A stretch of DNA of 64,000 nucleotides from assembly GCA_017442855.1 (NCBI GenBank), contig JAFSPM010000024.1:1-64000 (forward strand), in the 5' to 3' direction. The notes below the pieces were generated by a model. That model did no database searches and had not been told where the DNA came from. It worked only from the letters and a program-made list of their open reading frames with translations. The position numbers were made by a program, and so were the translations under genes. The stretch's first letter is position 1, and every line of letters begins with the position of its first letter. The DNA is from Bacteroidaceae bacterium. GTDB taxonomy: Bacteria; Bacteroidota; Bacteroidia; Bacteroidales; Bacteroidaceae. Shown here piece after piece: positions 1 through 64,000 of the stretch.

Positions 1-1152
1 TGCTGGTTTGCCATCTTGCTCAAAAATCCTGATATTAACCTCAACACCAGAATCAGCATACTTCACAGCATTCTCCACCAAATTTCTCAAGATACGTTCC
101 ACCTTGTCAGCATCCACATCTACCAATTTGCCATCAGGCAACTCATTAAAAATATTCATAGTATGCTGTTTCTGTTGATAGACCATATCTATCTCCTGCT
201 TCACTGTTTCTGCCAATTCGTACAAGTTGGTTGGTTTATAATCCAGCATTGCCCCTGTTTGCCCCTCACGTACCGTATCAGCTAAAGTGTCAATTTCATG
301 CAGCAGGTGGTTCATCATCGTTTCGTTCTTAGCTATCGCAAGTGCTTCCGGCTCATCCTTGTGCCTATGCCTTACCAAACCTAATAATGATATGGATGTA
401 GCAATAGGCGACTTCAAGTCATGAATAATTCCGTTGGTAGCTTTCTCGCGCATCTGCAAAACTTTCTCCTTACGCCTAATTACACCCAGTTGGACAGCCA
501 CACAACCTATCACAAACAACATCAGTAAACCATTTGCGAACATTGACAAAACTTCATCCCTTATAAACCCGCTCAATGGTATATCTGCCTCCAGCAACAA
601 AAATTGCTGCCCTTTCAACCCAATGGCCTTTGTTGTAGCATAGTTACCCTTCCAAAAAGAAAAATCCCCGATTGAGTCGATGCCTTGCGAATCCTTGTCT
701 TTCAAGATAAAACGATGGGGGATGTTAGTCTGCATCCGATAGTTAAATATGCTATCCAATACAGCCATCTTGATATAGTCACCTCGAAGGATAAAGTTGC
801 CTTGCTTCTGTTGTTGCATTATCTCTGCCGATGTGCCAATAGCTCCTTCCTCTCTTGCCCTTGTCACATTAATAGTATCCTTTGCACCAGGCAACTTGCT
901 GATGCTGTCCAACATAGCAGGTGTCATATCCTCCATACGTATTCTAACTACGTTATGCTCTTTCGCAGGCTTATGCTCATTAAACACCACGCCCCTTATA
1001 TGGAGTTCTTCATCTATGGCAATGGTAAGCGCCTGTCCTATGTCATCGGATACTTCTGTTTTATAATTGGCATAGAGATTGCTGATATGGCTTATTTGCA
1101 GGATGATAATAGCCAAAATGGCAAGAAATGCTATAAAGTAATATTTATTCAT
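1..1152 (-). CDS. Sensor histidine kinase (partial, runs off left edge)
   Basis: This is a membrane sensor kinase, partner of the response regulator immediately upstream on the same strand. The reading frame is open from an ATG at 1152 to base 1, giving 384 residues without its C-terminal ATP-binding lid. Membrane segments lie at about residues 5-20 and 202-224, enclosing a periplasmic sensor region of about 180 residues with no recognised domain. The dimerisation helix holds the H-box HDLKSPIA with phospho-accepting His244. The start of the catalytic domain shows the N-box RILRNLVENAVKYA (about residues 353-366). It starts 16 bases after the regulator stop, so the pair is one operon. The family and pairing are secure from the motifs. 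The signal it senses is unknown; given the location, sensing the island's peptide or envelope state is an inference. Confidence 0.9.
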   Translation of the reverse strand, partial: MNKYYFIAFLAILAIIILQISHISNLYANYKTEVSDDIGQALTIAIDEELHIRGVVFNEHKPAKEHNVVRIRMEDMTPAMLDSISKLPGAKDTINVTRAREEGAIGTSAEIMQQQKQGNFILRGDYIKMAVLDSIFNYRMQTNIPHRFILKDKDSQGIDSIGDFSFWKGNYATTKAIGLKGQQFLLLEADIPLSGFIRDEVLSMFANGLLMLFVIGCVAVQLGVIRRKEKVLQMREKATNGIIHDLKSPIATSISLLGLVRHRHKDEPEALAIAKNETMMNHLLHEIDTLADTVREGQTGAMLDYKPTNLYELAETVKQEIDMVYQQKQHTMNIFNELPDGKLVDVDADKVERILRNLVENAVKYADSGVEVNIRIFEQDGKPA

Positions 1153-1168
1153 TACACTATCTTTAATC

Positions 1169-1834
1169 TCAGTTGGTAACACATAACTTATATCCAACGC
1201 CTCCTATTGTCTGGATGCTGATTTGAGGATCTGCTTTCAATGATTTACGCAACTGGCTAACCATATTGTTCAAAGTCAGCTCATTTCCAACCTCATCATG
1301 CCAGATATGTTGGTAAATCTCTTGTCTGCTAACCGTTTGGTCAATATGTGTTGCAAGAAGTTTTAGCAGTAAAGCTTGATAGGTACTGAGTTTTTGCTCC
1401 TTGCCTTCTTTAACAAGCAAATTGCTTTTAGGATAGAAAGCAAACGAACCTAAATGTATGGTATGCTCATGTGTAACCATACTCCTTTTCAAACCATTTA
1501 TCTGGGCAACCAGCTCGTCACAGCTGATGGGTTTTTTCAAGAACATAATTCCACCTTTACGAAGAGCCCTTACTACATCTGACTGTGTTGTATGAGAAGA
1601 AAAAAAAATAATTATAGCATCAGGAGCTGCTATCTGAATTTCAGGCAAAGTATGCACCCCATCATGCTCCTCAAACTCAATGTCCAGTAGTATCAAGTCG
1701 GGCTTTAGTTCCCGCACTCTTTTACCTACTTCATCGAGGTTGTATAGGCTCATGGCTTCATCACCATTCTCTGATAGGGCAATTTCTATCGCCATACACA
1801 AAGCCTCGTCATCATCTATAGTCAGTATCCTCAT
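1169..1834 (-). CDS. OmpR-family response regulator
   Basis: A 221-residue two-domain response regulator. The receiver domain (about 1-115) has the acidic pocket at residues 7-9, phospho-acceptor Asp51 in DLILLD, and the conserved Lys in FLKKP (about 101). The C-terminal winged-helix domain (about 125-221) has the OmpR/PhoB pattern ending in the wing GGVGYKL. Length is normal for the family. OmpR-type proteins bind as tandem dimers to direct repeats spaced about one helical turn. Three such repeats with an 11-bp period lie upstream of the peptide and exporter units (1976, 6277 and 15319), which makes this protein the obvious candidate regulator of the island. That link is inferred. A TAnnTTTG box lies just upstream at 1860-1867 on this strand. 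Confidence 0.93.
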   Translation of the reverse strand: MRILTIDDDEALCMAIEIALSENGDEAMSLYNLDEVGKRVRELKPDLILLDIEFEEHDGVHTLPEIQIAAPDAIIIFFSSHTTQSDVVRALRKGGIMFLKKPISCDELVAQINGLKRSMVTHEHTIHLGSFAFYPKSNLLVKEGKEQKLSTYQALLLKLLATHIDQTVSRQEIYQHIWHDEVGNELTLNNMVSQLRKSLKADPQISIQTIGGVGYKLCVTN

Positions 1835-1859
1835 CGTGTAAATCTTTATTTTCAGTTAC

Positions 1860-1867
1860 AAAGATAT
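1860..1867 (-). promoter_or_regulatory. -7 box for the response regulator/kinase operon
   Basis: On the minus strand this reads TATCTTTG, a perfect Bacteroidota TAnnTTTG -7 box, placed about 26 bases before the regulator ATG. It is divergent from the promoter at 1976-2022. No AATTATA direct repeat precedes it at the spacing seen in the three island promoters, so autoregulation through that site is not evident. Confidence 0.6.
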
Positions 1868-1975
1868 TTATTTATCAGTAAAAGTCCTAATTTCACTTCT
1901 GTTTTCTTCTTTTTTAGCTCATTAGAAAACGACTAGCATACTCTTTTATTCTTTTTAACGCAATCAGTGTAATAC

Positions 1976-2022
1976 AATTATATTTCAATTATAGATACTA
2001 TCATGCTTTTGGCTTTTCTTTG
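1976..2022 (+). promoter_or_regulatory. Island promoter P1: 11-bp-period direct repeat plus -7 box
   Basis: AATTATA (1976-1982), TTTC, AATTATA (1987-1993) form a perfect direct repeat with 11-bp period. Exactly 21 bases later lies TTTCTTTG (2015-2022), a 7/8 match to the TAnnTTTG -7 box. The repeat is therefore centred near -40, where an OmpR-type activator would sit in place of a -33 element. The start codon of the first peptide follows at 2047. The same arrangement with identical spacing recurs at 6277-6323 and 15319-15365. Confidence 0.8.
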
Positions 2023-2046
2023 TAATCAAAATATTAATATGAATTT

Positions 2047-2187
2047 ATGGATATGGGAAATCGATTTAATGTTTTGACAAAAGACGAACTTGCCAACTTG
2101 AAAGGGGGCCAATGGGTTTGGGATGAAGAGACCCAATCATGGATCTGGGAAGAGGAAATCAACGGTCATGGTGGTGATGATAAATAA
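2047..2187 (+). CDS. Small double-glycine peptide precursor, Trp-rich acidic core
   Basis: A 46-residue peptide, first gene after promoter P1. Residues 1-21 form a leader with the usual hydrophobic/acidic pattern (LTKDELANLKGG), ending in a double glycine with Leu at -4, the recognition pattern of C39 exporter peptidases such as the one at 15389. The predicted 25-residue core begins QWVWDEETQSWIWEEE and contains an internal repeat with 10-residue period, [QS]W[VI]W[DE]EE, so two W-x-W motifs. An alternative start is the second Met (2053). A decayed copy lies at 6344. I do not recognise a named family. Precursor status rests on the leader, size, position and shared promoter. W-x-W is the motif joined by a radical SAM enzyme in darobactin, but cross-linking here is speculation. 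Confidence 0.75.
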   Translation: MDMGNRFNVLTKDELANLKGGQWVWDEETQSWIWEEEINGHGGDDK

Positions 2188-2294
2188 GAGTCTTTTTTTT
2201 GATTATAATTTGTTATTAATAATTCAATAAATGACATCTACTTGATTCCTCCAGAGTCTGGCAATAAATAGCTGTATGATGCTACCTTGAGATT

Positions 2295-2302
2295 TAGTTT
2301 TG
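2295..2302 (+). promoter_or_regulatory. Possible internal -7 box before the Cys4 peptide
   Basis: TAGTTTTG matches TAnnTTTG exactly and lies 45 bases before the ATG at 2347, in the 159-base gap between the two small peptide genes. No clear -33 element is visible, so read-through from P1 may be the main source of transcript. Confidence 0.4.
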
Positions 2303-2346
2303 TATAGACAATCATTATGTTATGTTTAATTTAAAATTTGTATATT

Positions 2347-2517
2347 ATGAAGAAATTTAAAGAAATGTTGAGCTCGACTGATATTCATGTTTTATCAGAA
2401 GAAGAGCAAAAGGTTATTAAAGGTGGTGGCTTTTGGTGTCATTGTGGGGACAGTTATTCCATTTATGTGGATGATATAAGAGACTGTCTAAATGCATGTC
2501 AAGAAGCATTAGATTAA
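2347..2517 (+). CDS. Small double-glycine peptide precursor with four-Cys core
   Basis: A 56-residue peptide. The leader (about 1-27) ends in a double glycine (QKVIKGG, Ile at -4), followed by a core of about 29 residues beginning GFWCHCGDS with cysteines at 31, 33, 47 and 51 (C-x-C and C-x3-C pairs). The leader and position between the Trp-rich peptide and the propeller lipoprotein mark it as an exported peptide precursor. The C-terminal half looks helical and acidic. Two disulfides are plausible and could be made by the VKOR-thioredoxin protein at 4638-6194; that is inference. A perfect 12-bp hairpin follows the stop. No named family is recognised. Confidence 0.75.
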   Translation: MKKFKEMLSSTDIHVLSEEEQKVIKGGGFWCHCGDSYSIYVDDIRDCLNACQEALD

Positions 2518-2527
2518 TGTTTATTAT

Positions 2528-2555
2528 GGATATGTGTCATAAATGACACATATCC
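2528..2555 (+). terminator. Perfect 12-bp hairpin after the Cys4 peptide
   Basis: GGATATGTGTCA, loop TAAA, then its exact complement. It begins 11 bases after the peptide stop and is followed by a weak T-rich stretch (TTGTCTT). It may act as a partial terminator or 3' stabilising hairpin, letting the peptide gene be expressed more strongly than the lipoprotein and SUMF1 genes downstream. Confidence 0.6.
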
Positions 2556-2645
2556 TTGTCTTCCCAAAGGGCAAAGTCTTCTTCCCCATTTTTTTACAAC
2601 TGTTTCCCCAAAGAGACAGTAATGTCTTAGTTAATCTTTTTCTCC

Positions 2646-3746
2646 ATGAAAGGCCTTTTGTGTATTATTATTATGCTTCTCTTTTCTTCATGCTATGAAA
2701 AGAGTGATTATGATATAATAGAAATTAATCCTTTGGAAAATTTAAATAAATCTGAAAATATCAGTATTAAGGAAATCTTAGGTCAGTTAGACTTAGAATA
2801 CACGGTATTGGAAACAGACACCAGCTGTCTGATAGGTCGTAATCCAGAATTCTATGTTACGTCAGATTATATTATTTCTATGGATAAGAATCGTTGTCTG
2901 CTATTCTCACGCAAAAGTGGAAGCATGATTCGCGAGATTCTACATAAAGATCAAGATGATACTGCCTACAGAAACACATTACGTGGAGGAAATGTTGCAT
3001 TAATAGAAGAGACAGAAGATATTTTATTTGAGGGGCTAAAGCCTAATGAACTTTTGATTTACTCCTTAAAGAATGACACAAAACAAACATTACAATTGCA
3101 TGGTCATACTTATACTGTGGCTCCAATAGGACCAATATCTTTTGTAAGTGCAACTCGAAATGTGCTGGGTAATGACTCTCATACTATGTTTCTCTATGAT
3201 AATGAACAGGTTGTTGACTCTATTCCCAATACGCAAATGTTTGATAACTCTGAGAACGCATTAGTTATCTTTAATAACGATGATTATTTTTACAGATACG
3301 GTGGTTTGACCTATTATAAAAATGTAACTAATGACACGATCTTTCAAGTCAACATGCAAGGAAAGCATCCGCATGCAGTTTTTCATACAGAAGGCAAAGG
3401 GGTATCTTTAGACATGAGGAAACATGTTGAATTATTAAGACAGAACGATGAAATCCTACAAATTTATTCGATTGTTGAAAATAAGGATTATATTTTTTAC
3501 CAAATACGTCAAGGGAAACAATTCTATAAATTAATACATAATAAATCTAAACGCACAAGTCACCTTATAGCTGGTACAGGATTAAAAAACGATATTGATG
3601 GAGTCGCTGATTTATGGCCTTATCGCATTACTAAAAATAATGAGTATGTTTTTATTATGGATCCAGCATCTTTGGACGAAAACACATTGTTAAAGTTAGG
3701 TGTTGACTCTGAAAGAAATCCCATTATTGTAATTGGAAAGAAATGA
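2646..3746 (+). CDS. 6-bladed beta-propeller lipoprotein
   Basis: A 366-residue predicted lipoprotein. The signal peptide ends in the lipobox FSSC with Cys16. The rest alternates short strands typical of Bacteroidales 6-bladed beta-propeller (BF3164-like) proteins, including an N-terminal stretch that parallels the two propeller lipoproteins at 6758 and 11012, although sequence similarity is low. Its stop overlaps the ATG of the SUMF1-like gene by 4 bases (ATGA), so the two are translationally coupled. All three propeller lipoproteins of the island sit directly behind peptide precursor genes, which suggests a role in handling or receiving the exported peptide outside the inner membrane. The family is fairly clear; the function is unknown. 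Confidence 0.7.
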   Translation: MKGLLCIIIMLLFSSCYEKSDYDIIEINPLENLNKSENISIKEILGQLDLEYTVLETDTSCLIGRNPEFYVTSDYIISMDKNRCLLFSRKSGSMIREILHKDQDDTAYRNTLRGGNVALIEETEDILFEGLKPNELLIYSLKNDTKQTLQLHGHTYTVAPIGPISFVSATRNVLGNDSHTMFLYDNEQVVDSIPNTQMFDNSENALVIFNNDDYFYRYGGLTYYKNVTNDTIFQVNMQGKHPHAVFHTEGKGVSLDMRKHVELLRQNDEILQIYSIVENKDYIFYQIRQGKQFYKLIHNKSKRTSHLIAGTGLKNDIDGVADLWPYRITKNNEYVFIMDPASLDENTLLKLGVDSERNPIIVIGKK

Positions 3747-4501
3747 AGTTATTGTATACAACTCTTGTTTTATCGTCTCTACCTTCTTTATTGTTGGCTC
3801 AAAAGGATGTGACCATCCCTCCAGTCATTCAACAATTATTAGACAACATGGTACTTGTTGAAGGTGGCACATTCATGATGGGAGGCACAGCTGAGCAAGG
3901 TGCCGAGGCATCAGAATATGAATTTCCCATTCATGAAGTGACTGTCTCATCTTTCTATATAGGAAAATATGAGGTGACACAAGAGGAATGGGAAGCTGTG
4001 ATGGGCGAAAACCCATCACGTTTTCCTAACCCAAAACACCCAGTTGAGCAGGTAAGCTATCGTGACTGCCAAAAGTTCATTCGGAAGTTGAGTAGATTAG
4101 TTAAAAAGAGATTCCGTATGCCGACAGAAGCCGAATGGGAGTTTGCGGCAAGAGGAGGGAAGCAGAGCAAAGGCTATAAGTATGCTGGCAGCAACGACAT
4201 CAAGGAGGTGGCATGGCTATTTGAAAACAGCAGCAATGGCACACAGGAGGTAGGGTTGAAAAAGCCGAATGAGTTAGGACTATATGACATGAGTGGCAAT
4301 GTATGGGAGTGGTGTAATGACCTATTGGGTAATTACAGCTATGCCCAGCAGAAGAACCCCGTAGGTGCTTACAGTGGCACTTTCTATGTGTTTCGTGGAG
4401 GCAGTTGGGTCAATGAACCTTGGTACGCTCGTGTCTCTATGCGTAACGGCAATCAGCCCCGTGTGCGCAGTGTAAATTTGGGATTGAGACTTGCACTCTA
4501 A
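3743..4501 (+). CDS. SUMF1/FGE-fold secreted protein
   Basis: A 252-residue protein with an N-terminal signal peptide (about 1-19, ending LLLAQ) and a formylglycine-generating-enzyme-like domain over most of the remainder. Family hallmarks: VEGGTFMMGG, YIGKYEVTQEEWEAVMG, FRMPTEAEWEFAARGG, GLYDMSGNVWEWCND, FRGGSW and the end NLGLRLAL. In true sulfatase-modifying enzymes the copper-binding Cys lies in a CRxxxR-like motif near the end; here the corresponding stretch reads ARVSMRN, so the catalytic Cys is absent. It is therefore probably not a sulfatase activator but one of the many SUMF1-fold proteins of Bacteroidales. Being secreted and coupled to the propeller lipoprotein, it could bind or modify the exported peptide; this is inference. 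Confidence 0.85.
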   Translation: MKLLYTTLVLSSLPSLLLAQKDVTIPPVIQQLLDNMVLVEGGTFMMGGTAEQGAEASEYEFPIHEVTVSSFYIGKYEVTQEEWEAVMGENPSRFPNPKHPVEQVSYRDCQKFIRKLSRLVKKRFRMPTEAEWEFAARGGKQSKGYKYAGSNDIKEVAWLFENSSNGTQEVGLKKPNELGLYDMSGNVWEWCNDLLGNYSYAQQKNPVGAYSGTFYVFRGGSWVNEPWYARVSMRNGNQPRVRSVNLGLRLAL

Positions 4502-4637
4502 GTTTAATAACATGCAACCATTTAAGCAAGTGAAATGAAAAATGATTAAGATGTTCCAATCATAAGAACTTAATTCTTTATCTCATGTCCCCCAAAAAGG
4601 TAATGGATACTAATTCGTTTACTACCTTTCCCTCCAA

Positions 4638-6194
4638 TTAGACTATCGTATGAATAAAATGAGCCAAATCTTCCAATTCATATTGTTCCGGGATTAACCA
4701 TCCGTTAAACAATATAGTAGGAGTGGTTGTAATTCCAGTATCACGCATCCATTGTTTCTGTCTTTCCAACGACTGAAGCATAGTTTCATCCTGCGTATAC
4801 AAGGCATATTTCTGATAAAAAGATTCTTTATTTTTTCCCCCATGCTTATACCATTCGGTAAGGAAAGTCAGATAATCATTATCATTCTTCAGACGCTGGT
4901 ATTGCTGGATAAGTATCATAGAACTTGGCACCAAATCCTTGTTGAAAGAAGTGAGTATAAACTGAATACACATATCATTATGTACGGCTTTATATAAAGA
5001 CTCTATATGAGGATGCAACTTTGCACATGGGTTGCAATGTGGATTAGTAACTATCGTTAGACAATTCTGTGCTTCTATGTTACCAATCGTTAAACCTACA
5101 TTGCGGTCATCTAGGAAAGATTTCTGCTGGTGAAGCAATAGACAAAACACTTCTTCATTTGCCTTTATTCGTTTGTAACCATAGATTAACTGCGCCTGCT
5201 CTTTGGCTTTAACTCTGTTATTAACAAAAAAATGTACAGTCAGCATTGATACAATATATAGACAGCCAACACCAGCAAGCCGAATGATATTAAAAGAACC
5301 TGGATCGAATCTATGGTTTAAACATAAAGAGATAAACGTTGCCCAAAGACAAGCCAACACCAGTAAGCATAGTGCACACCATTGTTTAAGACTGTATTTT
5401 TGCGCCCAGATACTCCACGGAGTAAATGGAAGAGCAAGAATATTGATGATTAGCATACAATCAAGATTTTTCTGATCAAGCAGTAGTAACATGCTGCATA
5501 TGAAATACCCCAAACCAATACTGCTCAAACTGATGCCAAAGAATTTGGATATGTACGTTTCCAATACGCTATTGCAATTGTTGGAATGCAGTAACAATGA
5601 ACATATTTTATCACCATATCTACTTTCACCAGTCATTTGCTTCTGTACCAACAACCAGCAGATGGTTACACCTGTTAAACAGAATAAAGCAGGTGTTCTT
5701 ATGGAAGTCCACAGGCTTATGTTTATAACAGATAGGCAAATCCATGAACATACAGCCATCAGTATCAAAATGTTTCTTGTCAATAAATTGATTATTTTCT
5801 GTTTCTTCTTAGTATAATAGTTGGGCTCTATTGATTGATCGTTGGCTTCAAAACCTAAAACAGCTCCAGACCATTGTTTCACGAAGTCTGAACTTGATAA
5901 TGAGATTTCGTTCCCATTCCAAATATAAGTAACACTTGCAGATGACAATTCTTTAACCATAACCAACTCATGGTCAACATAAGCTACAAATGGGGCTTCA
6001 AGTTTTTGTAGCGAGACTTCCGTTTTTTCAAATTGTAAGCCCAATGTCTCAATGCCATACGCCCTAAGCATCATGCTAAGACCATACATATTGTCCTTGT
6101 CTGGATGCTGCACAAAATAATGTAAAGACGTCTCTTTAATATGCTTTACATGCAGTGTTTGAAGAATATCAATAAACAGGTTATACTTTTTCAT
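4638..6194 (-). CDS. VKOR-thioredoxin disulfide oxidase with degenerate C39-like N-domain
   Basis: An inner-membrane protein of 518 residues. Residues 1-115 resemble a C39 peptidase fold (YGLSMMLRAYGIE, then PFVAYVDHELVMV) but lack the DCG catalytic Cys. A vitamin K epoxide reductase-like helical bundle follows, with loop cysteines at about 198 and 207 and the redox pair WCALC (273/276). The C-terminal domain is thioredoxin-like with CNPC (387/390) and a cis-Pro region TTPTILFNG. VKOR-thioredoxin fusions oxidise periplasmic thiols. In this island the likely substrates are the Cys-containing peptides. The ATG at 6194 is preferred over one at 6215 because the latter lies inside the -7 box (6213-6220). 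Confidence 0.85.
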   Translation of the reverse strand: MKKYNLFIDILQTLHVKHIKETSLHYFVQHPDKDNMYGLSMMLRAYGIETLGLQFEKTEVSLQKLEAPFVAYVDHELVMVKELSSASVTYIWNGNEISLSSSDFVKQWSGAVLGFEANDQSIEPNYYTKKKQKIINLLTRNILILMAVCSWICLSVINISLWTSIRTPALFCLTGVTICWLLVQKQMTGESRYGDKICSLLLHSNNCNSVLETYISKFFGISLSSIGLGYFICSMLLLLDQKNLDCMLIINILALPFTPWSIWAQKYSLKQWCALCLLVLACLWATFISLCLNHRFDPGSFNIIRLAGVGCLYIVSMLTVHFFVNNRVKAKEQAQLIYGYKRIKANEEVFCLLLHQQKSFLDDRNVGLTIGNIEAQNCLTIVTNPHCNPCAKLHPHIESLYKAVHNDMCIQFILTSFNKDLVPSSMILIQQYQRLKNDNDYLTFLTEWYKHGGKNKESFYQKYALYTQDETMLQSLERQKQWMRDTGITTTPTILFNGWLIPEQYELEDLAHFIHTIV

Positions 6195-6212
6195 GTTTAA
6201 TAATCTTTTGTT

Positions 6213-6220
6213 CAAAAGTA
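6213..6220 (-). promoter_or_regulatory. -7 box for the VKOR-thioredoxin gene
   Basis: Minus-strand TACTTTTG matches TAnnTTTG. It lies 19 bases before the ATG at 6194 and excludes the upstream ATG at 6215 as the start. The gene is transcribed away from promoter P2. Confidence 0.55.
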
Positions 6221-6276
6221 TCTAATAATCACATATCACCCAAACTGTTAAAACAAAATTATCTAGTCAAAGAAAC

Positions 6277-6323
6277 AATTATATTTCAATTATAAATACT
6301 ATCATAATTTTGGCTTTTCTTTG
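6277..6323 (+). promoter_or_regulatory. Island promoter P2: 11-bp-period direct repeat plus -7 box
   Basis: AATTATA (6277-6283), TTTC, AATTATA (6288-6294), then exactly 21 bases to TTTCTTTG (6316-6323). The block from the repeat to the start codon of the decayed peptide is a near-copy of P1, so promoter and peptide gene were duplicated together. P2 probably drives the long unit from 6515 to about 14020. Confidence 0.8.
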
Positions 6324-6343
6324 TAATCATTAATATTTTAGGT

Positions 6344-6478
6344 ATGGGAAATCGATTAAATGTTTTGACAAAAGACGAACTTGTCAACTTGAAAGTAGGC
6401 CAATGGGTTTGGGATGAAGAAACCCAATCATAGATTTAGAAAGAGGAAATCAATGGACATGATGGTGAAAACTTGTAG
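6344..6478 (+). pseudogene. Decayed copy of the Trp-rich peptide gene
   Basis: The frame begins MGNRLNVLTKDELVNLK like the peptide at 2047 but stops after 29 codons. The two Trp codons of the second W-x-W motif (TGG ATC TGG at 2047) are both TAG here (TAG ATT TAG at 6431-6439). The double glycine has become Val-Gly (KVG). Beyond the stops the homologous frame continues to 6478. The first W-x-W (QWVWDEE) is intact. With cleavage motif and second repeat lost it is most likely a pseudogene, acting now as the 5' leader of unit B. A short 29-residue product cannot be excluded. Confidence 0.8.
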
Positions 6479-6514
6479 TAACAGATTGTTTTATTAATTT
6501 ATAAATTTGATATT

Positions 6515-6724
6515 ATGAAAAAGTTAAGCAGCATTAAGTTAGCTCAGTTGAATGAGCAGGAATTGAGCAAAAGAGAAATGAACCGGCTTGTGGGTGCTGA
6601 ATCAGATTTATGTTGTATATGTAGTTGTTTCGGTAATTTGGCAACGATGATGGAACTTGATTATAACTCATTTTTTAGACTTTCTTCGCCCTTACCAGGT
6701 TTTCTATATGGTGATAAATCCTGA
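6515..6724 (+). CDS. GG-Bacteroidales radical-SAM peptide precursor 1
   Basis: A 69-residue precursor. The leader (1-28) is KLSSIKLAQLNEQELSKRE followed by MNRLVGA, closely matching the TIGR04149-type leader of GG-Bacteroidales peptides. The cleavage site is Gly-Ala rather than Gly-Gly, still acceptable to C39 peptidases. The core starts ESDLCCICSCFG and ends LSSPLPGFLYGDKS. A paralogue at 10743 shares the leader, the CCICxC cluster and the C-terminal motif. It is followed by a propeller lipoprotein and then the radical SAM and pseudo-radical-SAM genes that define this system. The precursor role is well supported by family resemblance; the final modification is unknown. Confidence 0.9.
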   Translation: MKKLSSIKLAQLNEQELSKREMNRLVGAESDLCCICSCFGNLATMMELDYNSFFRLSSPLPGFLYGDKS

Positions 6725-6757
6725 TTTCTGTGTTTTCTTTCAAAGAATTGCATAATT

Positions 6758-7999
6758 ATGGTAAGGTGTCTTTTACTATTCATAGTTTTCTATTTGATGG
6801 GAACTCTAACATCATGTCAAATGAAGGAAAATGATTTAAACACTCCCTTAAATGGATGTCCAGTAGTTGCACAACGAGTAATTACAAATAGTGGAGATTC
6901 CTTAATTGTATGCAATATTAAATTGCTGACAGACACTATCGATTTCCCATTGAGTCATCTACTCTCTTATTTAGAAATAGTCAAGCTCGATGACAGAGAA
7001 GATGCGACCATCGACAATGTCTCTTTGCAAGCTGTAAGCCCCAATCACATAGGTTTATACAGTTTTTATGGTGGCATTAAGCTGTTTGACAGGAGCGGTA
7101 ATTACATTTCTGATATATCAAAGAAGGGACAAGGTCCCGATGAATACACCCTGAGCCCATCTGACATGCTGATTGATGAAGCTAAGAATCGTTTTTACTT
7201 TACGGGACCAGGCATGGAGAAACTGATGACTTTTGACTTATACGGTAATCCTGTAAAGCATATCCCATTGTCAAGGTTTAAAAACTTGCCAGACCGATAT
7301 AATAACCAAATAGGATTCAGGTTTGATAGTGAGCATGAAAGAATCAAGATCGCCCATGTCCCTTTCTCTGAAGAAGAACCCGCATTATGGATACAGGATT
7401 TGGAGGGCAATCTTATTCAATGGACTCCAGGGAAACATCTGGCATCTCGCAGAGATTTCTCAAACACGTTAGGTAATGCTCAAAACACTGCTGCCAATGA
7501 TTATTGCATTGGGTATTGGTATGATGAACGGGTGGACTCACTTTATCACTATGATGAAATGGAGAACAGAATGAGACCTGTGTTCACTGCCAATCTGGAT
7601 TGTATAAGCAAATTTCATAAGTATATAGAGTTACCGGGATATTACTATATCTATATGGGTGATTATGGAGGTGTGGTCTATAATAATGTATATGTGTTGA
7701 TAGATAAGCAGACCCTTAGGGGCAGTTATGTTCGTTTCAAGCTTGATATGTTGGGCAATATCGGAACTGGCCAATGGCTCGACTTTACCAGAGGTTATTA
7801 TGTTAGATGCACGCATCCAGCTATTCTGCAAGAACAATGGCAAGGTAGCGATGACTTCTCTGAGCTCCCGCCTAATATGGCAAAGTTCATGAGATATTTA
7901 CAGACCCACGATGTGGAAGATATGAATAATGTAGTACTGATAGGCAAGCTTAAACAAAAGCAAGACGAAAAGTTTATTTTAAAAGATATGAACTGGTAA
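6758..7999 (+). CDS. 6-bladed beta-propeller lipoprotein (paired with precursor 1)
   Basis: A 413-residue lipoprotein with lipobox LTSC (Cys20). It has the BF3164/TolB-like propeller signature of Bacteroidales, with GIKLFDRSGNYISDISKKG then QGPDEY, and FDLYGNPVKHI. It is closely related along its length to the protein at 11012, including the C-terminal VEDMNNVVLIGKLKQ. It lies between precursor 1 and the maturase gene and ends 3 bases before the radical SAM start, so it is part of the same operon. Pairing of each precursor with its own propeller copy suggests a dedicated surface or periplasmic partner. The biochemical role is not known. Confidence 0.8.
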   Translation: MVRCLLLFIVFYLMGTLTSCQMKENDLNTPLNGCPVVAQRVITNSGDSLIVCNIKLLTDTIDFPLSHLLSYLEIVKLDDREDATIDNVSLQAVSPNHIGLYSFYGGIKLFDRSGNYISDISKKGQGPDEYTLSPSDMLIDEAKNRFYFTGPGMEKLMTFDLYGNPVKHIPLSRFKNLPDRYNNQIGFRFDSEHERIKIAHVPFSEEEPALWIQDLEGNLIQWTPGKHLASRRDFSNTLGNAQNTAANDYCIGYWYDERVDSLYHYDEMENRMRPVFTANLDCISKFHKYIELPGYYYIYMGDYGGVVYNNVYVLIDKQTLRGSYVRFKLDMLGNIGTGQWLDFTRGYYVRCTHPAILQEQWQGSDDFSELPPNMAKFMRYLQTHDVEDMNNVVLIGKLKQKQDEKFILKDMNW

Positions 8000-8002
8000 T
8001 AA

Positions 8003-9487
8003 ATGGTGATTACCCTAAAAGTGTTGAATATTTTTAATAAAATGGATATGGAGGATTATCTAATAACGACAGCCAAGTCTGGTAATAAATATTTGTACGC
8101 TGATGCTGCAAAATACAATAGTTATATACCTAATGCTTTTTATGAAACTTTCGGGAAAGAAGACAGCAATGATAAATCGTATTATCAACAGAAACTTTGT
8201 TTCTTCAAGAATCATGGTTTATTAGAAAAAGAGAATATTAGGCTTACTTCTAAATTTACTGGTGAACAAGTTCGAAAGAACTTAGCTAACCTCCGCCAAT
8301 TATTGATAGAGGTAACAGATGGTTGTAATTTGAAGTGTAAGTATTGTGGCTATGGCGAGTTCTACAGCAATCATGATGAAAGGAGAGGAGTTAATCAAAC
8401 ATTTGAGAATGTTAAAGTCATTATTGATTATCTTTATGATCTTTGGAAATCGGAGTACAATATAACTTCAAATAATGTTTTTACTATCGGGTTTTATGGT
8501 GGTGAGCCATTATTAAACATGAGGTTAATTAAAGAGGTCATTCTTTACGTAGAAGGTTTAGATACTAATGGTATCGAGTTTGTTTATTATATGACAACCA
8601 ATGGCATGTTACTTGATAGATATGCCGATTTCATCGTACAAAAGCAATTCCAATTATTAATTAGTTTGGATGGCGATGAATATGGTGATAGTTATCGTGT
8701 GGATCATCACGGTAACGAGTCTTTTTCTAAGGTATTAGCTAATATTAAGAAGTTAAAATATGAATATCCTGATTATTATGACAAACATGTCTCTTTTAAT
8801 GCAGTTTTGCATGACAGGAATTCTGTAGCAAGAACAGTGAAGTTTGTACATGATACTTTGGATAAGCCTATACGTTTATCAGAGTTAAATCCTTTAGGTA
8901 TTGCGAAAGAGAAATTAGAAGAGTTCCATAAAATGTTCAAGTTGCGTAGAGAAAGTTATCAAGTAGCTTGTGAAGACGAAGAAATTAAGAAAATTATCGG
9001 TGACGAAGACGATGAGACTGCCGCTTTCCGTAGTATGTTATTACAATATTCTGGAAATCACTTTATGAATTATTCAAATCTTTTTGATTATTCAATTGAG
9101 AATGAGTATCATCCCACTTCAACATGCAGACCATTTGAACGAAAGATTTTCTTAACAGTGAATGGGAAAATATTCCCTTGTGAGAAAATTGGAGAGGATT
9201 ATCCTTTAGGCAAACTTGAAAATGGTATCATCCATTTGGATTGTGATAAAGTTGCTGAATTATATTCGCGAAAGTATGAAGAAGCTATGGTTAGTTGCAA
9301 AAATTGCTATTCTAAAAGAACATGTGGACAATGCATGTATTTTATGCCCACGAATAATGGTCATTTGTATTGTCAAAACATAATGGACTTGAAATATAGG
9401 CAAGGCCTGTTATCTTCCTGTTACTCTTTTGCGGAAACGAATCCTCAACAATATGATGTGCTTTTATCAACCATAAAACTAAGTTAA
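8003..9487 (+). CDS. Radical SAM/SPASM peptide maturase, GG-Bacteroidales type
   Basis: A 494-residue radical SAM enzyme that would modify the Cys-rich precursors in the cytoplasm. The [4Fe-4S]/SAM motif is CNLKCKYC (Cys108, 112, 115), preceded by LLIEVTDG. YGGEPLLN is the typical SAM-binding GGEP-like motif. The C-terminal SPASM region has many cysteines (CRPFERKIFLTVNGKIFPC, then CKNC, TCGQC) for auxiliary clusters. This architecture next to a pseudo-radical-SAM partner and leader-matching precursors fits the TIGR04148 family. The start at 8003 is 3 bases after the previous stop; Met14 (8042) is an alternative. The exact reaction (thioether, C-C or C-O bond) cannot be read from sequence. 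Confidence 0.92.
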   Translation: MVITLKVLNIFNKMDMEDYLITTAKSGNKYLYADAAKYNSYIPNAFYETFGKEDSNDKSYYQQKLCFFKNHGLLEKENIRLTSKFTGEQVRKNLANLRQLLIEVTDGCNLKCKYCGYGEFYSNHDERRGVNQTFENVKVIIDYLYDLWKSEYNITSNNVFTIGFYGGEPLLNMRLIKEVILYVEGLDTNGIEFVYYMTTNGMLLDRYADFIVQKQFQLLISLDGDEYGDSYRVDHHGNESFSKVLANIKKLKYEYPDYYDKHVSFNAVLHDRNSVARTVKFVHDTLDKPIRLSELNPLGIAKEKLEEFHKMFKLRRESYQVACEDEEIKKIIGDEDDETAAFRSMLLQYSGNHFMNYSNLFDYSIENEYHPTSTCRPFERKIFLTVNGKIFPCEKIGEDYPLGKLENGIIHLDCDKVAELYSRKYEEAMVSCKNCYSKRTCGQCMYFMPTNNGHLYCQNIMDLKYRQGLLSSCYSFAETNPQQYDVLLSTIKLS

Positions 9488-9490
9488 TAC

Positions 9491-10693
9491 ATGAAACGAT
9501 TGCTTTATTTGGAACCATATACATTCGCTTTTATTGGCGAAAAGGAAGCTGTAATTTATAACACCTTGAATTCTGCCTATATTCATGCAAATCTAAATCA
9601 TCCTGTTGTAAGGAATATTATAGATACCTTGAACAACCCTGATAATGGCTATGGGATTATCCTGGATGATAAAGAGTTGGAAGATCCGGAGGTAAAGAGC
9701 TTCATTTATGCTGTACGAGAATCTTTTTCGGGTGATCTTGTACCATTTAAAGAAGGGAGCACAAAACCTTTTATCTTCAAACCTGCACCTTATATGAACA
9801 ATTTGGTTGAAGATGAAGATGATCCTGATAATAGTAAAACCGCCGGTGAGCTTGCTTTGCAGAATCTTTGCGAAGTAACTTTATTCTTGCCTGTCAATAA
9901 TGTACAATCCGATGACTCTTTCTATCATCTACAGATGAATCATCCATATAATTGCCATAACGAGAATCAATTGCAAATAGAAGATTATGCAACAGTTCTG
10001 CATCAATTGTTTATTGCTGGTGTCAATAGAGTTAATGTTGTAGGAACAGACCAACTGCTGGCATTTAATCACTTGTTTGGCAACAGTGATACGAAGCTAT
10101 ATTACTATACGTCATTAAGCAGTAGTATCCCCGAACAGTTTCAGATAGATAAGCCATTGGAAATCTTCATCCATCCAGAAGAAATAACTGTAGAGACGGC
10201 AGAAAATATAAAGATTCATCATAGAGATGGCATAGTGTGGAATTTCATATTAACCTCTATCACCGATGTTGAAAGGGTTGATAAACTAAATCTGCCTGAA
10301 CATATCGATTATAAATACACCCCATATTACGATGGTAGTAACATGCCATTCTTTGAACAGCATGTCTTTAATGGTTTGGATGACATCATTGCAAAACCTG
10401 TCTCACGGAAGGCCATCTTTAGAAGACAACTGTTGAATGAGAATTTCTTCGGGAAGCATTGGATAGACGCTGCTGGTCACGTTTATGGGAACATGAACTG
10501 TGCACCTGTGGGGAACATTCGCAATGGTAGTCTGAAGGATATGGCGACTAAACTGTTAGTAGAGAAACAATTTCCCTGGCTGTTGACAAGAGAAATTGAG
10601 CCTTGTAAGCATTGTGTCAATCGCTATCTTTGTCCATCTGTTTCTAATTATGAATTAGTCATGAATAGATATAATCTGTGTCATGTTAAGTGA
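9491..10693 (+). CDS. Pseudo-radical-SAM partner protein, GG-Bacteroidales system
   Basis: A 400-residue protein resembling a radical SAM peptide maturase but lacking any CxxxCxxC in the expected place. It has a C-terminal SPASM-like cysteine set, CAPVGNIRNGSL then CKHCVNRYLC and a final Cys near the end. It starts 3 bases after the maturase stop. TIGR04150 pseudo-rSAM proteins occur together with TIGR04148 enzymes and TIGR04149 precursors, and this triplet is complete here. The N-terminal part (about 1-90) may form a leader-binding module. It likely presents the precursor to the active enzyme or binds a cluster through the SPASM part; neither is demonstrated. Confidence 0.88.
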   Translation: MKRLLYLEPYTFAFIGEKEAVIYNTLNSAYIHANLNHPVVRNIIDTLNNPDNGYGIILDDKELEDPEVKSFIYAVRESFSGDLVPFKEGSTKPFIFKPAPYMNNLVEDEDDPDNSKTAGELALQNLCEVTLFLPVNNVQSDDSFYHLQMNHPYNCHNENQLQIEDYATVLHQLFIAGVNRVNVVGTDQLLAFNHLFGNSDTKLYYYTSLSSSIPEQFQIDKPLEIFIHPEEITVETAENIKIHHRDGIVWNFILTSITDVERVDKLNLPEHIDYKYTPYYDGSNMPFFEQHVFNGLDDIIAKPVSRKAIFRRQLLNENFFGKHWIDAAGHVYGNMNCAPVGNIRNGSLKDMATKLLVEKQFPWLLTREIEPCKHCVNRYLCPSVSNYELVMNRYNLCHVK

Positions 10694-10742
10694 TGCAGGT
10701 TTGTTATAATTAACTTTTTATTAATCTTTAAAATTAATGCCT

Positions 10743-10952
10743 ATGAAGAAATTAAACAGTATTAAGTTGTCTCAACTTAACGAGCAGGAGTTGAGCAAAA
10801 GGGAAATGAACCGCCTTATTGGTGGTGCTGAATTGTGTTGCATCTGCGGTTGTAGTGGTCAGAACTTTATAACCATGTATGAATTGAATTTCAACACTTC
10901 TTTTAATTTATCATCACCGACACCTGGTTTCTTGTATGGTGATAAATCATAG
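10743..10952 (+). CDS. GG-Bacteroidales radical-SAM peptide precursor 2
   Basis: A 69-residue precursor, paralogue of the one at 6515. Leader KLNSIKLSQLNEQELSKRE then MNRLIGG with a canonical double glycine; core AELCCICGCSGQNF with C-terminal LSSPTPGFLYGDKS. The start at 10743 (MKKLN) matches precursor 1 and is preferred to the ATG at 10737. Between the two paralogues the leader, CCICxC and the last dozen residues are nearly invariant, while the middle varies. A perfect hairpin follows 8 bases after the stop. Confidence 0.9.
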   Translation: MKKLNSIKLSQLNEQELSKREMNRLIGGAELCCICGCSGQNFITMYELNFNTSFNLSSPTPGFLYGDKS

Positions 10953-10960
10953 TCTTTAAT

Positions 10961-10990
10961 GAGTTAGGCTCAAAAACTTGAGCCTAACTC
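10961..10990 (+). terminator. Perfect 13-bp hairpin after precursor 2
   Basis: GAGTTAGGCTCAA, loop AAAC, then the exact complement to 10990. There is no T-run behind it, so it is more likely a partial terminator or transcript-stabilising hairpin between the precursor and its propeller gene than a full stop. The Cys4 peptide at 2347 has a similar perfect hairpin. Confidence 0.6.
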
Positions 10991-11011
10991 AAATTGTAAA
11001 ACCTTGCTGCC

Positions 11012-12241
11012 ATGTTTAAATCAATTGCAACTGTTGCATTCATCGCTTTTGTGCTTGCTTTAACTTCTTGTCATAACAAGAAAAACTTATTATTAAATCC
11101 AATTGACTCCTCTCCAATAGTAGCATATAAAACCTTATCAGAAAAAGGTGATACTTTGGTAGTAGCCAATTTTGACTTAATGACGGATACCGTAGATTTC
11201 CCAATGAGCCTGCTATTTTCAGACTTTGAGTTGGTAAAGTTAGAAGACAAGGAGGACGCTTTGATAGGGAATGAAACATTAACTTTCGTAAGTCCTTCAT
11301 ACATTGGAGTATATTCTTTTTTTACTGGTTATAAGCTGTTTAACAGGCAAGGAGAATACCTTACGAACATCTCAAATAAAGGGAACGGACCAGATGAATA
11401 TCCCACAGGAGTAGGTGAGAGTTTTATAGATGAAGACAGTAATTGTGTTTACTTAACGTACCCTGCGGCAACCAAAATCTTGGCTTTTGATTTTCATGGG
11501 AATCCTGCAAATCATATACAATTAGCTTATGGAAACATCAAAAAAACAACCACCTTTTTTGATGAAGATCGGCAGCATTTATACGTTTTGAATTTAGCAT
11601 TCAATGAGGATGAACCCATTGTTTGGAAGCAGGATTTGCAAGGAAATGTTCTGAAACAATTGCCAGCGAAACATTTGGCTGCAATCCCCAATTTCTCCAA
11701 TTCGTTAGACGCCTATTTGAATACTACAGCTATAGATTTTTCTATAGGCTATTATTATACTGATAGGCTGGACACTCTCTATCATTATGATGAGAATTCC
11801 AATAATCTGGCACCTGTTTTCACTACTAATTTGGATTGTTTGTCCAATTTCCATCAATATATTGAACTTCCTGACTTTTATTGCATATTTGTGAATGCCT
11901 ACTTAGGAAGTGACGGTTGGCGAGGGTACGCCTTGATTGACAAGCACACATTGAAGGGCAGCTATGTAAGGTTCAAGCTTGACATGCTGGGAGATATTGA
12001 CATTCCCCGTAGCAACATGATTGATCATGGCTACTACAAAACCTGTATCCATCCGTATGTGCTTCAAGAACAATGGATTAAGAAAGGGGAAATCAAAGGA
12101 TTGCCAGATGGTCTTTCCCGTTTCGTTAAATATCTTCAGACTCACGATGTGGAAGAAATGAATAATGTGGTGCTGATAGGCAAACTCAAACAAAGCAAAG
12201 ACGAAGAGTTTGTTTTACATGATATGAATTTCAACGATTAG
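11012..12241 (+). CDS. 6-bladed beta-propeller lipoprotein (paired with precursor 2)
   Basis: A 409-residue lipoprotein with lipobox LTSC (Cys20), paralogous to the protein at 6758. Shared features include the N-terminal SPIVAYKTLSEKGDTLVVA region, a GYKLFNRQGEYLTNISNKG then NGPDEYP motif, FDFHGNPANHIQL, the KGSYVRFKLDMLG stretch and the C-terminal VEEMNNVVLIGKLKQ. The precursor-propeller pair therefore appears twice, on either side of the maturase genes. Probable anchoring in the outer or inner membrane facing the periplasm or surface; function unknown. Confidence 0.8.
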   Translation: MFKSIATVAFIAFVLALTSCHNKKNLLLNPIDSSPIVAYKTLSEKGDTLVVANFDLMTDTVDFPMSLLFSDFELVKLEDKEDALIGNETLTFVSPSYIGVYSFFTGYKLFNRQGEYLTNISNKGNGPDEYPTGVGESFIDEDSNCVYLTYPAATKILAFDFHGNPANHIQLAYGNIKKTTTFFDEDRQHLYVLNLAFNEDEPIVWKQDLQGNVLKQLPAKHLAAIPNFSNSLDAYLNTTAIDFSIGYYYTDRLDTLYHYDENSNNLAPVFTTNLDCLSNFHQYIELPDFYCIFVNAYLGSDGWRGYALIDKHTLKGSYVRFKLDMLGDIDIPRSNMIDHGYYKTCIHPYVLQEQWIKKGEIKGLPDGLSRFVKYLQTHDVEEMNNVVLIGKLKQSKDEEFVLHDMNFND

Positions 12242-12249
12242 TCTCTAAG

Positions 12250-12861
12250 GTGAAGAATAATATTGAGGATATAGCTAAGCGTTGTCTGATAGAATCAGGT
12301 GATAACACAGATATAGGTCTGATAAAAGGGAAAACCGGCCTTTGTCTGTTCTACTTCCTGTATAGTAAATATAGCAATAATGCTGTGCTTGAAGATTTAG
12401 CGGAGGAATTGCTGTATGAGGTAACAGAAGGAATCTCTAATGAAACTCCTATATGGTTTGGCGATGGACTGGCTGGCATTGGATGGGCAGTGATTTTTCT
12501 CTATCAACATCGTTATATTGATGGTGATGTGAATATCATTCTGAACTGCTGTGACAGATTGATTACTCAAAGGGATGTCAGGCGGATCGGCAACACATCC
12601 TTAGAGAAAGGACTGCGTGGCATCGCAGCTTATGTGGCTGCAAGGTTTGAGTTGGGTTTGGAACACCCAATGCTTGATGAACAATATGCCAATGAACTGT
12701 TTGCGAGATGTAAGGAAGCGGGTGTCAATAACTATGATTTATCCATGGAAGCATTGTGTAAATACATGAACCAGGTGGAATGTGCTGCTTTCTGGAAAGC
12801 AGGCATTTGTCCTATGATTGAGAAGCAACATGAAGAGAAGTCATTTGTATCTGATAGATGA
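12250..12861 (+). CDS. Half-size LanC-like protein
   Basis: A 203-residue protein resembling the N-terminal half of lanthionine synthetase C-like proteins: IKGKTGLCLFYFLYSKY, WFGDGLAGIGWAV and GNTSLEKGLRGIAAYVA are alpha-toroid repeat motifs. LanC cyclases have about 400 residues and bind zinc through Cys, Cys-His in the second half; that half and those ligands are missing here. The likely start is GTG at 12250, 8 bases after the preceding stop, since no ATG is available. The 3' end overlaps the glycosyltransferase gene. A related protein lies at 14744. It is probably a non-catalytic substrate-binding or scaffold protein for peptide modification, by inference. Confidence 0.7.
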   Translation: MKNNIEDIAKRCLIESGDNTDIGLIKGKTGLCLFYFLYSKYSNNAVLEDLAEELLYEVTEGISNETPIWFGDGLAGIGWAVIFLYQHRYIDGDVNIILNCCDRLITQRDVRRIGNTSLEKGLRGIAAYVAARFELGLEHPMLDEQYANELFARCKEAGVNNYDLSMEALCKYMNQVECAAFWKAGICPMIEKQHEEKSFVSDR

Positions 12862-14020
12862 GGTCTGCAAAGGGTCAAAATATGGGGTAAACTCCTATAT
12901 GGCACTTCTGCAAGGATGTACAACATGCTTTGACAAGGTGACTGCTGTTGTATTAAGTGCGGAAAAGAAGGACTTGGTTGTAACTGAGGAGGCTGGTATT
13001 CAATATATCTATATCCCGCATCTGTCCCAAGATAAGGAATCATATTACAGACGGTGCTTTTATGTCCTTTCTTTTTATGTCAATCAAGAGGAGGTGAATG
13101 TTGCTCAGTTTAACTACCTGAACTCACAAGAGCTATCTACGGCCTTGAAGGAAAAGCTGGGTTTTAAGATTGTGCTCACTTGGCACTACAACTATTGGAA
13201 GGACTGGATAGAGACGGCTAACTTGCTACATCTGTTGCGAATGTCAGAATCGGAGCTTGCAGTGCAACCAGAGGTTGAAAAGATAAAAAGGAAACGCGTA
13301 GAAGAAAGTGGCAGGATGCTCAAAGATTATGACAAGATAATAACTGTTTGCCAAGAATCTTACGATGAATTGCAGCAAGTCTATGGTTTGTCTGCTACTC
13401 AGTTAGCCCTGATTCATAATCCAGTGAAACCTCTCAAAGGCAGGAATGATTATGTGGCTCCTGATAAAAAGAACATCATCTGTGTTGGCAGGATTGACCA
13501 TAACAAGAATGTGGAACTGTTGGTGGAAGCTTTTATAGAACTGCGCAAGAAAAGGGATGACATCAGATTACTTATCGTTGGAGGTGGGGTGTATGACAAT
13601 GCCATCTCTCGCATTGGACTGAATTATCAAGATATCTGCTTCACTGGGATGCTAAATAAAGAGCAATTGGAGGAGGTTTATCAGAACGCCCATGTGGGAG
13701 TAACCTTGTCATGGCATGAGGAAGGCCCCTTGGTGGCATTGGAGATGATGCAGCATGGCATACCTGTGATAGGGAGCAGGACAGGCATCTTGCCTGAGCT
13801 TATAGAAGATGGCAGGAACGGCTATTTAGTGGATTTGGTATGGAGGCAAAACGACTTCAATATACAGCCTGTGGTGGAGAGACTAGAGGCTGTATTGTCT
13901 GCACCCGACTATATGCAGATGCGTCAATATGCCATAGATAGTGTTGATGAACGGTTCAGTTATGAATTGTTCAAGGAAAAGATGACAAGGCTGTACGAGG
14001 AATTACTAAACAGGGATTAG
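12830..14020 (+). CDS. GT4 glycosyltransferase of the peptide island
   Basis: A 396-residue GT-B fold glycosyltransferase, family GT4. The C-terminal nucleotide-sugar domain has VGRIDHNKNVELLVEAF, LLIVGGG, and the EGPLVALEMM segment holding the E-x7-E pair, then GIPVIGSRTGILPELI. The N-terminus (HLYLIDEVCKGSKYGVNSYM) resembles glycosyltransferases reported with GG-Bacteroidales peptide systems (TIGR04157), but that specific assignment is from memory. The gene overlaps the LanC-like gene by 32 bases; a start at 12818 would add four residues. A glycosyltransferase coupled to the modification genes suggests that the peptide is glycosylated, but an envelope acceptor is equally possible. Confidence 0.8.
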   Translation: MKRSHLYLIDEVCKGSKYGVNSYMALLQGCTTCFDKVTAVVLSAEKKDLVVTEEAGIQYIYIPHLSQDKESYYRRCFYVLSFYVNQEEVNVAQFNYLNSQELSTALKEKLGFKIVLTWHYNYWKDWIETANLLHLLRMSESELAVQPEVEKIKRKRVEESGRMLKDYDKIITVCQESYDELQQVYGLSATQLALIHNPVKPLKGRNDYVAPDKKNIICVGRIDHNKNVELLVEAFIELRKKRDDIRLLIVGGGVYDNAISRIGLNYQDICFTGMLNKEQLEEVYQNAHVGVTLSWHEEGPLVALEMMQHGIPVIGSRTGILPELIEDGRNGYLVDLVWRQNDFNIQPVVERLEAVLSAPDYMQMRQYAIDSVDERFSYELFKEKMTRLYEELLNRD

Positions 14021-14045
14021 ATTGTTCCCATGTTAGCCTGCTTCT

Positions 14046-14747
14046 TCAATAGATAGCCAACTGCTTATCCCATGTGCCAAGGAAGTAGTGGATGCAGTAG
14101 GCATCGCCTATCCTGGAACGGAAAAGCTGCGTGTCGCACTGATAGACATAACGGTACATGTCCATCTTTCTGACAGGTGACACCAATTCGTATGGCAAGG
14201 CATGAGCACCCAGTGGAAGCAAGTGCTGAAACATCCGAGTCAGCATGTGCACCCCCGTGACATTGAATACCACACGGCCCTCTGTATATTCCTTGGACGC
14301 ACGCTCTATCTCTTGCAGTATCAAAGGCCATCCAGCCCAGCCTGGCACGGATGCCATGAATCCATTGCCCGTGACATTACGAAGCCAGGGATATGGACTT
14401 GGGGTGGAGGGCTCCTCGCCAATATACATTTGATAGCCATCAGTGAACAAACCATCCAAAGGCTTCAGGCATTCTATGTCAAGGTCTGCATACAAACCAC
14501 CATAGTGATGCAAAATCATGTAGCGGATAGAGTCCCATCGCAGGATGTTTTCTTTGAACCCGTTGTAGGTTGGCAAGAAATCAGGGTAGGACTCTTCTAC
14601 TAATCGCTGCATTTCTTCACGACCCCATAGGCGATACTCCCAAGAGGGATTAAGGCGTTTGAAGGTCTCTGCCAAAATCTGGAAACGTATAGGTACAGGT
14701 TTCCCCTCAGGGCTATCCCATAGCTGATGTATTATTTTGGGTATCAT
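14046..14747 (-). CDS. GT32-like glycosyltransferase
   Basis: A 233-residue glycosyltransferase with the GT32/OCH1-type layout: IPKIIHQLWDS at the N-terminus, then RWDSIRYMILHHYGGLYADLD with the DxD motif that binds the metal-nucleotide sugar, and a C-terminal His-containing stretch (YCIHYFLGTWD). The start at 14747 is chosen because its ATGA overlaps the TGA of the LanC-like gene upstream, a classic coupling; an upstream ATG at 14795 is less likely. The gene converges with the GT4 gene, 25 bases apart. It likely adds a hexose to the peptide or a surface glycan; the acceptor is unknown. Confidence 0.85.
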   Translation of the reverse strand: MIPKIIHQLWDSPEGKPVPIRFQILAETFKRLNPSWEYRLWGREEMQRLVEESYPDFLPTYNGFKENILRWDSIRYMILHHYGGLYADLDIECLKPLDGLFTDGYQMYIGEEPSTPSPYPWLRNVTGNGFMASVPGWAGWPLILQEIERASKEYTEGRVVFNVTGVHMLTRMFQHLLPLGAHALPYELVSPVRKMDMYRYVYQCDTQLFRSRIGDAYCIHYFLGTWDKQLAIY

Positions 14748-15232
14748 AAGGCGGTGAGTGTTTGATGGTTCACAATTCCTGTCCAGTTGTTCCATAGACG
14801 ATGCAGGACATAGGTCTCCAAGCCAGTGTTACCTGTTTGCCTATAATGATGATAGTTGCTGATGTCTTGACTTTCTTGTTGAGTTAGGTCTTCGTATGTC
14901 TCAATCTGTGCATCAATGGCATGTAATATTTCATCTAAATCACCTTCCACAAAACGATGGTGCAGCAGATAGGTAAACCCCAATCCAATACCACAGAGAC
15001 CTTCCAAACCTACAGGCATGTCTTTAGGCACTGTAAGCGCAATCTCTATCTGCTCATCCGCTAATTGTTCAAACAAAGGGTCGTTTGTATATCGGCTATA
15101 TTCATAAAAGATAATGGCAACCCCCAGTTGCCCCTTAAAGAGAGTAACGTCACTCAGGGATTTAGACCGGAATAGCAGGAAACGGATGGTCTCCCATGTC
15201 AATGCCTGGTTTTGTGCAAATAGCTTGTGCAT
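14744..15232 (-). CDS. Second half-size LanC-like protein
   Basis: A 162-residue protein related to the one at 12250: FKGQLGVAIIFYEYSRYTND, GLEGLCGIGLGFTYLLHHRF and TGNTGLETYVLHRL align with its repeats. As there, only the N-terminal half of a LanC-like toroid is present and no zinc ligands are visible. It is the first gene of a leftward pair with the GT32-like gene (ATGA overlap). It may be a pared-down accessory protein, or the remnant of a longer gene; keeping an exact stop-start coupling argues that it is maintained. Confidence 0.65.
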   Translation of the reverse strand: MHKLFAQNQALTWETIRFLLFRSKSLSDVTLFKGQLGVAIIFYEYSRYTNDPLFEQLADEQIEIALTVPKDMPVGLEGLCGIGLGFTYLLHHRFVEGDLDEILHAIDAQIETYEDLTQQESQDISNYHHYRQTGNTGLETYVLHRLWNNWTGIVNHQTLTAL

Positions 15233-15254
15233 GATGGGTTATTTTTTTAATTTT

Positions 15255-15262
15255 CAAAGATA
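15255..15262 (-). promoter_or_regulatory. -7 box for the LanC-like/GT32 pair
   Basis: Minus-strand TATCTTTG, a perfect TAnnTTTG, 23 bases before the ATG at 15232. The direct repeat of promoter P3 lies 57 bases further upstream, so the regulator site is shared in the divergent gap but not at the geometry used by P1-P3. Confidence 0.6.
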
Positions 15263-15318
15263 ATGAACATTCAGTAACCAACATAATAAATGAAAAGAAA
15301 TAATGCTTATGATGTAAC

Positions 15319-15365
15319 AATGATATTTCAATTATATCTGTATTGAATGAGATGTCGTAACTTTG
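15319..15365 (+). promoter_or_regulatory. Island promoter P3: 11-bp-period direct repeat plus -7 box
   Basis: AATGATA (15319-15325), TTTC, AATTATA (15330-15336), exactly 21 bases, then TAACTTTG (15358-15365), a perfect -7 box. Only one base of the left half-site differs from P1 and P2, although the rest of the region is unrelated to them, so the repeat and spacing are conserved for function rather than by duplication. It drives the exporter operon. Confidence 0.85.
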
Positions 15366-15388
15366 TCAGTTTAGAAAAGAAAGTAAGC

Positions 15389-17593
15389 ATGAAGAAGTTT
15401 CCTCATTACAGACAGTTGGATGCGATGGACTGTGGCCCTAGTTGCCTTCGTATGGTTGCCAAATACTGGGGCAAAAGCTATACATTGCAAACCTTGCGAG
15501 AGAAGTCGTTCATCACTCGTGAAGGCGTGTCTATGCTGGGTATTAGCGATGCAGCTGAAGCGATAGGTTTCCGAACTACAGGAGTGAGGGTTACGCTGAA
15601 TCAACTCAGGGAAGAAGTTCCTTTGCCCTGCATACTGCACTGGAACCAAAATCATTTTGTGGTATTGTATGACGTTAAACGCAGGAGAGGAAAGTATGTT
15701 TATAGGATTGCCGACCCTGCCACTCAAAATGTGGATTTCAATGAACAAGAGCTACGCAAGTGCTGGGCAGTGACAGTAGATGACGGTGAAGCGAGTGGGG
15801 CAGCATTGGTGTTAAACCCTTCGCCGGAGTTCTTTACTAACAGTGACGAGGAGAATCACGACCGGAAAAGCCTGGCGTTTTTCTTACGATACCTCTCACC
15901 GTATAAACGTGAATTGCTCAATCTCTTATTAGGACTGCTTACGGTGAGCCTGTTGCAACTGGCATTCCCTTTCCTTACACAATCGTTGGTTGATATTGGC
16001 ATCCGTGATGGGAATATTGGCTTTATCACCTTGGTCCTGGTTGCACAATTAATCTTGTCTGTCTCACAGTTGTCCGTGGAGTTCATACGAAGTTGGATCT
16101 TGCTTCACATGAACACACGCATTAACATCTCTCTGATTTCCGATTTCCTCATCAAACTGATGAAGCTGCCTCTTAGGTTCTTTGACACGAAGATGATTGG
16201 AGACGTGATGCAGCGCATAGGTGACCACCGTCGCATTGAGACATTCCTCACGGGTTCTGCCATCACCACACTTTTCTCATTCCTGAGCTTCATCATATTT
16301 GGACTGGTACTCATCTACTACAATCCCTTGATATTCGGCATCTTTGTTTTGGGTAATACGCTATATGTATTGTGGATCCTTGTATTCATGAAGTACCGCA
16401 GGGAATTAGACATCAGGCGTTTTGCACAAGCATCAGGAGAGCAGAGCAGTTTGATTCAGATGATCACTGCCATGCAGGAAATCAAACTCAATAATAGTGA
16501 ACGACAAAAAAGATGGCAATGGGAGCGCATCCAGGCAAAGCTCTTTAAGATTGGCGTGAAAGGCCTTGCCCTTGGCCAGGTACAACAGGTGGGTTCGGTA
16601 TTCTTTAACCAGACCACCAACATCATCATTTCGTTCATTGCCGCTAAAGCGGTGGTGGATGGACAGATGACTTTGGGTATGATGATGTCATTGACTTATA
16701 TCATCGGTCAGCTGAATGCACCAATCAGCTCATTTATTAATTTTGCCCAACAATTTCAGGATGCCAAGATTAGCTTGGAGCGTTTGAATGAGATTCATGA
16801 CCAACAAGACGAGGAGCAAAGCATAGGAACCAAGTTGAATGAATTGCCCATTGACCATACGCTGACAATAGATCATGTTTCGTTCAGCTATGATGGTTCA
16901 GATCAAAATCATGTACTACGTGACATTAGTCTGAACATTCCACAAAACAAGGTGACAGCCATCGTAGGTGCAAGTGGAAGTGGCAAGACTACATTGTTGA
17001 AACTATTGTTAGGATTCTACGAGCCAAATCATGGTAGAGTATATGTGGGTAATTCGCCCCTGAGTATGGTTAATCCATATTTGTGGCGCAGGTCTTGTGG
17101 CGCAGTGATGCAAGAAGGATTTATTTTCTCTGACACCATTGCCAACAACATTGCCATAGGTGTGGAACATATAGACAAAGTTCGTCTTAGAAATGCTGTC
17201 ATGGTAGCAAATATCAAAGAATTCATTGAGAGCTTGCCTTTGGGCTATAATACCATAATCGGTATGGAAGGTAATGGCATCAGTCAAGGACAGAAACAGC
17301 GTTTGTTAATTGCCCGTGCAGTCTATAAGAACCCGGAGTATCTGTTTTTTGACGAAGCAACCAACTCTCTTGATGCAAACAACGAACGGGAAATAATGAA
17401 TAATTTGCATAGCTATTTTAAGGGTAGGACAGTTGTAATCGTTGCTCATCGCCTAAGTACTGTTAGAAATGCAGACAGAATAATTGTATTAGATGAAGGT
17501 AGATTAGCTGAGGAAGGTACCCATGAGGAACTTACTGAAAAACAAGGACTATATTATACATTGGTAAAAAACCAGTTAGAGCTGGGTAAATAA
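15389..17593 (+). CDS. C39-peptidase ABC exporter (PCAT) for double-glycine peptides
   Basis: A 734-residue peptidase-containing ABC transporter. The N-terminal C39 peptidase has catalytic Cys15 (MDCGPSC), His89 (WNQNHFVVL) and Asp109 (IADPA), all present, so it should cleave leaders after GG/GA. A six-helix transmembrane domain follows (about 170-450), then the ATPase with Walker A GASGSGKTT (about 526), signature ISQGQKQRLL and Walker B YLFFDEATNSLD. An upstream in-frame ATG at 15347 lies ahead of and overlaps the promoter; 15389 (MKKFPHYRQ) matches the family start. It pairs with the HlyD-like protein 9 bases downstream. It is the evident exporter for all peptides of the island. Confidence 0.95.
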   Translation: MKKFPHYRQLDAMDCGPSCLRMVAKYWGKSYTLQTLREKSFITREGVSMLGISDAAEAIGFRTTGVRVTLNQLREEVPLPCILHWNQNHFVVLYDVKRRRGKYVYRIADPATQNVDFNEQELRKCWAVTVDDGEASGAALVLNPSPEFFTNSDEENHDRKSLAFFLRYLSPYKRELLNLLLGLLTVSLLQLAFPFLTQSLVDIGIRDGNIGFITLVLVAQLILSVSQLSVEFIRSWILLHMNTRINISLISDFLIKLMKLPLRFFDTKMIGDVMQRIGDHRRIETFLTGSAITTLFSFLSFIIFGLVLIYYNPLIFGIFVLGNTLYVLWILVFMKYRRELDIRRFAQASGEQSSLIQMITAMQEIKLNNSERQKRWQWERIQAKLFKIGVKGLALGQVQQVGSVFFNQTTNIIISFIAAKAVVDGQMTLGMMMSLTYIIGQLNAPISSFINFAQQFQDAKISLERLNEIHDQQDEEQSIGTKLNELPIDHTLTIDHVSFSYDGSDQNHVLRDISLNIPQNKVTAIVGASGSGKTTLLKLLLGFYEPNHGRVYVGNSPLSMVNPYLWRRSCGAVMQEGFIFSDTIANNIAIGVEHIDKVRLRNAVMVANIKEFIESLPLGYNTIIGMEGNGISQGQKQRLLIARAVYKNPEYLFFDEATNSLDANNEREIMNNLHSYFKGRTVVIVAHRLSTVRNADRIIVLDEGRLAEEGTHEELTEKQGLYYTLVKNQLELGK

Positions 17594-17602
17594 TCTTTAT
17601 AT

Positions 17603-18565
17603 ATGGAGAATGATTATAATGACATAGAACTCAGAAGCGACGAGGTACAGGAAGTCATGAGTGCTATACCACCAGTTTTGCTTCGTTATGGAATAGGCAT
17701 ACTGTTGGCAGTAGTGGCTGTATTATTAATAGGAAGTATGTTTTTCGAAATGCCTGATAGTGTGGAGGCGACCTTTACGCTTACATCAGACAATCCTCCT
17801 GCATATATACATGCTAGTAGCAGTGGAATACTGGAACAAATAGAAATAAGCAATGGTGAGATGGTGAACGAGGGTTCCATATTGGCTATGTTACAAAATG
17901 TAGGAAATGCACAGGACATACTTATTTTGCGCAATAGACTCAAGAAATGGCAAGAGAAAGGGGGGCATATAGGATATTTTGATGAAGTCCTTTTAAATAA
18001 AATACCCCAATTGGGTGATGTACAGGATGCTTACTCTGCTTGCCAGCTTACGTGGAGTCAATATTTACAGAGTCCGTATGGCATAGAGGTAAACGCAAAA
18101 ATGCAAGGTGCCATCTCTGCTTTGCAAACGGCCATGTCAAAATGGGAAGAATTATCATTGTTAGTTTCCCCCATTAAAGGGAAAGTGTATTTCATGCAGT
18201 TATGGAGACCATTACAGCATGTAGCAACAGGTGAAACGGTGTTTGTAGTTATTCCTGATGAACAGAATAATCCTATAGGCAAAGCCATGTTACCAGCAGA
18301 AGGTATAGGTAAGGTTTCTGTGGGGCAACGTGCAATTATTCGCCTTTCAGGTTTTTCGGAACAAGAATTTGGCTATATAGAAGGAAAGGTCATGTCAATA
18401 TCACCAGTACCAGATGCGGATAACAAATATGTGGTTGGGATTGAAATGCCTCAAGGAGTAACAACAAGTCAACACAAGACTCTTGCTGTACAGCCTGTAA
18501 TGACTGGTTCTGTAGAAATTGTTACAAGAGATCGTAGTCTGTTAAGAATACTTCTCAACATATAA
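17603..18565 (+). CDS. HlyD-family membrane fusion protein
   Basis: A 320-residue adaptor protein of the HlyD/type I secretion class. It has a cytoplasmic N-terminus (about 1-28), one membrane helix (GIGILLAVVAVLLIGSMFF, about 32-50), a biotinyl-lipoyl half motif (ASSSGILEQIEISNGEMVNEGSILAML) and a short helical hairpin, then the second half motif and beta-barrel (GKVSVGQRAIIRLSGF). It is shorter than typical HlyD (about 400) because the hairpin is short. Transcribed with the PCAT gene. No TolC-like outer-membrane partner is encoded nearby, so one from elsewhere would be used. Confidence 0.88.
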   Translation: MENDYNDIELRSDEVQEVMSAIPPVLLRYGIGILLAVVAVLLIGSMFFEMPDSVEATFTLTSDNPPAYIHASSSGILEQIEISNGEMVNEGSILAMLQNVGNAQDILILRNRLKKWQEKGGHIGYFDEVLLNKIPQLGDVQDAYSACQLTWSQYLQSPYGIEVNAKMQGAISALQTAMSKWEELSLLVSPIKGKVYFMQLWRPLQHVATGETVFVVIPDEQNNPIGKAMLPAEGIGKVSVGQRAIIRLSGFSEQEFGYIEGKVMSISPVPDADNKYVVGIEMPQGVTTSQHKTLAVQPVMTGSVEIVTRDRSLLRILLNI

Positions 18566-18634
18566 ATACTAGTATTTGTTATTATTTAAAAGTTAGTAGC
18601 TGAATGTTCTAGTTATTAGTACTACCTTAAAAAT

Positions 18635-18669
18635 AAGGAACATGAAGCTGTGATAGCTTTGTGTCCCTT
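18635..18669 (+). terminator. Bidirectional hairpin, likely end of the exporter operon
   Basis: A 15-bp stem with few mismatches: AAGGAACATGAAGCT, loop GTGAT, AGCTTTGTGTCCCTT. It lies 70 bases after the HlyD stop, followed by TATTTATT. The same hairpin occurs in inverted orientation at 43913-43947 as part of the dispersed element. Confidence 0.65.
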
Positions 18670-18860
18670 ATTTATTGACGCTATTTATAATGAGAAATAA
18701 AAAGAGAAATTTTATTTTTCATTCCAGTGCCTTCTACGGGGTGTCGCAGTATCTGCTATGGGTCGTTCCAAAGCCTCCCATGAGTCATCGCAGTATCTCC
18801 TATGGGGGTATGGCAGATACTGCGACGGGTGATGGCAGATACTGCGGCCAGTGATAGGAA
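18635..18860 (+). repeat. Dispersed repeat element, copy 1
   Basis: This copy comprises the hairpin at 18635-18669 followed by a GCAGTATCTGC array: units at 18747-18757 and 18791-18801 in one orientation and at 18814-18824 and 18836-18846 as the reverse complement (GCAGATACTGC). The stretch 18728-18865 matches the reverse complement of about 43375-43518 over its whole length with scattered mismatches, and the outer hairpin matches 43913-43947. Both copies sit between convergent genes. Confidence 0.85.
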
Positions 18861-18946
18861 GCTTTCCCTTCTGTGAAAGCAAACTTTAGTCATGTAGATA
18901 GCAAGCTTTAGCTATAGAGATAACAGGTATTGCAGTTTCCACCTCT

Positions 18947-20227
18947 TTATCTATCCTTCCACTCTTTTAAGTACTGATACCCGATGCGGCAACGAAGACA
19001 ATCTCTTTTGTCGCAATACTCCTTGCGTAGTTGTATCAGCGCCTGTGAGTCGGCTGCATTGTCGGCATGAATGCCAAAACGTTCCCATTGGCGCGTAATA
19101 TAGTTATCCTCAGCTTTCAGTTCTTCTAAGAATTCTGAAGCACGCAAGCATAACTCATTATTCCCTTTGTGTTTGCCATAGGCCAACAAGAAAGGAATGA
19201 CCGTATTGATAAGCAACAGACTCAGAGAATTGTCACCCAGCATTCTTTCACTCATGACAGTATCCTTACCGAACAAATAATGGCACTTCCAATAGTCGGA
19301 AGTAGAGGTTTGTAACAAAATTTTTGCTGTTTCCACATCTTTTGCCTCAATGATTTTTGAGAACAAGGCTTCCTGGCGCTGATAGAGATATGCTAATTGA
19401 GCAATCTTAGTATGAGGGAAAGCTTGCGGACGAATACGTAACAGTTTCCAAATATCGGCTTGCAGGGGTGGTTGGAAACTGAATTTGTGGCTCAGATAGC
19501 GATACTCTTTTTGCAAAGCCAGATAATAGTGGTCGTCGAGGTGTTGTTCCAGCAGACCAGCCATACCGAAAAAGATGGCTTCTACCTGTTGGATATCGTC
19601 TCTGTGTTTACCTACCGCCGACAAATCAATGTGTCTTGCCCATGCTTCAAAGGCATCGCCGTTCAGTCCGAAACCAAAATTGCGAGCCAAAGTAATGAAC
19701 AATGCTTGTTCCCAATTGCCGTTGCACAGTTGCACTCGCTCGTTAATAGTATTTGCCTTTTGGTCGAAACGCTCTGCTTGCAAGGCAGCCAACCAACCAT
19801 GTATGGTAATCTTAGGGATATGGCGTAAGATGGAATAGCAAGCAGGATAGGAGTCGGTGCGCTTTAGTAAGATGTATTTACGCTTTACCTCGTCAGGACA
19901 AGTAAATACTAATTGAGGAATCTTTTCCGTCGAGCCATAACGGGTAATCTCTGCATCAACCTCTTCTACCACGTGCAAGATAACATTGGCATAGGCAGGA
20001 TTAAGATGATGGCCATGACTATACCAAAAACTCGATTTCTCGTGAATTTCCACATTTCCTACCCACAACACGCCACCTATCTTCAATTTGGCATTGAAGA
20101 AATCAGGTCCTGAATTTGGGTTGGGAGAACCAGGATTAATCACCTCCACCACCTCTCCAGTGGTAGTTTTGAGTCCCTCAAGGGGGAAGAATTTGTGCTT
20201 CCAAGCGAAATGTATAAGCTGTTCCAT
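18947..20227 (-). CDS. DUF2851 family protein
   Basis: A 426-residue conserved protein of Bacteroidota with the characteristic N-terminus: WKHKFFPLEGLKTTTGEVVEVINPG then PNPNSGPDFFNAKLKIGG and VGNVEIHEKSSFWYSHGH. The pattern GPDF..A, VGNVE.H and NVILHVV resembles a nuclease-like acidic/His core, but no function is established. The C-terminus has a Cys set (CDKRDCLRCRIGYQYL) that may bind metal. Its promoter is divergent from that of dapB. I am confident in the family, not in a role. Confidence 0.85.
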   Translation of the reverse strand: MEQLIHFAWKHKFFPLEGLKTTTGEVVEVINPGSPNPNSGPDFFNAKLKIGGVLWVGNVEIHEKSSFWYSHGHHLNPAYANVILHVVEEVDAEITRYGSTEKIPQLVFTCPDEVKRKYILLKRTDSYPACYSILRHIPKITIHGWLAALQAERFDQKANTINERVQLCNGNWEQALFITLARNFGFGLNGDAFEAWARHIDLSAVGKHRDDIQQVEAIFFGMAGLLEQHLDDHYYLALQKEYRYLSHKFSFQPPLQADIWKLLRIRPQAFPHTKIAQLAYLYQRQEALFSKIIEAKDVETAKILLQTSTSDYWKCHYLFGKDTVMSERMLGDNSLSLLLINTVIPFLLAYGKHKGNNELCLRASEFLEELKAEDNYITRQWERFGIHADNAADSQALIQLRKEYCDKRDCLRCRIGYQYLKEWKDR

Positions 20228-20252
20228 TGTTAAGAATGCTTTAATTTGATGG

Positions 20253-20278
20253 CAAATGTAAGAAAAAGATTAACTTTG
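20253..20278. promoter_or_regulatory. Divergent -7 boxes for DUF2851 and dapB
   Basis: Minus-strand TACATTTG (20260-20253) faces the DUF2851 gene and plus-strand TAACTTTG (20271-20278) faces dapB. Both are perfect TAnnTTTG matches, 26 and 45 bases from their start codons. Confidence 0.7.
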
Positions 20279-20322
20279 CACCAAAGAAAAGGATTATTAA
20301 TTTAAATCAACAACGAAAAAAG

Positions 20323-21051
20323 ATGAAAATTGCATTGATAGGATACGGCAAGATGGGCAAAATGATTGAACAGGTTGCCCTGAGCCGAGGACATGAGATA
20401 GTGTGCGTGATAGACATTGACAACCAACAGGACTTTGAGAGCGAGGCCTTCAAGAGCGCTGACGTGGCGATAGAGTTTACGGCACCGCAGGCGGCCTACG
20501 GCAACTACCTGAAGGCGTGGAAGCAGGGCGTGAAGGTGGTGAGCGGCAGCACGGGATGGATGAAGGAGCATGGCGACGAGGTGCGCCGTATGTGCAGCGA
20601 GGAGGGGAAAACACTGCTGTGGGCATCGAACTTCTCGATTGGCGTGGGGATATTCGCGGCGGTGAACAGGTACCTGGCGAAGGTGATGAACCAGTTTCCA
20701 CAGTATGACGTGGAGATGGAGGAGACGCACCATGTGCACAAGCTGGATCACCCCAGCGGCACGGCCATCACGCTGGCGGAGGATATCGTGGGCAACATTG
20801 ACCGCAAGACGGCATGGGCGGAGGATACTACCGACAAGCAGTTGCTGCGCGTGGATCACATACGACGGGGCGAGGTGCCGGGCATTCACACCGTGCGCTA
20901 TGACTCGGAGGCCGACCTGATAAGCATCACGCATGACGCACATAACCGCAAGGGCTTTGCGCTGGGGGCAGTGCTGGCTGCGGAATGGACGGTGAAGCAG
21001 CAGGGGCTGCTGACCATAGGGGATTATTATAAGGATGTTTATGGCTTTTAA
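20323..21051 (+). CDS. dapB: 4-hydroxy-tetrahydrodipicolinate reductase
   Basis: DapB, 242 residues, reduces HTPA in the lysine/diaminopimelate pathway in the cytoplasm. The N-terminal Rossmann motif is ALIGYGKMGKMIE; the catalytic and substrate region reads EETHHVHKLDHPSGTA with the paired histidines and the Lys of the K-x-D-x-PSGTA motif. Length is normal for short bacterial DapB. It is followed 9 bases later by lepB. The later steps dapL and dapF lie at 46-48 kb, so the diaminopimelate genes are split within the window. Codon use here is markedly more G+C rich than in the peptide island. Confidence 0.96.
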   Translation: MKIALIGYGKMGKMIEQVALSRGHEIVCVIDIDNQQDFESEAFKSADVAIEFTAPQAAYGNYLKAWKQGVKVVSGSTGWMKEHGDEVRRMCSEEGKTLLWASNFSIGVGIFAAVNRYLAKVMNQFPQYDVEMEETHHVHKLDHPSGTAITLAEDIVGNIDRKTAWAEDTTDKQLLRVDHIRRGEVPGIHTVRYDSEADLISITHDAHNRKGFALGAVLAAEWTVKQQGLLTIGDYYKDVYGF

Positions 21052-21060
21052 CGAACGACT

Positions 21061-22563
21061 ATGCAGAAAATAAAAGACGCAACGAAAAGACAATGGGTGG
21101 AGATGGGCATCGTGACGGTGCTCTACCTGCTGTTCCTGCTGTGGATAAGAAGCTGGTGGGGACTGCTGGTGCTGCCATTCATCTTTGACGCTTATATCAC
21201 GAAGATCATTCCTTGGGGCTTCTGGCACGAATGGAAGAACGACACGGCTCGGGGCTTCATGAGTTGGGTGGATGCGATAGTATTTGCCTTGGTGGCGGTG
21301 TATTTCGTGAACCTGTATGTGTTTCAGAACTACCAGATACCGTCGTCATCGCTGGAGAAATCGCTGCTGGTGGGCGACTACCTGTTTGTGAGCAAGGCGA
21401 ACTACGGTCCGCGCACACCGAACACGCCGCTGTCGCTGCCTTTGACGCAGCACACCATTCCTGGTACGAACACGAAGTCGTATGTGGATTGGCCGCAATG
21501 GAAATACAAGCGGGCTCCCGGGTGGCAGAAGGTGAAGCTGAACGATATCGTGGTGTTTAACTTCCCCGCTGGCGACACGGTGGCCATGAACTTCCAACAG
21601 ACGGACTTCTACTCGCTGGCGTATGCCGAGGGCAAGCGCCGCTATGGTGAGCGGGTGGACATGGAGGCGCTGACGCGTGAGCAGCAGCGCACGGCCTACG
21701 ACATCTTCTATGCGGAGGGGAGCAAGCTGATAAAGGGTAACCCGCGCATCTATGGCGAGGTGGTGACGAGGCCTGTGGACCGCCGTGAGAACTATGTGAA
21801 GCGTTGCGTGGGGCTGCCGGGCGATACGCTGCAGATCATCGACACGCACGTGTGGCTGAACGGCAAACAGATAGAGGATCCGGAGAATATGCAGCTGAAC
21901 TATTTCGTGCAGACCACGGGACCTGTGATCACGGATGAGATGTTCAAGGAGCTGGGCATCAGCATGGAGGACCGCTGGGAGATGAGCGGTGACGCTTCGT
22001 GGGAGGGCGAGCTGCTGAGCATGGGGCTGAACACGCGCATGCAGAACGGTAAGCTGACGCCTACCTACAACCTGCCGCTGACGAAGAAGATGCTGGCTAC
22101 GCTGCAGGGTAACAAGAAGCTGGTGAGCAAGATTGTGATGGAGCCTGAGCGGGAGAACTTCATTGGTGACCTCTATCCGCTGAACCTCTATACGAAGTGG
22201 AACCGTAACAACTACGGTCCGATATGGATACCGAAGAAGGGGGCTACCATCCAACTGGATGGGGAGAACCTGCCGATATATGAGCGTTGCATCGTAGCGT
22301 ACGAGGGGAACAAGCTGGAACGTCGTGACGATGGTATCTACATCAATGGTGTGAAGGCCAACGAATATACGTTCCAGATGGATTACTACTGGATGATGGG
22401 CGACAACCGCCATAAGAGTGCGGACTCGCGCTACTGGGGCTTCGTGCCTGAGGATCATATCGTGGGTAAGCCGATACTGATTTGGCTGTCGCTGGACAAG
22501 GACCGCGACTGGCTGGATGGCAAGGTGAGGTGGAGCAGGCTGTTTAAGTTCGTGCATGACTAA
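21061..22563 (+). CDS. lepB: Signal peptidase I
   Basis: A 500-residue S26 signal peptidase, membrane bound, cleaving Sec signal peptides in the periplasm. Hydrophobic segments lie at about 15-50 and 67-88. The catalytic Ser is Ser97 in QIPSSSLEKSLLVGDYLFVSK; the catalytic Lys is in YVKRCVGLPGD; box E is YWMMGDNRHKSADSRYWGF. The length is about 200 residues more than classic enzymes because of a large insert between the catalytic boxes, as is common in Bacteroidales. It lies between dapB and the WbqC-like gene, overlapping the latter by 8 bases, so the three form one operon. Confidence 0.95.
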   Translation: MQKIKDATKRQWVEMGIVTVLYLLFLLWIRSWWGLLVLPFIFDAYITKIIPWGFWHEWKNDTARGFMSWVDAIVFALVAVYFVNLYVFQNYQIPSSSLEKSLLVGDYLFVSKANYGPRTPNTPLSLPLTQHTIPGTNTKSYVDWPQWKYKRAPGWQKVKLNDIVVFNFPAGDTVAMNFQQTDFYSLAYAEGKRRYGERVDMEALTREQQRTAYDIFYAEGSKLIKGNPRIYGEVVTRPVDRRENYVKRCVGLPGDTLQIIDTHVWLNGKQIEDPENMQLNYFVQTTGPVITDEMFKELGISMEDRWEMSGDASWEGELLSMGLNTRMQNGKLTPTYNLPLTKKMLATLQGNKKLVSKIVMEPERENFIGDLYPLNLYTKWNRNNYGPIWIPKKGATIQLDGENLPIYERCIVAYEGNKLERRDDGIYINGVKANEYTFQMDYYWMMGDNRHKSADSRYWGFVPEDHIVGKPILIWLSLDKDRDWLDGKVRWSRLFKFVHD

Positions 22564-23221
22564 CGTCTATCTTTCTTCGGCTTATTTGGCGCCGGTGGAG
22601 TATTATGCGCACATGCTGGCGGCGGACAAGGTGTGGGTGGAGCAGCATGACCACTACATGAAGCAGACCTACCGAAACCGGTGCATCATTGCGGGACCAT
22701 CGGGGCGTATCGACCTGACGGTGCCGACGGTGAAGCCTGATACGCTGAAGTGCGAGACGCGTGATATTCGTATCAGTGACCACGGTAACTGGCGGCATCT
22801 GCATCTCTATGCGCTAGAGTCGGCATACGGTAACACGCCGTACTTCGAGTACTACCGTGATGACTTTGTGCCGTTCTATGAGAAGCGGTATGAGTTCTTG
22901 ATGGATTTTAACGAGGCGTTGCAGGAGATGATTTGTGGGTTGCTGGATATGGCGCCTTGTGTGGAGCGTACTGCGGAATACTTGCCTGTGGTGCCTGAGG
23001 GGGCGCTGGATCTGCGGGAGGTGATTCATCCGAAGCGTGACTATGTTGCGTTGGATGGGGCTTTTCGGGTGGTGCCGTACTATCAGGTGTTTCAGGAGAA
23101 GTTGGGGTTTCTTCCTAACCTGAGTATTGTGGATTTGTTGTTTAACCTTGGACCGGAGAGCTTGATTTTGCTGAAGTGTTCTATTGGAAGTTATGTTTCT
23201 TATGATGGTAAAACTGTCTGA
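22556..23221 (+). CDS. WbqC-like family protein
   Basis: A 221-residue protein of the WbqC-like family: N-terminal VYLSSAYLAPVEYYAHM, YRNRCIIAGPSGRIDLTVP with the substrate-loop pattern, and WRHLHLYALESAYGNTPYFEYY. Family members are linked to sugar/aminotransferase chemistry in O-antigen loci, but in Bacteroidales the gene is routinely beside lepB and its role is unknown. The start overlaps the lepB stop. A hairpin with T-tail follows at 23255-23296. Confidence 0.85.
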   Translation: MTNVYLSSAYLAPVEYYAHMLAADKVWVEQHDHYMKQTYRNRCIIAGPSGRIDLTVPTVKPDTLKCETRDIRISDHGNWRHLHLYALESAYGNTPYFEYYRDDFVPFYEKRYEFLMDFNEALQEMICGLLDMAPCVERTAEYLPVVPEGALDLREVIHPKRDYVALDGAFRVVPYYQVFQEKLGFLPNLSIVDLLFNLGPESLILLKCSIGSYVSYDGKTV

Positions 23222-23254
23222 GTTTCTTCCACTAAAAATTGCTCACGTTTTCCT

Positions 23255-23296
23255 AAAACGCAAAAAAACATAGCGCTCTGCCCTGTTTGCGTTTTT
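23255..23296 (+). terminator. Hairpin with T-tail after the WbqC-like gene
   Basis: AAAACGCAAA (23255-23264) pairs perfectly with TTTGCGTTTT (23286-23295) across a 21-base loop that contains a second small palindrome (AGCGCT); T-rich at the end. Probable terminator of the dapB-lepB-wbqC-like operon. Confidence 0.5.
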
Positions 23297-23376
23297 ATAC
23301 GGAAAACTTTCCCGATTTTTTATACGCTTCAGAAACGTATGCCAGTTTTATCCATCATAGAAGTAATAAGGATATA

Positions 23377-23961
23377 ATGTTAAGAGTAGAAACACCGAAT
23401 AAAGACGATAAGGTTTTGCTGCACAGCTGTTGTGCCCCTTGTTCGTCGGCTATCATAGAATGTATGATAGCAAATGAAATACGCCCTACGGTGTACTACT
23501 ATAACCCGAACATATACCCGTTGGAGGAGTATGAGACGCGCAAGGCTGAGGCAAAGCGGTTTGTGATGGGACAGGGCCTTGACTTTGTGGATGCGGACTA
23601 CGACTACCCTGGATGGAAGGCGGGGGTATGCGGACTGGAGGATGAGCCTGAACGGGGGAAACGGTGCTTGCAGTGTTTCAAGATGCGCTTGCTGCAGACG
23701 GCTCGTTATGCGGCTGAGCATGGGTTCACGACATTTACCACTACGCTGGCTTCGTCGCGCTGGAAGAGCTTGGAGCAGATTAACGAGGCGGGACGATGGG
23801 CGGCTGCACAGGTGGAGGGGGTGACTTTCTGGGAGCAGAACTGGCGCAAGGGGGGCTTGCAGGAAAGACGGAACGAACTGCTGAGGGAGTATAACTTCTA
23901 TAATCAGCTGTACTGTGGCTGTGAATATAGCAGACGGCGACTGGAGCAAAGAGATAAATAA
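23377..23961 (+). CDS. queH: Epoxyqueuosine reductase QueH
   Basis: A 194-residue QueH (former DUF208), catalysing the final step of tRNA queuosine synthesis, reduction of epoxyqueuosine. The family cysteines are visible: LLHSCCAPCSS near the N-terminus, KRCLQCFKMRL in the middle and LYCGCEYS near the C-terminus, which bind the Fe-S cluster and metal centre. The start at 23377 (MLRVETPN) is used because the upstream extension to 23287 lacks family character and covers the terminator region. The next gene starts 17 bases after the stop. Confidence 0.9.
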   Translation: MLRVETPNKDDKVLLHSCCAPCSSAIIECMIANEIRPTVYYYNPNIYPLEEYETRKAEAKRFVMGQGLDFVDADYDYPGWKAGVCGLEDEPERGKRCLQCFKMRLLQTARYAAEHGFTTFTTTLASSRWKSLEQINEAGRWAAAQVEGVTFWEQNWRKGGLQERRNELLREYNFYNQLYCGCEYSRRRLEQRDK

Positions 23962-23977
23962 CCAAAAATACACGAAG

Positions 23978-25270
23978 ATGAAATTGATGTTACACACGCA
24001 GTTGAGAAAATGGCTGGTTTGTTTGCTGTTGACAAGCTATGTCGGTACCGCTATGGCACAAGCCATCACTGAGCGGATGAATGAGAACATGATTACGGTG
24101 AGCGGTGTGGTGAAGGACCAGAAGTCGCGCCGTAAGCTGGAATATGTGAACGTGTATGTGCCTGGCACGAACATTGGTACGGTGACGAACGCTGACGGTG
24201 CGTTTACGTTGAAGTTCAAGGACCCTGGCACGAAGGTATATCTGCAGTTCTCGTACTTAGGCTATAGCTCGAACAAGGTGGAGGTGGATAGGTTGGCAAG
24301 CACGAGCAACGAGTATTTCCTCTCGCAGAGCTCGTTTAAGTTGAACGAGATAGTGGTGAGTCCGATCAATGCGCGCTTCTTGGTGGAGGAGGCCATGGAC
24401 AAGGTGAAGCAGAACTACAGTACGGTGCCGACGATGAACTACCTGTTCTACCGTGAGACGGTGCAGAAGCGCAACCGCTATATCACCATTTCGGAGGCGG
24501 TGACGGAGGCGTTCAAGACGAGTTATGTGCAGGGTACCTTGCGCGACAAGGTGCGCATAGCGAAGAGCCGCAGCGTGGCGAGTCCTGACCTGAAGGATAC
24601 GCTGAGCGTGAAGCTGGAGGGCGGTCCGAACCTGGCTACCTACGTGGATGCGGTGAAGAATCCTGATATCTTGCTGGAGCCTGAGTATATCGAGATGTAT
24701 GAGTATTCGTTCAGGGACTATGAGACGATTGACGACCGTGTGATGTATGCCATCGACTTCAAACCGAAACCTGTGATGCTGGATTTCCCGCTGTATGAGG
24801 GTGTTATTTATATTGACCGCGAGAACATGGGCATCAGTCGCATTGAGTTTACGATGGATATGAGTGAGCCTGATAAGGTGACGAAGCAGATGTTGCGCAG
24901 GAAGCCTGCCTCGATGCGGTTCCGTGCGCAGGAGCTGAGTTACCTGGTGACGTATCGTTATCAGGAGGGGCGCTACTACCTGAACTATGTGAGGGCGCAG
25001 TTCAGGTTCCGTTGTGACTGGAAGCGCAGGTTGTTTGCGACGAACTATACGGTGGTGTCGGAGATGGTGGTGACGAACCGTGAGGATAATCCTACGGAGC
25101 GTATGACGTATCGTGAGTCGTTCCGTAACAGCGATGTGTTGTCGGACAAGGTGCTGGACTTCTATGATGAGGCGTTCTGGGAGGATTATAACATCATTGA
25201 GCCGACGGAATCGTTGGAAGAAGCAGTTGGCAAGCTCAAAAAAGCTATCGATAAAAGCTCAAACCACTAA
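23978..25270 (+). CDS. CarboxypepD_reg-like (DUF5686-type) outer-surface protein
   Basis: A 430-residue exported protein. The signal peptide (about 1-27) ends TAMAQA. Residues about 40-125 form a carboxypeptidase-D regulatory-like beta-sandwich: VSGVVKDQKSRRKLEYVNVYV, GTNIGTVTNADGAFTLKF, LQFSYLGYSS. The rest is beta-rich and resembles the N-terminal part of DUF5686 proteins without the outer-membrane barrel of the longer forms. Such proteins are abundant in Bacteroidota; the function is unknown. It ends 5 bases from the convergent M16 peptidase stop. Confidence 0.8.
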   Translation: MKLMLHTQLRKWLVCLLLTSYVGTAMAQAITERMNENMITVSGVVKDQKSRRKLEYVNVYVPGTNIGTVTNADGAFTLKFKDPGTKVYLQFSYLGYSSNKVEVDRLASTSNEYFLSQSSFKLNEIVVSPINARFLVEEAMDKVKQNYSTVPTMNYLFYRETVQKRNRYITISEAVTEAFKTSYVQGTLRDKVRIAKSRSVASPDLKDTLSVKLEGGPNLATYVDAVKNPDILLEPEYIEMYEYSFRDYETIDDRVMYAIDFKPKPVMLDFPLYEGVIYIDRENMGISRIEFTMDMSEPDKVTKQMLRRKPASMRFRAQELSYLVTYRYQEGRYYLNYVRAQFRFRCDWKRRLFATNYTVVSEMVVTNREDNPTERMTYRESFRNSDVLSDKVLDFYDEAFWEDYNIIEPTESLEEAVGKLKKAIDKSSNH

Positions 25271-25275
25271 AACGT

Positions 25276-26505
25276 TCAACGGTATCGGAGGATGGAGAGG
25301 TTGCTCTCCGCTAAGATTTCTTGGGCTACTTCTTGTAGCAAGTCGGCAGTGAGTAGCTCAATGTTTTTGAACGCCTCCTCGGAAGTGATAAAGCGGTTGT
25401 AGTGAAGGAAAGTCTTCGCCATGCCCAAGGCATTGTTTTCGTTATTGTCGGAGCTGACGCCAATCTGGCCGATAAGCTGCTTCTTCGCTGCCCGCATCTG
25501 ACTATCGCTGAGGCGTTGCTCACGGAATTGTTTTAGCTCCTTGAACACCAGATCGATGCAACGCTCGGCATCTTCGTGGTCACAACCAAAATAGATGGAG
25601 AAGGTACCTATGTCGGTATAGGGCGTGTAGTTGGACTCAATCTCATAGACCAACCCACGATGCTCGCGCAGGGCGATATTCAGTCGGCTATTCATGCCAG
25701 GTCCACCGATGATATTGTTGATGAGGTTGAGCGCCACACGCTTACTGCTTTGGCCATCGTAGGCACGACCACCAATCATGACATGTGCCTGGTGCGACTG
25801 CTTGTTGACATCCTGTCGCTTGGCAGCACAGAAAGGTGGTTGCTGGCGATGCAGCAACACCGGCGAAGCGGTGATGACGGATGTGTGTTTCTCTACCTCA
25901 CGGATGACCTGCTCGATGGTGTAGTTGCCCATGACGAAGAAGATCATGTTGTCGGGCTTGTAGTAACGATGGAAGAAAGCGTCGGCATCGGTCTTGCCGT
26001 AGCTGCGCAAGCGCTCGGCATTGCCCAGGATGTTGCGCCCTAAGGGATGCCCCGCAAAGATAAGATCCTCGAAGTCGTCGAAGATGAGTTCGGCAGGCGT
26101 GTCCTCATACATCTTGATTTCATCAATAATCACCTCGCACTCCTTCTCTATCTCATGCTCGGGAAAGACCGAATGGAACACCAGGTCGGTGAGCAGTTCG
26201 GCAGCACGGGTGAAGTCTTGTTTCATAAACGAACAATAAACTACTGTCTCCTCTTTATTGGTGAAAGCGTTGAGGTCGCCCCCCACATGCTCCATGCGGT
26301 TGAGGATGTGCCAAGCCTTGCGGCGCGTGGTGCCCTTGAACAGCATGTGCTCGATGAAATGGGCCATTCCTGGTGTATCAGGGTCCTCGTCGCGTGTGCC
26401 CGCATTAACGGCATAGCCACAGTAGGCCACCTGCGAGGTGGTTTGCTGAAGGATAATCCTTAATCCGTTAGATAATGTATGGGTGAAGTAACGCTCTGTT
26501 TCCAT
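25276..26505 (-). CDS. M16 family zinc peptidase
   Basis: A 409-residue M16 (pitrilysin/processing-peptidase) metalloprotease. The zinc motif is HFIEH (in MAHFIEHMLFKGT) with the distal Glu in the EEVVYC-like NKEETVVYCSF and ECEVIIDEIKMYED region. The C-terminal non-catalytic M16 domain has the GGPGMNSRLNIALREHRGLVYEI pattern. The start at 26505 (METERYFTH) is preferred over 26556 because a -7 box lies at 26526-26533. Such single-unit peptidases work as dimers on peptides; the substrate is unknown. No signal peptide is visible. Confidence 0.93.
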   Translation of the reverse strand: METERYFTHTLSNGLRIILQQTTSQVAYCGYAVNAGTRDEDPDTPGMAHFIEHMLFKGTTRRKAWHILNRMEHVGGDLNAFTNKEETVVYCSFMKQDFTRAAELLTDLVFHSVFPEHEIEKECEVIIDEIKMYEDTPAELIFDDFEDLIFAGHPLGRNILGNAERLRSYGKTDADAFFHRYYKPDNMIFFVMGNYTIEQVIREVEKHTSVITASPVLLHRQQPPFCAAKRQDVNKQSHQAHVMIGGRAYDGQSSKRVALNLINNIIGGPGMNSRLNIALREHRGLVYEIESNYTPYTDIGTFSIYFGCDHEDAERCIDLVFKELKQFREQRLSDSQMRAAKKQLIGQIGVSSDNNENNALGMAKTFLHYNRFITSEEAFKNIELLTADLLQEVAQEILAESNLSILRYR

Positions 26506-26525
26506 GTAATCATTCTTTGCGGCTG

Positions 26526-26570
26526 CAAAAATAGTATAAACTGGGCGTAAAAACAAAGAAAACTTTGTTT
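26526..26570. promoter_or_regulatory. M16 promoter and 8-bp inverted repeat in the divergent gap
   Basis: Minus-strand TATTTTTG (26533-26526) is a good -7 box for the M16 gene. AAACAAAG (26551-26558), AAAA, CTTTGTTT (26563-26570) is a perfect inverted repeat between the divergent genes and could be an operator. The PfkB gene on the right has only a weaker box, TATCTTTA, near 26590. Confidence 0.4.
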
Positions 26571-26659
26571 ATAAGTTTGCTTTGTAGTATCTTTACCACA
26601 AAATAACAACCTTGGGGCATATCGGTTTCGATCACCCCAAGTATTTGGCGACTAAGGTT

Positions 26660-27574
26660 ATGAGAAAAGTTATAGGAATAGGAGAAACGATATTGGACAT
26701 CATCTTCAAAAACGACCAGCCGTGGACAGCGGTGCCTGGGGGATCGGTATTCAACAGTATCATATCGCTGGCCCGCATGGGACTGACGGTGGATTTTGTG
26801 AGTGAGGTGGGCAACGACCATGTGGGCGAATTAATTAAGCGCTACATGCAGGACAACGGCGTGACGCCACACCTGGATGAGTATGCCCATAACAAATCGG
26901 CTGTGTCGCTGGCTTTCCTCAACGACAACAACGATGCACAATACACTTTCTTCAAGAATTATCCCGAGCAACGCCTGATGGTGGAGTTGCCCGAGGTGGA
27001 GGAGAATGATGTGGTGATGTTGGGGTCGTTTTATGCGGTGGACCCCACGCTGCGACACAAGGTGGTGGAACTGCTGCAGAAGGCACGCGACAACAAGGCC
27101 ATTGTGCTGTATGACCTGAACTACCGCATGCCGCACAAGAACGATGCCATCAAGGTGGCGCCGTATATCCTGGAGAACTTGGAGTATGCCGATATTGTGC
27201 GAGGCTCAGAGGAAGATTTTATGTGTCTGTATAACCTCTGTGATGCTGATAAGATATATAAAGACAAAATAGAGTTCTACTGCAAGAATTTCGTTTATAC
27301 CGCTGGGGCAAAAGATGTGCAGTTGCGCACCGCCACCCTGCGCAAGAGCTATGCTGTGCCGCCTATGGAGCCCGTGAGTACGGTGGGAGCTGGCGATAAC
27401 TTCAATGCCGGATTGGTATATGGCTTATTGAAGCAGGATATTGGGCGTGACGATGTGGCCACCCTGACGGAGGAGCAGTGGGATAAGCTGATAGAATATG
27501 GGATGAAGTTTTCGGCAGTTGTGTGTATGAGTACGGATAACTCCGTTCCTAATGGGTTTATAATTGAGAATTGA
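26660..27574 (+). CDS. PfkB-family carbohydrate kinase
   Basis: A 304-residue ribokinase/fructokinase-type sugar kinase. The N-terminal motif is GIGETILDIIF with PGGSVFNSIISLARMG; the C-terminal signature with catalytic Asp is VGAGDNFNAGLVYG. Substrate cannot be fixed from sequence; fructose is the usual suggestion for this subgroup. The start at 26660 (MRKVIGIGE) fits the family. Next gene, an MTA/SAH nucleosidase, starts 17 bases after its stop, across a TTGAGAATTGAAAATT-type microrepeat, so the pair is probably cotranscribed. Confidence 0.92.
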   Translation: MRKVIGIGETILDIIFKNDQPWTAVPGGSVFNSIISLARMGLTVDFVSEVGNDHVGELIKRYMQDNGVTPHLDEYAHNKSAVSLAFLNDNNDAQYTFFKNYPEQRLMVELPEVEENDVVMLGSFYAVDPTLRHKVVELLQKARDNKAIVLYDLNYRMPHKNDAIKVAPYILENLEYADIVRGSEEDFMCLYNLCDADKIYKDKIEFYCKNFVYTAGAKDVQLRTATLRKSYAVPPMEPVSTVGAGDNFNAGLVYGLLKQDIGRDDVATLTEEQWDKLIEYGMKFSAVVCMSTDNSVPNGFIIEN

Positions 27575-27593
27575 AAATTTATAATTGAGAATG
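27558..27593 (+). repeat. Microrepeat between the kinase and nucleosidase genes
   Basis: ATAATTGAGAATTGAAAATT followed by another TATAATTGAGAATG. On the other strand it reads as iterated (A)TTCTCAATT/TTTTCAATT units, the same pattern as the microrepeat inside gltD (49204-49238). It overlaps the kinase stop and the nucleosidase start. Confidence 0.65.
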
Positions 27594-28238
27594 AAGATAG
27601 GAATTATTGTTGCGATGGATAAGGAGCTGCGCCAACTGAAGCAGTTGTTTGAGGGCTCGGATGTGATGGTGCAGAAATGCGGCATAGGTAAGGTGAATGC
27701 GGCGTTGGGTGCACAAAAGATGATTAACGAATTTCATCCTGATGTGATTATCTCCAGCGGTTGTGCGGGAGGCAATGGCGACGATATAGAGATACAGGAT
27801 GTGGTGGTGAGTTCGCTGTTGGTGTATCACGATGTGTATTGCGGTACGGCCATCGACAACACTACACAGTATGGCCAAGTGCAAGGCATGCCGGTACGTT
27901 TTGAGGCAGCCCCCTGGTTGCTACAGAAGGCAGTGAGTCTGGATTGTGGGGTGAAAATACATGCCGGATTGATTGCTACGGGCGACTGGTTTGTGGATTC
28001 GCGCGAGAAGATGCGTGAGATTTTGGGGAAGTTCCCGGAAGCCAAGGCAGTGGATATGGAGAGCTGCGCCATTGCACAGACGTGCTATATTAATAAGGTG
28101 GCCTTCATCTCGTTCAGGGTCATCAGCGATATCCCCCTGCGCGATACTGATGCCAGTCAGTACCACGACTTCTGGAACACGGTGGCAGAGCATTCCTTTG
28201 CCGTGACGAAATCGTTCGTGGAGAGTATCCAGCAATAA
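27591..28238 (+). CDS. mtnN: 5'-methylthioadenosine/S-adenosylhomocysteine nucleosidase
   Basis: A 215-residue PNP/UDP-phosphorylase-fold nucleosidase that removes adenine from MTA and SAH, recycling products of SAM use. The N-terminal MKIGIIVAMDKEL with the purine-binding CGIGKVNAAL, SSGCAGG and catalytic VDMESCAIAQ plus the late Asp in RVISDIPL are as in MtnN. The ATG at 27591 is used rather than the TTG at 27585. Futalosine hydrolase is a related alternative. Product of radical SAM chemistry (5'-deoxyadenosine) is also a substrate of some members. It converges with sufS, leaving only 6 bases between the stops. Confidence 0.9.
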   Translation: MKIGIIVAMDKELRQLKQLFEGSDVMVQKCGIGKVNAALGAQKMINEFHPDVIISSGCAGGNGDDIEIQDVVVSSLLVYHDVYCGTAIDNTTQYGQVQGMPVRFEAAPWLLQKAVSLDCGVKIHAGLIATGDWFVDSREKMREILGKFPEAKAVDMESCAIAQTCYINKVAFISFRVISDIPLRDTDASQYHDFWNTVAEHSFAVTKSFVESIQQ

Positions 28239-28244
28239 AATCAG

Positions 28245-29507
28245 TTAGAACATCTGACTAACACGACGGATGCCTGCTACCAAGGCATCTACCTCGTCGT
28301 GGGTGTTATAAAGACCAAAAGAAGCACGCAACGTACCCTCGATGCCTAAGCGGTGCATCAGCGGTTCGGCGCAATGATGACCCGTACGTACGGCTATGCC
28401 GAGGCGGTCGAGCAAGGTGCCCATGTCGAGGTGGTGGATGTCGCCCACGAGGAAAGAAATGACACTACCGCGAACATCGTTGACCGTTGACCGTTGACTA
28501 TTGACCATGGGTCCGAAAATTCTCATACCAGGGATTTGAGACATTTGTTCAAGGGCATAGTGGGTAAGTTCGGCTTCATGAGCAGCGATGGTGTCCATGC
28601 CTATTTTCTCGACATACTCCAAAGCGGCAGCTAAGCCTGTGACGTCCACATAGTTGGGTGTGCCCGCCTCAAACTTATAAGGAATGGCGTTGAAGGTGGT
28701 CTTCTCGAAGCTCACGGTACCAATCATCTCGCCACCACCTTGGTAGGGCGGCAGACGGTCGAGCCACTCGCGCTTGCCATAAAGCACACCAATGCCCGTA
28801 GGTCCATAGACCTTATGACCTGAGAAACAATAAAAGTCGGCATCCAGCGCGCGCACGCTCACCGGCATGTGCGGCACACTCTGTGCTCCATCGATGAGTA
28901 TGGGCACACCATGAGCATGAGCGATGCGGATGATATCGGCCACAGGATTGATGGTGCCCAGTACATTGCTGACATGCGCCACGCTCACCAATTTGGTGCG
29001 AGAGGTAATCAGTTCTTCAAATGCTTCCATGCAGAGAAACCCCTCGTCGATCATAGGTATCACCTTGACAACAATGCCTTTTCGCTCGGCCTGTAGTTGC
29101 CAAGGTACGATATTGCTATGGTGCTCCATCGTACTGATAATTACCTCGTCGCCCGCTTGCATCTCTTGTTGGCAGAAAGAGGAAGCCACCAGGTTGATGG
29201 CCTCGGTAGTGCCTCGGGTAAAGACGATTTCCTGTGCACTCTCTGCATCGATGAAACGGCGTACCGTCTCACGGCTCTGCTCCAGCATATCGGTAGCCAC
29301 CACCGAGAGGTGATGCACGCCACGATGCACGTTGGCGTTGGCGGTATAGTATTGTTGCACCATCGCTTCTACCACCTGGTGTGGCTTCTGCGTGGTGGCA
29401 GCATTGTCGAGATAGACCAATGGATGCCCATAAACTTGGGTATCAAGAATGGGGAAATCCTTTCTCACGGCTTGGATATCATATTTTGATTGACCGTTTA
29501 CCATCAT
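28245..29507 (-). CDS. sufS: Cysteine desulfurase SufS
   Basis: SufS, 420 residues, PLP-dependent, supplies persulfide sulfur to SufBCD for Fe-S cluster assembly. N-terminal RKDFPILDTQVYGHPLVYLD, the PLP Lys in FSGHKVYGP, and active-site Cys in VRTGHHCAEP are all present. A short extra segment, MVNSQRSTVND (about residues 334-344), is encoded by a microrepeat (28478-28507) also found between sufB and sufC and in related form in gltD. Even the start region (MVNGQSK) has the same repeat-like sequence. Overlaps sufD by 4 bases (ATGA). Last gene of the rimP-to-sufS operon. Confidence 0.95.
   Translation of the reverse strand: MMVNGQSKYDIQAVRKDFPILDTQVYGHPLVYLDNAATTQKPHQVVEAMVQQYYTANANVHRGVHHLSVVATDMLEQSRETVRRFIDAESAQEIVFTRGTTEAINLVASSFCQQEMQAGDEVIISTMEHHSNIVPWQLQAERKGIVVKVIPMIDEGFLCMEAFEELITSRTKLVSVAHVSNVLGTINPVADIIRIAHAHGVPILIDGAQSVPHMPVSVRALDADFYCFSGHKVYGPTGIGVLYGKREWLDRLPPYQGGGEMIGTVSFEKTTFNAIPYKFEAGTPNYVDVTGLAAALEYVEKIGMDTIAAHEAELTHYALEQMSQIPGMRIFGPMVNSQRSTVNDVRGSVISFLVGDIHHLDMGTLLDRLGIAVRTGHHCAEPLMHRLGIEGTLRASFGLYNTHDEVDALVAGIRRVSQMF
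28478..28507 (-). repeat. Microrepeat inside sufS
   Basis: On the coding strand GGTCAATAGTCAACGGTC then AACGGTCAACG, tandem 7-base (GGTCAAC) units, in frame, translated VNSQRSTVN. The same tandem is at 31094-31125 between sufC and sufB, and the peptide resembles NSQFSTFNSQF in GltD. Confidence 0.75.
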
Positions 29508-30316
29508 TTGTTTCTAAATCTTTTTTCTACTAATTCATGCAGACGCTCGCGCAGGGCAGGGATGCGAACCTGCTCCACCACCTCGCCCACGAAGGCAGTC
29601 ATCAGCAAAAGGCGTGCCTCGTGCAAGGAAATGCCACGCTGTTGCATATAAAACAAGGCACTCTCGTCGAGCTGTCCGGTACTGGAACCGTGGTTGCAAC
29701 GCACGTCATCGTTGTATATCTCCAACTGCGGTTGGGCAAACATGCGTGCTTCGCGGGTGGCGCAAAGGTTGCGGTTGGTTTGCTCAGAAACCGTATGATG
29801 TGCCCCAGGCAACACCTTCACCAAACCAGCATAGGTGCCCACTGCCTTATCGTTCAGTACATATTTAAAGAGTTGGTGGCTCTTGGTGTGAGGCACCATG
29901 TGCTGCACCAATGTATGGTTGTCGATGTTTTGCTCTCTACCAGCGATGACCAACCCATTGAGAGACAGTTCGGCACCTTCGCCACACAAATCAACTTGTG
30001 TGGTATTGCGGTTATTGTCTGTTGCCAAACTGACGCTTTGTATAAACACCTGACTATCGGCTTCCTGGCGGATATGGAGGTTGTGTGTTCGGGTGGTGCC
30101 TGCTTTGCTTATGTCTATATCGCAGAAGTCTAAAGAAGCACCCTCTTCCACGATAATATCGGTTGAAAGATGATAGGATTGAGATGCCACAGCAGCTGAT
30201 TCGAATACCAAATTCAGTTTGGCTCCGCTTGCCACGTGGATATGCAACTGCTGCTCTTCAGTCAGTTGCAGTGTTTTCTCCACCGCCGTGTTTTTTGGAA
30301 CGAAAATCTCAATCAT
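29504..30316 (-). CDS. sufD: SufD, short form of the SufBCD scaffold subunit
   Basis: A 270-residue SufD-like protein, partner of SufB and SufC in Fe-S cluster assembly. Only the right-handed beta-helix core and C-terminal helices are present: AELSLNGLVIAGREQNIDNHT, GTYAGLVKVLPGAHHT, QLEIYNDDVRCNHGSSTGQLDE and FYMQQRGISLHEARLLL. The Cys-x-His segment that interfaces with SufB is retained. Typical SufD is about 420-450 residues; the N-terminal helical domain of about 150 residues is missing, and no fragment of it lies upstream (sufC ends 20 bases before). Overlaps sufS with ATGA. Confidence 0.93.
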   Translation of the reverse strand: MIEIFVPKNTAVEKTLQLTEEQQLHIHVASGAKLNLVFESAAVASQSYHLSTDIIVEEGASLDFCDIDISKAGTTRTHNLHIRQEADSQVFIQSVSLATDNNRNTTQVDLCGEGAELSLNGLVIAGREQNIDNHTLVQHMVPHTKSHQLFKYVLNDKAVGTYAGLVKVLPGAHHTVSEQTNRNLCATREARMFAQPQLEIYNDDVRCNHGSSTGQLDESALFYMQQRGISLHEARLLLMTAFVGEVVEQVRIPALRERLHELVEKRFRNK

Positions 30317-30336
30317 CTTAAATGTTATGCTTCAGA

Positions 30337-31086
30337 TCAATTTTCAATTTCTTTAATCCAGTCATAGCCACGCTTCTCAAGTTCCAGCGCCAACTCAGGA
30401 CCGGCCGTCATGACGATGCGTCCTTGGTAGAGTACATGCACGATGTCGGGCTTGATATAGTCGAGCAAACGCTGGTAGTGGGTAATGACGATGCAGCTCG
30501 TCTCAGGCGTCTTCAGTTTGTTGACCCCCTCCGCCACGATGCGCAGGGCATCGATGTCGAGACCAGAGTCCGTCTCGTCAAGGATACTCAGCTTGGGCTC
30601 CAGCATCGCCATCTGGAAGATTTCATTACGTTTCTTCTCGCCACCCGAGAATCCTTCGTTCACAGAGCGGTTGGCCAACTTGTTGTCCAACTCTACTATG
30701 GCACGCTTCTCACGCATCAGTTTCAGGAACTCGCTGGCACTGAGGGCTGGCAGGTTAAGGTATTTGCGTTTCTCATTGACAGCAGCACGCATGAAGTTGG
30801 TCATGCTCACCCCTGGTATCTCTACAGGATATTGGAAACTCAGGAACACTCCCTCATGACTGCGGTCCTCGGGCGATAGTTCCAAGAGGTTCTTGCCGTT
30901 GAAGGTAACGGTGCCTTGTGTCACCTTGTATTGTGGGTTACCCACCAATACAGACGAGAGCGTGCTCTTGCCCGAGCCGTTAGGGCCCATGATAGCATGC
31001 ACCTCACCGGGCTTCACCTCTAAGTTGATGCCCCTCAGAATCTCTTTGCCAGCCACACTGGCATGTAAATCTTCTATCTTTAACAT
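30337..31086 (-). CDS. sufC: SufC Fe-S assembly ATPase
   Basis: A 249-residue ABC-type ATPase that drives the SufBCD scaffold. Walker A is GPNGSGKSTL, the Q-loop FLSFQYPVEIPGV is typical of SufC, the signature reads GFSGGEKKRNEI and Walker B LSILDETDSGLDIDAL. Length matches the family. It lies between sufB (82-base gap holding a microrepeat) and sufD (20-base gap). Confidence 0.97.
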   Translation of the reverse strand: MLKIEDLHASVAGKEILRGINLEVKPGEVHAIMGPNGSGKSTLSSVLVGNPQYKVTQGTVTFNGKNLLELSPEDRSHEGVFLSFQYPVEIPGVSMTNFMRAAVNEKRKYLNLPALSASEFLKLMREKRAIVELDNKLANRSVNEGFSGGEKKRNEIFQMAMLEPKLSILDETDSGLDIDALRIVAEGVNKLKTPETSCIVITHYQRLLDYIKPDIVHVLYQGRIVMTAGPELALELEKRGYDWIKEIEN

Positions 31087-31093
31087 CTTTATT

Positions 31094-31125
31094 CGTTAAC
31101 CGTTGACCGTTGACCGTTGACCATT
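31094..31125 (-). repeat. Microrepeat between sufB and sufC
   Basis: On the plus strand CGTTAACCGTTGACCGTTGA continuing CCGTTGACCATTAA: 7-base units (CCGTTGA) repeated three to four times. It is the same tandem that is translated inside sufS. It fills much of the 82-base gap between sufB and sufC. Confidence 0.75.
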
Positions 31126-31168
31126 AAAGCCTTCCATCAATGCAACGACTTTCTTTGTTTTCTTTCAA

Positions 31169-32632
31169 TTATCCAACGGAACCCTCCAGCGAAACGCTTA
31201 GAAGTTTTTGTGCTTCTACGGCAAACTCCATCGGCAACTTATTGAGCACATCTTTGGCATAACCATTCACAATCAGTCCTACAGCATCTTCGGTCGAGAT
31301 ACCACGTTGGTTGCAGTAGAAAATCTGCTCCTCGTTAATCTTGCTGGTTGTCGCCTCATGCTCCACCACTGCCGTTTCGTTATGGATATCCATATAAGGA
31401 AAGGTGTGCGCCCCACATTTGTCGCCCAGCAACAAAGAGTCGCACTGACTGTAGTTGCGGGCATTGTCGGCCTTAGCCGCCACACGCACCAAACCACGGT
31501 AGGAGTTCTCGCTCTTGCCAGCGGAGATGCCTTTGCTTACGATGGTACTGCGTGTGTTCTTACCCAAGTGAATCATCTTCGTACCCGTGTCAGCCTGCTG
31601 GTAGTTGTTGGTCACCGCAACGCTGTAGAACTCGGCCGTAGAGTTATCGCCCTGCAAGATACAGGAAGGATATTTCCACGTAATGGCAGAACCTGTTTCC
31701 ACTTGTGTCCACGACAATTTACTGTTGTTGCCACGCAGGTGTCCACGTTTGGTAACGAAGTTATACACGCCCCCTTTGCCTTCGGCATCGCCTGGGTACC
31801 AGTTCTGCACCGTACTATATTTCACCTCAGCCCGTTCGTGTACCACAATCTCCACGATGGCGGCATGTAGCTGGTTTTCATCGCGCATAGGAGCCGTACA
31901 TCCTTCGAGATAAGATACATACGACTCGTCATCGGCCACGATGAGGGTACGCTCAAACTGTCCGGTATTCCTGGCATTGATGCGGAAATAGGTCGATAGC
32001 TCCATCGGACATCTCACACCCTTGGGGATATACACGAACGAGCCGTCGCTGAACACAGCCGAGTTGAGTGCCGCAAAGAAATTGTCGGTGTAAGGCACCA
32101 CTGAGCCCAAGTATTGTCGCACCAGGTCGGGATGCTCCTTTATTGCCTCACTCATGGAGCAGAAGATGATGCCTTTCTCCTTGAGTTGTTCCTTGAAGGT
32201 GGTTTTGACCGACACCGAGTCCATCACGGCATCCACTGCCAAACCACTCAGCGCCATACGCTCCTCCAAAGGAATACCCAACTTGTCGAAAGTCTTCATC
32301 AACTCGGGGTCAATTTCTTTCTTCCCCTCGTCCTTGCGCTTCTTGGTAGGGTCGGCGTAGTAGGAGATAGCCTGGTAGTCGATTTCGGGAATACGCAGAT
32401 GTGCCCATGTGGGCATGGTCTGCTTCAACCAGTGGCGATAAGCCTTCAAGCGGAAGTCGAGCAACCACTCGGGTTCTTCTTTCTTCTCGGAAATGAGGCG
32501 CACCACCTCTTCGTTGAGGCCACGGTCGATGACTTCGGTATGTACGTCGGTGGTGAAGCCATACTTGTATTGCTCCTCCGCCACCTGGCGCACATAGTCG
32601 TTATCTTTATATTTCCCTTGTTTCAACTCCAT
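31169..32632 (-). CDS. sufB: SufB Fe-S scaffold subunit
   Basis: A 487-residue SufB, the core scaffold on which Fe-S clusters are assembled. Hallmarks: [59 protein letters not shown] with the sulfur-accepting Cys, and [20 protein letters not shown]. The start at 32632 ([10 protein letters not shown]) is used; an upstream frame to 32707 adds unrelated residues. It overlaps the 3' end of cvpA by 26 bases. Confidence 0.96.
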
Positions 32633-33146
32633 TATCATCCTTCTTTTGCTGCAGTATGTCTTTGGCCATATCCTGTACGGCTGGCATGAACATCCCCGCA
32701 AAAGCACCTACCGGTTTGTATAGTTTAGACTCTTCCCTAAGCTCCTGACTGACAATCTTTCCATCGGCATCGATGTAATCCAGGACGCAGATGAACACAC
32801 TAATGAACAACACCCACTTCACTGCTCCCAAGGCAGCACCAAGCAAACGGTTGAACCATCCTAAGGAGATGATCTCCAATGCTTTGGTAATGACAGAAGC
32901 CACCAGGGAAAACATCAGAGGTACCACAATCCAAATCAAAATGAAAGCACAGAGATGCGCCAAAGAAGGATTGTCGGTCACGATGCCCGTAAGGCGGTCG
33001 CCCACCACTCCATACAATGCTTTGGCTGCTATCAAGCCCAACACGAGACCTGTCAGCACCGCCAACTGCTTGATGAATCCCATCCGGTAACCCGTGATGA
33101 CACCCACCAGCACCAGCACCAATATAATAATGTCAATCATTGCCAT
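32607..33146 (-). CDS. CvpA family membrane protein
   Basis: A 179-residue protein with four predicted membrane segments: [21 protein letters not shown] at the N-terminus, [36 protein letters not shown] and [21 protein letters not shown]. The N-terminal pattern D-x(2)-I-x(5)-G-x(2)-G and the central LLGxxxGxxK are typical of CvpA, a family first named from colicin V production but of general envelope role. It sits between infB (19-base gap) and sufB (26-base overlap) in the long leftward operon. Confidence 0.9.
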
Positions 33147-33165
33147 TGTTGTTATCGTTACCTCC

Positions 33166-36072
33166 TTATAGTGTCTGCTTCACTTCAATCTCCTCGAAGG
33201 TCTCGATCACGTCGCCCACCTTGATGTCGTTGCAGTTGGTCAAGCTGATACCGCACTCGAAGTTGGTAAGCACTTCCTTCACATCATCCTTGAAACGCTT
33301 CAGGGCGTTGATGTTACCAGTATGGATTACGATACCGTCGCGGATCAAGCGAGCCTTGTCGGTACGTTTCACCTTACCCGTCTTCACCATAGCACCAGCC
33401 ACCATACCTACCTTGCTGATGTTGAATACCTCACGCACTTCGATGGTAGAGGTTACCTGTTCCTTCAATGTAGGAGCCAGCATACCTTCCATAGCAGCTT
33501 TCACCTCTTCTATAGCGTCGTAGATGATAGAGTACTTGCGGATATCCACACCTTCCTGCTCGGCCAACTTGCCGGCACCGGCAGAAGGACGTACCTGGAA
33601 GCCCACGATGATGGCGTCGGATGCCGCAGCCAACGAAACGTCTGACTCTGAAATCTGACCCACACCCTTGTGTATCACATTCACCTGAATCTTGTCGGTC
33701 GAGAGCTTGATGAGTGAATCGCTCAATGCCTCTACAGAACCATCCACATCGCCTTTGACGATGATGTTCAGTTCGTGGAAATCTCCTAAAGCCAGACGGC
33801 GGCCTACTTCGTCGAGGGTCAGCATCTTTGTCGTACGCAAGCCCTGTTCACGCTGCAGTTGTTCGCGTTTGTTGGCAATCTCTCGTGCTTCCTGATCGGT
33901 ATCGAACACATGGAAGGTGTCGCCAGCAGCCGGAGCGCCGTTCAAGCCCAATATCAATGCAGGCTCTGCAGGCAATGCCTTGTCGATGCGCTGGTTACGT
34001 TCGTTGAACATCGCTTTTACACGACCGAAGTTTGAACCAGCCAAAACGATGTCACCAATCTTCAGCGTACCGTTGCTTACCAGCACCGTAGCCACATAGC
34101 CGCGACCTTTGTCGAGCGATGACTCGATGATGGAACCTGTAGCCTTGCGGTTAGGATTAGCTTTCAGTTCAAGAATCTCAGCCTCCAGCAGCACCTTCTC
34201 CATCAACTCTTCCACACCGATACCCTTCTTGGCACTGATGTCCTGGCTCTGGTACTTGCCACCCCATTCCTCCACGAGGAAGTTCATGGCAGCCAGCTCC
34301 TCCTTTATCTTGTCAGGGTTAGCACCTGGCTTATCAATCTTATTGATGGCAAACACGATAGGCACACCAGCAGCCACCGCATGGTTGATAGCCTCACGTG
34401 TCTGTGGCATCACACTGTCGTCGGCAGCCACAATGATGATGGCGATATCCGTCACCTTGGCACCACGGGCACGCATAGCGGTAAATGCCTCGTGACCAGG
34501 GGTGTCGAGGAAAGTAATCTTTCGTCCGTCTTCCATCGTAACATTGTATGCACCGATATGTTGGGTAATACCACCTGCTTCACCAGCAATCACATTACTC
34601 TTGCGGATGTAGTCCAACAACGAAGTCTTACCATGATCCACATGACCCATCACGGTCACGATAGGTGCTCTTGGCACCAGGTCTTTCTCGTCGTCTTCCT
34701 CCTCCACTACGGCCTGAGAAACCTCAGCACTCACATATTCCGTCTTGTAGCCAAACTCCTCAGCCACCAGGTTGATGGTTTCGGCATCCAGGCGTTGGTT
34801 GATGCTGACCATGATACCCACGCTCATACAGGTAGCGATGACCTGCGTTACTTGTACGTTCATCATGTTGGCCAACTCATTAGCCGTCACGAATTCCGTG
34901 AGCTTCAGTATCTTGCTCTCTTCCATCTCCAGATTTTCCTGTTCTAGCATACGCTCTGAAGCCAGTTCGCGTTTTTCCTTGCGATATTTGGCACCCTTGC
35001 TCTTGGTCTTATTGGTGAGGCGAGCCAAGGTTTCCTTCACCTGTTTGGTGACATCCTCCTCGCTCACTTCCTGCTTGAACATTGGCTTGCGGAAGCGATC
35101 TTTGTTCTTCTTGCCCTTATTGTTATTACCTTCGTTGCGTTCACCCTGTTCGTCACGCTTACGCTTGAAATCGCCTTCACGGGCAGCCTTCTTGATATCT
35201 ACCTTCTCTTTGCCGATGCGCATGCGTTTCTTCTTGCCTTCCTGCTTGTCGCTTGCACCATTCTCTTTCTCCTCACCATTGTTGCCACGAATCTCCTTCA
35301 TGATGTCTTCCTTCATCTGGCGACGTTGGGTCTGGCGTTGCTTTTCACGCTCGTCACGCTCCTTCTTCTTCTCCTCTTTGCTTTTCTTCTTGGGGCGTGT
35401 ATTGGTGTTCAGCATGTCAAGATCCACATGACCCACCACATTCAGCTTGCTCACCTTCACATCGGTGTTCAGACGGAAGATGCCATCACCTTCAGTTTTC
35501 TCATTCGTTGCCTCAGGAGCCACAGGTGCTGCCTCAGGAGCAGGAGTCGGTTGCTGTACAGGGGTTTCAGCAGGACGCTGTTCGGGTGTGTGTGCATGCA
35601 GCTCTTCAGCAGACTTCTCCGTCTTTTTCGGTTCTGCAGGAGCAGCCTTGGCGCTGACAGGCTCCTTGTCAGGCTTGCGCTCTTCTGAAGCCTTGGGGGC
35701 CTCGCTCACTGGTGCAGCTTCTGGCTTAGGCTCAGCAGACTTGGCTGGCTTGTTCAGCTTGTCAAGGTCAATCTTGCCAAGCGGCTTGTATTTCTGCTTC
35801 GGTGCTTCCGGTGCAGGTTCATAGCCTTGTATGGCAACAGCGGGTTTCGCTTTTTCCTTATCCTTTTCTTTCCTTCCGAGAATGAACTGATCAGACTTTG
35901 CCTTCAGTGCCTTGTCGGTACTGAATTCCTGCCTGAGCAGGTCAAACTGCTCATCGGTAATCTTCGCGTTAGGGTTTTCCTCCACCTCAAAACCTTTTTT
36001 CCTCAGGAATTCAACGGCGGTACTGATACCCACGTTCAAATCTCTCGTTACTTTATTTAATCTAACAGCCAC
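33166..36072 (-). CDS. infB: Translation initiation factor IF-2
   Basis: IF-2, 968 residues, GTPase that delivers initiator tRNA to the ribosome. The N-terminal IF-2 helix-turn-helix module (about 1-60, [20 protein letters not shown]) is followed by a long low-complexity Pro/Ala/Glu/Lys region (about 80-370), then the G domain with [15 protein letters not shown] (about 474), [15 protein letters not shown] and NKIDKPGAN, and domains II-IV ending [14 protein letters not shown]. Length is normal for Bacteroidales. Preceded by nusA (21-base gap). Confidence 0.98.
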
Positions 36073-36093
36073 TCTTTTTAAGTTTTAAGTTAT

Positions 36094-37356
36094 TTAATCC
36101 TCTTCGAACTCCTTACGCAGGATGTCAAGTACATAATCAACGGTCTCTTCCTCAAGATCGGCCTTCTTGATAATCATGTCGCGAGGAGCATTCAGTGCAG
36201 TCTTTGCTGTTTCAATGCCGATAGCCTTGAAAGCATCGATTACCCAGTCGTCGATTTCATCGCGGAACTCATCCAGATAGATATCCTCATCCTCCGTACC
36301 TTCACCTTCCAATTCGCGGAATACGTCGATGGTATAGTCAGTCAGCATGCAGGCCAGCTTGATGTTCATACCGCCCTTACCAATAGCCAGACTTACCTCC
36401 TCGGGCTTCAGATACACCTCAGCCTTGCGCTCTTCCTCGTTAAGTTTGATGCTGCTTACATGAGCAGGACTCAAGGCACGCTGGATGAACAGAGCGGTGT
36501 TAGAGGTGTAGTTAATCACGTCAATGTTCTCGTTTCTCAACTCGCGCACGATACCATGAATTCTACTACCCTTCACACCCACGCATGCGCCTACTGGATC
36601 AATGCGGTCGTCATAACTTTCTACAGCAATCTTAGCCCTCTCGCCAGGGATGCGTGCAATCTTGCGGATGGTGATGAGTCCATCATTGATTTCTGGTACT
36701 TCAATCTCAAACAGACGCTGCAAGAACAGCGGACTTGTACGACTCAGGATAATCTTTGGGTTATTGTTCTTGTTCTCCACACGTGCCACCACGGCTCTGG
36801 CAGTCTCGCCCTTGCGGTAGAAGTCGGTAGGAATCTGCTCAGTCTTAGGCAGCAGCAGTTCGTTACCGTCCTCGTCGAGCAACAGCATTTCTTTCTTCCA
36901 AATCTGATATACCTCAGCGCTGATGATGGTACCCACCTTATCTGAATAACGGTTGTAGATAGCATCTTTCTGCAACTCCAGAATCTTGCTGCTCAGTGTC
37001 TGACGGAGATTCAGAATGGCACGACGTCCAAACTTGCTGAAATCCACCTCGTCAGTTACTTCTTCACCCACCTCATAGTCCTCATCAATTTGACGTGCTT
37101 CAGAGAGCGAAATCTGCAGGTTAGGGTCGGTCACCTCACCATCAGGCACCACCTCGCGGTTTCTTCTTATCTCCAAGTCTCCCTTATCTGGGTTCACTAT
37201 CACGTCGTAGTTCTCATCCGAGCCGAAAATCTTTGCGATTACGCTGCGGAAACTCTCCTCCATCACGCTCACCAGCGTGGTGCGGTCAATGCTTTGTGAG
37301 TCTTTGAAATCCTTAAAGGTATCAATCATGCTCACTGTTTCTGCTTTTTTAGCCAT
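36094..37356 (-). CDS. nusA: Transcription termination/antitermination factor NusA
   Basis: NusA, 420 residues. N-terminal domain (about 1-130) binding RNA polymerase, an S1 domain (about 140-205; VGTIISAEVYQIWKKEMLLL), and KH domains with the hallmark DPVGACVGVKGSRIHGIVREL and EVSLAIGKGGMNIKLA. An acidic tail follows (about 350-420) without extra C-terminal repeats. The stop of rimP is 2 bases upstream. Standard arrangement rimP-nusA-infB. Confidence 0.97.
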   Translation of the reverse strand: MAKKAETVSMIDTFKDFKDSQSIDRTTLVSVMEESFRSVIAKIFGSDENYDVIVNPDKGDLEIRRNREVVPDGEVTDPNLQISLSEARQIDEDYEVGEEVTDEVDFSKFGRRAILNLRQTLSSKILELQKDAIYNRYSDKVGTIISAEVYQIWKKEMLLLDEDGNELLLPKTEQIPTDFYRKGETARAVVARVENKNNNPKIILSRTSPLFLQRLFEIEVPEINDGLITIRKIARIPGERAKIAVESYDDRIDPVGACVGVKGSRIHGIVRELRNENIDVINYTSNTALFIQRALSPAHVSSIKLNEEERKAEVYLKPEEVSLAIGKGGMNIKLACMLTDYTIDVFRELEGEGTEDEDIYLDEFRDEIDDWVIDAFKAIGIETAKTALNAPRDMIIKKADLEEETVDYVLDILRKEFEED

Positions 37357-37358
37357 AA

Positions 37359-37826
37359 TTATTTAAAGCTGATTAAGTATTTAGTATATTTTATTTCATT
37401 CATTTTTAGACAGATATCCACATCCGTCAGTTTGGGTCTCTTGGCACCTTCGGGCTTGATTTTCTGCTGTACGGTCACCACCACATGCTCGGCATCCACT
37501 TCCTTGAGAATGCCTTTCAGTTTACGACCGTCGGTAGTCAATGTCTCCACCTCTTTGCCAACATGGCATTCATATTGACGCAAAACCTTAAAAGGCTGTC
37601 CCAAGCCTGCAGATCCCACTTCCAAGTCGTAATCTTCGCCCTCTGTGCCCAACTTCTCTTCTATGAAGCGGCTCAAATTGGCACAGTCATCAATCCAAAC
37701 GCCATCTTGATGGTCTATCTCCACACTGATTTTGTTGTCTTCACCCAGTGCTACGTCCACCAGAAAGTAATCCTTGCCTTTCAGCCATTCCTGTGCGATG
37801 TTTTCTACTGTCTCTTTGTTAATCAT
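37359..37826 (-). CDS. rimP: Ribosome maturation factor RimP
   Basis: RimP, 155 residues, needed for 30S subunit maturation. The N-terminal region reads FLVDVALGEDNKISVEIDHQ then GVWIDDCANLSRFIEEKLG, and EDYDLEVGSAGLGQPFKVLRQY corresponds to the family's E-V-SP-G-x-x-P-L motif. The C-terminal SH3-like domain follows. The start at 37826 (MINKETVEN) gives the normal length. First gene of the operon; its -7 box is at 37904-37897 on this strand. Confidence 0.94.
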   Translation of the reverse strand: MINKETVENIAQEWLKGKDYFLVDVALGEDNKISVEIDHQDGVWIDDCANLSRFIEEKLGTEGEDYDLEVGSAGLGQPFKVLRQYECHVGKEVETLTTDGRKLKGILKEVDAEHVVVTVQQKIKPEGAKRPKLTDVDICLKMNEIKYTKYLISFK

Positions 37827-37896
37827 AATTACTTCTATACCTTTGAACAATAAAAAAAGGAGCTCAAAGCCCCTCCTCAATTCATCATAACGGCTG

Positions 37897-37904
37897 CAAA
37901 TTTA
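37897..37904 (-). promoter_or_regulatory. -7 box for the rimP-nusA-infB-cvpA-suf operon
   Basis: Minus-strand TAAATTTG, a perfect TAnnTTTG match, 71 bases before the rimP ATG at 37826. No other strong box is seen before the later genes, so one transcript of about 9.6 kb to sufS is plausible. Confidence 0.65.
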
Positions 37905-37989
37905 GGAATAAAAACTCATTCTACAAAATAAAACGGCCTTTTCTCCCTCTTTTTTGAATAAAAATTTAAAAAAAATAAAAAAAAGGCCT

Positions 37990-37997
37990 TATATTTG
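37990..37997 (+). promoter_or_regulatory. -7 box for ppdK
   Basis: TATATTTG, a perfect TAnnTTTG match, 55 bases upstream of the ppdK ATG, preceded by an A-rich tract. Confidence 0.65.
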
Positions 37998-38051
37998 CAG
38001 ACTAAACTAAGCGAAAAATAAATAAAAAATTAATACATAACTGTTATTATT

Positions 38052-40829
38052 ATGGAAGACAAAAGAGTTTATACTTTTGGTAACGGCCAGGCAGAAGGAC
38101 GCGCCGACATGCGCAATCTGTTGGGCGGTAAAGGTGCCAACTGCGCCGAGATGAACCTGATAGGTGTTCCTGTTCCTCCTGGTTTCACTATCACTACTGA
38201 AGTCTGCAACGAATATTTCCAAAAGGGTAAGGACAATGTGATTGCTCTCCTGAAGGACGATGTAGAAAAGGCAGTAGCCCATATCGAGAAACTGATGAAC
38301 AGCAAGTTTGGTGATCCAAAGAACCCATTGCTGGTGTCTGTACGCTCTGGCGCACGTGCCTCCATGCCTGGTATGATGGATACCATTCTGAACTTAGGTC
38401 TTAACGACAAAGTGGCTGAGGGTATGGTGAAGAAAACTGGCAACGAGCGTTTCGTTTACGACAGCTACCGCCGTTTCGTACAGATGTATGGCGACGTAGT
38501 GCTGGGCATGAAGCCAGTTGACAAGACAGAAATCGATCCTTTTGAGGCTATTATAGAAAAGGTAAAGGAAGAACGTGGCATCAAGCTCGACAAAGACCTT
38601 AACGTAGAAGAGCTCCGCAAACTGGTGAAGTTGTTCAAGGACGCTATCAAGCAGCGCACAGGCAAGAGCTTCCCTGATAACCCAGTAGAGCAGCTCTGGG
38701 GTGCTATCTGTGCTGTGTTCGACAGCTGGATGAACGAGCGTGCTATCCTCTACCGCAAGATGGAAGGTATTCCTTCAGAGTGGGGTACCGCTGTCAGCGT
38801 CATGGCTATGGTATTCGGTAACATGGGTGACACTTCCGCTACAGGTGTATGCTTCAGCCGTGATGCTGGTACAGGTGAGAACATCTTCAATGGTGAGTAC
38901 CTGGTAAATGCACAGGGTGAGGACGTGGTAGCAGGTATCCGCACTCCTCAGCAGATTACCCTGGAGGGTTCACGTCGTTGGGCAAAGATGCAGGGCATCA
39001 GCGAGGAAGAGCGTGCCAGCAAGTATCCTTCTATGGAAGAGTCAATGCCTGAGATTTACAAAGAGCTGTATGCTATCCAGGACAAGCTGGAGAAACACTA
39101 TAAGGACATGCAGGACATGGAGTTCACCGTACAGGAGGGCAAGCTGTGGTTCTTGCAGACCCGTAATGGCAAGCGCACAGGTACGGCTATGGTGAAGATT
39201 GCCATGGATCTGTTGCGTGAAGACATCATTGATGAGAAGACCGCCATCATGCGTTGCGAGCCTAACAAGCTCGACGAACTGCTGCACCCTGTGTTCGAGC
39301 CTCGTTCACTGCGTCGTGCCAAGGTGCTGACTCGTGGTTTGCCAGCATCTCCAGGTGCTGCCTGCGGTCATATTACCTTCTTTGCTGACGATGCTGCTCG
39401 CGTTCATGGCTTGGGCAAGCGTGTTATCCTGGTGCGTATGGAGACCTCTCCTGAAGACCTGGCTGGTATGGCTGTGGCACAGGGTATCGTTACCTGCCGT
39501 GGTGGTATGACCAGTCACGCTGCCGTTGTGGCTCGTGGTATGGGTAAGTGCTGCGTAACAGGTGCAGGTGCCATGATTGTTGACTACAAGAACAAGACGC
39601 TGACTATTGGCGATACCGTTCTGCATGAGGGCGACTACTTGTCACTCAACGGTAGCACGGGTGAGGTTTATGAAGGCCGTATCGATACCAAGGCTGCTGA
39701 GGTAAGTGGCGACTTCGCTGAATTGATGTACCTCTGCGACAAATATACCAAGCTGCATGTACGTACCAATGCTGATACACCTCGTGATGCTGCCGTAGCT
39801 CACAGCTTCGGTGCCGAGGGTATTGGTCTGTGCCGTACAGAGCACATGTTCTTCGAGGCTAAGAAGATTCGCGCTATGCGTGAGATGATTCTGGCAGAAA
39901 CGAAAGAAGGTCGTGAGGCTGCATTGGAGAAGATTCTGCCTTACCAGATGATTGACTTCTACGAAATCTTGAAGGTAATGGACAACTGCCCAGTGAACAT
40001 TCGTCTGCTCGACCCACCATTGCACGAGTTCGTGCCTCACGATCTGGCAGGTCAGGAAGCTATGGCAGAAGATATGGGTGTCACCGTGCAGGAGATTCAA
40101 CAGCGTGTGGCTAACTTGAGTGAGAGTAACCCAATGCTGGGACATCGTGGTTGCCGCTTGGGTAACACCTATCCTGAAATCACTGCTATGCAGACACGTG
40201 CCATTCTGGGTGCTGCCATCAAGCTGCGCAAGGAGGGTTACGACCCACGTCCAGAAATCATGGTGCCACTGATTGGTATGGTCAATGAGTTTGATGTGCA
40301 GGAGAAAGTGATCCGCGAGACTGCTGAGAAGATGTTCAAGGACGAGGGTATTGTGGTTCGTTTCCGCATCGGTACTATGATTGAGATTCCTCGTGCTGCC
40401 CTGACAGCCGACAAGATTGCTAAGCATGCCGAGTACTTCAGCTTCGGTACCAACGACTTGACCCAGATGACCTTCGGTTATAGCCGCGATGATATTGCTA
40501 GCTTCTTGCCAGTATATTTGGAGAAGAAGATTTTGAGCGTTGACCCATTCCAGGTGCTCGATCAGGAAGGTGTTGGTCAGCTCATCGATATGGCTGTTCG
40601 CAAGGGTCGTGCCACCCGTCCAGAGCTTATCTGCGGTATCTGTGGTGAGCATGGTGGTGAGCCATCATCTGTTAAGTTCTGCCACCGTGTAGGCTTGAAC
40701 TACGTGAGCTGCTCACCGTTCCGTGTACCTATTGCTCGTTTGGCAGCTGCACAGGCCGCTGTTGAGGACCTCATTGCTGAAGAGGCTGAGAAGAAGCGCA
40801 AGAAGGCAGAGGCTAATGCAGTAGCATAA
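38052..40829 (+). CDS. ppdK: Pyruvate, phosphate dikinase
   Basis: PPDK, 925 residues, interconverts pyruvate + ATP + Pi with PEP + AMP + PPi, a central step in anaerobic glycolysis/gluconeogenesis. N-terminal ATP-grasp domain begins VYTFGNGQAEGRADMRNLLG; the phospho-carrier His is His489 in GGMTSHAAVVARGMGKCCV; the C-terminal PEP domain has FGTNDLTQMTFGYSRDD and CGICGEHGG with the catalytic Cys. The extreme C-terminus is a Lys/Ala/Glu-rich tail (EEAEKKRKKAEANAVA). The last 72 bases and the terminator are duplicated at 43034 in diverged form. Confidence 0.98.
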   Translation: MEDKRVYTFGNGQAEGRADMRNLLGGKGANCAEMNLIGVPVPPGFTITTEVCNEYFQKGKDNVIALLKDDVEKAVAHIEKLMNSKFGDPKNPLLVSVRSGARASMPGMMDTILNLGLNDKVAEGMVKKTGNERFVYDSYRRFVQMYGDVVLGMKPVDKTEIDPFEAIIEKVKEERGIKLDKDLNVEELRKLVKLFKDAIKQRTGKSFPDNPVEQLWGAICAVFDSWMNERAILYRKMEGIPSEWGTAVSVMAMVFGNMGDTSATGVCFSRDAGTGENIFNGEYLVNAQGEDVVAGIRTPQQITLEGSRRWAKMQGISEEERASKYPSMEESMPEIYKELYAIQDKLEKHYKDMQDMEFTVQEGKLWFLQTRNGKRTGTAMVKIAMDLLREDIIDEKTAIMRCEPNKLDELLHPVFEPRSLRRAKVLTRGLPASPGAACGHITFFADDAARVHGLGKRVILVRMETSPEDLAGMAVAQGIVTCRGGMTSHAAVVARGMGKCCVTGAGAMIVDYKNKTLTIGDTVLHEGDYLSLNGSTGEVYEGRIDTKAAEVSGDFAELMYLCDKYTKLHVRTNADTPRDAAVAHSFGAEGIGLCRTEHMFFEAKKIRAMREMILAETKEGREAALEKILPYQMIDFYEILKVMDNCPVNIRLLDPPLHEFVPHDLAGQEAMAEDMGVTVQEIQQRVANLSESNPMLGHRGCRLGNTYPEITAMQTRAILGAAIKLRKEGYDPRPEIMVPLIGMVNEFDVQEKVIRETAEKMFKDEGIVVRFRIGTMIEIPRAALTADKIAKHAEYFSFGTNDLTQMTFGYSRDDIASFLPVYLEKKILSVDPFQVLDQEGVGQLIDMAVRKGRATRPELICGICGEHGGEPSSVKFCHRVGLNYVSCSPFRVPIARLAAAQAAVEDLIAEEAEKKRKKAEANAVA

Positions 40830-40913
40830 TCCTTGTGCAACATAATGAAGAGAGGGGAAGCCGATGCTTCCCTCTCTTTTCTTATACCACCTTATTGTCA
40901 CAATGTCACAAAA
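40758..40913 (+). repeat. ppdK 3' end and terminator, resident copy
   Basis: The first 47 bases (from 40758) are identical to 43034-43080; similarity continues with substitutions through the stop codon, the GGGGAAGC...GCTTCCC hairpin and a TTATTGTCACAATGTCACAA stretch. The two copies bracket the Fic/outer-membrane-protein insert. Confidence 0.85.
40850..40880 (+). terminator. Terminator of ppdK
   Basis: GAGAGGGGAAGC, loop CGAT, GCTTCCCTCTC followed by TTTTCTT: a GC-rich stem with a T-tail, 20 bases after the ppdK stop. Confidence 0.85.
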
Positions 40914-40963
40914 TTGGGACTGGCCCAAGATGTTGCATACAAAGAGCGTTTGAACAAGAACGT

Positions 40964-40976
40964 CGCATAATATGCG
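40964..40976. promoter_or_regulatory. Palindrome upstream of the Fic gene, possible operator
   Basis: CGCATAATATGCG is a perfect palindrome about a central A, 41 bases upstream of the -7 box. Related GTCGCATAA words occur here and again at 41059-41067 just before the start codon, and GCGAC/GTCGC half-sites flank the transcript start. These could be autoregulatory sites for the Fic protein's own winged-helix domain. Confidence 0.4.
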
Positions 40977-41016
40977 ATAATTTGCGGTTTTATTTGGTGA
41001 TTCAGCATTATTTCAG

Positions 41017-41024
41017 TATCTTTG
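41017..41024 (+). promoter_or_regulatory. -7 box for the Fic gene
   Basis: TATCTTTG, a perfect TAnnTTTG match, 58 bases before the ATG at 41082. Confidence 0.6.
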
Positions 41025-41081
41025 CCGCAGAAATTGCGACGTTAAATGCAATATTATGTCGCATAAATGGTCAAAAGCGTT

Positions 41082-42377
41082 ATGTATATACACGAAAGAG
41101 ACAATTGGACAAACTTCCGTTGGGATAATTCCCAAGTGTCACTCCTTCAGGAAAAAGTATTCCGTAAGCAGGGCATGCTTTACGGCAGGCTGAGTTCGCT
41201 GGGATTCGACAGCAAACTGCGTGCAATGACTGAGAACCTGACATACGATGTAGTATATTCTTCGGAGATTGAAGGCATACAGCTGAACATGGATCAAGTA
41301 CGTTCTTCCATTGCCAGAAGACTGGGCATTGATAACGTGAAATATAGTGCACCTTCGCACTATGTTGACTCTGTTGTGGGTGTAATGCTCGAAGCTGTTC
41401 AGCACTATGACATGCCTCTCAGTAAAGAAAAGTTGTGCGCTTGGCAAGCTGCTTTCTTTCCATCAGGTTATAGCGAAGGAAGCCAGATAGAAATAGCTCA
41501 GTACCGTACAAACGAGGAGCATATTGTCAGCGGAATGTTCGGACGTGAGAAGATTCACTATATTGCGCCGTCTCCAGATCGTGTAGAAGAAGAGATGCAA
41601 AAGTTCCTCACATGGTTCGACAAGGATGAGCCTGTAAGCAGTGTGATCCGATCTGCCATAGCACATTTCTGGTTTGTGAGTATTCATCCCTTTGAGGATG
41701 GCAATGGCCGTTTGGCTCGCATCCTTTCCGACATGCTTCTGGCACGTGGCGAAAAGAGTGAGTTCCGCTTCTACAATGTCTCATCACAGATTAACAAGGA
41801 TAAGAACCACTATTACGACATCTTGGAGCGGATGCAGCATGGCGATGGTGACATTACAGAATGGTTGACGTGGTATCTGCAGAAATTGGTAAATGCACTC
41901 GACGAGGCAGACACCATTGTCACTACCATCTTGAACAAGAGTTTCTTCTGGCAGAAAGCTTCCGCTGTACCAATGACAGAAAGGCAAACGCAGATGCTCA
42001 ATCTGTTCCTTGACGGCTATGAAGCAAAGATAACGTCAAAGATATGGGCAACATTGGCAAAGTGCTCGAAAGATACTGCCATACGTGACATACAGGATCT
42101 TGTAGATAAGAACATACTGAAAGAGGACATTCCTGGAGCCAAGCGCCCAAGTTACTCTATTGTCTATGATGCAGAAGACCTTTCGCAGTTCTTTACTGAA
42201 GTAAGTATTTCCGAGGAGAATGGCATTCCATATCTCAATGCCTTGTATAAGGGGAAGAAAACAATATGCGAAAGAATTCTGAAACTAGATGCCGACCGCT
42301 ACCAGAAAGGCGATTTACCTTTTTCCAATCTCCTCAGTAAATACTGTTCGTATATCGTTACAGGCAATAGAGAATAG
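41082..42377 (+). CDS. Fic family protein with DUF4172 N-domain and winged helix
   Basis: A 431-residue Fic-domain protein, predicted AMP-transferase. The N-terminal DUF4172 module (about 1-80) starts MYIHERDNWTNFRWDNSQ and includes the auto-inhibitory motif SSEIEG (about 60; S/T-x3-E-G/N), so it is a class II Fic. The catalytic loop HPFEDGNGRLAR (about 202) is intact. The C-terminus (about 300-370) looks like a winged helix (TERQTQMLNLFLDG, CSKDTAIRDIQDLVDKNIL). The start at 41082 matches the family; 41067 is alternative. It lies with the next gene inside a duplicated ppdK tail, so it was probably acquired. Confidence 0.92.
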   Translation: MYIHERDNWTNFRWDNSQVSLLQEKVFRKQGMLYGRLSSLGFDSKLRAMTENLTYDVVYSSEIEGIQLNMDQVRSSIARRLGIDNVKYSAPSHYVDSVVGVMLEAVQHYDMPLSKEKLCAWQAAFFPSGYSEGSQIEIAQYRTNEEHIVSGMFGREKIHYIAPSPDRVEEEMQKFLTWFDKDEPVSSVIRSAIAHFWFVSIHPFEDGNGRLARILSDMLLARGEKSEFRFYNVSSQINKDKNHYYDILERMQHGDGDITEWLTWYLQKLVNALDEADTIVTTILNKSFFWQKASAVPMTERQTQMLNLFLDGYEAKITSKIWATLAKCSKDTAIRDIQDLVDKNILKEDIPGAKRPSYSIVYDAEDLSQFFTEVSISEENGIPYLNALYKGKKTICERILKLDADRYQKGDLPFSNLLSKYCSYIVTGNRE

Positions 42378-42405
42378 TTCAATAAACAGAAAAATCAGAA
42401 TTTGA

Positions 42406-42957
42406 ATGAAAAAACTGTGGGGCATATTGTTGGTCATATTGCTTTCACCCCAAATAGTGAAAGCGCAGATTTCATTCGACCCAGGTGAAGGATGTTTGAA
42501 TGTTGTTGATTTCACCGCCGGAAAAGGTTTCGGAGAGTCTGGCAGCAACAGTATCGCAGCCAAATATGTTCATGAAAGGTTTATCAATGAGCAATTTAGT
42601 GTCGGGGCTGGAGTTGGTTACAGTTATCTCAATAGTTATCACTTCTCAGCCATTCCGCTTTTTTTCAGCACCCATTACTTCTTCTTGGACCAGCGATTCA
42701 CTCCTTTCGTGAATCTCCGGGCTGGCGTGTATTGGGCAATCGGAGCAGAGAGTATTCAATCTGGTGTCAACTTGTATGTAGCACCCAGTGCCGGACTCAA
42801 AGTGCATATCACGCCTCACATCGGCATACTGGCATCAGTTGGCTACGATGGATATCTCGTAAAAGCCCTTGATTCTGTCAAGAATGATTACCAAACCAAG
42901 ATTGCGTCAGGTCTGGGCATTAGTGTAGGTTTGTGTTTTCAAATACCTGGATGGTAG
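42406..42957 (+). CDS. Small outer-membrane beta-barrel protein
   Basis: A 183-residue exported protein. The signal peptide (1-21) reads KKLWGILLVILLSPQIVKAQ. The mature part consists of alternating amphipathic strands (FSVGAGVGYSYLNSYHFSAI, FTPFVNLRAGVYWAI, GLKVHITPHIGILASVGYDG) and ends in a strand with a terminal aromatic residue (GLGISVGLCFQIPGW), as expected of an 8-stranded outer-membrane barrel. Follows the Fic gene by 28 bases. Function unknown. Confidence 0.8.
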   Translation: MKKLWGILLVILLSPQIVKAQISFDPGEGCLNVVDFTAGKGFGESGSNSIAAKYVHERFINEQFSVGAGVGYSYLNSYHFSAIPLFFSTHYFFLDQRFTPFVNLRAGVYWAIGAESIQSGVNLYVAPSAGLKVHITPHIGILASVGYDGYLVKALDSVKNDYQTKIASGLGISVGLCFQIPGW

Positions 42958-42965
42958 CTTGTTGA

Positions 42966-43033
42966 ATGAAACTAACGGCTAAATACCAATATAGCGAAGC
43001 ACTAGAAGCTGACATAGAAAAAGTTTATCATCA
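42966..43033 (+). pseudogene. 5' fragment of an unknown gene, cut at the duplication junction
   Basis: An ATG at 42966 opens a frame beginning MKLTAKYQYSEALEADIEKV. At 43034 the sequence switches to the ppdK tail in another frame, so the remaining translation to 43352 is an out-of-frame fusion without protein character. It is probably the start of a third gene of the insert, truncated at the junction. Too short to identify. Confidence 0.5.
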
Positions 43034-43105
43034 GCTGTTGAGGACCTCATTGCTGAAGAGGCTGAGAAGAAGCGCAAGAAAGCAGAGGCGCAAGCAAAAG
43101 CATAA
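43034..43105 (+). pseudogene. Orphan 3' end of a diverged ppdK
   Basis: Reads in frame AVEDLIAEEAEKKRKKAEAQ then AKA and stop. Against the resident ppdK end (AEANAVA) it is identical for the first 47 bases and then differs at several positions. No start or upstream part of ppdK is attached. The differences suggest the end of a ppdK from another strain rather than a fresh duplication. Confidence 0.85.
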
Positions 43106-43124
43106 TCATTATGCCCTATATAAC

Positions 43125-43160
43125 GAAGAGGGGAGAAGCGTAATTGCTTCCCCCTTTTTC
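43125..43160 (+). terminator. Terminator of the insert (copy of the ppdK terminator)
   Basis: GAAGAGGGGAGAAGC, loop GTAATT, GCTTCCCCC followed by TTTTTC. It would end transcripts from the Fic and outer-membrane-protein genes. Confidence 0.7.
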
Positions 43161-43534
43161 TTTTTGCTCCACCTCCTTAATGTCACAATGTCAATGTCAC
43201 AAAGTCATAAAAACATTAACCGCATTGCCATCATGCCAACAGCCAGCAGTCCTTCTACTCGTGATGATGTTCGCTTCTTTTATGTGATAGATTTTGTGGT
43301 TGTTTTGTTGGGAATATCTTCTATCATCAAAGGGAAAGTATGCTATGAGTGAAGGGAGAACTTGCTATCAAGTGACGGAAAGTTTCCTACCACAGGCCGC
43401 AATATCTGCCATGACCCGTCGCAGTATCTGCCGTACCCCCATAGGAGATACTGCGATGACTCAAAGGAGGCTTTGGAACGACCCGTAGCAGATACTGCGA
43501 CAACCCGAAACAGATACTGGAATGAAATAAAGAA

Positions 43535-43624
43535 TTTTCTTCCGCTTCTTCCGCTCTTTCTTCCGCCATGATAGCATATATCATTTATGTATTATCTCAA
43601 TTTAGCGGAAGAAGCGGAAGAAAA
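43535..43624. repeat. 21-bp perfect inverted repeat with 48-base spacer
   Basis: The left arm 43535-43555 (starting TTTTCTTCCGCTTC) and right arm 43604-43624 are exact reverse complements. The spacer is AT-rich and contains a second imperfect dyad (TGATAGCATATATCA). The block is missing from copy 1 of the surrounding element, so it looks like a small inserted unit. Confidence 0.8.
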
Positions 43625-43912
43625 AGCAAATTCTCTTTTATCTCTCATTATAGAGCAACTCTAAACCATATACAAGAAATACCTATGCTACGACGCTAAC
43701 TCCAATCAGAAAATAAATAACTTCCATGTTTAAAAATAACATTGTTAATACTGAATTAACGCTACAAATATGTACCTTTTTTGAGACCTGCAACATTTCC
43801 CTGTCTTTTTCATGAAATAACTTACTGTGGTATACTTTTCGATTACAAGAAATTCGAACAACGAATAGTAGAACAGTATAAATTCTGCATCCTATTGATA
43901 GCGCTAATAAAT

Positions 43913-43947
43913 AAGGGACACAAAGCTATCACAGCTTCATGTCCCTT
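43913..43947 (-). terminator. Bidirectional hairpin, likely terminator of glnN
   Basis: AAGGGACACAAAGCT, loop ATCAC, AGCTTCATGTCCCTT: 15-bp stem with two mismatches, 64 bases past the glnN stop in the direction of that gene. Same hairpin as 18635-18669. Confidence 0.65.
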
Positions 43948-44010
43948 TGCAAACATCAAACAATCGTGATTACCCTTTCAAACAGAGTACCCACATAAGT
44001 CAAAGGTATT

Positions 44011-46227
44011 TTAACGGATAAACAGTAATTCTCTATACTTTGGCAACGGCCACAGGCTGTCGTCAACAATCAGTTCCAGCTTGTCTATCTCATAGCGAAT
44101 GGCATCAAACTTTGGCTCTATCGTGTCGTGGTAAGCAATGGCCTTTTCGCGTTCACCTTCTATCTTGTTGGCCACCTTGCGTGCATTGACGAGCTCCTCT
44201 ACGCCTGCCTCTATGGTACTGGTACGCATGGCAATTTCTTCAATAATCTTGAGGTTGCGGGCGTTCAGCTTCTCGGCCTTTGCAGCTGGGAACATCTTTG
44301 CTACGCTATCCACATTCTTCAACAATGCTGTCTGATAACGGGTAGCAACAGGAATGATGTGGTTCATTGAGATATCGCCTAATACACGTGCTTCAATCTG
44401 CACCTTCTTGGTATAGGTTTCCCACTTCACTTCGTTGCGGGCTTCCAGTTCCTTGCGTGTCATCACGCCAAGGCTCTCAAACATCTGGACACTCTCTGGA
44501 TCGAGGAAACGGTCAAAAATCTTAGGACATGATTTCTCAACATCGAGGCCTCGTTTTTCTGCCTCTGCCACCCACTCATCGCTGTAGCCATTGCCGTCGA
44601 ATCGAATGGGCTTGCAGGTCTTGATGTCTTCACGCAGAATGTCGATGATGGCGTGGAATACAGGGCTGTGACCAGTCTCTACGAAATGATCCTGTGTCTC
44701 GGCGATGCGGGCATCAACACGCTTCTTGAAGTTAACCAGTGCTTCGGCAACGGCACTGTTGAGGGTAATCATCGCACTGGCACAGTTGGCCTCACTACCA
44801 ACGGCACGGAACTCAAAACGGTTACCTGTAAAGGCGAACGGAGAAGTACGGTTACGATCGGTATTATCGATAAACAGTTCTGGAATCTCTGGAATATCCA
44901 TCTTCATGCCCTGTTTACCGTCCATGGTGAAGATATTGTCTTTATCTGCCTTCTCTATATGGTCTAACAACTCTGAAAGCTGCTTGCCCAAGAATGACGA
45001 AATGATGGCAGGAGGTGCTTCGTTAGCGCCCAAACGGTGTGCGTTGGTGGCACTCATGATGGATGCCTTCAGCAGTCCGTTATGACGATAAACACCCATC
45101 AGTGTTTCAACAATGAACGTGGCGAAACGCAGATTCTGCTCTGGTGTCTTGCCAGGGGCATGCAGCAGTACGCCGTTGTCGGTAGAGAGGCTCCAGTTGT
45201 TGTGCTTGCCACTGCCGTTGATACCTGCAAAAGGCTTCTCATGCAGCAAAACGCGGAACCCATGTTTGCGTGCCACTCTCTTCATTACCGACATGATAAG
45301 CATGTTGTGGTCAACCGACAGGTTGGTATCCTCGAAGATAGGAGCCAGCTCAAACTGGTTAGGTGCCACCTCGTTATGACGTGTCTTGCAAGGAATACCC
45401 AACTCCAGCGCCTCAATTTCCAGTTCACGCATGAAAGCTGCCACGCGCTCTGGAATGGAACCAAAGTAGTGGTCGTCCATCTGCTGGTTCTTGGCGCTGT
45501 CGTGTCCCATCAGGGTGCGGCCCGTCAGCAACAAGTCGGGGCGTGCAGCATAAAGACCTTCGTCAACCAGGAAATACTCTTGTTCCCAACCAAGGTTCGA
45601 TGTCACCTTCTTCACGCTGGGGTCGAAATAGTGGCATACATCTGTTGCTGCCACATTCACAGCATGCAGGGCTTTCAGCAATGGTGCCTTGTAGTCGAGA
45701 GCCTCACCAGAGTAAGAGATGAAAACGGTGGGGATACAAAGTGTGTCGTCGATAATGAATACAGGACTTGTAGGATCCCAAGCCGAATAGCCACGTGCTT
45801 CGAATGTAGAACGGATGCCGCCAGAAGGGAATGATGAGGCATCGGGCTCCTGCTGAACAAGCAACTTGCCTGTAAATTCCTCCACCATGCCGCCCTTGCC
45901 GTCATGCTCGATAAAAGAGTCGTGCTTCTCGGCTGTACCTTCTGTCAATGGCTGGAACCAGTGTGTATAGTGAGTGGCGCCCATCTCTGTAGCCCACTGC
46001 TTCATGCCAGCAGCTACGGCATCGGCTACCTGTCGGTCAAGGCGTGCGCCATTGTCCATTACATCAATCATCTTCTCATAAACATCCTTCTGGAGGTATT
46101 TGTACATCTTTTCGCGGTTAAAGACTTTGCGACCAAAATACTTAGCTGGTCTGTCACTCGGTGCTTGTACGTCGAGAGGCTTTTTCTTAAATGCCTCACC
46201 GACTACCTGAAATCTTAATGTTTCCAT
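44011..46227 (-). CDS. glnN: Glutamine synthetase type III
   Basis: A 738-residue GSIII enzyme, ATP-dependent ligation of ammonia to glutamate. Type III length and N-terminus (FGRKVFNREKMYKYL). Catalytic region motifs GGIRSTFEARGYSAWDP, EQEYFLVDEGLY, RHNEVAPNQFELAPIFED, AGINGSGKHNNWSLS, NRTSPFAFTGNRFEFRA. Last gene of the dapF-dapL-glnN unit (8-base gap to dapL). This is the ammonia-assimilating enzyme that supplies the glutamine-using enzymes at 50-64 kb. Confidence 0.97.
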   Translation of the reverse strand: METLRFQVVGEAFKKKPLDVQAPSDRPAKYFGRKVFNREKMYKYLQKDVYEKMIDVMDNGARLDRQVADAVAAGMKQWATEMGATHYTHWFQPLTEGTAEKHDSFIEHDGKGGMVEEFTGKLLVQQEPDASSFPSGGIRSTFEARGYSAWDPTSPVFIIDDTLCIPTVFISYSGEALDYKAPLLKALHAVNVAATDVCHYFDPSVKKVTSNLGWEQEYFLVDEGLYAARPDLLLTGRTLMGHDSAKNQQMDDHYFGSIPERVAAFMRELEIEALELGIPCKTRHNEVAPNQFELAPIFEDTNLSVDHNMLIMSVMKRVARKHGFRVLLHEKPFAGINGSGKHNNWSLSTDNGVLLHAPGKTPEQNLRFATFIVETLMGVYRHNGLLKASIMSATNAHRLGANEAPPAIISSFLGKQLSELLDHIEKADKDNIFTMDGKQGMKMDIPEIPELFIDNTDRNRTSPFAFTGNRFEFRAVGSEANCASAMITLNSAVAEALVNFKKRVDARIAETQDHFVETGHSPVFHAIIDILREDIKTCKPIRFDGNGYSDEWVAEAEKRGLDVEKSCPKIFDRFLDPESVQMFESLGVMTRKELEARNEVKWETYTKKVQIEARVLGDISMNHIIPVATRYQTALLKNVDSVAKMFPAAKAEKLNARNLKIIEEIAMRTSTIEAGVEELVNARKVANKIEGEREKAIAYHDTIEPKFDAIRYEIDKLELIVDDSLWPLPKYRELLFIR

Positions 46228-46235
46228 AACTCAAT

Positions 46236-47498
46236 TTATTTGTTTGTCCATTTTTCTATTCTTGCCAAAGCTTCTTCTGTCTTCTCATGACTGCTAAAAG
46301 CGGTAAAGCGAACGTATCCTTCGCCAGCCGGACCAAAGCCAACACCTGGCGTGCAAACTACATTGGCGCCATACAACAGGTTCTCAAAGAATTTCCAGGA
46401 TGAGGTGGGCGCCATCGCACCAATCTCCTCTTGGTAGCTGTCGGGTGTACGCATCCAGATATAGGGAGCGTTTTCGCCACCGTACACCTCATAACCGAGA
46501 CGGCGCAAGGTAGCCAGCATCATTTTTGCATTCTGCATGTAATAATCGATAGTGACTTTCACCTGTTCTTTCCCCTCTGGAGTATAGATGGCCTCAGCGG
46601 CACGCTGACTGATATAGCTGGTGCCGTTAAATTTGGTACACTGACGACGATACCACAGTGGGTTCAGGGGGATTCTCTCTCCTGATAAGGTGGAGGCAGT
46701 CAGTTCTTTAGGTACAACGGTGTAGCCACAACGTACGCCTGTGAAACCAGCCGTCTTTGAATATGAATGAAACTCGATGGCACAATGACGTGCACCACGT
46801 ATCTCATAGATGGAATGTGGTATGTCTTCATCCTGGATATAAGCCTGGTAAGCGGCATCGTAAAGGATGAGCGCATCGTTCTTCAGTGCGTAGTTGACCC
46901 ACTTGCGTAGTTCTGATTTCGTGATGACCATGCCTGTGGGGTTGTTGGGGTAGCAAAGGTAGATAACATCCACACGACGGTTAGGTATCTTAGGTACAAA
47001 ACCGTTTTCTGCCGTGCAAGGCATATAGATAACGTTTGACCATTTACCATTTTCTTCTATTCCTGCACGACCTATCATTACGTTAGAGTCGATATAAACA
47101 GGGTAGATAGGGTCGGTAACTCCGATGGAATTGTCCCAGCGGATGAGTTCCTGGATGTTGCCAGTGTCTGATTTAGCCCCGTCGTTCACAAAAATCTCGT
47201 CGAGGTCAAGGTGAATGCCACGAGACAGAAAGTCGTTCTTTAAAATGGCTTCACGTAAGAATGGATAACCCTGTTCAGGGCCATATCCCCTAAATCCTTC
47301 GGCTGTGCCCATCTCGTCAGCCGCTTTGTGCATGGCCTCTATGACAGCGGGACAAAGAGGTTGTGTTACATCGCCAATGCCGAGTGATATTACATCTGCT
47401 TTGGGATGCATCACCTTAAAGGCGTTCACCTTCTTGGCGACGTCTGCAAACAGGTAGTTGTTTGACAGTTTCAGGAAATGTTCGTTTACTAAAGCCAT
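46236..47498 (-). CDS. dapL: LL-diaminopimelate aminotransferase
   Basis: DapL, 420 residues, fold-type I PLP enzyme converting tetrahydrodipicolinate directly to LL-DAP, bypassing the acylated intermediates. Hallmarks: LFADVAKKVNAF, ISLGIGDVTQPL, FRGYGPEQGYPFLREAI, FVNDGAKSDTGNIQEL, YLCYPNNPTGMV, and the PLP Lys in HSYSKTAGFTGVRCGYTVVP. Length fits the family. 18 bases from dapF upstream. Confidence 0.95.
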   Translation of the reverse strand: MALVNEHFLKLSNNYLFADVAKKVNAFKVMHPKADVISLGIGDVTQPLCPAVIEAMHKAADEMGTAEGFRGYGPEQGYPFLREAILKNDFLSRGIHLDLDEIFVNDGAKSDTGNIQELIRWDNSIGVTDPIYPVYIDSNVMIGRAGIEENGKWSNVIYMPCTAENGFVPKIPNRRVDVIYLCYPNNPTGMVITKSELRKWVNYALKNDALILYDAAYQAYIQDEDIPHSIYEIRGARHCAIEFHSYSKTAGFTGVRCGYTVVPKELTASTLSGERIPLNPLWYRRQCTKFNGTSYISQRAAEAIYTPEGKEQVKVTIDYYMQNAKMMLATLRRLGYEVYGGENAPYIWMRTPDSYQEEIGAMAPTSSWKFFENLLYGANVVCTPGVGFGPAGEGYVRFTAFSSHEKTEEALARIEKWTNK

Positions 47499-47516
47499 AA
47501 TCTGTTCTTGGGTTTA

Positions 47517-48341
47517 TTAGTTTGTTAGTTCAATTTCTCCTTCGAAAACAAAGGTAGCAGGACCAGTCATATAGACGTGCTGATCCGTTTCACGCCATTC
47601 GATGGAGAGTGTACCACCATCCATCACGATGTTTGATGTTCTACTTGCTTTTCCATTGACAGCAGCAGCAACAGCGGTGGCGCAGGCTCCTGTACCACAT
47701 GCCTGAGTAATGCCACTGCCACGTTCCCATACACGGGTACGAATTGAACCATCGGACTGGATGCAAGCCAGTTCGATGTTACAACGTTGCGGGAAAGCGG
47801 AATGATGTTCTAATACAGGTCCTATTTCACCTACTTGATCTACGTTGTCAGTGAAGATAACATAATGGGGGTTACCCATGGAAACAAATGTACCCAACGA
47901 CAACCCGCTGTTTGCTACGAACTGCGTTGCATTTTCCAACTTGGGTGTCAGCATATCTACGGTGACACTTTCTACGGTATCACCATTCAGGTGTAACCAC
48001 AAGGTCTTTATGCCTGAGAGCGTTTGTAGTCTGATTTCTTTCTTGTCTGTTAGGCCACGTTCATACAAATACTTTCCAATACACCTGGATGCATTGCCAC
48101 ACATCATGGCTTCTGACCCATCGGCATTGAAGATACGCATGGAAAAGTCTGCATCGGGAATAGATGGTTTATCAATCAGTACCAGACCATCGGAGCCAAT
48201 GCCCTTATAACGGTTGCTCCACTTAATGGCTGCATCTGAAGGACGAGCCACCTCATATTGCATCGTATTGACATAGATATAGTCGTTTCCACAACCATGC
48301 ATCTTAGTAAATCCGATAATATGTGACCTTTTGCTATTCAT
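47517..48341 (-). CDS. dapF: Diaminopimelate epimerase
   Basis: DapF, 274 residues, converts LL- to meso-diaminopimelate for peptidoglycan and lysine. Both catalytic cysteines are present: [15 protein letters not shown] and [13 protein letters not shown]; the N-terminal [14 protein letters not shown] is typical. First gene of the dapF-dapL-glnN operon, with a clear -7 box at 48387-48380. Alternative start 9 residues later (MHGCGNDY) is less likely. Confidence 0.96.
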
Positions 48342-48379
48342 CCTTTCCTGTATTTGTACTTTTTGTTATAATCTGGGTA

Positions 48380-48387
48380 CAAAGATA
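48380..48387 (-). promoter_or_regulatory. -7 box for dapF-dapL-glnN
   Basis: Minus-strand TATCTTTG, perfect TAnnTTTG, with a TTTTGTTGG stretch about 20-25 bases upstream as -33 element; 39 bases before the dapF ATG. Confidence 0.7.
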
Positions 48388-48525
48388 TGGCAAAATGTAA
48401 TAACCAACAAAAGTATTGACTACTTTTTGTTCTAAAAAAAGACAATTAGCTATCAAACTATCATTATATTATCAACAATTCTTTTAGATTGTTGTTCCCA
48501 TCTGCTTTTATTGCCTTGTTTGTTA

Positions 48526-49899
48526 CTATTTAATGGTTGACTTGATGTAATTGTCTGCTTTGATAGCTGTCTGACGTCCACTTGCCAAGGCACGTACAAC
48601 GAGTGAAGCCCCATTGGCAGCATCACCACACACAAAAACATTCTCAGCATATTGTGGATGCTCTGGCTTGAGGAAGCCCATAGCCAGGAGAACCAGCTCT
48701 GCCTTGATGATTTCGGGCTTGCCTTTTTCTACCATGATGGGGCGTCCTCCTTCAGGGTTGGGTTGCCAGTCGATTTCCTGCACCTTTACACCAGTCAGTT
48801 TACCATCCTTACCCAAGAATTCAAGTGTGTTGATATTCCAACGTCTGGTACAACCCTCTTCATGGCTCGAAGTGGTCTTGAGGGTGCGAGGCCAGTTGGG
48901 CCATGGGTTCTGTGGGTCTTCAGGACCTTCAACGGGCTTAGGCATAATCTCAATCTGAGTTACGCTCTTACAACCTTGACGATGGGCAGTGCCGATGCAG
49001 TCACTACCAGTGTCACCACCACCAATGACCAGCACATCCTTGTCTTTGGCTGTGATACGTTCGTCTTTCGAGAATTCCATTCCTGCCAGTACGCGGTTCT
49101 GTTGTGAAAGCAGTTCAAGGGCAAGGTGAACTCCCTTTAACTCACGTCCAGGAATATTGAGGTCACGTGCTGTAGGTGTTCCTGTGGCGATGACGATTGC
49201 ATCAAATTGAGAATTGAAAGTTGAGAATTGAGAATTATCAGTAACATCGATAGTCTCTCCATACTTAAATTCGATGCCTTCTTCTTCCATCAACCTCAGA
49301 CGACGATCAATCAAAGCCTTGTTGAGCTTAAAGTTGGGGATGCCGTACCGCAACAGACCTCCAGCTGCTTCGTTCTTCTCGTAAACGGTAACAGTGTAAC
49401 CCATCAAGTTCAGATCGTTCGCTGCGGCTAAGCCAGCAGGTCCGGCACCTATAACTGCTACACGCTTGCCATTGCGCACAATGTCTTTTCTTGCTTGAAT
49501 AAATCCCTCTTGGAAAGCTATCTCTGTAATGGCAGCCTCATCTTCACGATTGGTCGTTGGTTCGTGGTTATAATGGTTCAATACACAAGCTTTCTCACAG
49601 AGGGCAGGACAAATGCGTCCTGTGAACTCAGGGAAGGGGTTGGTGCTGGAGAGCAAGCGATAAGCCAGTTCCCAGTCACCTTTGTATAATGCGTCGTTCC
49701 ATTCAGGAGCTTTATTGACTAATGGGCATGCCCAATGACAAAAAGGTACGCCGCAATCCATGCACCGTGAAGCCTGCAGTTTGCGTTCACGTGTATTTAG
49801 TGTCTGCTCCACCTCTCCGAAATCGTGGATTCTATCGTGTACGGGACGATAGCCCGCTTCTTGGCGATGTATTTCTAAAAATGCTTTAGGATTTCCCAT
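48526..49899 (-). CDS. gltD: Glutamate synthase small subunit
   Basis: GltD, 457 residues, flavoprotein that passes NAD(P)H electrons to GltB. N-terminal cluster ligands CMDCGVPFCHWACPLVN; FAD motif VAVIGAGPAGLAAANDL; NAD(P)H motif VLVIGGGDTGSDCIGTA; C-terminal VFVCGDAANGASLVVRAL. A short in-frame insert in a loop after ETIDVTD reads NSQFSTFNSQF and is encoded by a microrepeat (49204-49238). It follows gltB with a 21-base gap. Confidence 0.96.
   Translation of the reverse strand: MGNPKAFLEIHRQEAGYRPVHDRIHDFGEVEQTLNTRERKLQASRCMDCGVPFCHWACPLVNKAPEWNDALYKGDWELAYRLLSSTNPFPEFTGRICPALCEKACVLNHYNHEPTTNREDEAAITEIAFQEGFIQARKDIVRNGKRVAVIGAGPAGLAAANDLNLMGYTVTVYEKNEAAGGLLRYGIPNFKLNKALIDRRLRLMEEEGIEFKYGETIDVTDNSQFSTFNSQFDAIVIATGTPTARDLNIPGRELKGVHLALELLSQQNRVLAGMEFSKDERITAKDKDVLVIGGGDTGSDCIGTAHRQGCKSVTQIEIMPKPVEGPEDPQNPWPNWPRTLKTTSSHEEGCTRRWNINTLEFLGKDGKLTGVKVQEIDWQPNPEGGRPIMVEKGKPEIIKAELVLLAMGFLKPEHPQYAENVFVCGDAANGASLVVRALASGRQTAIKADNYIKSTIK
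49204..49238 (-). repeat. Microrepeat inside gltD
   Basis: Plus strand AAATTGAGAATTGAAAGTTG followed by AGAATTGAGAATT; coding strand reads tandem TCTCAA/TTTCAA units giving NSQFSTFNSQF in frame. Closely resembles the intergenic microrepeat at 27558 and, at peptide level, that in sufS. Confidence 0.75.
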
Positions 49900-49920
49900 G
49901 ATGAAAATTGAAAATTATAT

Positions 49921-52900
49921 TTAATAATCGCGTTGGATGTCAGAAATCTTGTCTCTTAGTTTCTGCATCTGTTCCTCTTGCAATACACGTTTGTACTCGA
50001 TAGGTACCACTTGGATAAACTCCTCACAATAGTGATTCCAGTCGTCCAACATACGGCCCGCCAATGCTGAACCTGTATGCAGATAATGCTGACGAATCAG
50101 TTCAAGCAATTCCTTGCGACTGATGCTATCTTCAACGAGTGAGAGTTCCACCATGTCCATGTTGCAGAAATAATCGAAGTTATGGTTCTTGTCCCATACG
50201 TAAGCCACGCCACCACTCATACCGGCAGCGAAATTACGTCCTGTTTCGCCAAGAACCACCACACGACCGCCAGTCATGTACTCACAGCAATGGTCGCCAG
50301 CTCCCTCAATGACTGCAATGGCACCAGAATTGCGAACAGCAAAACGTTCACCGACTTTACCATTTATATATAGTTCTCCAGAAGTGGCTCCATAAAGACC
50401 TGTGTTACCTGCGATGATATTGTCTTCTGCATGGAATACACTATTGCTTCTGGCTGGTGGAAGGATGCTGATACGTCCTCCTGAAAGACCTTTACCGAAA
50501 TAGTCGTTGCATTCACCTTCCAACTTGAGGTTAAGACCATGAACAGCAAAGGCACCAAACGACTGACCTGCAGAACCTTTAAACTTAATATTAATAGTCT
50601 CATCAGGCAGTCCTTTTTCTCCATATTTCTTTGCTATGATACCTGACAACATCGTCGTTGTGGCACGGTCAGTATTTCGGATAGCATAGTCAAGAGTAAT
50701 CTCCTCCTGTTGATCGATGGCTTTCTGTGCAGCCTTGATAATCTCCTCATCCTTCACGCCACTGACCTTAGTGAAGGCGCCACGATCCCAATACAAAGCC
50801 TTTTCTGTCTCAGACTTATAAAGCAAACGTCCAAAGTCGATGGTCTTTTGCTTGTCTGTTGCATGGGTGGTATTGATCTTTATCAGTTCGGTGTGACCAA
50901 TAATCTCTTTCAGACTATGTACACCTATTTCGCTGAGATACTCGCGTACCTGCTCAGCCAAGAAGGTGAAGAAGTTCACCACGTATTCTGCACGTCCTTG
51001 GAAATGCTTTCGCAGTTCCGGATGCTGCGTTGCCACACCCATCGGACAGGTGTTTGTATTGCACTTTCGCATCATCACACAACCCAATACGATAAGTGGT
51101 AGCGTGCCGAATGAGAACTCATCAGCTCCTAACATTGCCATGATGATTACGTCCTTGGCAGTCTTTAACTGTCCGTCTGTCTGTAAACGAACCTGGTTGC
51201 GCAAACCATTCCTCACAAGTGTCTGCTGTGTCTCAGCCAATCCAATCTCAGGGGAAATACCTGCAAAGCGGATAGAGCTGGCAGGAGAAGCACCAGTACC
51301 ACCTTCAGCGCCACTGATAACGATGAGGTCGGCCTTGGCTTTTGCCACACCAGCAGCGATTGTTCCCACACCACTCTCTGCCACGAGTTTCACACTCACG
51401 GCAACAGTGGGGTTGATATTCTTCAAGTCGAAGATCAGTTGCGCCAAATCCTCGATACTGTAGATATCGTGATGAGGAGGAGGAGAGATAAGTGAGATGC
51501 CAGGAATGGCATTACGTGTTTTTGCTATGATGTCATTTACCTTGAATCCCGGCAACTGTCCACCTTCTCCGGGTTTTGCTCCCTGTGCCACTTTAATCTG
51601 TATTTCCTCAGCATTCACCAGATACTCGGCAGTCACGCCAAAGCGTCCGCTGGCAATCTGCTTTGTCTTGCTCGACAGGGAAACGCCATCCACCTCTGTA
51701 TGGTAACGTGCGTTATCCTCGCCGCCTTCACCCGTATTGCTTCGGGTGCCTAATTTATTCATGGCGATGGCCAAGGCCTCGTGCGCTTCAATGCTCAGTG
51801 CGCCAAAACTCATGGCACCTGTCACAAAATGCTTCACGATGCTTTCTACTGGTTCCACCTCTTCCAGAGGGATGGGGTTGGCAGCTTTCTTCCATTCAAA
51901 TAAGTCGCGAATGAAGATAGGACTTTCTTTCTTATCAACCATCTCAGCCCACTCTTTAAACTTCTTATAGCTGCCCAGTCTTGTGGCCAACTGCAAATTG
52001 GCTATTGTCTCTGGGTTCCAGGCATGCAGGATGCCATCCTTTCGCCAAGAGAACTGTCCTTGGTTTTGTAAGATGGTTTGTTTTTGGGCAGCATCATGCA
52101 TGCGAATGGCATCGCGTGCAATCTCTTTCAATCCTATGCCGCCGATGGTGCTTACCTCCGTACCAAAGTATCTTCTCAGCAAATCTTCGCTCAGTCCGAT
52201 GCTCTCGAATATCTTAGCACCACGGTAAGAGCGTATGGTGGAGATGCCCATCTTCGACATGATTTTCTTCAGACCTTTATCAATTGCCTTGATATAGTTC
52301 TTCTCAGCTGTGGCATATTCTTCCTGAATCTTTCCTTTCTTCACCAGGTCATCGAGAATGGCAAATGTCATATACGGACACAAAGCTGATGCACCATAAC
52401 CAAGCAACAGCGCTGCATGCATCGTTTCACGAATCTCACCACTTTCTACGATAAGAGCGGTCTGAACGCGTTTGCCCACACTTATCAGATAATGATGAAC
52501 GGCAGAAACAGCCAGCAATGAAGGGATGGCAGTATGTTTATCGTCAATGTTGCGGTCAGAAAGAATAATGTAGTTCACTCCTTCATCTACGCTTGCTTCT
52601 GCTTCTTTGCAAAGTTCGTCAAGCGCTTGACTCAGTCCGTTCTCTCCTCTATCCACCTCAAAGAGTGTATCCAGCTTCTTTGTTTTGAAGCCCTTGTAAC
52701 GGATGTTGCATAAAATATCAAGCTGTGTATTTGTCAGAATTGGTTGCGGCAAACGTACCATCTTGCAGTTGCTGGCATCGGGTGTCAGGATGTTGGTACC
52801 CACTGCACCGATATATTCCGTCAAACTCATTACCAATTCCTCGCGGATAGGATCGATGGCAGGGTTTGTCACTTGGGCAAACTGTTGACGGAAATAGTTG

Positions 52901-54414
52901 AAAAACAACTGTGGACGATCACTGATAATAGCCAAAGGAGTGTCATTGCCCATTGCAGATACAGGTTCCTGGGCAGCTGTTGCCATCGGAACAATGGTTC
53001 GGTCGATATCTTCTTGACCGAAGCCGAAGTTCACCAGTTTGCTTTCAAGGTTGCTCACGCTATTCTCCACATGGCGACCGCTCTTCAGCTTTTCCAGTTG
53101 CACGCGGTTTTCATTCAACCATTTCTGATATGGATGTGCTTTTGCCAGTTGCTCTTTGATTTCTCCGTCGAAGTAAATCTTTCCCTCCTGGGTATCTATG
53201 AGCAATATCTTTCCTGGTTGCAGGCGACCTTTACTTACCACGTCACCTGGTTCGAAGTCCATTACACCCACTTCAGATGCCACCACCATCATGCCTTGTT
53301 TGGTAATCGTGTAACGACTGGGTCGCAGACCGTTTCTGTCGAGCATACCCCCGGCATAACGCCCATCGGAGAAGAGCAGTGCTGCAGGACCGTCCCATGG
53401 CTCCATCAGAATGGAGTGATACTCGTAAAATGCTTTCAGGTCTTCGCTGATGGGGTTCTTGTCATTGAAACTCTCAGGCACCAATATTGCCATTGCTTGC
53501 GGTAGTGTCAGACCACTCATCATCAGAAACTCAAACACATTGTCAAGACTAGCCGAATCACTCATGCCCTCTTGCACAATAGGTCGCAGGTCTTTGATGT
53601 CACCTAATGCTTCGCTACTCAGCACGCTCTCACGAGCTTTCATCCAGCCGCGGTTGCCACGAATGGTATTGATCTCTCCGTTATGTGCTAACAAGCGGAA
53701 GGGCTGGGCCAACGACCATGTAGGGAATGTATTTGTGCTAAAACGTGAATGCACCAGCGCCAATCCGCTTGTAAAGTAAGGGTTAGAAAGGTCGGGGAAA
53801 TAACGCCGCAATTGTCCGCTGGTAAGCATACCTTTATAAATAATGTTCTTGCTCGACAGCGAACAAACATAGAAGTCTTTGTTCTTGATGCGGTTTTCTA
53901 TCCTCTTCCTTATTTTATATAAGATGCGATCCAGCTTATCAGCCTGTTCTTCTGTCGCACCCGTCACAAATATCTGTCTGATTTCCGGTTCCACCTCCTT
54001 GGCAGCCTTGCCCAGTACCTCTGGGCAGGTAGGTACCACTCTGACATGCATCAGTTGCAGTCCCTCACGCTCTATCTCCTCAATCATCACACTTAAAATA
54101 CCCTCTTGAGCCTGACTGTCTTTAGGCAAAAACACAAGTCCGGTGCCATAGTGCCCTTTTTCTGGTACAGGAATACCCTGCAAAAGAATGAACTCATGTG
54201 GAATCTGTACCATGATGCCAGCACCGTCACCCGTTTTGTCACGTGTCTCAGCTCCACGGTGCTCCATATTTTCAAGTACCTTTAATGCATTGTCAACCAG
54301 TTCATGGCTCTTTCCGCCATGAATATTAACTATCATCCCCACGCCACAAGCATCATGTTCATAGGAAGATTGGTATAGTCCTTTTTCTTGATTTTGTTTG
54401 TTACATTTTGTCAT
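49921..54414 (-). CDS. gltB: Glutamate synthase large subunit
   Basis: GltB, 1497 residues, converts glutamine + 2-oxoglutarate to two glutamates. The N-terminal amidotransferase Cys is Cys23 (HDACGVGM), exposed after propeptide removal; [14 protein letters not shown] and [19 protein letters not shown] follow. The FMN/synthase domain has [20 protein letters not shown] and [17 protein letters not shown]; the 3Fe-4S ligands are in [19 protein letters not shown]; the C-terminal beta-helix has [17 protein letters not shown]. The start at 54414 (MTKCNKQ) is preferred; one at 54459 lies inside the -7 box (54464-54457). Confidence 0.97.
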   Translation of the reverse strand: [1497 protein letters not shown]

Positions 54415-54456
54415 ATTATCCGAAAAATTACTTTGCTTTATGCTTGAATTCTTACG

Positions 54457-54464
54457 CAAAGTTA
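54457..54464 (-). promoter_or_regulatory. -7 box for gltBD
   Basis: Minus-strand TAACTTTG, a perfect match, 42 bases before the chosen gltB ATG (54414). It shares a 268-base divergent gap with the pyrG promoter. Confidence 0.65.
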
Positions 54465-54666
54465 TGACAAAAAGAAATTAACTTAAATGAATTGATAACT
54501 TTTTTGTTTCTTGAATTTGGTCTATTCTTTCGATTTATAACTAAACAAGATAATTTAACTGACATAATAACACATGATTTCCTAATTATTCTTATAGATT
54601 ATTACAAACACTGAAATTTAACAATCAAAGCGAAAGCGTTTTTGTGGTGTTGCTGATAATAAAGAA

Positions 54667-54674
54667 TAACTTTG
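54667..54674 (+). promoter_or_regulatory. -7 box for the pyrG-asnB operon
   Basis: TAACTTTG, a perfect match, with TTTTTGTGG about 20-30 bases upstream as a -33 element; 53 bases before the pyrG ATG. Confidence 0.7.
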
Positions 54675-54727
54675 TCAGCGTTTTATGACATAAGCAAACT
54701 GTCAAACAATCTATCAAACAATGCGAC

Positions 54728-56341
54728 ATGGAATCTAAGTATATATTTATCACTGGAGGCGTAGCTTCATCATTAGGGAAGGGCATCATCTCGGCATCGC
54801 TGGGAAAGCTCCTGCAGGCCCGTGGGTACAACATAACTATACAAAAGTTCGACCCATATATCAACATTGACCCAGGAACCCTGAATCCCTATGAGCACGG
54901 GGAGTGCTATGTGACTGCTGATGGTATGGAAACCGACTTGGACCTAGGTCACTACGAACGCTTCACGGGTATTGAGACCACACGCGACAACAGCGTCACT
55001 ACCGGGCGCATTTATCTGAGTGTCATAGAGCGTGAAAGACGTGGTGACTATTTGGGAAAGACCATTCAGGTAGTGCCTCATATCACCGACGAGATTAAAC
55101 GACGTATCCTGCTGAATGCCACCAAACAACCGCTCGACTTTGTCATCACAGAGATAGGCGGTACTATTGGCGATATTGAGAGTCAGCCGTTCTTGGAAGC
55201 CATTCGTCAGCTCAGGTGGGAATTAGGACCTCGGCGCGCCATCAATGTGCACTTGACCTATGTCCCTTACCTGGCTGCTGCGGGTGAGCTGAAGACGAAA
55301 CCCACACAGACAAGTGTGAAGCAATTGCAAGGATTGGGTATTCAGCCAGAAGTACTAGTGCTTCGCACAGAGCATGACCTGAGTGACCAAATCAGAGAGA
55401 AAGTAGCACATTTCTGCAACGTTGATGTGTCAGCAGTGATTCAAAGTCAGGACTTACCCTCCATCTACGAGGTGCCCGTTAACATGCTACGTCAGGGTCT
55501 CGATACGGTTATACTGCAGAAACTGGGAGTGAAACCGACAAGGAAACCGGAATTAGGCCCTTGGAATGATTTTCTAGAGCGAAGAAACAAAGCCACAAAA
55601 GAGATAAAGATTGCTTTGGTAGGCAAATACGATTTGCAAGACGCTTATAAGAGCATCATCGAGAGCCTTGCCCATGCGGGAACGTACAACGACCGCAAGG
55701 TGAAGGCTGTCTTTGTAAATAGTGAGAACATTACCAATGAGAATGTCAGTGAGCAGTTGCAGGGCATGGCAGGTGTCGTTATCTGTCCGGGCTTCGGCTC
55801 CCGAGGCATCGAGGGCAAGATTATCGCTGCCGCATATACCCGCACCCACAATATTCCTACTTTCGGCATCTGTCTCGGCATGCAGATGATGGTCATCGAG
55901 TTTGCCAGAAACGTGTTGGGTTACAAAGATGCGAATAGCAGCGAGATGGACGTGCATACCCCGCACAACGTCATAGATATGATGGAGGAGCAGAAGAGCA
56001 TCACCCAGATGGGTGGCACGATGCGACTGGGTGCTTACGAGTGTCAGTTGTTGAAAGACAGTAAGACCTGGGAGGCATACAGCAAGCAAAACATCATCAA
56101 GGAACGCCATCGTCATCGCTTTGAGTTCAATAACCGCTACCAGGAGGAATATGAATCCAATGGCATGAAGTGCGTAGGCATTAATCCCACCACCAATTTG
56201 GTAGAGATAGTAGAGATTCCTGCATTGAAATGGTATATCGGTACGCAGTTCCATCCTGAATACTCATCAACGGTGCTGCATCCACACCCCTTGTTTATGT
56301 CGTTTATTAAAGCCTGCATCGATGGAACAGCTGAAGCATGA
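54728..56341 (+). CDS. pyrG: CTP synthase
   Basis: PyrG, 537 residues, makes CTP from UTP with glutamine. N-terminal synthetase domain KYIFITGGVASSLGKGIISASLG, DPYINIDPGTLNPYEHGE; C-terminal class I amidotransferase with nucleophile Cys in FGICLGMQMMVIEFARNVL and HPEYSS near the end. Length typical. The stop lies inside the purF gene (20-base overlap). Confidence 0.98.
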   Translation: MESKYIFITGGVASSLGKGIISASLGKLLQARGYNITIQKFDPYINIDPGTLNPYEHGECYVTADGMETDLDLGHYERFTGIETTRDNSVTTGRIYLSVIERERRGDYLGKTIQVVPHITDEIKRRILLNATKQPLDFVITEIGGTIGDIESQPFLEAIRQLRWELGPRRAINVHLTYVPYLAAAGELKTKPTQTSVKQLQGLGIQPEVLVLRTEHDLSDQIREKVAHFCNVDVSAVIQSQDLPSIYEVPVNMLRQGLDTVILQKLGVKPTRKPELGPWNDFLERRNKATKEIKIALVGKYDLQDAYKSIIESLAHAGTYNDRKVKAVFVNSENITNENVSEQLQGMAGVVICPGFGSRGIEGKIIAAAYTRTHNIPTFGICLGMQMMVIEFARNVLGYKDANSSEMDVHTPHNVIDMMEEQKSITQMGGTMRLGAYECQLLKDSKTWEAYSKQNIIKERHRHRFEFNNRYQEEYESNGMKCVGINPTTNLVEIVEIPALKWYIGTQFHPEYSSTVLHPHPLFMSFIKACIDGTAEA

Positions 56342-58076
56342 GTGTGGCGTGGCGTTGATTCGCCTGTTGAAGCCACTGAGCTATTACGAACAGAAGTACG
56401 GCACCTGGCGGTACGGACTGAACAAGCTCTATTTGTTGATGGAGAAACAGCATAACCGAGGCCAGGAGGGTGCCGGTGTGGCATGTGTGAATCTCGATGC
56501 CCCCGCAGGAGAGGAGTATATGTTCCGAGAGAAGGCCGAGGGAAAGGATGCAATTACGGAAATCTTCAAGCGGATGGATGATTCCTTTGCCGGACAGCTC
56601 TATATGGGACATCTGCGCTATTCTACCACAGGCAAGAGCGGCTTGCAATATGTGCATCCTTTCTTGCGACGAAACAACTGGCGAGCCAAGAACCTCTGTC
56701 TGTGTGGCAACTTCAATATGACCAACATCGACGAGGTTTTTTCTTTTCTAACGGCCCAAGGACAGTCTCCTCGTGTCTATGGCGACTCCTACATCACTCT
56801 GGAACTGATGGGACATCGTTTGGATCGAGAGGTGGAAAGGTTGTTTGCCGAAGCAAAGACACAAGGGTTGGAAGGTACCGACATCACCCAGTATATCGAC
56901 AATCATGTAGAGGTAGCCAATGTGCTGAAGACCACCATGCCCCATTTTGATGGCGGCTATGTGATGTGTGGACTGACAGGTTCTGGTGAGATGTTTGCGG
57001 TGCGCGATCCATGGGGTATCCGCCCTGCTTTCTTCTATCAGAACGATGAGGTGGTGGTGCTGGCCAGTGAGCGACCAGTCATTCAGACCACTTTTGACCT
57101 ACAGGCTTCAGACATACAAGAGTTGCAGCCAGGGCAATCGTTGATTGTCCGCAAGAGTGGTGAATGTTGTCTAGCGCAGATCCTTCCTGTCCAACAATTC
57201 TCGGCATGTTCGTTCGAGCGCATCTATTTTAGTCGTGGTTCCGACTGCGACATCTACCAAGAACGTAAACGCTTAGGCGAGCAGCTTACTCCAGCTATCA
57301 TCAAGGCTATCAATGGAGATGTGGCGCATTCGGTATTCTCTTATATCCCCAATACCGCAGAGGTAGCTTTTCATGGGATGACCGACGGCTTGCGACGCCT
57401 CGATCATGATGTGAGGATAGAGAAGGTGGTGTGGAAAGACATCAAACTGCGCACGTTCATTAGCGATGGTGCCGAACGCAACGACCTTGCTGCCCATGTG
57501 TATGACATTACCTACGGCTCAGTCAAACCTTACGAAGACAACCTGGTCATCATTGACGACAGCATCGTGCGAGGTACTACCCTCAAGGAAAGCATCTTCA
57601 AGATTCTCGACCGCTTGCACCCCAAGAAGATAGTGATGGTTTCCAGCTCTCCACAGATTCGTTACCCTGACTATTACGGCATCGATATGTCGCGTCTTGA
57701 AGAACTCTGTGCCTTCCGTGCAGCCATTGCCCTTATTCAAGAAAGGGGAATGCAACAGCTCATTGCCGAGGTTTACCGAAAATGCAAGCAAACCCATGAA
57801 AGTGATAGTGCACAAATCGAGAACTACGTTCGTGCCATCTATGAGCCTTTCACGGTAGAAGAGATAAGCGACAAAATTGTTGAGATGCTACGTCCCGATG
57901 GCATGCAGACACCTATCGAACTGGTTTATCAGAGCATTGAGGGACTGCATGAGGCTTGTCCGCATCACCCTGGTGACTGGTATTTCACTGGTCATTACCC
58001 CACGCCTGGCGGCATCCGCATGGTGAACCAAGCGTTTGTTAATTATGTTGAGCAGGTATTAAGGTTACAGTTATGA
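56322..58076 (+). CDS. purF: Amidophosphoribosyltransferase
   Basis: A 584-residue PurF-type enzyme, first step of purine synthesis. The class II amidotransferase Cys is Cys8 (HECGVALIRLL), likely exposed after removal of a short propeptide; HNRGQEGAGVA and GHLRYSTTGKSG are typical. The C-terminal PRPP-binding loop reads NLVIIDDSIVRGTTLKES. Longer than classical PurF (about 500) with extra residues at the C-terminus, as in the form common in Bacteroidales. It overlaps pyrG by 20 and carA by 4 bases. Confidence 0.88.
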   Translation: MEQLKHECGVALIRLLKPLSYYEQKYGTWRYGLNKLYLLMEKQHNRGQEGAGVACVNLDAPAGEEYMFREKAEGKDAITEIFKRMDDSFAGQLYMGHLRYSTTGKSGLQYVHPFLRRNNWRAKNLCLCGNFNMTNIDEVFSFLTAQGQSPRVYGDSYITLELMGHRLDREVERLFAEAKTQGLEGTDITQYIDNHVEVANVLKTTMPHFDGGYVMCGLTGSGEMFAVRDPWGIRPAFFYQNDEVVVLASERPVIQTTFDLQASDIQELQPGQSLIVRKSGECCLAQILPVQQFSACSFERIYFSRGSDCDIYQERKRLGEQLTPAIIKAINGDVAHSVFSYIPNTAEVAFHGMTDGLRRLDHDVRIEKVVWKDIKLRTFISDGAERNDLAAHVYDITYGSVKPYEDNLVIIDDSIVRGTTLKESIFKILDRLHPKKIVMVSSSPQIRYPDYYGIDMSRLEELCAFRAAIALIQERGMQQLIAEVYRKCKQTHESDSAQIENYVRAIYEPFTVEEISDKIVEMLRPDGMQTPIELVYQSIEGLHEACPHHPGDWYFTGHYPTPGGIRMVNQAFVNYVEQVLRLQL

Positions 58077-59185
58077 AAAGACAAGCAAAGATAATACTCG
58101 ATGACGGTACTGAGTTTTTCGGATGGTCTTTTGGAGCCGAAAAGAATGTAAATGGCGAGGTGGTGTTTAATACGGCCATGACGGGCTATCCTGAGAGCAT
58201 GACAGACCCTAGCTATGCCGGACAGATTTTGGTAACCACCTATCCACTGATAGGCAACTATGGCGTACCTGATACAGGTATGGGCGGCAACCAGTTGCCT
58301 CTCTTCATGGAAAGCGAGAAAATACATGTCAAGGCATTGATTGTGGCTGATTATAGTGAGACTCATTCGCATTGGAATGCTAAAGAGTCGTTGGCTACTT
58401 GGTTGAAGCGTGAGGGAGTGCCAGCTATAACAGGCATTGATACCCGACGTCTGACCATGTTGCTTCGTGAGCGGGGTGTGATGATGGGAAAAATCGTCAT
58501 TGAAGGATGTCAGTTTTCTAGTGGAAACGATTCGATGGAAGACTATGGAAGTGTCAATTGGGTAGAACAAGTTAGCTGCAAAGAGGTCATCACCTACCAT
58601 CCTGATAAGATAGACGTAAAAAAGAAAGTAGTCTTGGTCGATTGTGGCGTGAAGGCCAACATCATCCGCTGTTTGCTACGTCGAGGTATTGAAGTGATAC
58701 GGGTGCCTTGGGATTACGACTTCAACACGCTACAGTTCGATGGTCTGTTTTTGGCGAATGGTCCTGGTGACCCTGAGCGTTGCACCTCAACAATAGAGCA
58801 TATCCGTACCTTTTTGGAGGGTGAGAACGTGAGACCCTGCATGGGCATCTGTTTGGGCAACCAGTTGCTGGCGAGGGCGGCAGGAGCAAAGACCTACAAG
58901 CTGAAATATGGCCATCGCTCGCATAACCAGCCCGTGCAGTGGGTGGGCACCACCAAGTGCTTCATCACCTCACAGAACCATGGATATGCGGTGGATGCGC
59001 AGACGTTACCCTCCGACTGGGAACCACTGTTCGTCAATATGAACGATGGCTCCAACGAGGGCATCCGTCATCAATCGAGACCGTGGATGTCGGCACAGTT
59101 CCATCCTGAAGCCTGCTCCGGTCCTGTAGATACTGAGTTTTTGTTTGATGAATACGCAAAGATGGTAGGATGCTATGATGAATAA
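58073..59185 (+). CDS. carA: Carbamoyl-phosphate synthase small subunit
   Basis: CarA, 370 residues, hydrolyses glutamine and passes ammonia to the large subunit. N-terminal domain with [20 protein letters not shown] and [16 protein letters not shown]; class I amidotransferase with Cys in [25 protein letters not shown], and the His-Glu pair in [10 protein letters not shown]. Length normal. Overlaps purF (ATGA) and carB (11 bases). Confidence 0.96.
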
Positions 59186-60872
59186 AAAGATAAAAAAGGT
59201 TTTGCTGTTGGGCAGTGGTGCCTTGAAGATTGGTCAGGCAGGTGAGTTCGACTATAGTGGTGCACAGGCTCTAAAGGCCTTGAAAGAAGAGGGCATCCAT
59301 TCGGTGCTAATCAATCCTAATATCGCTACGGTGCAGACCTCCGAAGGGGTGGCCGATACGGTCTATTTCCAGCCGGTACGTACCGACTTCGTGGAGCGTG
59401 TTATTGAGAAAGAGTGTCCTGATGGCATCTTGTTGTCGTTTGGAGGACAGACGGCGTTGAACTGTGGTGTGGAGCTCTACGAAAAGGGTATCTTAGAGAA
59501 ATACGGTGTCGAGGTACTGGGTACCCCTGTACAGGCCATCATCGATACAGAAGACCGCGACCTCTTTGTGAAACGCCTCGATGAAATAGGCGTCAAGACC
59601 ATCAAGAGTGAGGCTTGCAGCACCATAGAAGAAGTGCAAAAGGCAGCTGCTGATTTAGGCTTTCCTGTTATCCTTCGTGCTGCCTATGCTCTGGGCGGTT
59701 TGGGCTCTGGCTTCTGCGACAACGAACAGGAACTGTTGGTGCAGGCAGAAGAAGCATTCTCGTTCTCTCCACAGGTGCTGGTGGAGAAGTCGCTCAAAGG
59801 TTGGAAAGAAATAGAATATGAGGTGGTGCGTGACCGTTACGACAACTGCATCACTGTATGTAACATGGAGAACCTCGACCCATTGGGCATCCATACGGGT
59901 GAGTCTATTGTGGTGGCACCCTCGCAAACGCTTACCAACAGCGAGTACCACAAGCTTCGTGCGTTGGCCATCAAGATTATCCGCCACCTCGGCATCGTGG
60001 GTGAGTGTAACGTACAGTATGCCCTTGACCCACAGTCGGAAGATTATCGTGTCATTGAGGTCAATGCACGCCTTTCCCGTTCGTCGGCTTTGGCATCCAA
60101 GGCTACCGGCTACCCTCTGGCGTTTGTAGCTGCCAAGTTGGGTTTGGGTTACGGACTCTTTGAACTGAAGAACGCAGTCACGAAAACCACCAGCGCCTTC
60201 TTCGAGCCTGCCCTTGACTATGTAGTGGTGAAGATTCCTCGTTGGGATCTCACGAAATTTCACGGTGTGAAACGAGAGCTCGGCTCATCCATGAAGAGCG
60301 TAGGTGAGGTAATGGCTATCGGACGTACGTTTGAGGAAGCGTTGCAGAAAGGTTTGCGTATGATTGGTCAGGGCATGCATGGCTTTGTCGAGAACCATGA
60401 ACTCAAGATCAACGACATTACTTCTGCGTTGCATGAGCCTACCGATATGCGTGTCTTTGTTGTATCGAAAGCCATGAAGATTGGCTACGGTATTGAGCAG
60501 ATACATCAACTGACCAAGATCGATCGCTGGTTCTTGCAGAAGTTCAAACATATTATCAGCATTGACCAACAGTTGAAGGAATTCTCGTATATCTCAACGT
60601 TTATTGAGACGATGGAAAAAACCGAACTGCTGGAGTATATTGAATCCCCAGAATTCGTAAATTTGCTGCACGAAGCTAAGGTTTATGGTTTCTCCGATTT
60701 CCAGATTGCCCGTGCACTGGGACTGGAAGCGTTGATGTCAATGGAAAAGGCTGGTCTGTTGGTTCGCTCATGGCGCAAAGAGCTGGGCATCCTGCCAGTT
60801 GTCAACCAGATAGACACCCTTGCAGCGGAGTATCCTGCCCAAACCAATTACTTGTACATGTCTTACCTTTAA
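59175..60872 (+). CDS. carB: Carbamoyl-phosphate synthase large subunit, N-terminal half only
   Basis: A 565-residue protein corresponding to the first half of CarB (normally about 1070). Carboxyphosphate synthetase domain: [77 protein letters not shown]. Oligomerisation domain follows (about 405-550). The frame ends TNYLYMSYL and stop at the linker that would lead to the carbamate-phosphorylating half and the allosteric domain. Glms starts 10 bases later, with no remains of the second half in any frame. Either the other half is elsewhere or the half protein works as a dimer. Coupled to carA by an 11-base overlap. Confidence 0.93.
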
Positions 60873-60882
60873 ATAAAACGTT

Positions 60883-62727
60883 ATGTGTGGAATAGTAGGT
60901 TATATAGGTACCAAACAAGCCTATCCGATATTGATAAAGGGACTGAGGCGCTTGGAGTATCGCGGTTACGATAGTGCCGGCGTGGCCCTGATTAGTCAGA
61001 ATGGTAGTCTCAATGTTTACAAAGAGAAAGGTAAGGTGGACAACCTGACAGATTATTGTGCCGATAAGGACATATCGGGCTGCATAGGCATCGCCCATAC
61101 CCGTTGGGCAACCCATGGGGAGCCTTCTGCGCGCAATGCACATCCGCATTACTCACAAAGTCATAACCTGGCCATCATTCACAACGGCATCATTGAGAAT
61201 TATGCCGATATCAAGGCAAAACTGCAAGAGAAAGGGGTGAAGTTTGCGAGTGATACCGATACTGAGGTATTGGTGCAGTTGGTGGAATATATCATGTCGA
61301 ATAAGAACCTCACGCTGTTGGAGGCTGTGCAGACTGCACTTTACCAGGTGATAGGCGCCTATGCCATAGCGATTCTGGACAAGAGAGATCCCAGTCAGAT
61401 TATCGCTGCCCGCAAACAGAGTCCGCTGGTAGTGGGCATCGGTGACGGTGAGTTCTTCCTGGGCTCCGATGCCAGTCCGATTATCGAATATACCGACAAG
61501 GTGGTGTATCTGGAGGATGGTAACATTGCCGTCATCCGTTTGGGTGAGGAACTCAAGGTCATGGGCATTCATGGCGAAGAGCAGGCATTGCAGGTGAAGA
61601 AGGTAGATATCAACTTAGGACAGATAGAGAAAGGTGGTTACCAGCACTTTATGCTGAAGGAGATATTCGAGCAACCCGAGTGCTTGACCAACTGTATGCG
61701 TGGGCGTATCAACGTAGAGGGTAACCAGGTAACGTTATCGGCACTGATTGACTACCACCAGCAGTTGCTCAAAGCCAAGCGCATCGTCATTGTTGCCTGT
61801 GGTACCTCGTGGCATGCAGGTCTTATCGGCAAACAGCTTATCGAGAGTCTCTGCCGCATTCCTTGTGAGGTGGAATATGCCTCTGAGTTCCGTTATCGCA
61901 ATCCGGTAGTGACAAAAGATGATGTGGTGATAGCCATCTCGCAGAGTGGTGAGACGGCCGACACGCTGGCTGCCATCCAACTGGCAAAGGAAAGGGGTGC
62001 TTTCATCTATGGCATCTGCAATGCCATCGGCTCCAGCATTCCTCGTGCCACCGACACGGGTACTTATATCCACGTAGGGCCAGAAATTGGTGTGGCTTCT
62101 ACCAAAGCTTTTACCGGACAGGTAACGGTGTTGTCTATGCTGGCACTCTGTCTGGCCGACAAACTGGGTACCATCACCAAGGAAGTCTATCAGCAGATGG
62201 TGGCTGAGCTGACACGCATACCTAAGAAGATGGAGCAGGCACTGCAAGCCAATGAGCAGATAGAGCACCTGGCAAGGATATTCACCTATGCCAAGAACTG
62301 TCTGTACCTGGGTCGTGGCTATAACTATCCTGTGGCGTTGGAGGGTGCGTTGAAACTGAAGGAAATCAGCTATATCCATGCCGAAGGCTATCCTGCTGCC
62401 GAGATGAAACACGGTCCTATTGCCCTGATAGATTCCGAAATGCCTGTGTTCGTCATTGCTACCCGCGACCGCCTGTATGAAAAAGTCGTCTCCAATATTC
62501 AGGAGGTGAGGGCTCGTGGTGGTAGGGTTACGGCTTTGGTGACAGCAGGCGATAAACAGATCAGCCAATATGCCGACCATGTGATTGAATTGCCAGATAC
62601 GATGGAATGTTTCCAGCCGCTCATCGCCTCTATTCCATTGCAACTATTGGCTTATCATATTGCCGTTTGCAAGGGGAAGGATGTTGACCAGCCTCGTAAC
62701 CTGGCGAAAAGTGTAACCGTTGAATAA
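60883..62727 (+). CDS. glmS: Glucosamine-6-phosphate synthase (isomerizing)
   Basis: GlmS, 614 residues, makes glucosamine-6-phosphate from fructose-6-phosphate and glutamine for cell-wall amino sugars. N-terminal nucleophile Cys2 (CGIVGYIGTKQAYPILI), RRLEYRGYDSAGVAL, HTRWATHGEPS; two SIS domains with CGTSWHAGLIGKQLIE and SQSGETADTLAAIQLAK; C-terminal AKSVTVE. Length typical. 10 bases after the half carB stop and 12 bases before asnB. Confidence 0.97.
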   Translation: MCGIVGYIGTKQAYPILIKGLRRLEYRGYDSAGVALISQNGSLNVYKEKGKVDNLTDYCADKDISGCIGIAHTRWATHGEPSARNAHPHYSQSHNLAIIHNGIIENYADIKAKLQEKGVKFASDTDTEVLVQLVEYIMSNKNLTLLEAVQTALYQVIGAYAIAILDKRDPSQIIAARKQSPLVVGIGDGEFFLGSDASPIIEYTDKVVYLEDGNIAVIRLGEELKVMGIHGEEQALQVKKVDINLGQIEKGGYQHFMLKEIFEQPECLTNCMRGRINVEGNQVTLSALIDYHQQLLKAKRIVIVACGTSWHAGLIGKQLIESLCRIPCEVEYASEFRYRNPVVTKDDVVIAISQSGETADTLAAIQLAKERGAFIYGICNAIGSSIPRATDTGTYIHVGPEIGVASTKAFTGQVTVLSMLALCLADKLGTITKEVYQQMVAELTRIPKKMEQALQANEQIEHLARIFTYAKNCLYLGRGYNYPVALEGALKLKEISYIHAEGYPAAEMKHGPIALIDSEMPVFVIATRDRLYEKVVSNIQEVRARGGRVTALVTAGDKQISQYADHVIELPDTMECFQPLIASIPLQLLAYHIAVCKGKDVDQPRNLAKSVTVE

Positions 62728-62739
62728 AATACAAATACT

Positions 62740-64000
62740 ATGTGTGGAATTGCAGCCATATTGAACGTACAGCAACAAAGTGCTGAACTGAGACAGAAAG
62801 CATTGAAGATGAGTCAGAAGATCCGTCATCGCGGACCCGACTGGAGTGGTATCTATTGTGGCGGCAGTGCCATCCTCGCCCATGAGCGACTGAGCATCGT
62901 GGATCCAGAGAGTGGCAAGCAACCGCTGTTCTCACCTGACCGTAAACAGATTCTGGCGGTGAATGGCGAGATATATAACCATCAGGAGATCCGCCGACGC
63001 TTTGCTGGGCAGTACGAGTTCCAGACGGGTAGCGACTGTGAGGTAATCTTGGCACTGTATCGTGAGAAAGGCATCCATTTCCTCGAAGACCTGAGTGGTA
63101 TCTTTGCCTTTGTGTTGTACGACGAGGAGAAAGATGCGTTCTTGATTGCCCGCGACCCTATTGGCGTGATACCGCTGTATATCGGTTATGACAGCGATGG
63201 CACCGTGTATGTGGCCTCCGAACTGAAGGCCCTTGAAGGACAGTGCGAACGCTATGAACCTTTCCTTCCGGGTCATTACTACTGGAGTGTCGCCCCAGGC
63301 TTGAAGCGTTATTACCAACGCGATTGGATGCAGTATGAGGCAGTAAAGGACAATGAAGCAGATGTAACCGCCCTCCATGATGCCCTCAACGATGCAGTCA
63401 AGCGACAACTGATGAGCGATGTGCCTTACGGCGTACTGCTTTCGGGTGGCCTCGATTCGTCGGTCATCTCTGCCATTGCAGAGAAATATGCCGAGATGCG
63501 TATTGAGGATGACTCTCGCACCAAGGCTTATTGGCCACGCCTGCACTCGTTTGCCGTAGGACTGAAAGGGGCACCCGACTTGGCAAAGGCGAAATTGGTG
63601 GCCAACCATATTGGTACGGTTCACCACGAAATCAACTATACCATACAGGAGGGTCTCGATGCTATCCGCGATGTCATTTACTATATTGAGACCTACGATG
63701 TGACCACCGTACGTGCCTCCACGCCTATGTATCTGCTGGCACGTGTCATCAAGTCGATGGGTATCAAGATGGTACTCTCAGGTGAGGGGGCCGACGAGAT
63801 ATTCGGTGGCTATCTCTATTTCCACAAGGCGCCTGATGCCAGGGCTTTCCATGAGGAGACCGTGCGTAAGCTCAGTAAGCTCTACCTCTACGATTGCCTG
63901 CGTGCCAACAAGAGCTTGTCGGCTTGGGGTGTTGAAGGTCGTGTGCCGTTCCTCGACAAGGAGTTCCTCGATGTGGCCATGCACACCAATCCTCAAGCGA
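62740..64000 (+). CDS. asnB: Asparagine synthase B (partial, runs off right edge)
   Basis: Glutamine-hydrolysing asparagine synthetase; 420 residues are visible of about 550. Nucleophile Cys2 (CGIAAILNVQQQ), RHRGPDWSG, NGEIYNH, then the ATP-pyrophosphatase P-loop GVLLSGGLDSSVISAIAEK and SGEGADEIFGGYLYFHKAP, and GVEGRVPFLDKEFLDVAM. The frame is open to the window end. It follows glmS by 12 bases and is the last visible gene of the pyrG operon. Confidence 0.97.
   Translation, partial: MCGIAAILNVQQQSAELRQKALKMSQKIRHRGPDWSGIYCGGSAILAHERLSIVDPESGKQPLFSPDRKQILAVNGEIYNHQEIRRRFAGQYEFQTGSDCEVILALYREKGIHFLEDLSGIFAFVLYDEEKDAFLIARDPIGVIPLYIGYDSDGTVYVASELKALEGQCERYEPFLPGHYYWSVAPGLKRYYQRDWMQYEAVKDNEADVTALHDALNDAVKRQLMSDVPYGVLLSGGLDSSVISAIAEKYAEMRIEDDSRTKAYWPRLHSFAVGLKGAPDLAKAKLVANHIGTVHHEINYTIQEGLDAIRDVIYYIETYDVTTVRASTPMYLLARVIKSMGIKMVLSGEGADEIFGGYLYFHKAPDARAFHEETVRKLSKLYLYDCLRANKSLSAWGVEGRVPFLDKEFLDVAMHTNPQA

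Follow-up and report, generated by a model that had tools for sequence, protein, structure and literature searches.

The window, a 64,000-nucleotide stretch of a Bacteroidaceae contig, begins with a sensor histidine kinase gene on the minus strand (1-1152) that is truncated by the contig start; a homologue at L086:2397-3770 was scored. Read by eye, the kinase consisted of a hydrophobic N-terminal segment, a periplasm-sized region, a second hydrophobic segment, and a kinase core. The next minus-strand gene (1169-1834) encodes an OmpR/PhoB-type response regulator (RR) with a receiver at residues 3-112 and a Trans_reg_C domain at 144-217, and promoter P1 diverges from it. The first gene past P1 (2047-2187, plus strand, as are all following genes of this paragraph) encodes a 46-aa double-glycine peptide with an aromatic core, which belonged to no NCBIfam family and is a candidate pheromone. 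A second double-glycine peptide of 56 aa (2347-2517) matched TIGR04149 only weakly (19.6 bits, below the cut-off of 25), and a terminator-like hairpin of 12 pairs (2528-2555, plus strand) lies beyond it. Past promoter P2 there is a decayed copy of the P1 peptide (6344-6433), in which GG is changed to VG and a premature stop occurs. It is followed by a radical SAM (rSAM)-modified RiPP precursor of TIGR04149 (6515-6724, 42.2 bits, cut-off 25), a 6-bladed beta-propeller protein (DUF5128, 6758-7999), a radical SAM peptide maturase of TIGR04148 (8003-9487, 493.8 bits), a pseudo-rSAM protein of TIGR04150 (9491-10693, 304.3 bits), and another TIGR04149 precursor (10737-10952, 54.2 bits). With TIGR04148, TIGR04150, and both of these TIGR04149 matches over their cut-offs, the locus belongs to the GG-Bacteroidales RiPP clusters. 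Promoter P3 precedes a C39-peptidase ABC exporter (15347-17593), whose listed start overlaps the P3 -7 box, making the ATG at 15389 the likelier start, and an HlyD-type adaptor (17603-18565) that scored below curated cut-offs.

A box at fixed distance from the -7 element

At P1 an 18-bp box, AATTATATTTCAATTATA (1976-1993, plus strand), made of two 7-bp half-sites with an 11-bp period, is followed after exactly 21 bp by the -7 box TTTCTTTG (2015-2022). The identical 18 bp recur on the same strand at P2 (6277-6294), with TTTCTTTG at 6316-6323, and a near-identical box, AATGATATTTCAATTATA, is present at P3 (15319-15336, plus strand), with the -7 box TAACTTTG at 15358-15365, again starting 21 bp past the box. 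The arrangement reported by the sequence-only reading was thus present at all three positions, and it was not due to chance: the pattern AATNATATTTCAATTATA, with up to 3 mismatches allowed, matched the window three times, each time with 0 mismatches, against an expectation of 0.40, and three matches were reached by 1 of 100 shuffles. The first half-site of P3 is AATGATA and differs by one base from the AATTATA given in that reading. Its extension of one code to the whole island was too strong, since the genes at 4638-6215, 14046-14795, and 14744-15232 lie on the other strand, and the 2528-2555 hairpin may end the P1 transcript past the two small peptides. A general scan for sigma-70-type promoters was uninformative, finding 65 compared to 66.2 in shuffles.

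The period of 11 bp was real. Among 23 distinct sites with 21-bp spacing, a shift of 11 bp brought 6.04 of the 7 half-site positions into agreement, and shifts of 5-10 bp no more than 3.8. P1 and P2 proved to be a duplication from the box onward (18/21 spacer bases identical, only 13/60 in the upstream 60 bp) that takes in the peptide gene, of which the P2 copy decayed. P3 was otherwise unrelated, sharing 17/18 box bases and only 6/21 spacer bases with P1, and unrelated sites of the same genome likewise agreed at 15-18/18 box positions and 4-8/21 spacer positions. A matrix scan of 26 stretches, permitting spacings of 19-23 bp, yielded 39 rows scoring at least 20, or 35 distinct sites once a doubly counted contig was removed; the matrix had been trained on 17 of these 35, and two more were copies of trained sites. 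The distance to the -7 box was 21 bp in 26 of them and 20 bp in 9, so that, as judged from sequence alone, all 35 stood at a set distance directly before the core promoter. One 19-bp row scored 16.2, and three shuffled copies gave 2 matches at the lower threshold of 14.

The primary-sigma -7 box is TAnnTTTG, according to the excerpted text of PMC7366714. This sigma-ABfr element was matched in full by P3 and by all three sites on contigs C15 and C22; P1 and P2 have T for A at position 2. In the 20 bases around position -33, TTTG was absent from P1-P3, and the second half-site occupies that position. Together with the fixed spacing, this absence would suit a box that belongs to a promoter read by an alternative (ECF-type) sigma factor instead of serving as an activator site. 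We consider this very unlikely, in that the -7 box is of the primary-sigma type (excerpt of PMC7366714), the box with its 18 bp, 28.7 bits, and internal 11-bp repeat was judged long for a sigma element, and the sites were linked to an OmpR-type RR family, as described below.

Distribution of the code in the genome and genus

In its own genome (2.76 Mb assembly, 80% complete), the box followed by a 21-bp spacer and a -7 box occurred six times with 0 mismatches, never with 1-2, and twice with 3. The perfect score of the six sites was partly by construction, because the degenerate letters of the pattern were picked once these sites had been seen. Independent support came from the empty band at 1-2 mismatches, from a reversed pattern with the same spacer and -7 box (0 in the own genome), and from a scan of 158 genomes of the genus, which at up to 1 mismatch found 19 sites in 5 genomes and none in any of the 158 for the reversed pattern. 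Taken without spacer and -7 box, the 18-mer was not specific: when as many as 3 mismatches were allowed, it matched the own genome 38 times and its reversed form 23 times, and most 3-mismatch 18-mers were therefore rejected. Among the rejected candidates were C28:45808, which lies inside an open reading frame and lacks a -7 box at the 21-bp distance, and C15:97153, a 3-mismatch match with a poor box.

Three of the six strong sites (C15:178249, C15:181323, and C22:69383) were located on other contigs, and the regulon is therefore not purely local, as had been proposed. Nor was the motif common at unrelated genes: the additional strong sites preceded functionally related peptide and exporter genes, namely a DUF1573/NVEALA/propeller/signal-peptidase operon and MFP-RND-TolC exporters. 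Across the genus, a site accompanied 5/5 examined MFP exporter loci from site genomes versus 0/25 from other congeners. For ABC exporter loci the figures at score 20 were 1/1 and 0/29, with two scoring 12.8. All five strong-site genomes were incomplete (78-89%), and among the 93 congeners with a completeness of 90% or more, 0 had a strong site; complete genomes carried only weaker variant sites (G091 and G177). The linkage of RR and site does not depend on this absence.

A 56-bp block around P3 was identical in genome G112, with dissimilar flanks, which could be the result of recent transfer. This block and the duplication of P1 and P2 would suit sites that arose by coincidence in AT-rich DNA, or that were carried along without function in a duplicated stretch of promoter. 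That explanation is extremely improbable given the absence of the reversed pattern from all 158 genomes, the sites with unrelated spacers, and a site-RR linkage that was also found in another genus.

Regulators accompanying the sites

The RR at 1169-1834 had been called the only such regulator in view, which holds within the window; the whole genome encodes six Trans_reg_C domains. A site lay within 1.5 kb of 10 of 14 intact members of the window RR family versus 0 of 21 other OmpR-type (Trans_reg_C) RRs sampled (Fisher 5.5e-6, a value that ignores relatedness). Of the remaining four, L100 and L101 had a site just beyond the kinase, and the RRs L082 (G072) and L200 (G006) had none in the stretches read, which for L200, whose place in the RR tree is unsure, comprised 1.5 kb each way. 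In another genus, Phocaeicola massiliensis, found through the protein alone, an RR 37.7% identical to that of the window was accompanied by one site with 21-bp spacing, positioned between the kinase-RR pair and a divergent double-glycine peptide/C39 operon, and three control RR loci had no site scoring at least 11. When the whole order was searched for the RR family, 1 of 393 genomes had it, namely the own genome. This is a weak negative, because no more than 7 first-look candidates were scored in the genomes listed.

One of the six Trans_reg_C domains belongs to a receiver-truncated regulator (C22:79124-79558). Such mini-RRs form an unusual regulator group keeping only part of the receiver domain. 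Of the 158 congeners, 6 had one, among them every one of the 5 strong-site genomes, whereas the intact family at E 1e-35 covered 4 of these 5; over the 158 genomes the mini-RR distribution fits the strong sites better than the intact family does at that threshold. The co-occurrence values were 7.8e-9 and 4.1e-5, with relatedness ignored. The same 93 congeners of 90% completeness or more had no mini-RR. Viral contigs contained no mini-RR relative, and phages gave one partial match with 52% coverage.

As a tentative alternative, the code may be read chiefly by the mini-RR and not by the window RR, if not everywhere then at the NVEALA/RND sites; the window RR would be one among several paralogues whose own sites differ slightly. 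Besides the distribution of mini-RRs, several observations point this way. An MFP subgroup, 80-81% identical, was confined to the five site genomes. G013 and G135 had strong sites at MFP promoters and a mini-RR, with only the divergent RR (46-47%), and G027 and G100, nearest to the own genome (G000) in a one-gene tree of eight genomes, had a divergent RR but neither a mini-RR nor a strong site. The DNA-binding domains of mini-RR and window RR also clustered together, with weak support (91/62). However, none of the 9 mini-RR genes had a site within 1.5 kb, compared to the 10 of 14 intact RRs, and P1 diverges from the window RR itself. Moreover, the co-occurrence of mini-RR and site may come from shared descent of one package. 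A weak upstream site was seen at 2 of 9 mini-RR operons in the stretches examined.

A putative operator of peptide secretion

We consider it probable that the 18-bp box serves OmpR/PhoB-type regulators as a PHO-box-like operator from which they activate these promoters. The common docking sequence at P1-P3 and the related export genes looks like a putative control site for peptide secretion, because the same box stands at the same distance at all three promoters and also ahead of related export genes elsewhere. The two head-to-tail half-sites, which a 21-bp spacer separates from the -7 box, take the place in which a -33 element would be expected. We infer that a tandem dimer of OmpR/PhoB-type regulators whose recognition helix carries NN (or YN) most likely occupies the box, and that the bound regulator would activate the promoter in place of the -33 contact. 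In the assignment we prefer, the window RR and its kinase would drive the island sites, and the mini-RR would read the same code, tying the NVEALA/RND clusters to it. Weighing against the operator reading are the missing strong sites in the more complete congeners, the two family RRs that had no site, the mini-RR genes with none nearby, and G006, which combined six strong sites with a mini-RR and only two diverged family members (L098 and L200), having no family RR at E 1e-35.

The PHO box consists of 18 nt, two 7-nt direct repeats with 4 nt between them and an 11-nt period (excerpt of PMC4415409), and the 7-4-7 repeat therefore has the layout that had been claimed for OmpR-family sites. Like the PhoB regulon, the sites place this repeat upstream of the core promoter, and the regulator is of the same family by sequence. 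Unlike it, they have a different box sequence, peptide-secretion genes, and a Bacteroidota -7 box, and the window RR scored 93 bits against a PhoB cut-off of 296. The system would be a PhoB-type regulon with its own box sequence and target genes. RprY of Bacteroides was the best-scoring named family for the window RR. At 115.8 bits, under the cut-off of 370 (NCBIfam NF051850), the window RR was nevertheless rejected as RprY; the true RprY of the genome is encoded on C47 (441 bits), with no site within 1.5 kb.

The GG-Bacteroidales RiPP clusters have already been described in the literature, and BGC3-5 of PMC10352776 share with the island an rSAM protein, a pseudo-rSAM protein, a LanC-like protein, and GG precursors; the published BGC5 also has a kinase and RR. 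Unlike here, a promoter code or regulon was not described in the section of that paper on the clusters. Among the matches listed from open-licence PMC papers, none dealt with what switches these clusters on. Now that there is a readable operator with listed target promoters and a candidate family of regulators, control of the RiPP clusters becomes directly testable, and the finding suggests that one code governs peptide-export clusters on separate contigs.

In streptococci, the ComCDE and Blp systems have a double-glycine peptide next to a kinase-RR pair of which the RR is of the LytTR type, with a C39 exporter in the regulon and direct-repeat operators. The island resembles them in its double-glycine peptide adjoining the kinase-RR pair, the C39 exporter in the regulon, and the direct-repeat operators, and differs in that its RR carries Trans_reg_C instead of LytTR and that peptide sensing is here only hypothetical. 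Peptide autoinduction in a Gram-negative, with a second, phosphorylation-independent arm, is a reading we regard as rather unlikely. The aromatic double-glycine peptide of P1 would be exported by the C39 transporter of P3, the adjacent kinase would sense it and turn on one operator code, and the mini-RRs among propeller/NVEALA operons would read the same code and wire in the NVEALA/RND export clusters. A double-glycine peptide adjoined the kinase-RR pair at P1, in one of the two G112 copies, and in G177 and G091.

An 11-bp-period repeat at a fixed distance from the -7 box

The sequence-only reading had placed an 18-bp direct repeat (two 7-bp half-sites, 11-bp period), followed after exactly 21 bp by a -7 box, at the promoters P1, P2 and P3 (boxes at 1976, 6277 and 15319), and the boxes, their coordinates and the exact gap were all borne out. 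The P3 box differed from that of P1 by one base, and with up to three mismatches the 18-mer matched the window only at these promoters (0.40 expected). The PhoB-type architecture also proposed was upheld in that the layout is identical to the original PHO box, described in the excerpt of a review as 18 nt with two 7-nt direct repeats and four-nucleotide separation (PMC4415409). The sigma-ABfr consensus, as excerpted from PMC7366714, has TAnnTTTG at -7 and TTTG near -33. No paper on the box as an operator was among the open-licence papers listed.

Run against the 2.76-Mb, 80% complete own genome (G000), AATNANATTTYRATTATA-N21-TWNNTTTG gave six matches with no mismatch, none with one or two and two with three, and its reversed form gave none. 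Since the degenerate letters were picked with the six own sites already known, the zero mismatches are partly built in, and the actual test is provided by the empty band at one to two mismatches, by the control with the reversed pattern and by the other genomes. Across 158 congeneric genomes, the pattern at one mismatch or fewer (strong sites) was matched 19 times, all within five genomes (six in G000, six in G006, two in G013, four in G112 and one in G135), and the reversed pattern in none; no strong site was present in any of the 93 congeners with a completeness of 90% or more.

Between the six own sites, 15-18 of the 18 box bases matched. P1 and P2 had identical spacer bases at 18 of 21 positions, compared with 4-8 of 21 for own-site pairs not related by duplication, in line with the duplication of P1 and P2 suggested earlier. 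By their spacers (9-14 of 21 shared), the sites on contigs C15 and C22 likewise look related among themselves. When 26 stretches were scanned with a weight matrix trained on 17 sites, any spacer from 19 to 23 bp being permitted, 39 rows scored at least 20, or 35 sites after removal of four rows (one contig present twice, as L031 and L086); 18 of the 35 were outside the training set, two of them copies of trained sites. The spacer was 21 bp in 26 sites and 20 bp in nine, a single row (score 16.2) had 19 bp, and three shuffled copies gave two matches at a score of at least 14. Information content over 23 distinct 21-bp sites was 28.7 bits for the box and 11.9 bits for the -7 box, and the half-sites repeated themselves at a shift of 11.

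Genes downstream of the sites

P1 precedes a 46-aa double-glycine (GG) peptide with an aromatic core, a second small peptide and a terminator-like hairpin (2528-2555); P2 a decayed copy of that peptide, a TIGR04149 precursor, a propeller protein, a TIGR04148 maturase, a TIGR04150 pseudo-rSAM and a second precursor; and P3 a C39 ABC exporter and an HlyD-type adaptor. Clusters of this type, one with a kinase-regulator (HK-RR) pair, are already described in the excerpt of PMC10352776. The local regulon proposed earlier held in that P1-P3 precede peptides, maturase and exporter, but not in its confinement to the island, as strong sites also lay at C15:178249 (DUF1573 protein, NVEALA peptide, propeller protein, signal peptidase), C15:181323 (an MFP gene starting at the contig end) and C22:69383 (MFP-RND-TolC). 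The MFP sequence at the C15 end recurs at the end of C2, there with the remainder of MFP-RND-TolC. Two weaker sites with 20-bp spacers were upstream of proteins resembling the SusC N-terminal part, and a weaker site at C22:82240 preceded a TPR-propeller-mini-RR-SUMF gene run, mini-RR denoting a receiver-truncated regulator. The off-island genes differ from those of the island, with a related theme (peptides, export).

MFP homologues were present in 86 of 158 genomes, and among 30 loci examined a site was found at 5/5 from site genomes versus 0/25 from others. For the ABC exporter (72 of 158 genomes), 30 loci gave, at a score threshold of 20, 1/1 versus 0/29, two of the latter scoring 12.8. These 30 did not include the ABC genes of G112 or G006, both of which lie 3' of a P3-like site, in G112 with other genes intervening. 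Since the exporter loci examined from non-site genomes lacked a site, homologous exporters are not under the code by default.

Several features of the region were also recorded. In the decayed peptide copy (6344-6433), GG has become VG and a premature stop is present; the intact P2 box is now upstream of RiPP genes. Divergent from P2, a single protein (4638-6215, minus strand) combines C39-like, VKOR and thioredoxin domains. Around P3, 56 bp (15316-15371) are shared without change with G112 (L086 around 8757), with different flanks on both sides. GC content is 0.33-0.45 in the first 20 kb versus 0.45-0.54 in the next 20 kb, and the only tRNA of the window is at 61960.

Regulators linked to the sites

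The window response regulator (RR; 1169-1834, minus strand) has a receiver and a Trans_reg_C domain. RprY was ruled out as its identity (115.8 bits, cut-off 370); a gene on C47 of the own genome reached 441 bits as RprY and had no site nearby. At E 1e-35, ten of the 158 congeners had a member of its family; a sparse scan across the order found the family in 1 of 393 genomes, namely G000 itself. In a C-terminal-domain tree, 14 intact RRs and nine mini-RRs formed one group of 23 rows (87/89, open fork), the long-branch warnings concerning L200 and the L085/L098 pair. By eye, N (NN or YN) occupied one recognition-helix position in 23/23 group rows and in none of 19 others.

A site lay within 1.5 kb of 10 of the 14 intact RRs (9/13 loci plus L098), eight of these ten sites being outside matrix training. 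At L100 and L101 the site was just past the kinase, and L082 and L200 had none within the stretches read. None of 21 other Trans_reg_C genes sampled (three own, 17 from seven congeners, one from G072) had a site at this distance (Fisher 5.5e-6, relatedness ignored). A held-out relative, the Phocaeicola massiliensis RR (37.7% identical), was the best among the plasmid-collection matches listed, of which four of eight records were read; its 15.4-kb neighbourhood held one match, with a 21-bp spacer, which had HK-RR on one side and a divergent GG-peptide/C39 operon on the other, and three control loci held none scoring at least 11. A second own family RR (L099:9089-9754; G000:C12 near 164 kb) contains an in-frame TAA, possibly an assembly error; the frame of the partner kinase is open, and the pair lies between two sites with 20-bp spacers. 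Proteins of ~238 aa (L089:10808-11524, L093:10306-11019, L099:9914-10627 and others) stand beside HK-RR, behind sites; the one profile-scanned was alike only to the SusC N-terminal part (TIGR04056, 53 bits, cut-off 368).

Layout and linkage are what the sequences establish. For events at the boxes we infer, as most likely, that the RR under kinase control would dimerize head to tail on the repeat, which takes the place of a -33 element, and recruit RNA polymerase to a promoter having only a -7 box. The signal may be the P1-type peptide, which in the loci compared occurred only right after sites (own P1, twice in G112, G177 and G091); one G112 copy is beside HK-RR and the other about 6 kb away. 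The G006 copy is out of frame, and no close RR was found in G006. Both observations fit, without proving, an autoinducing peptide. A match in L139 was set aside for low complexity. On G112:C56, site and peptide stand together at L086:4560 and 10259.

The code might instead be read by the mini-RR. Its own copy (C22:79124-79558; L110:2121-2558, minus strand) encodes 145 aa, keeping the receiver to the phospho-acceptor position (N here, D in the other eight) before the DNA-binding domain; Pfam returned Trans_reg_C alone. The nine mini-RRs fell in 6 of 158 genomes, among them all five strong-site genomes, which favours this reader; the sixth, G113 (59% complete), had no strong site. Common ancestry and the incompleteness of the five assemblies weaken this argument, and none of the nine genes had a site within 1.5 kb. 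Among the 158 congeners, no genome at least 90% complete had a mini-RR. G027 and G100, nearest to G000 in a one-gene tree of eight genomes (98/96), lacked both mini-RR and strong sites. Genome-level co-occurrence thus points to the mini-RR and physical linkage to the intact RR; both are expected to read the code.

Receiver-truncated OmpR regulators in Bacteroidota were likewise the subject of none of the open-licence papers listed. Mini-RR genes are located in propeller or NVEALA/signal-peptidase gene runs. Directly 5' of a mini-RR stand 530-aa proteins (L221:6567-8159 and similar), the one scanned having a 6-bladed propeller and a TonB C-terminal domain. The SUMF-like proteins of the island (3743-4501) and next to the own mini-RR (L110:1321-2097) are 80% identical.
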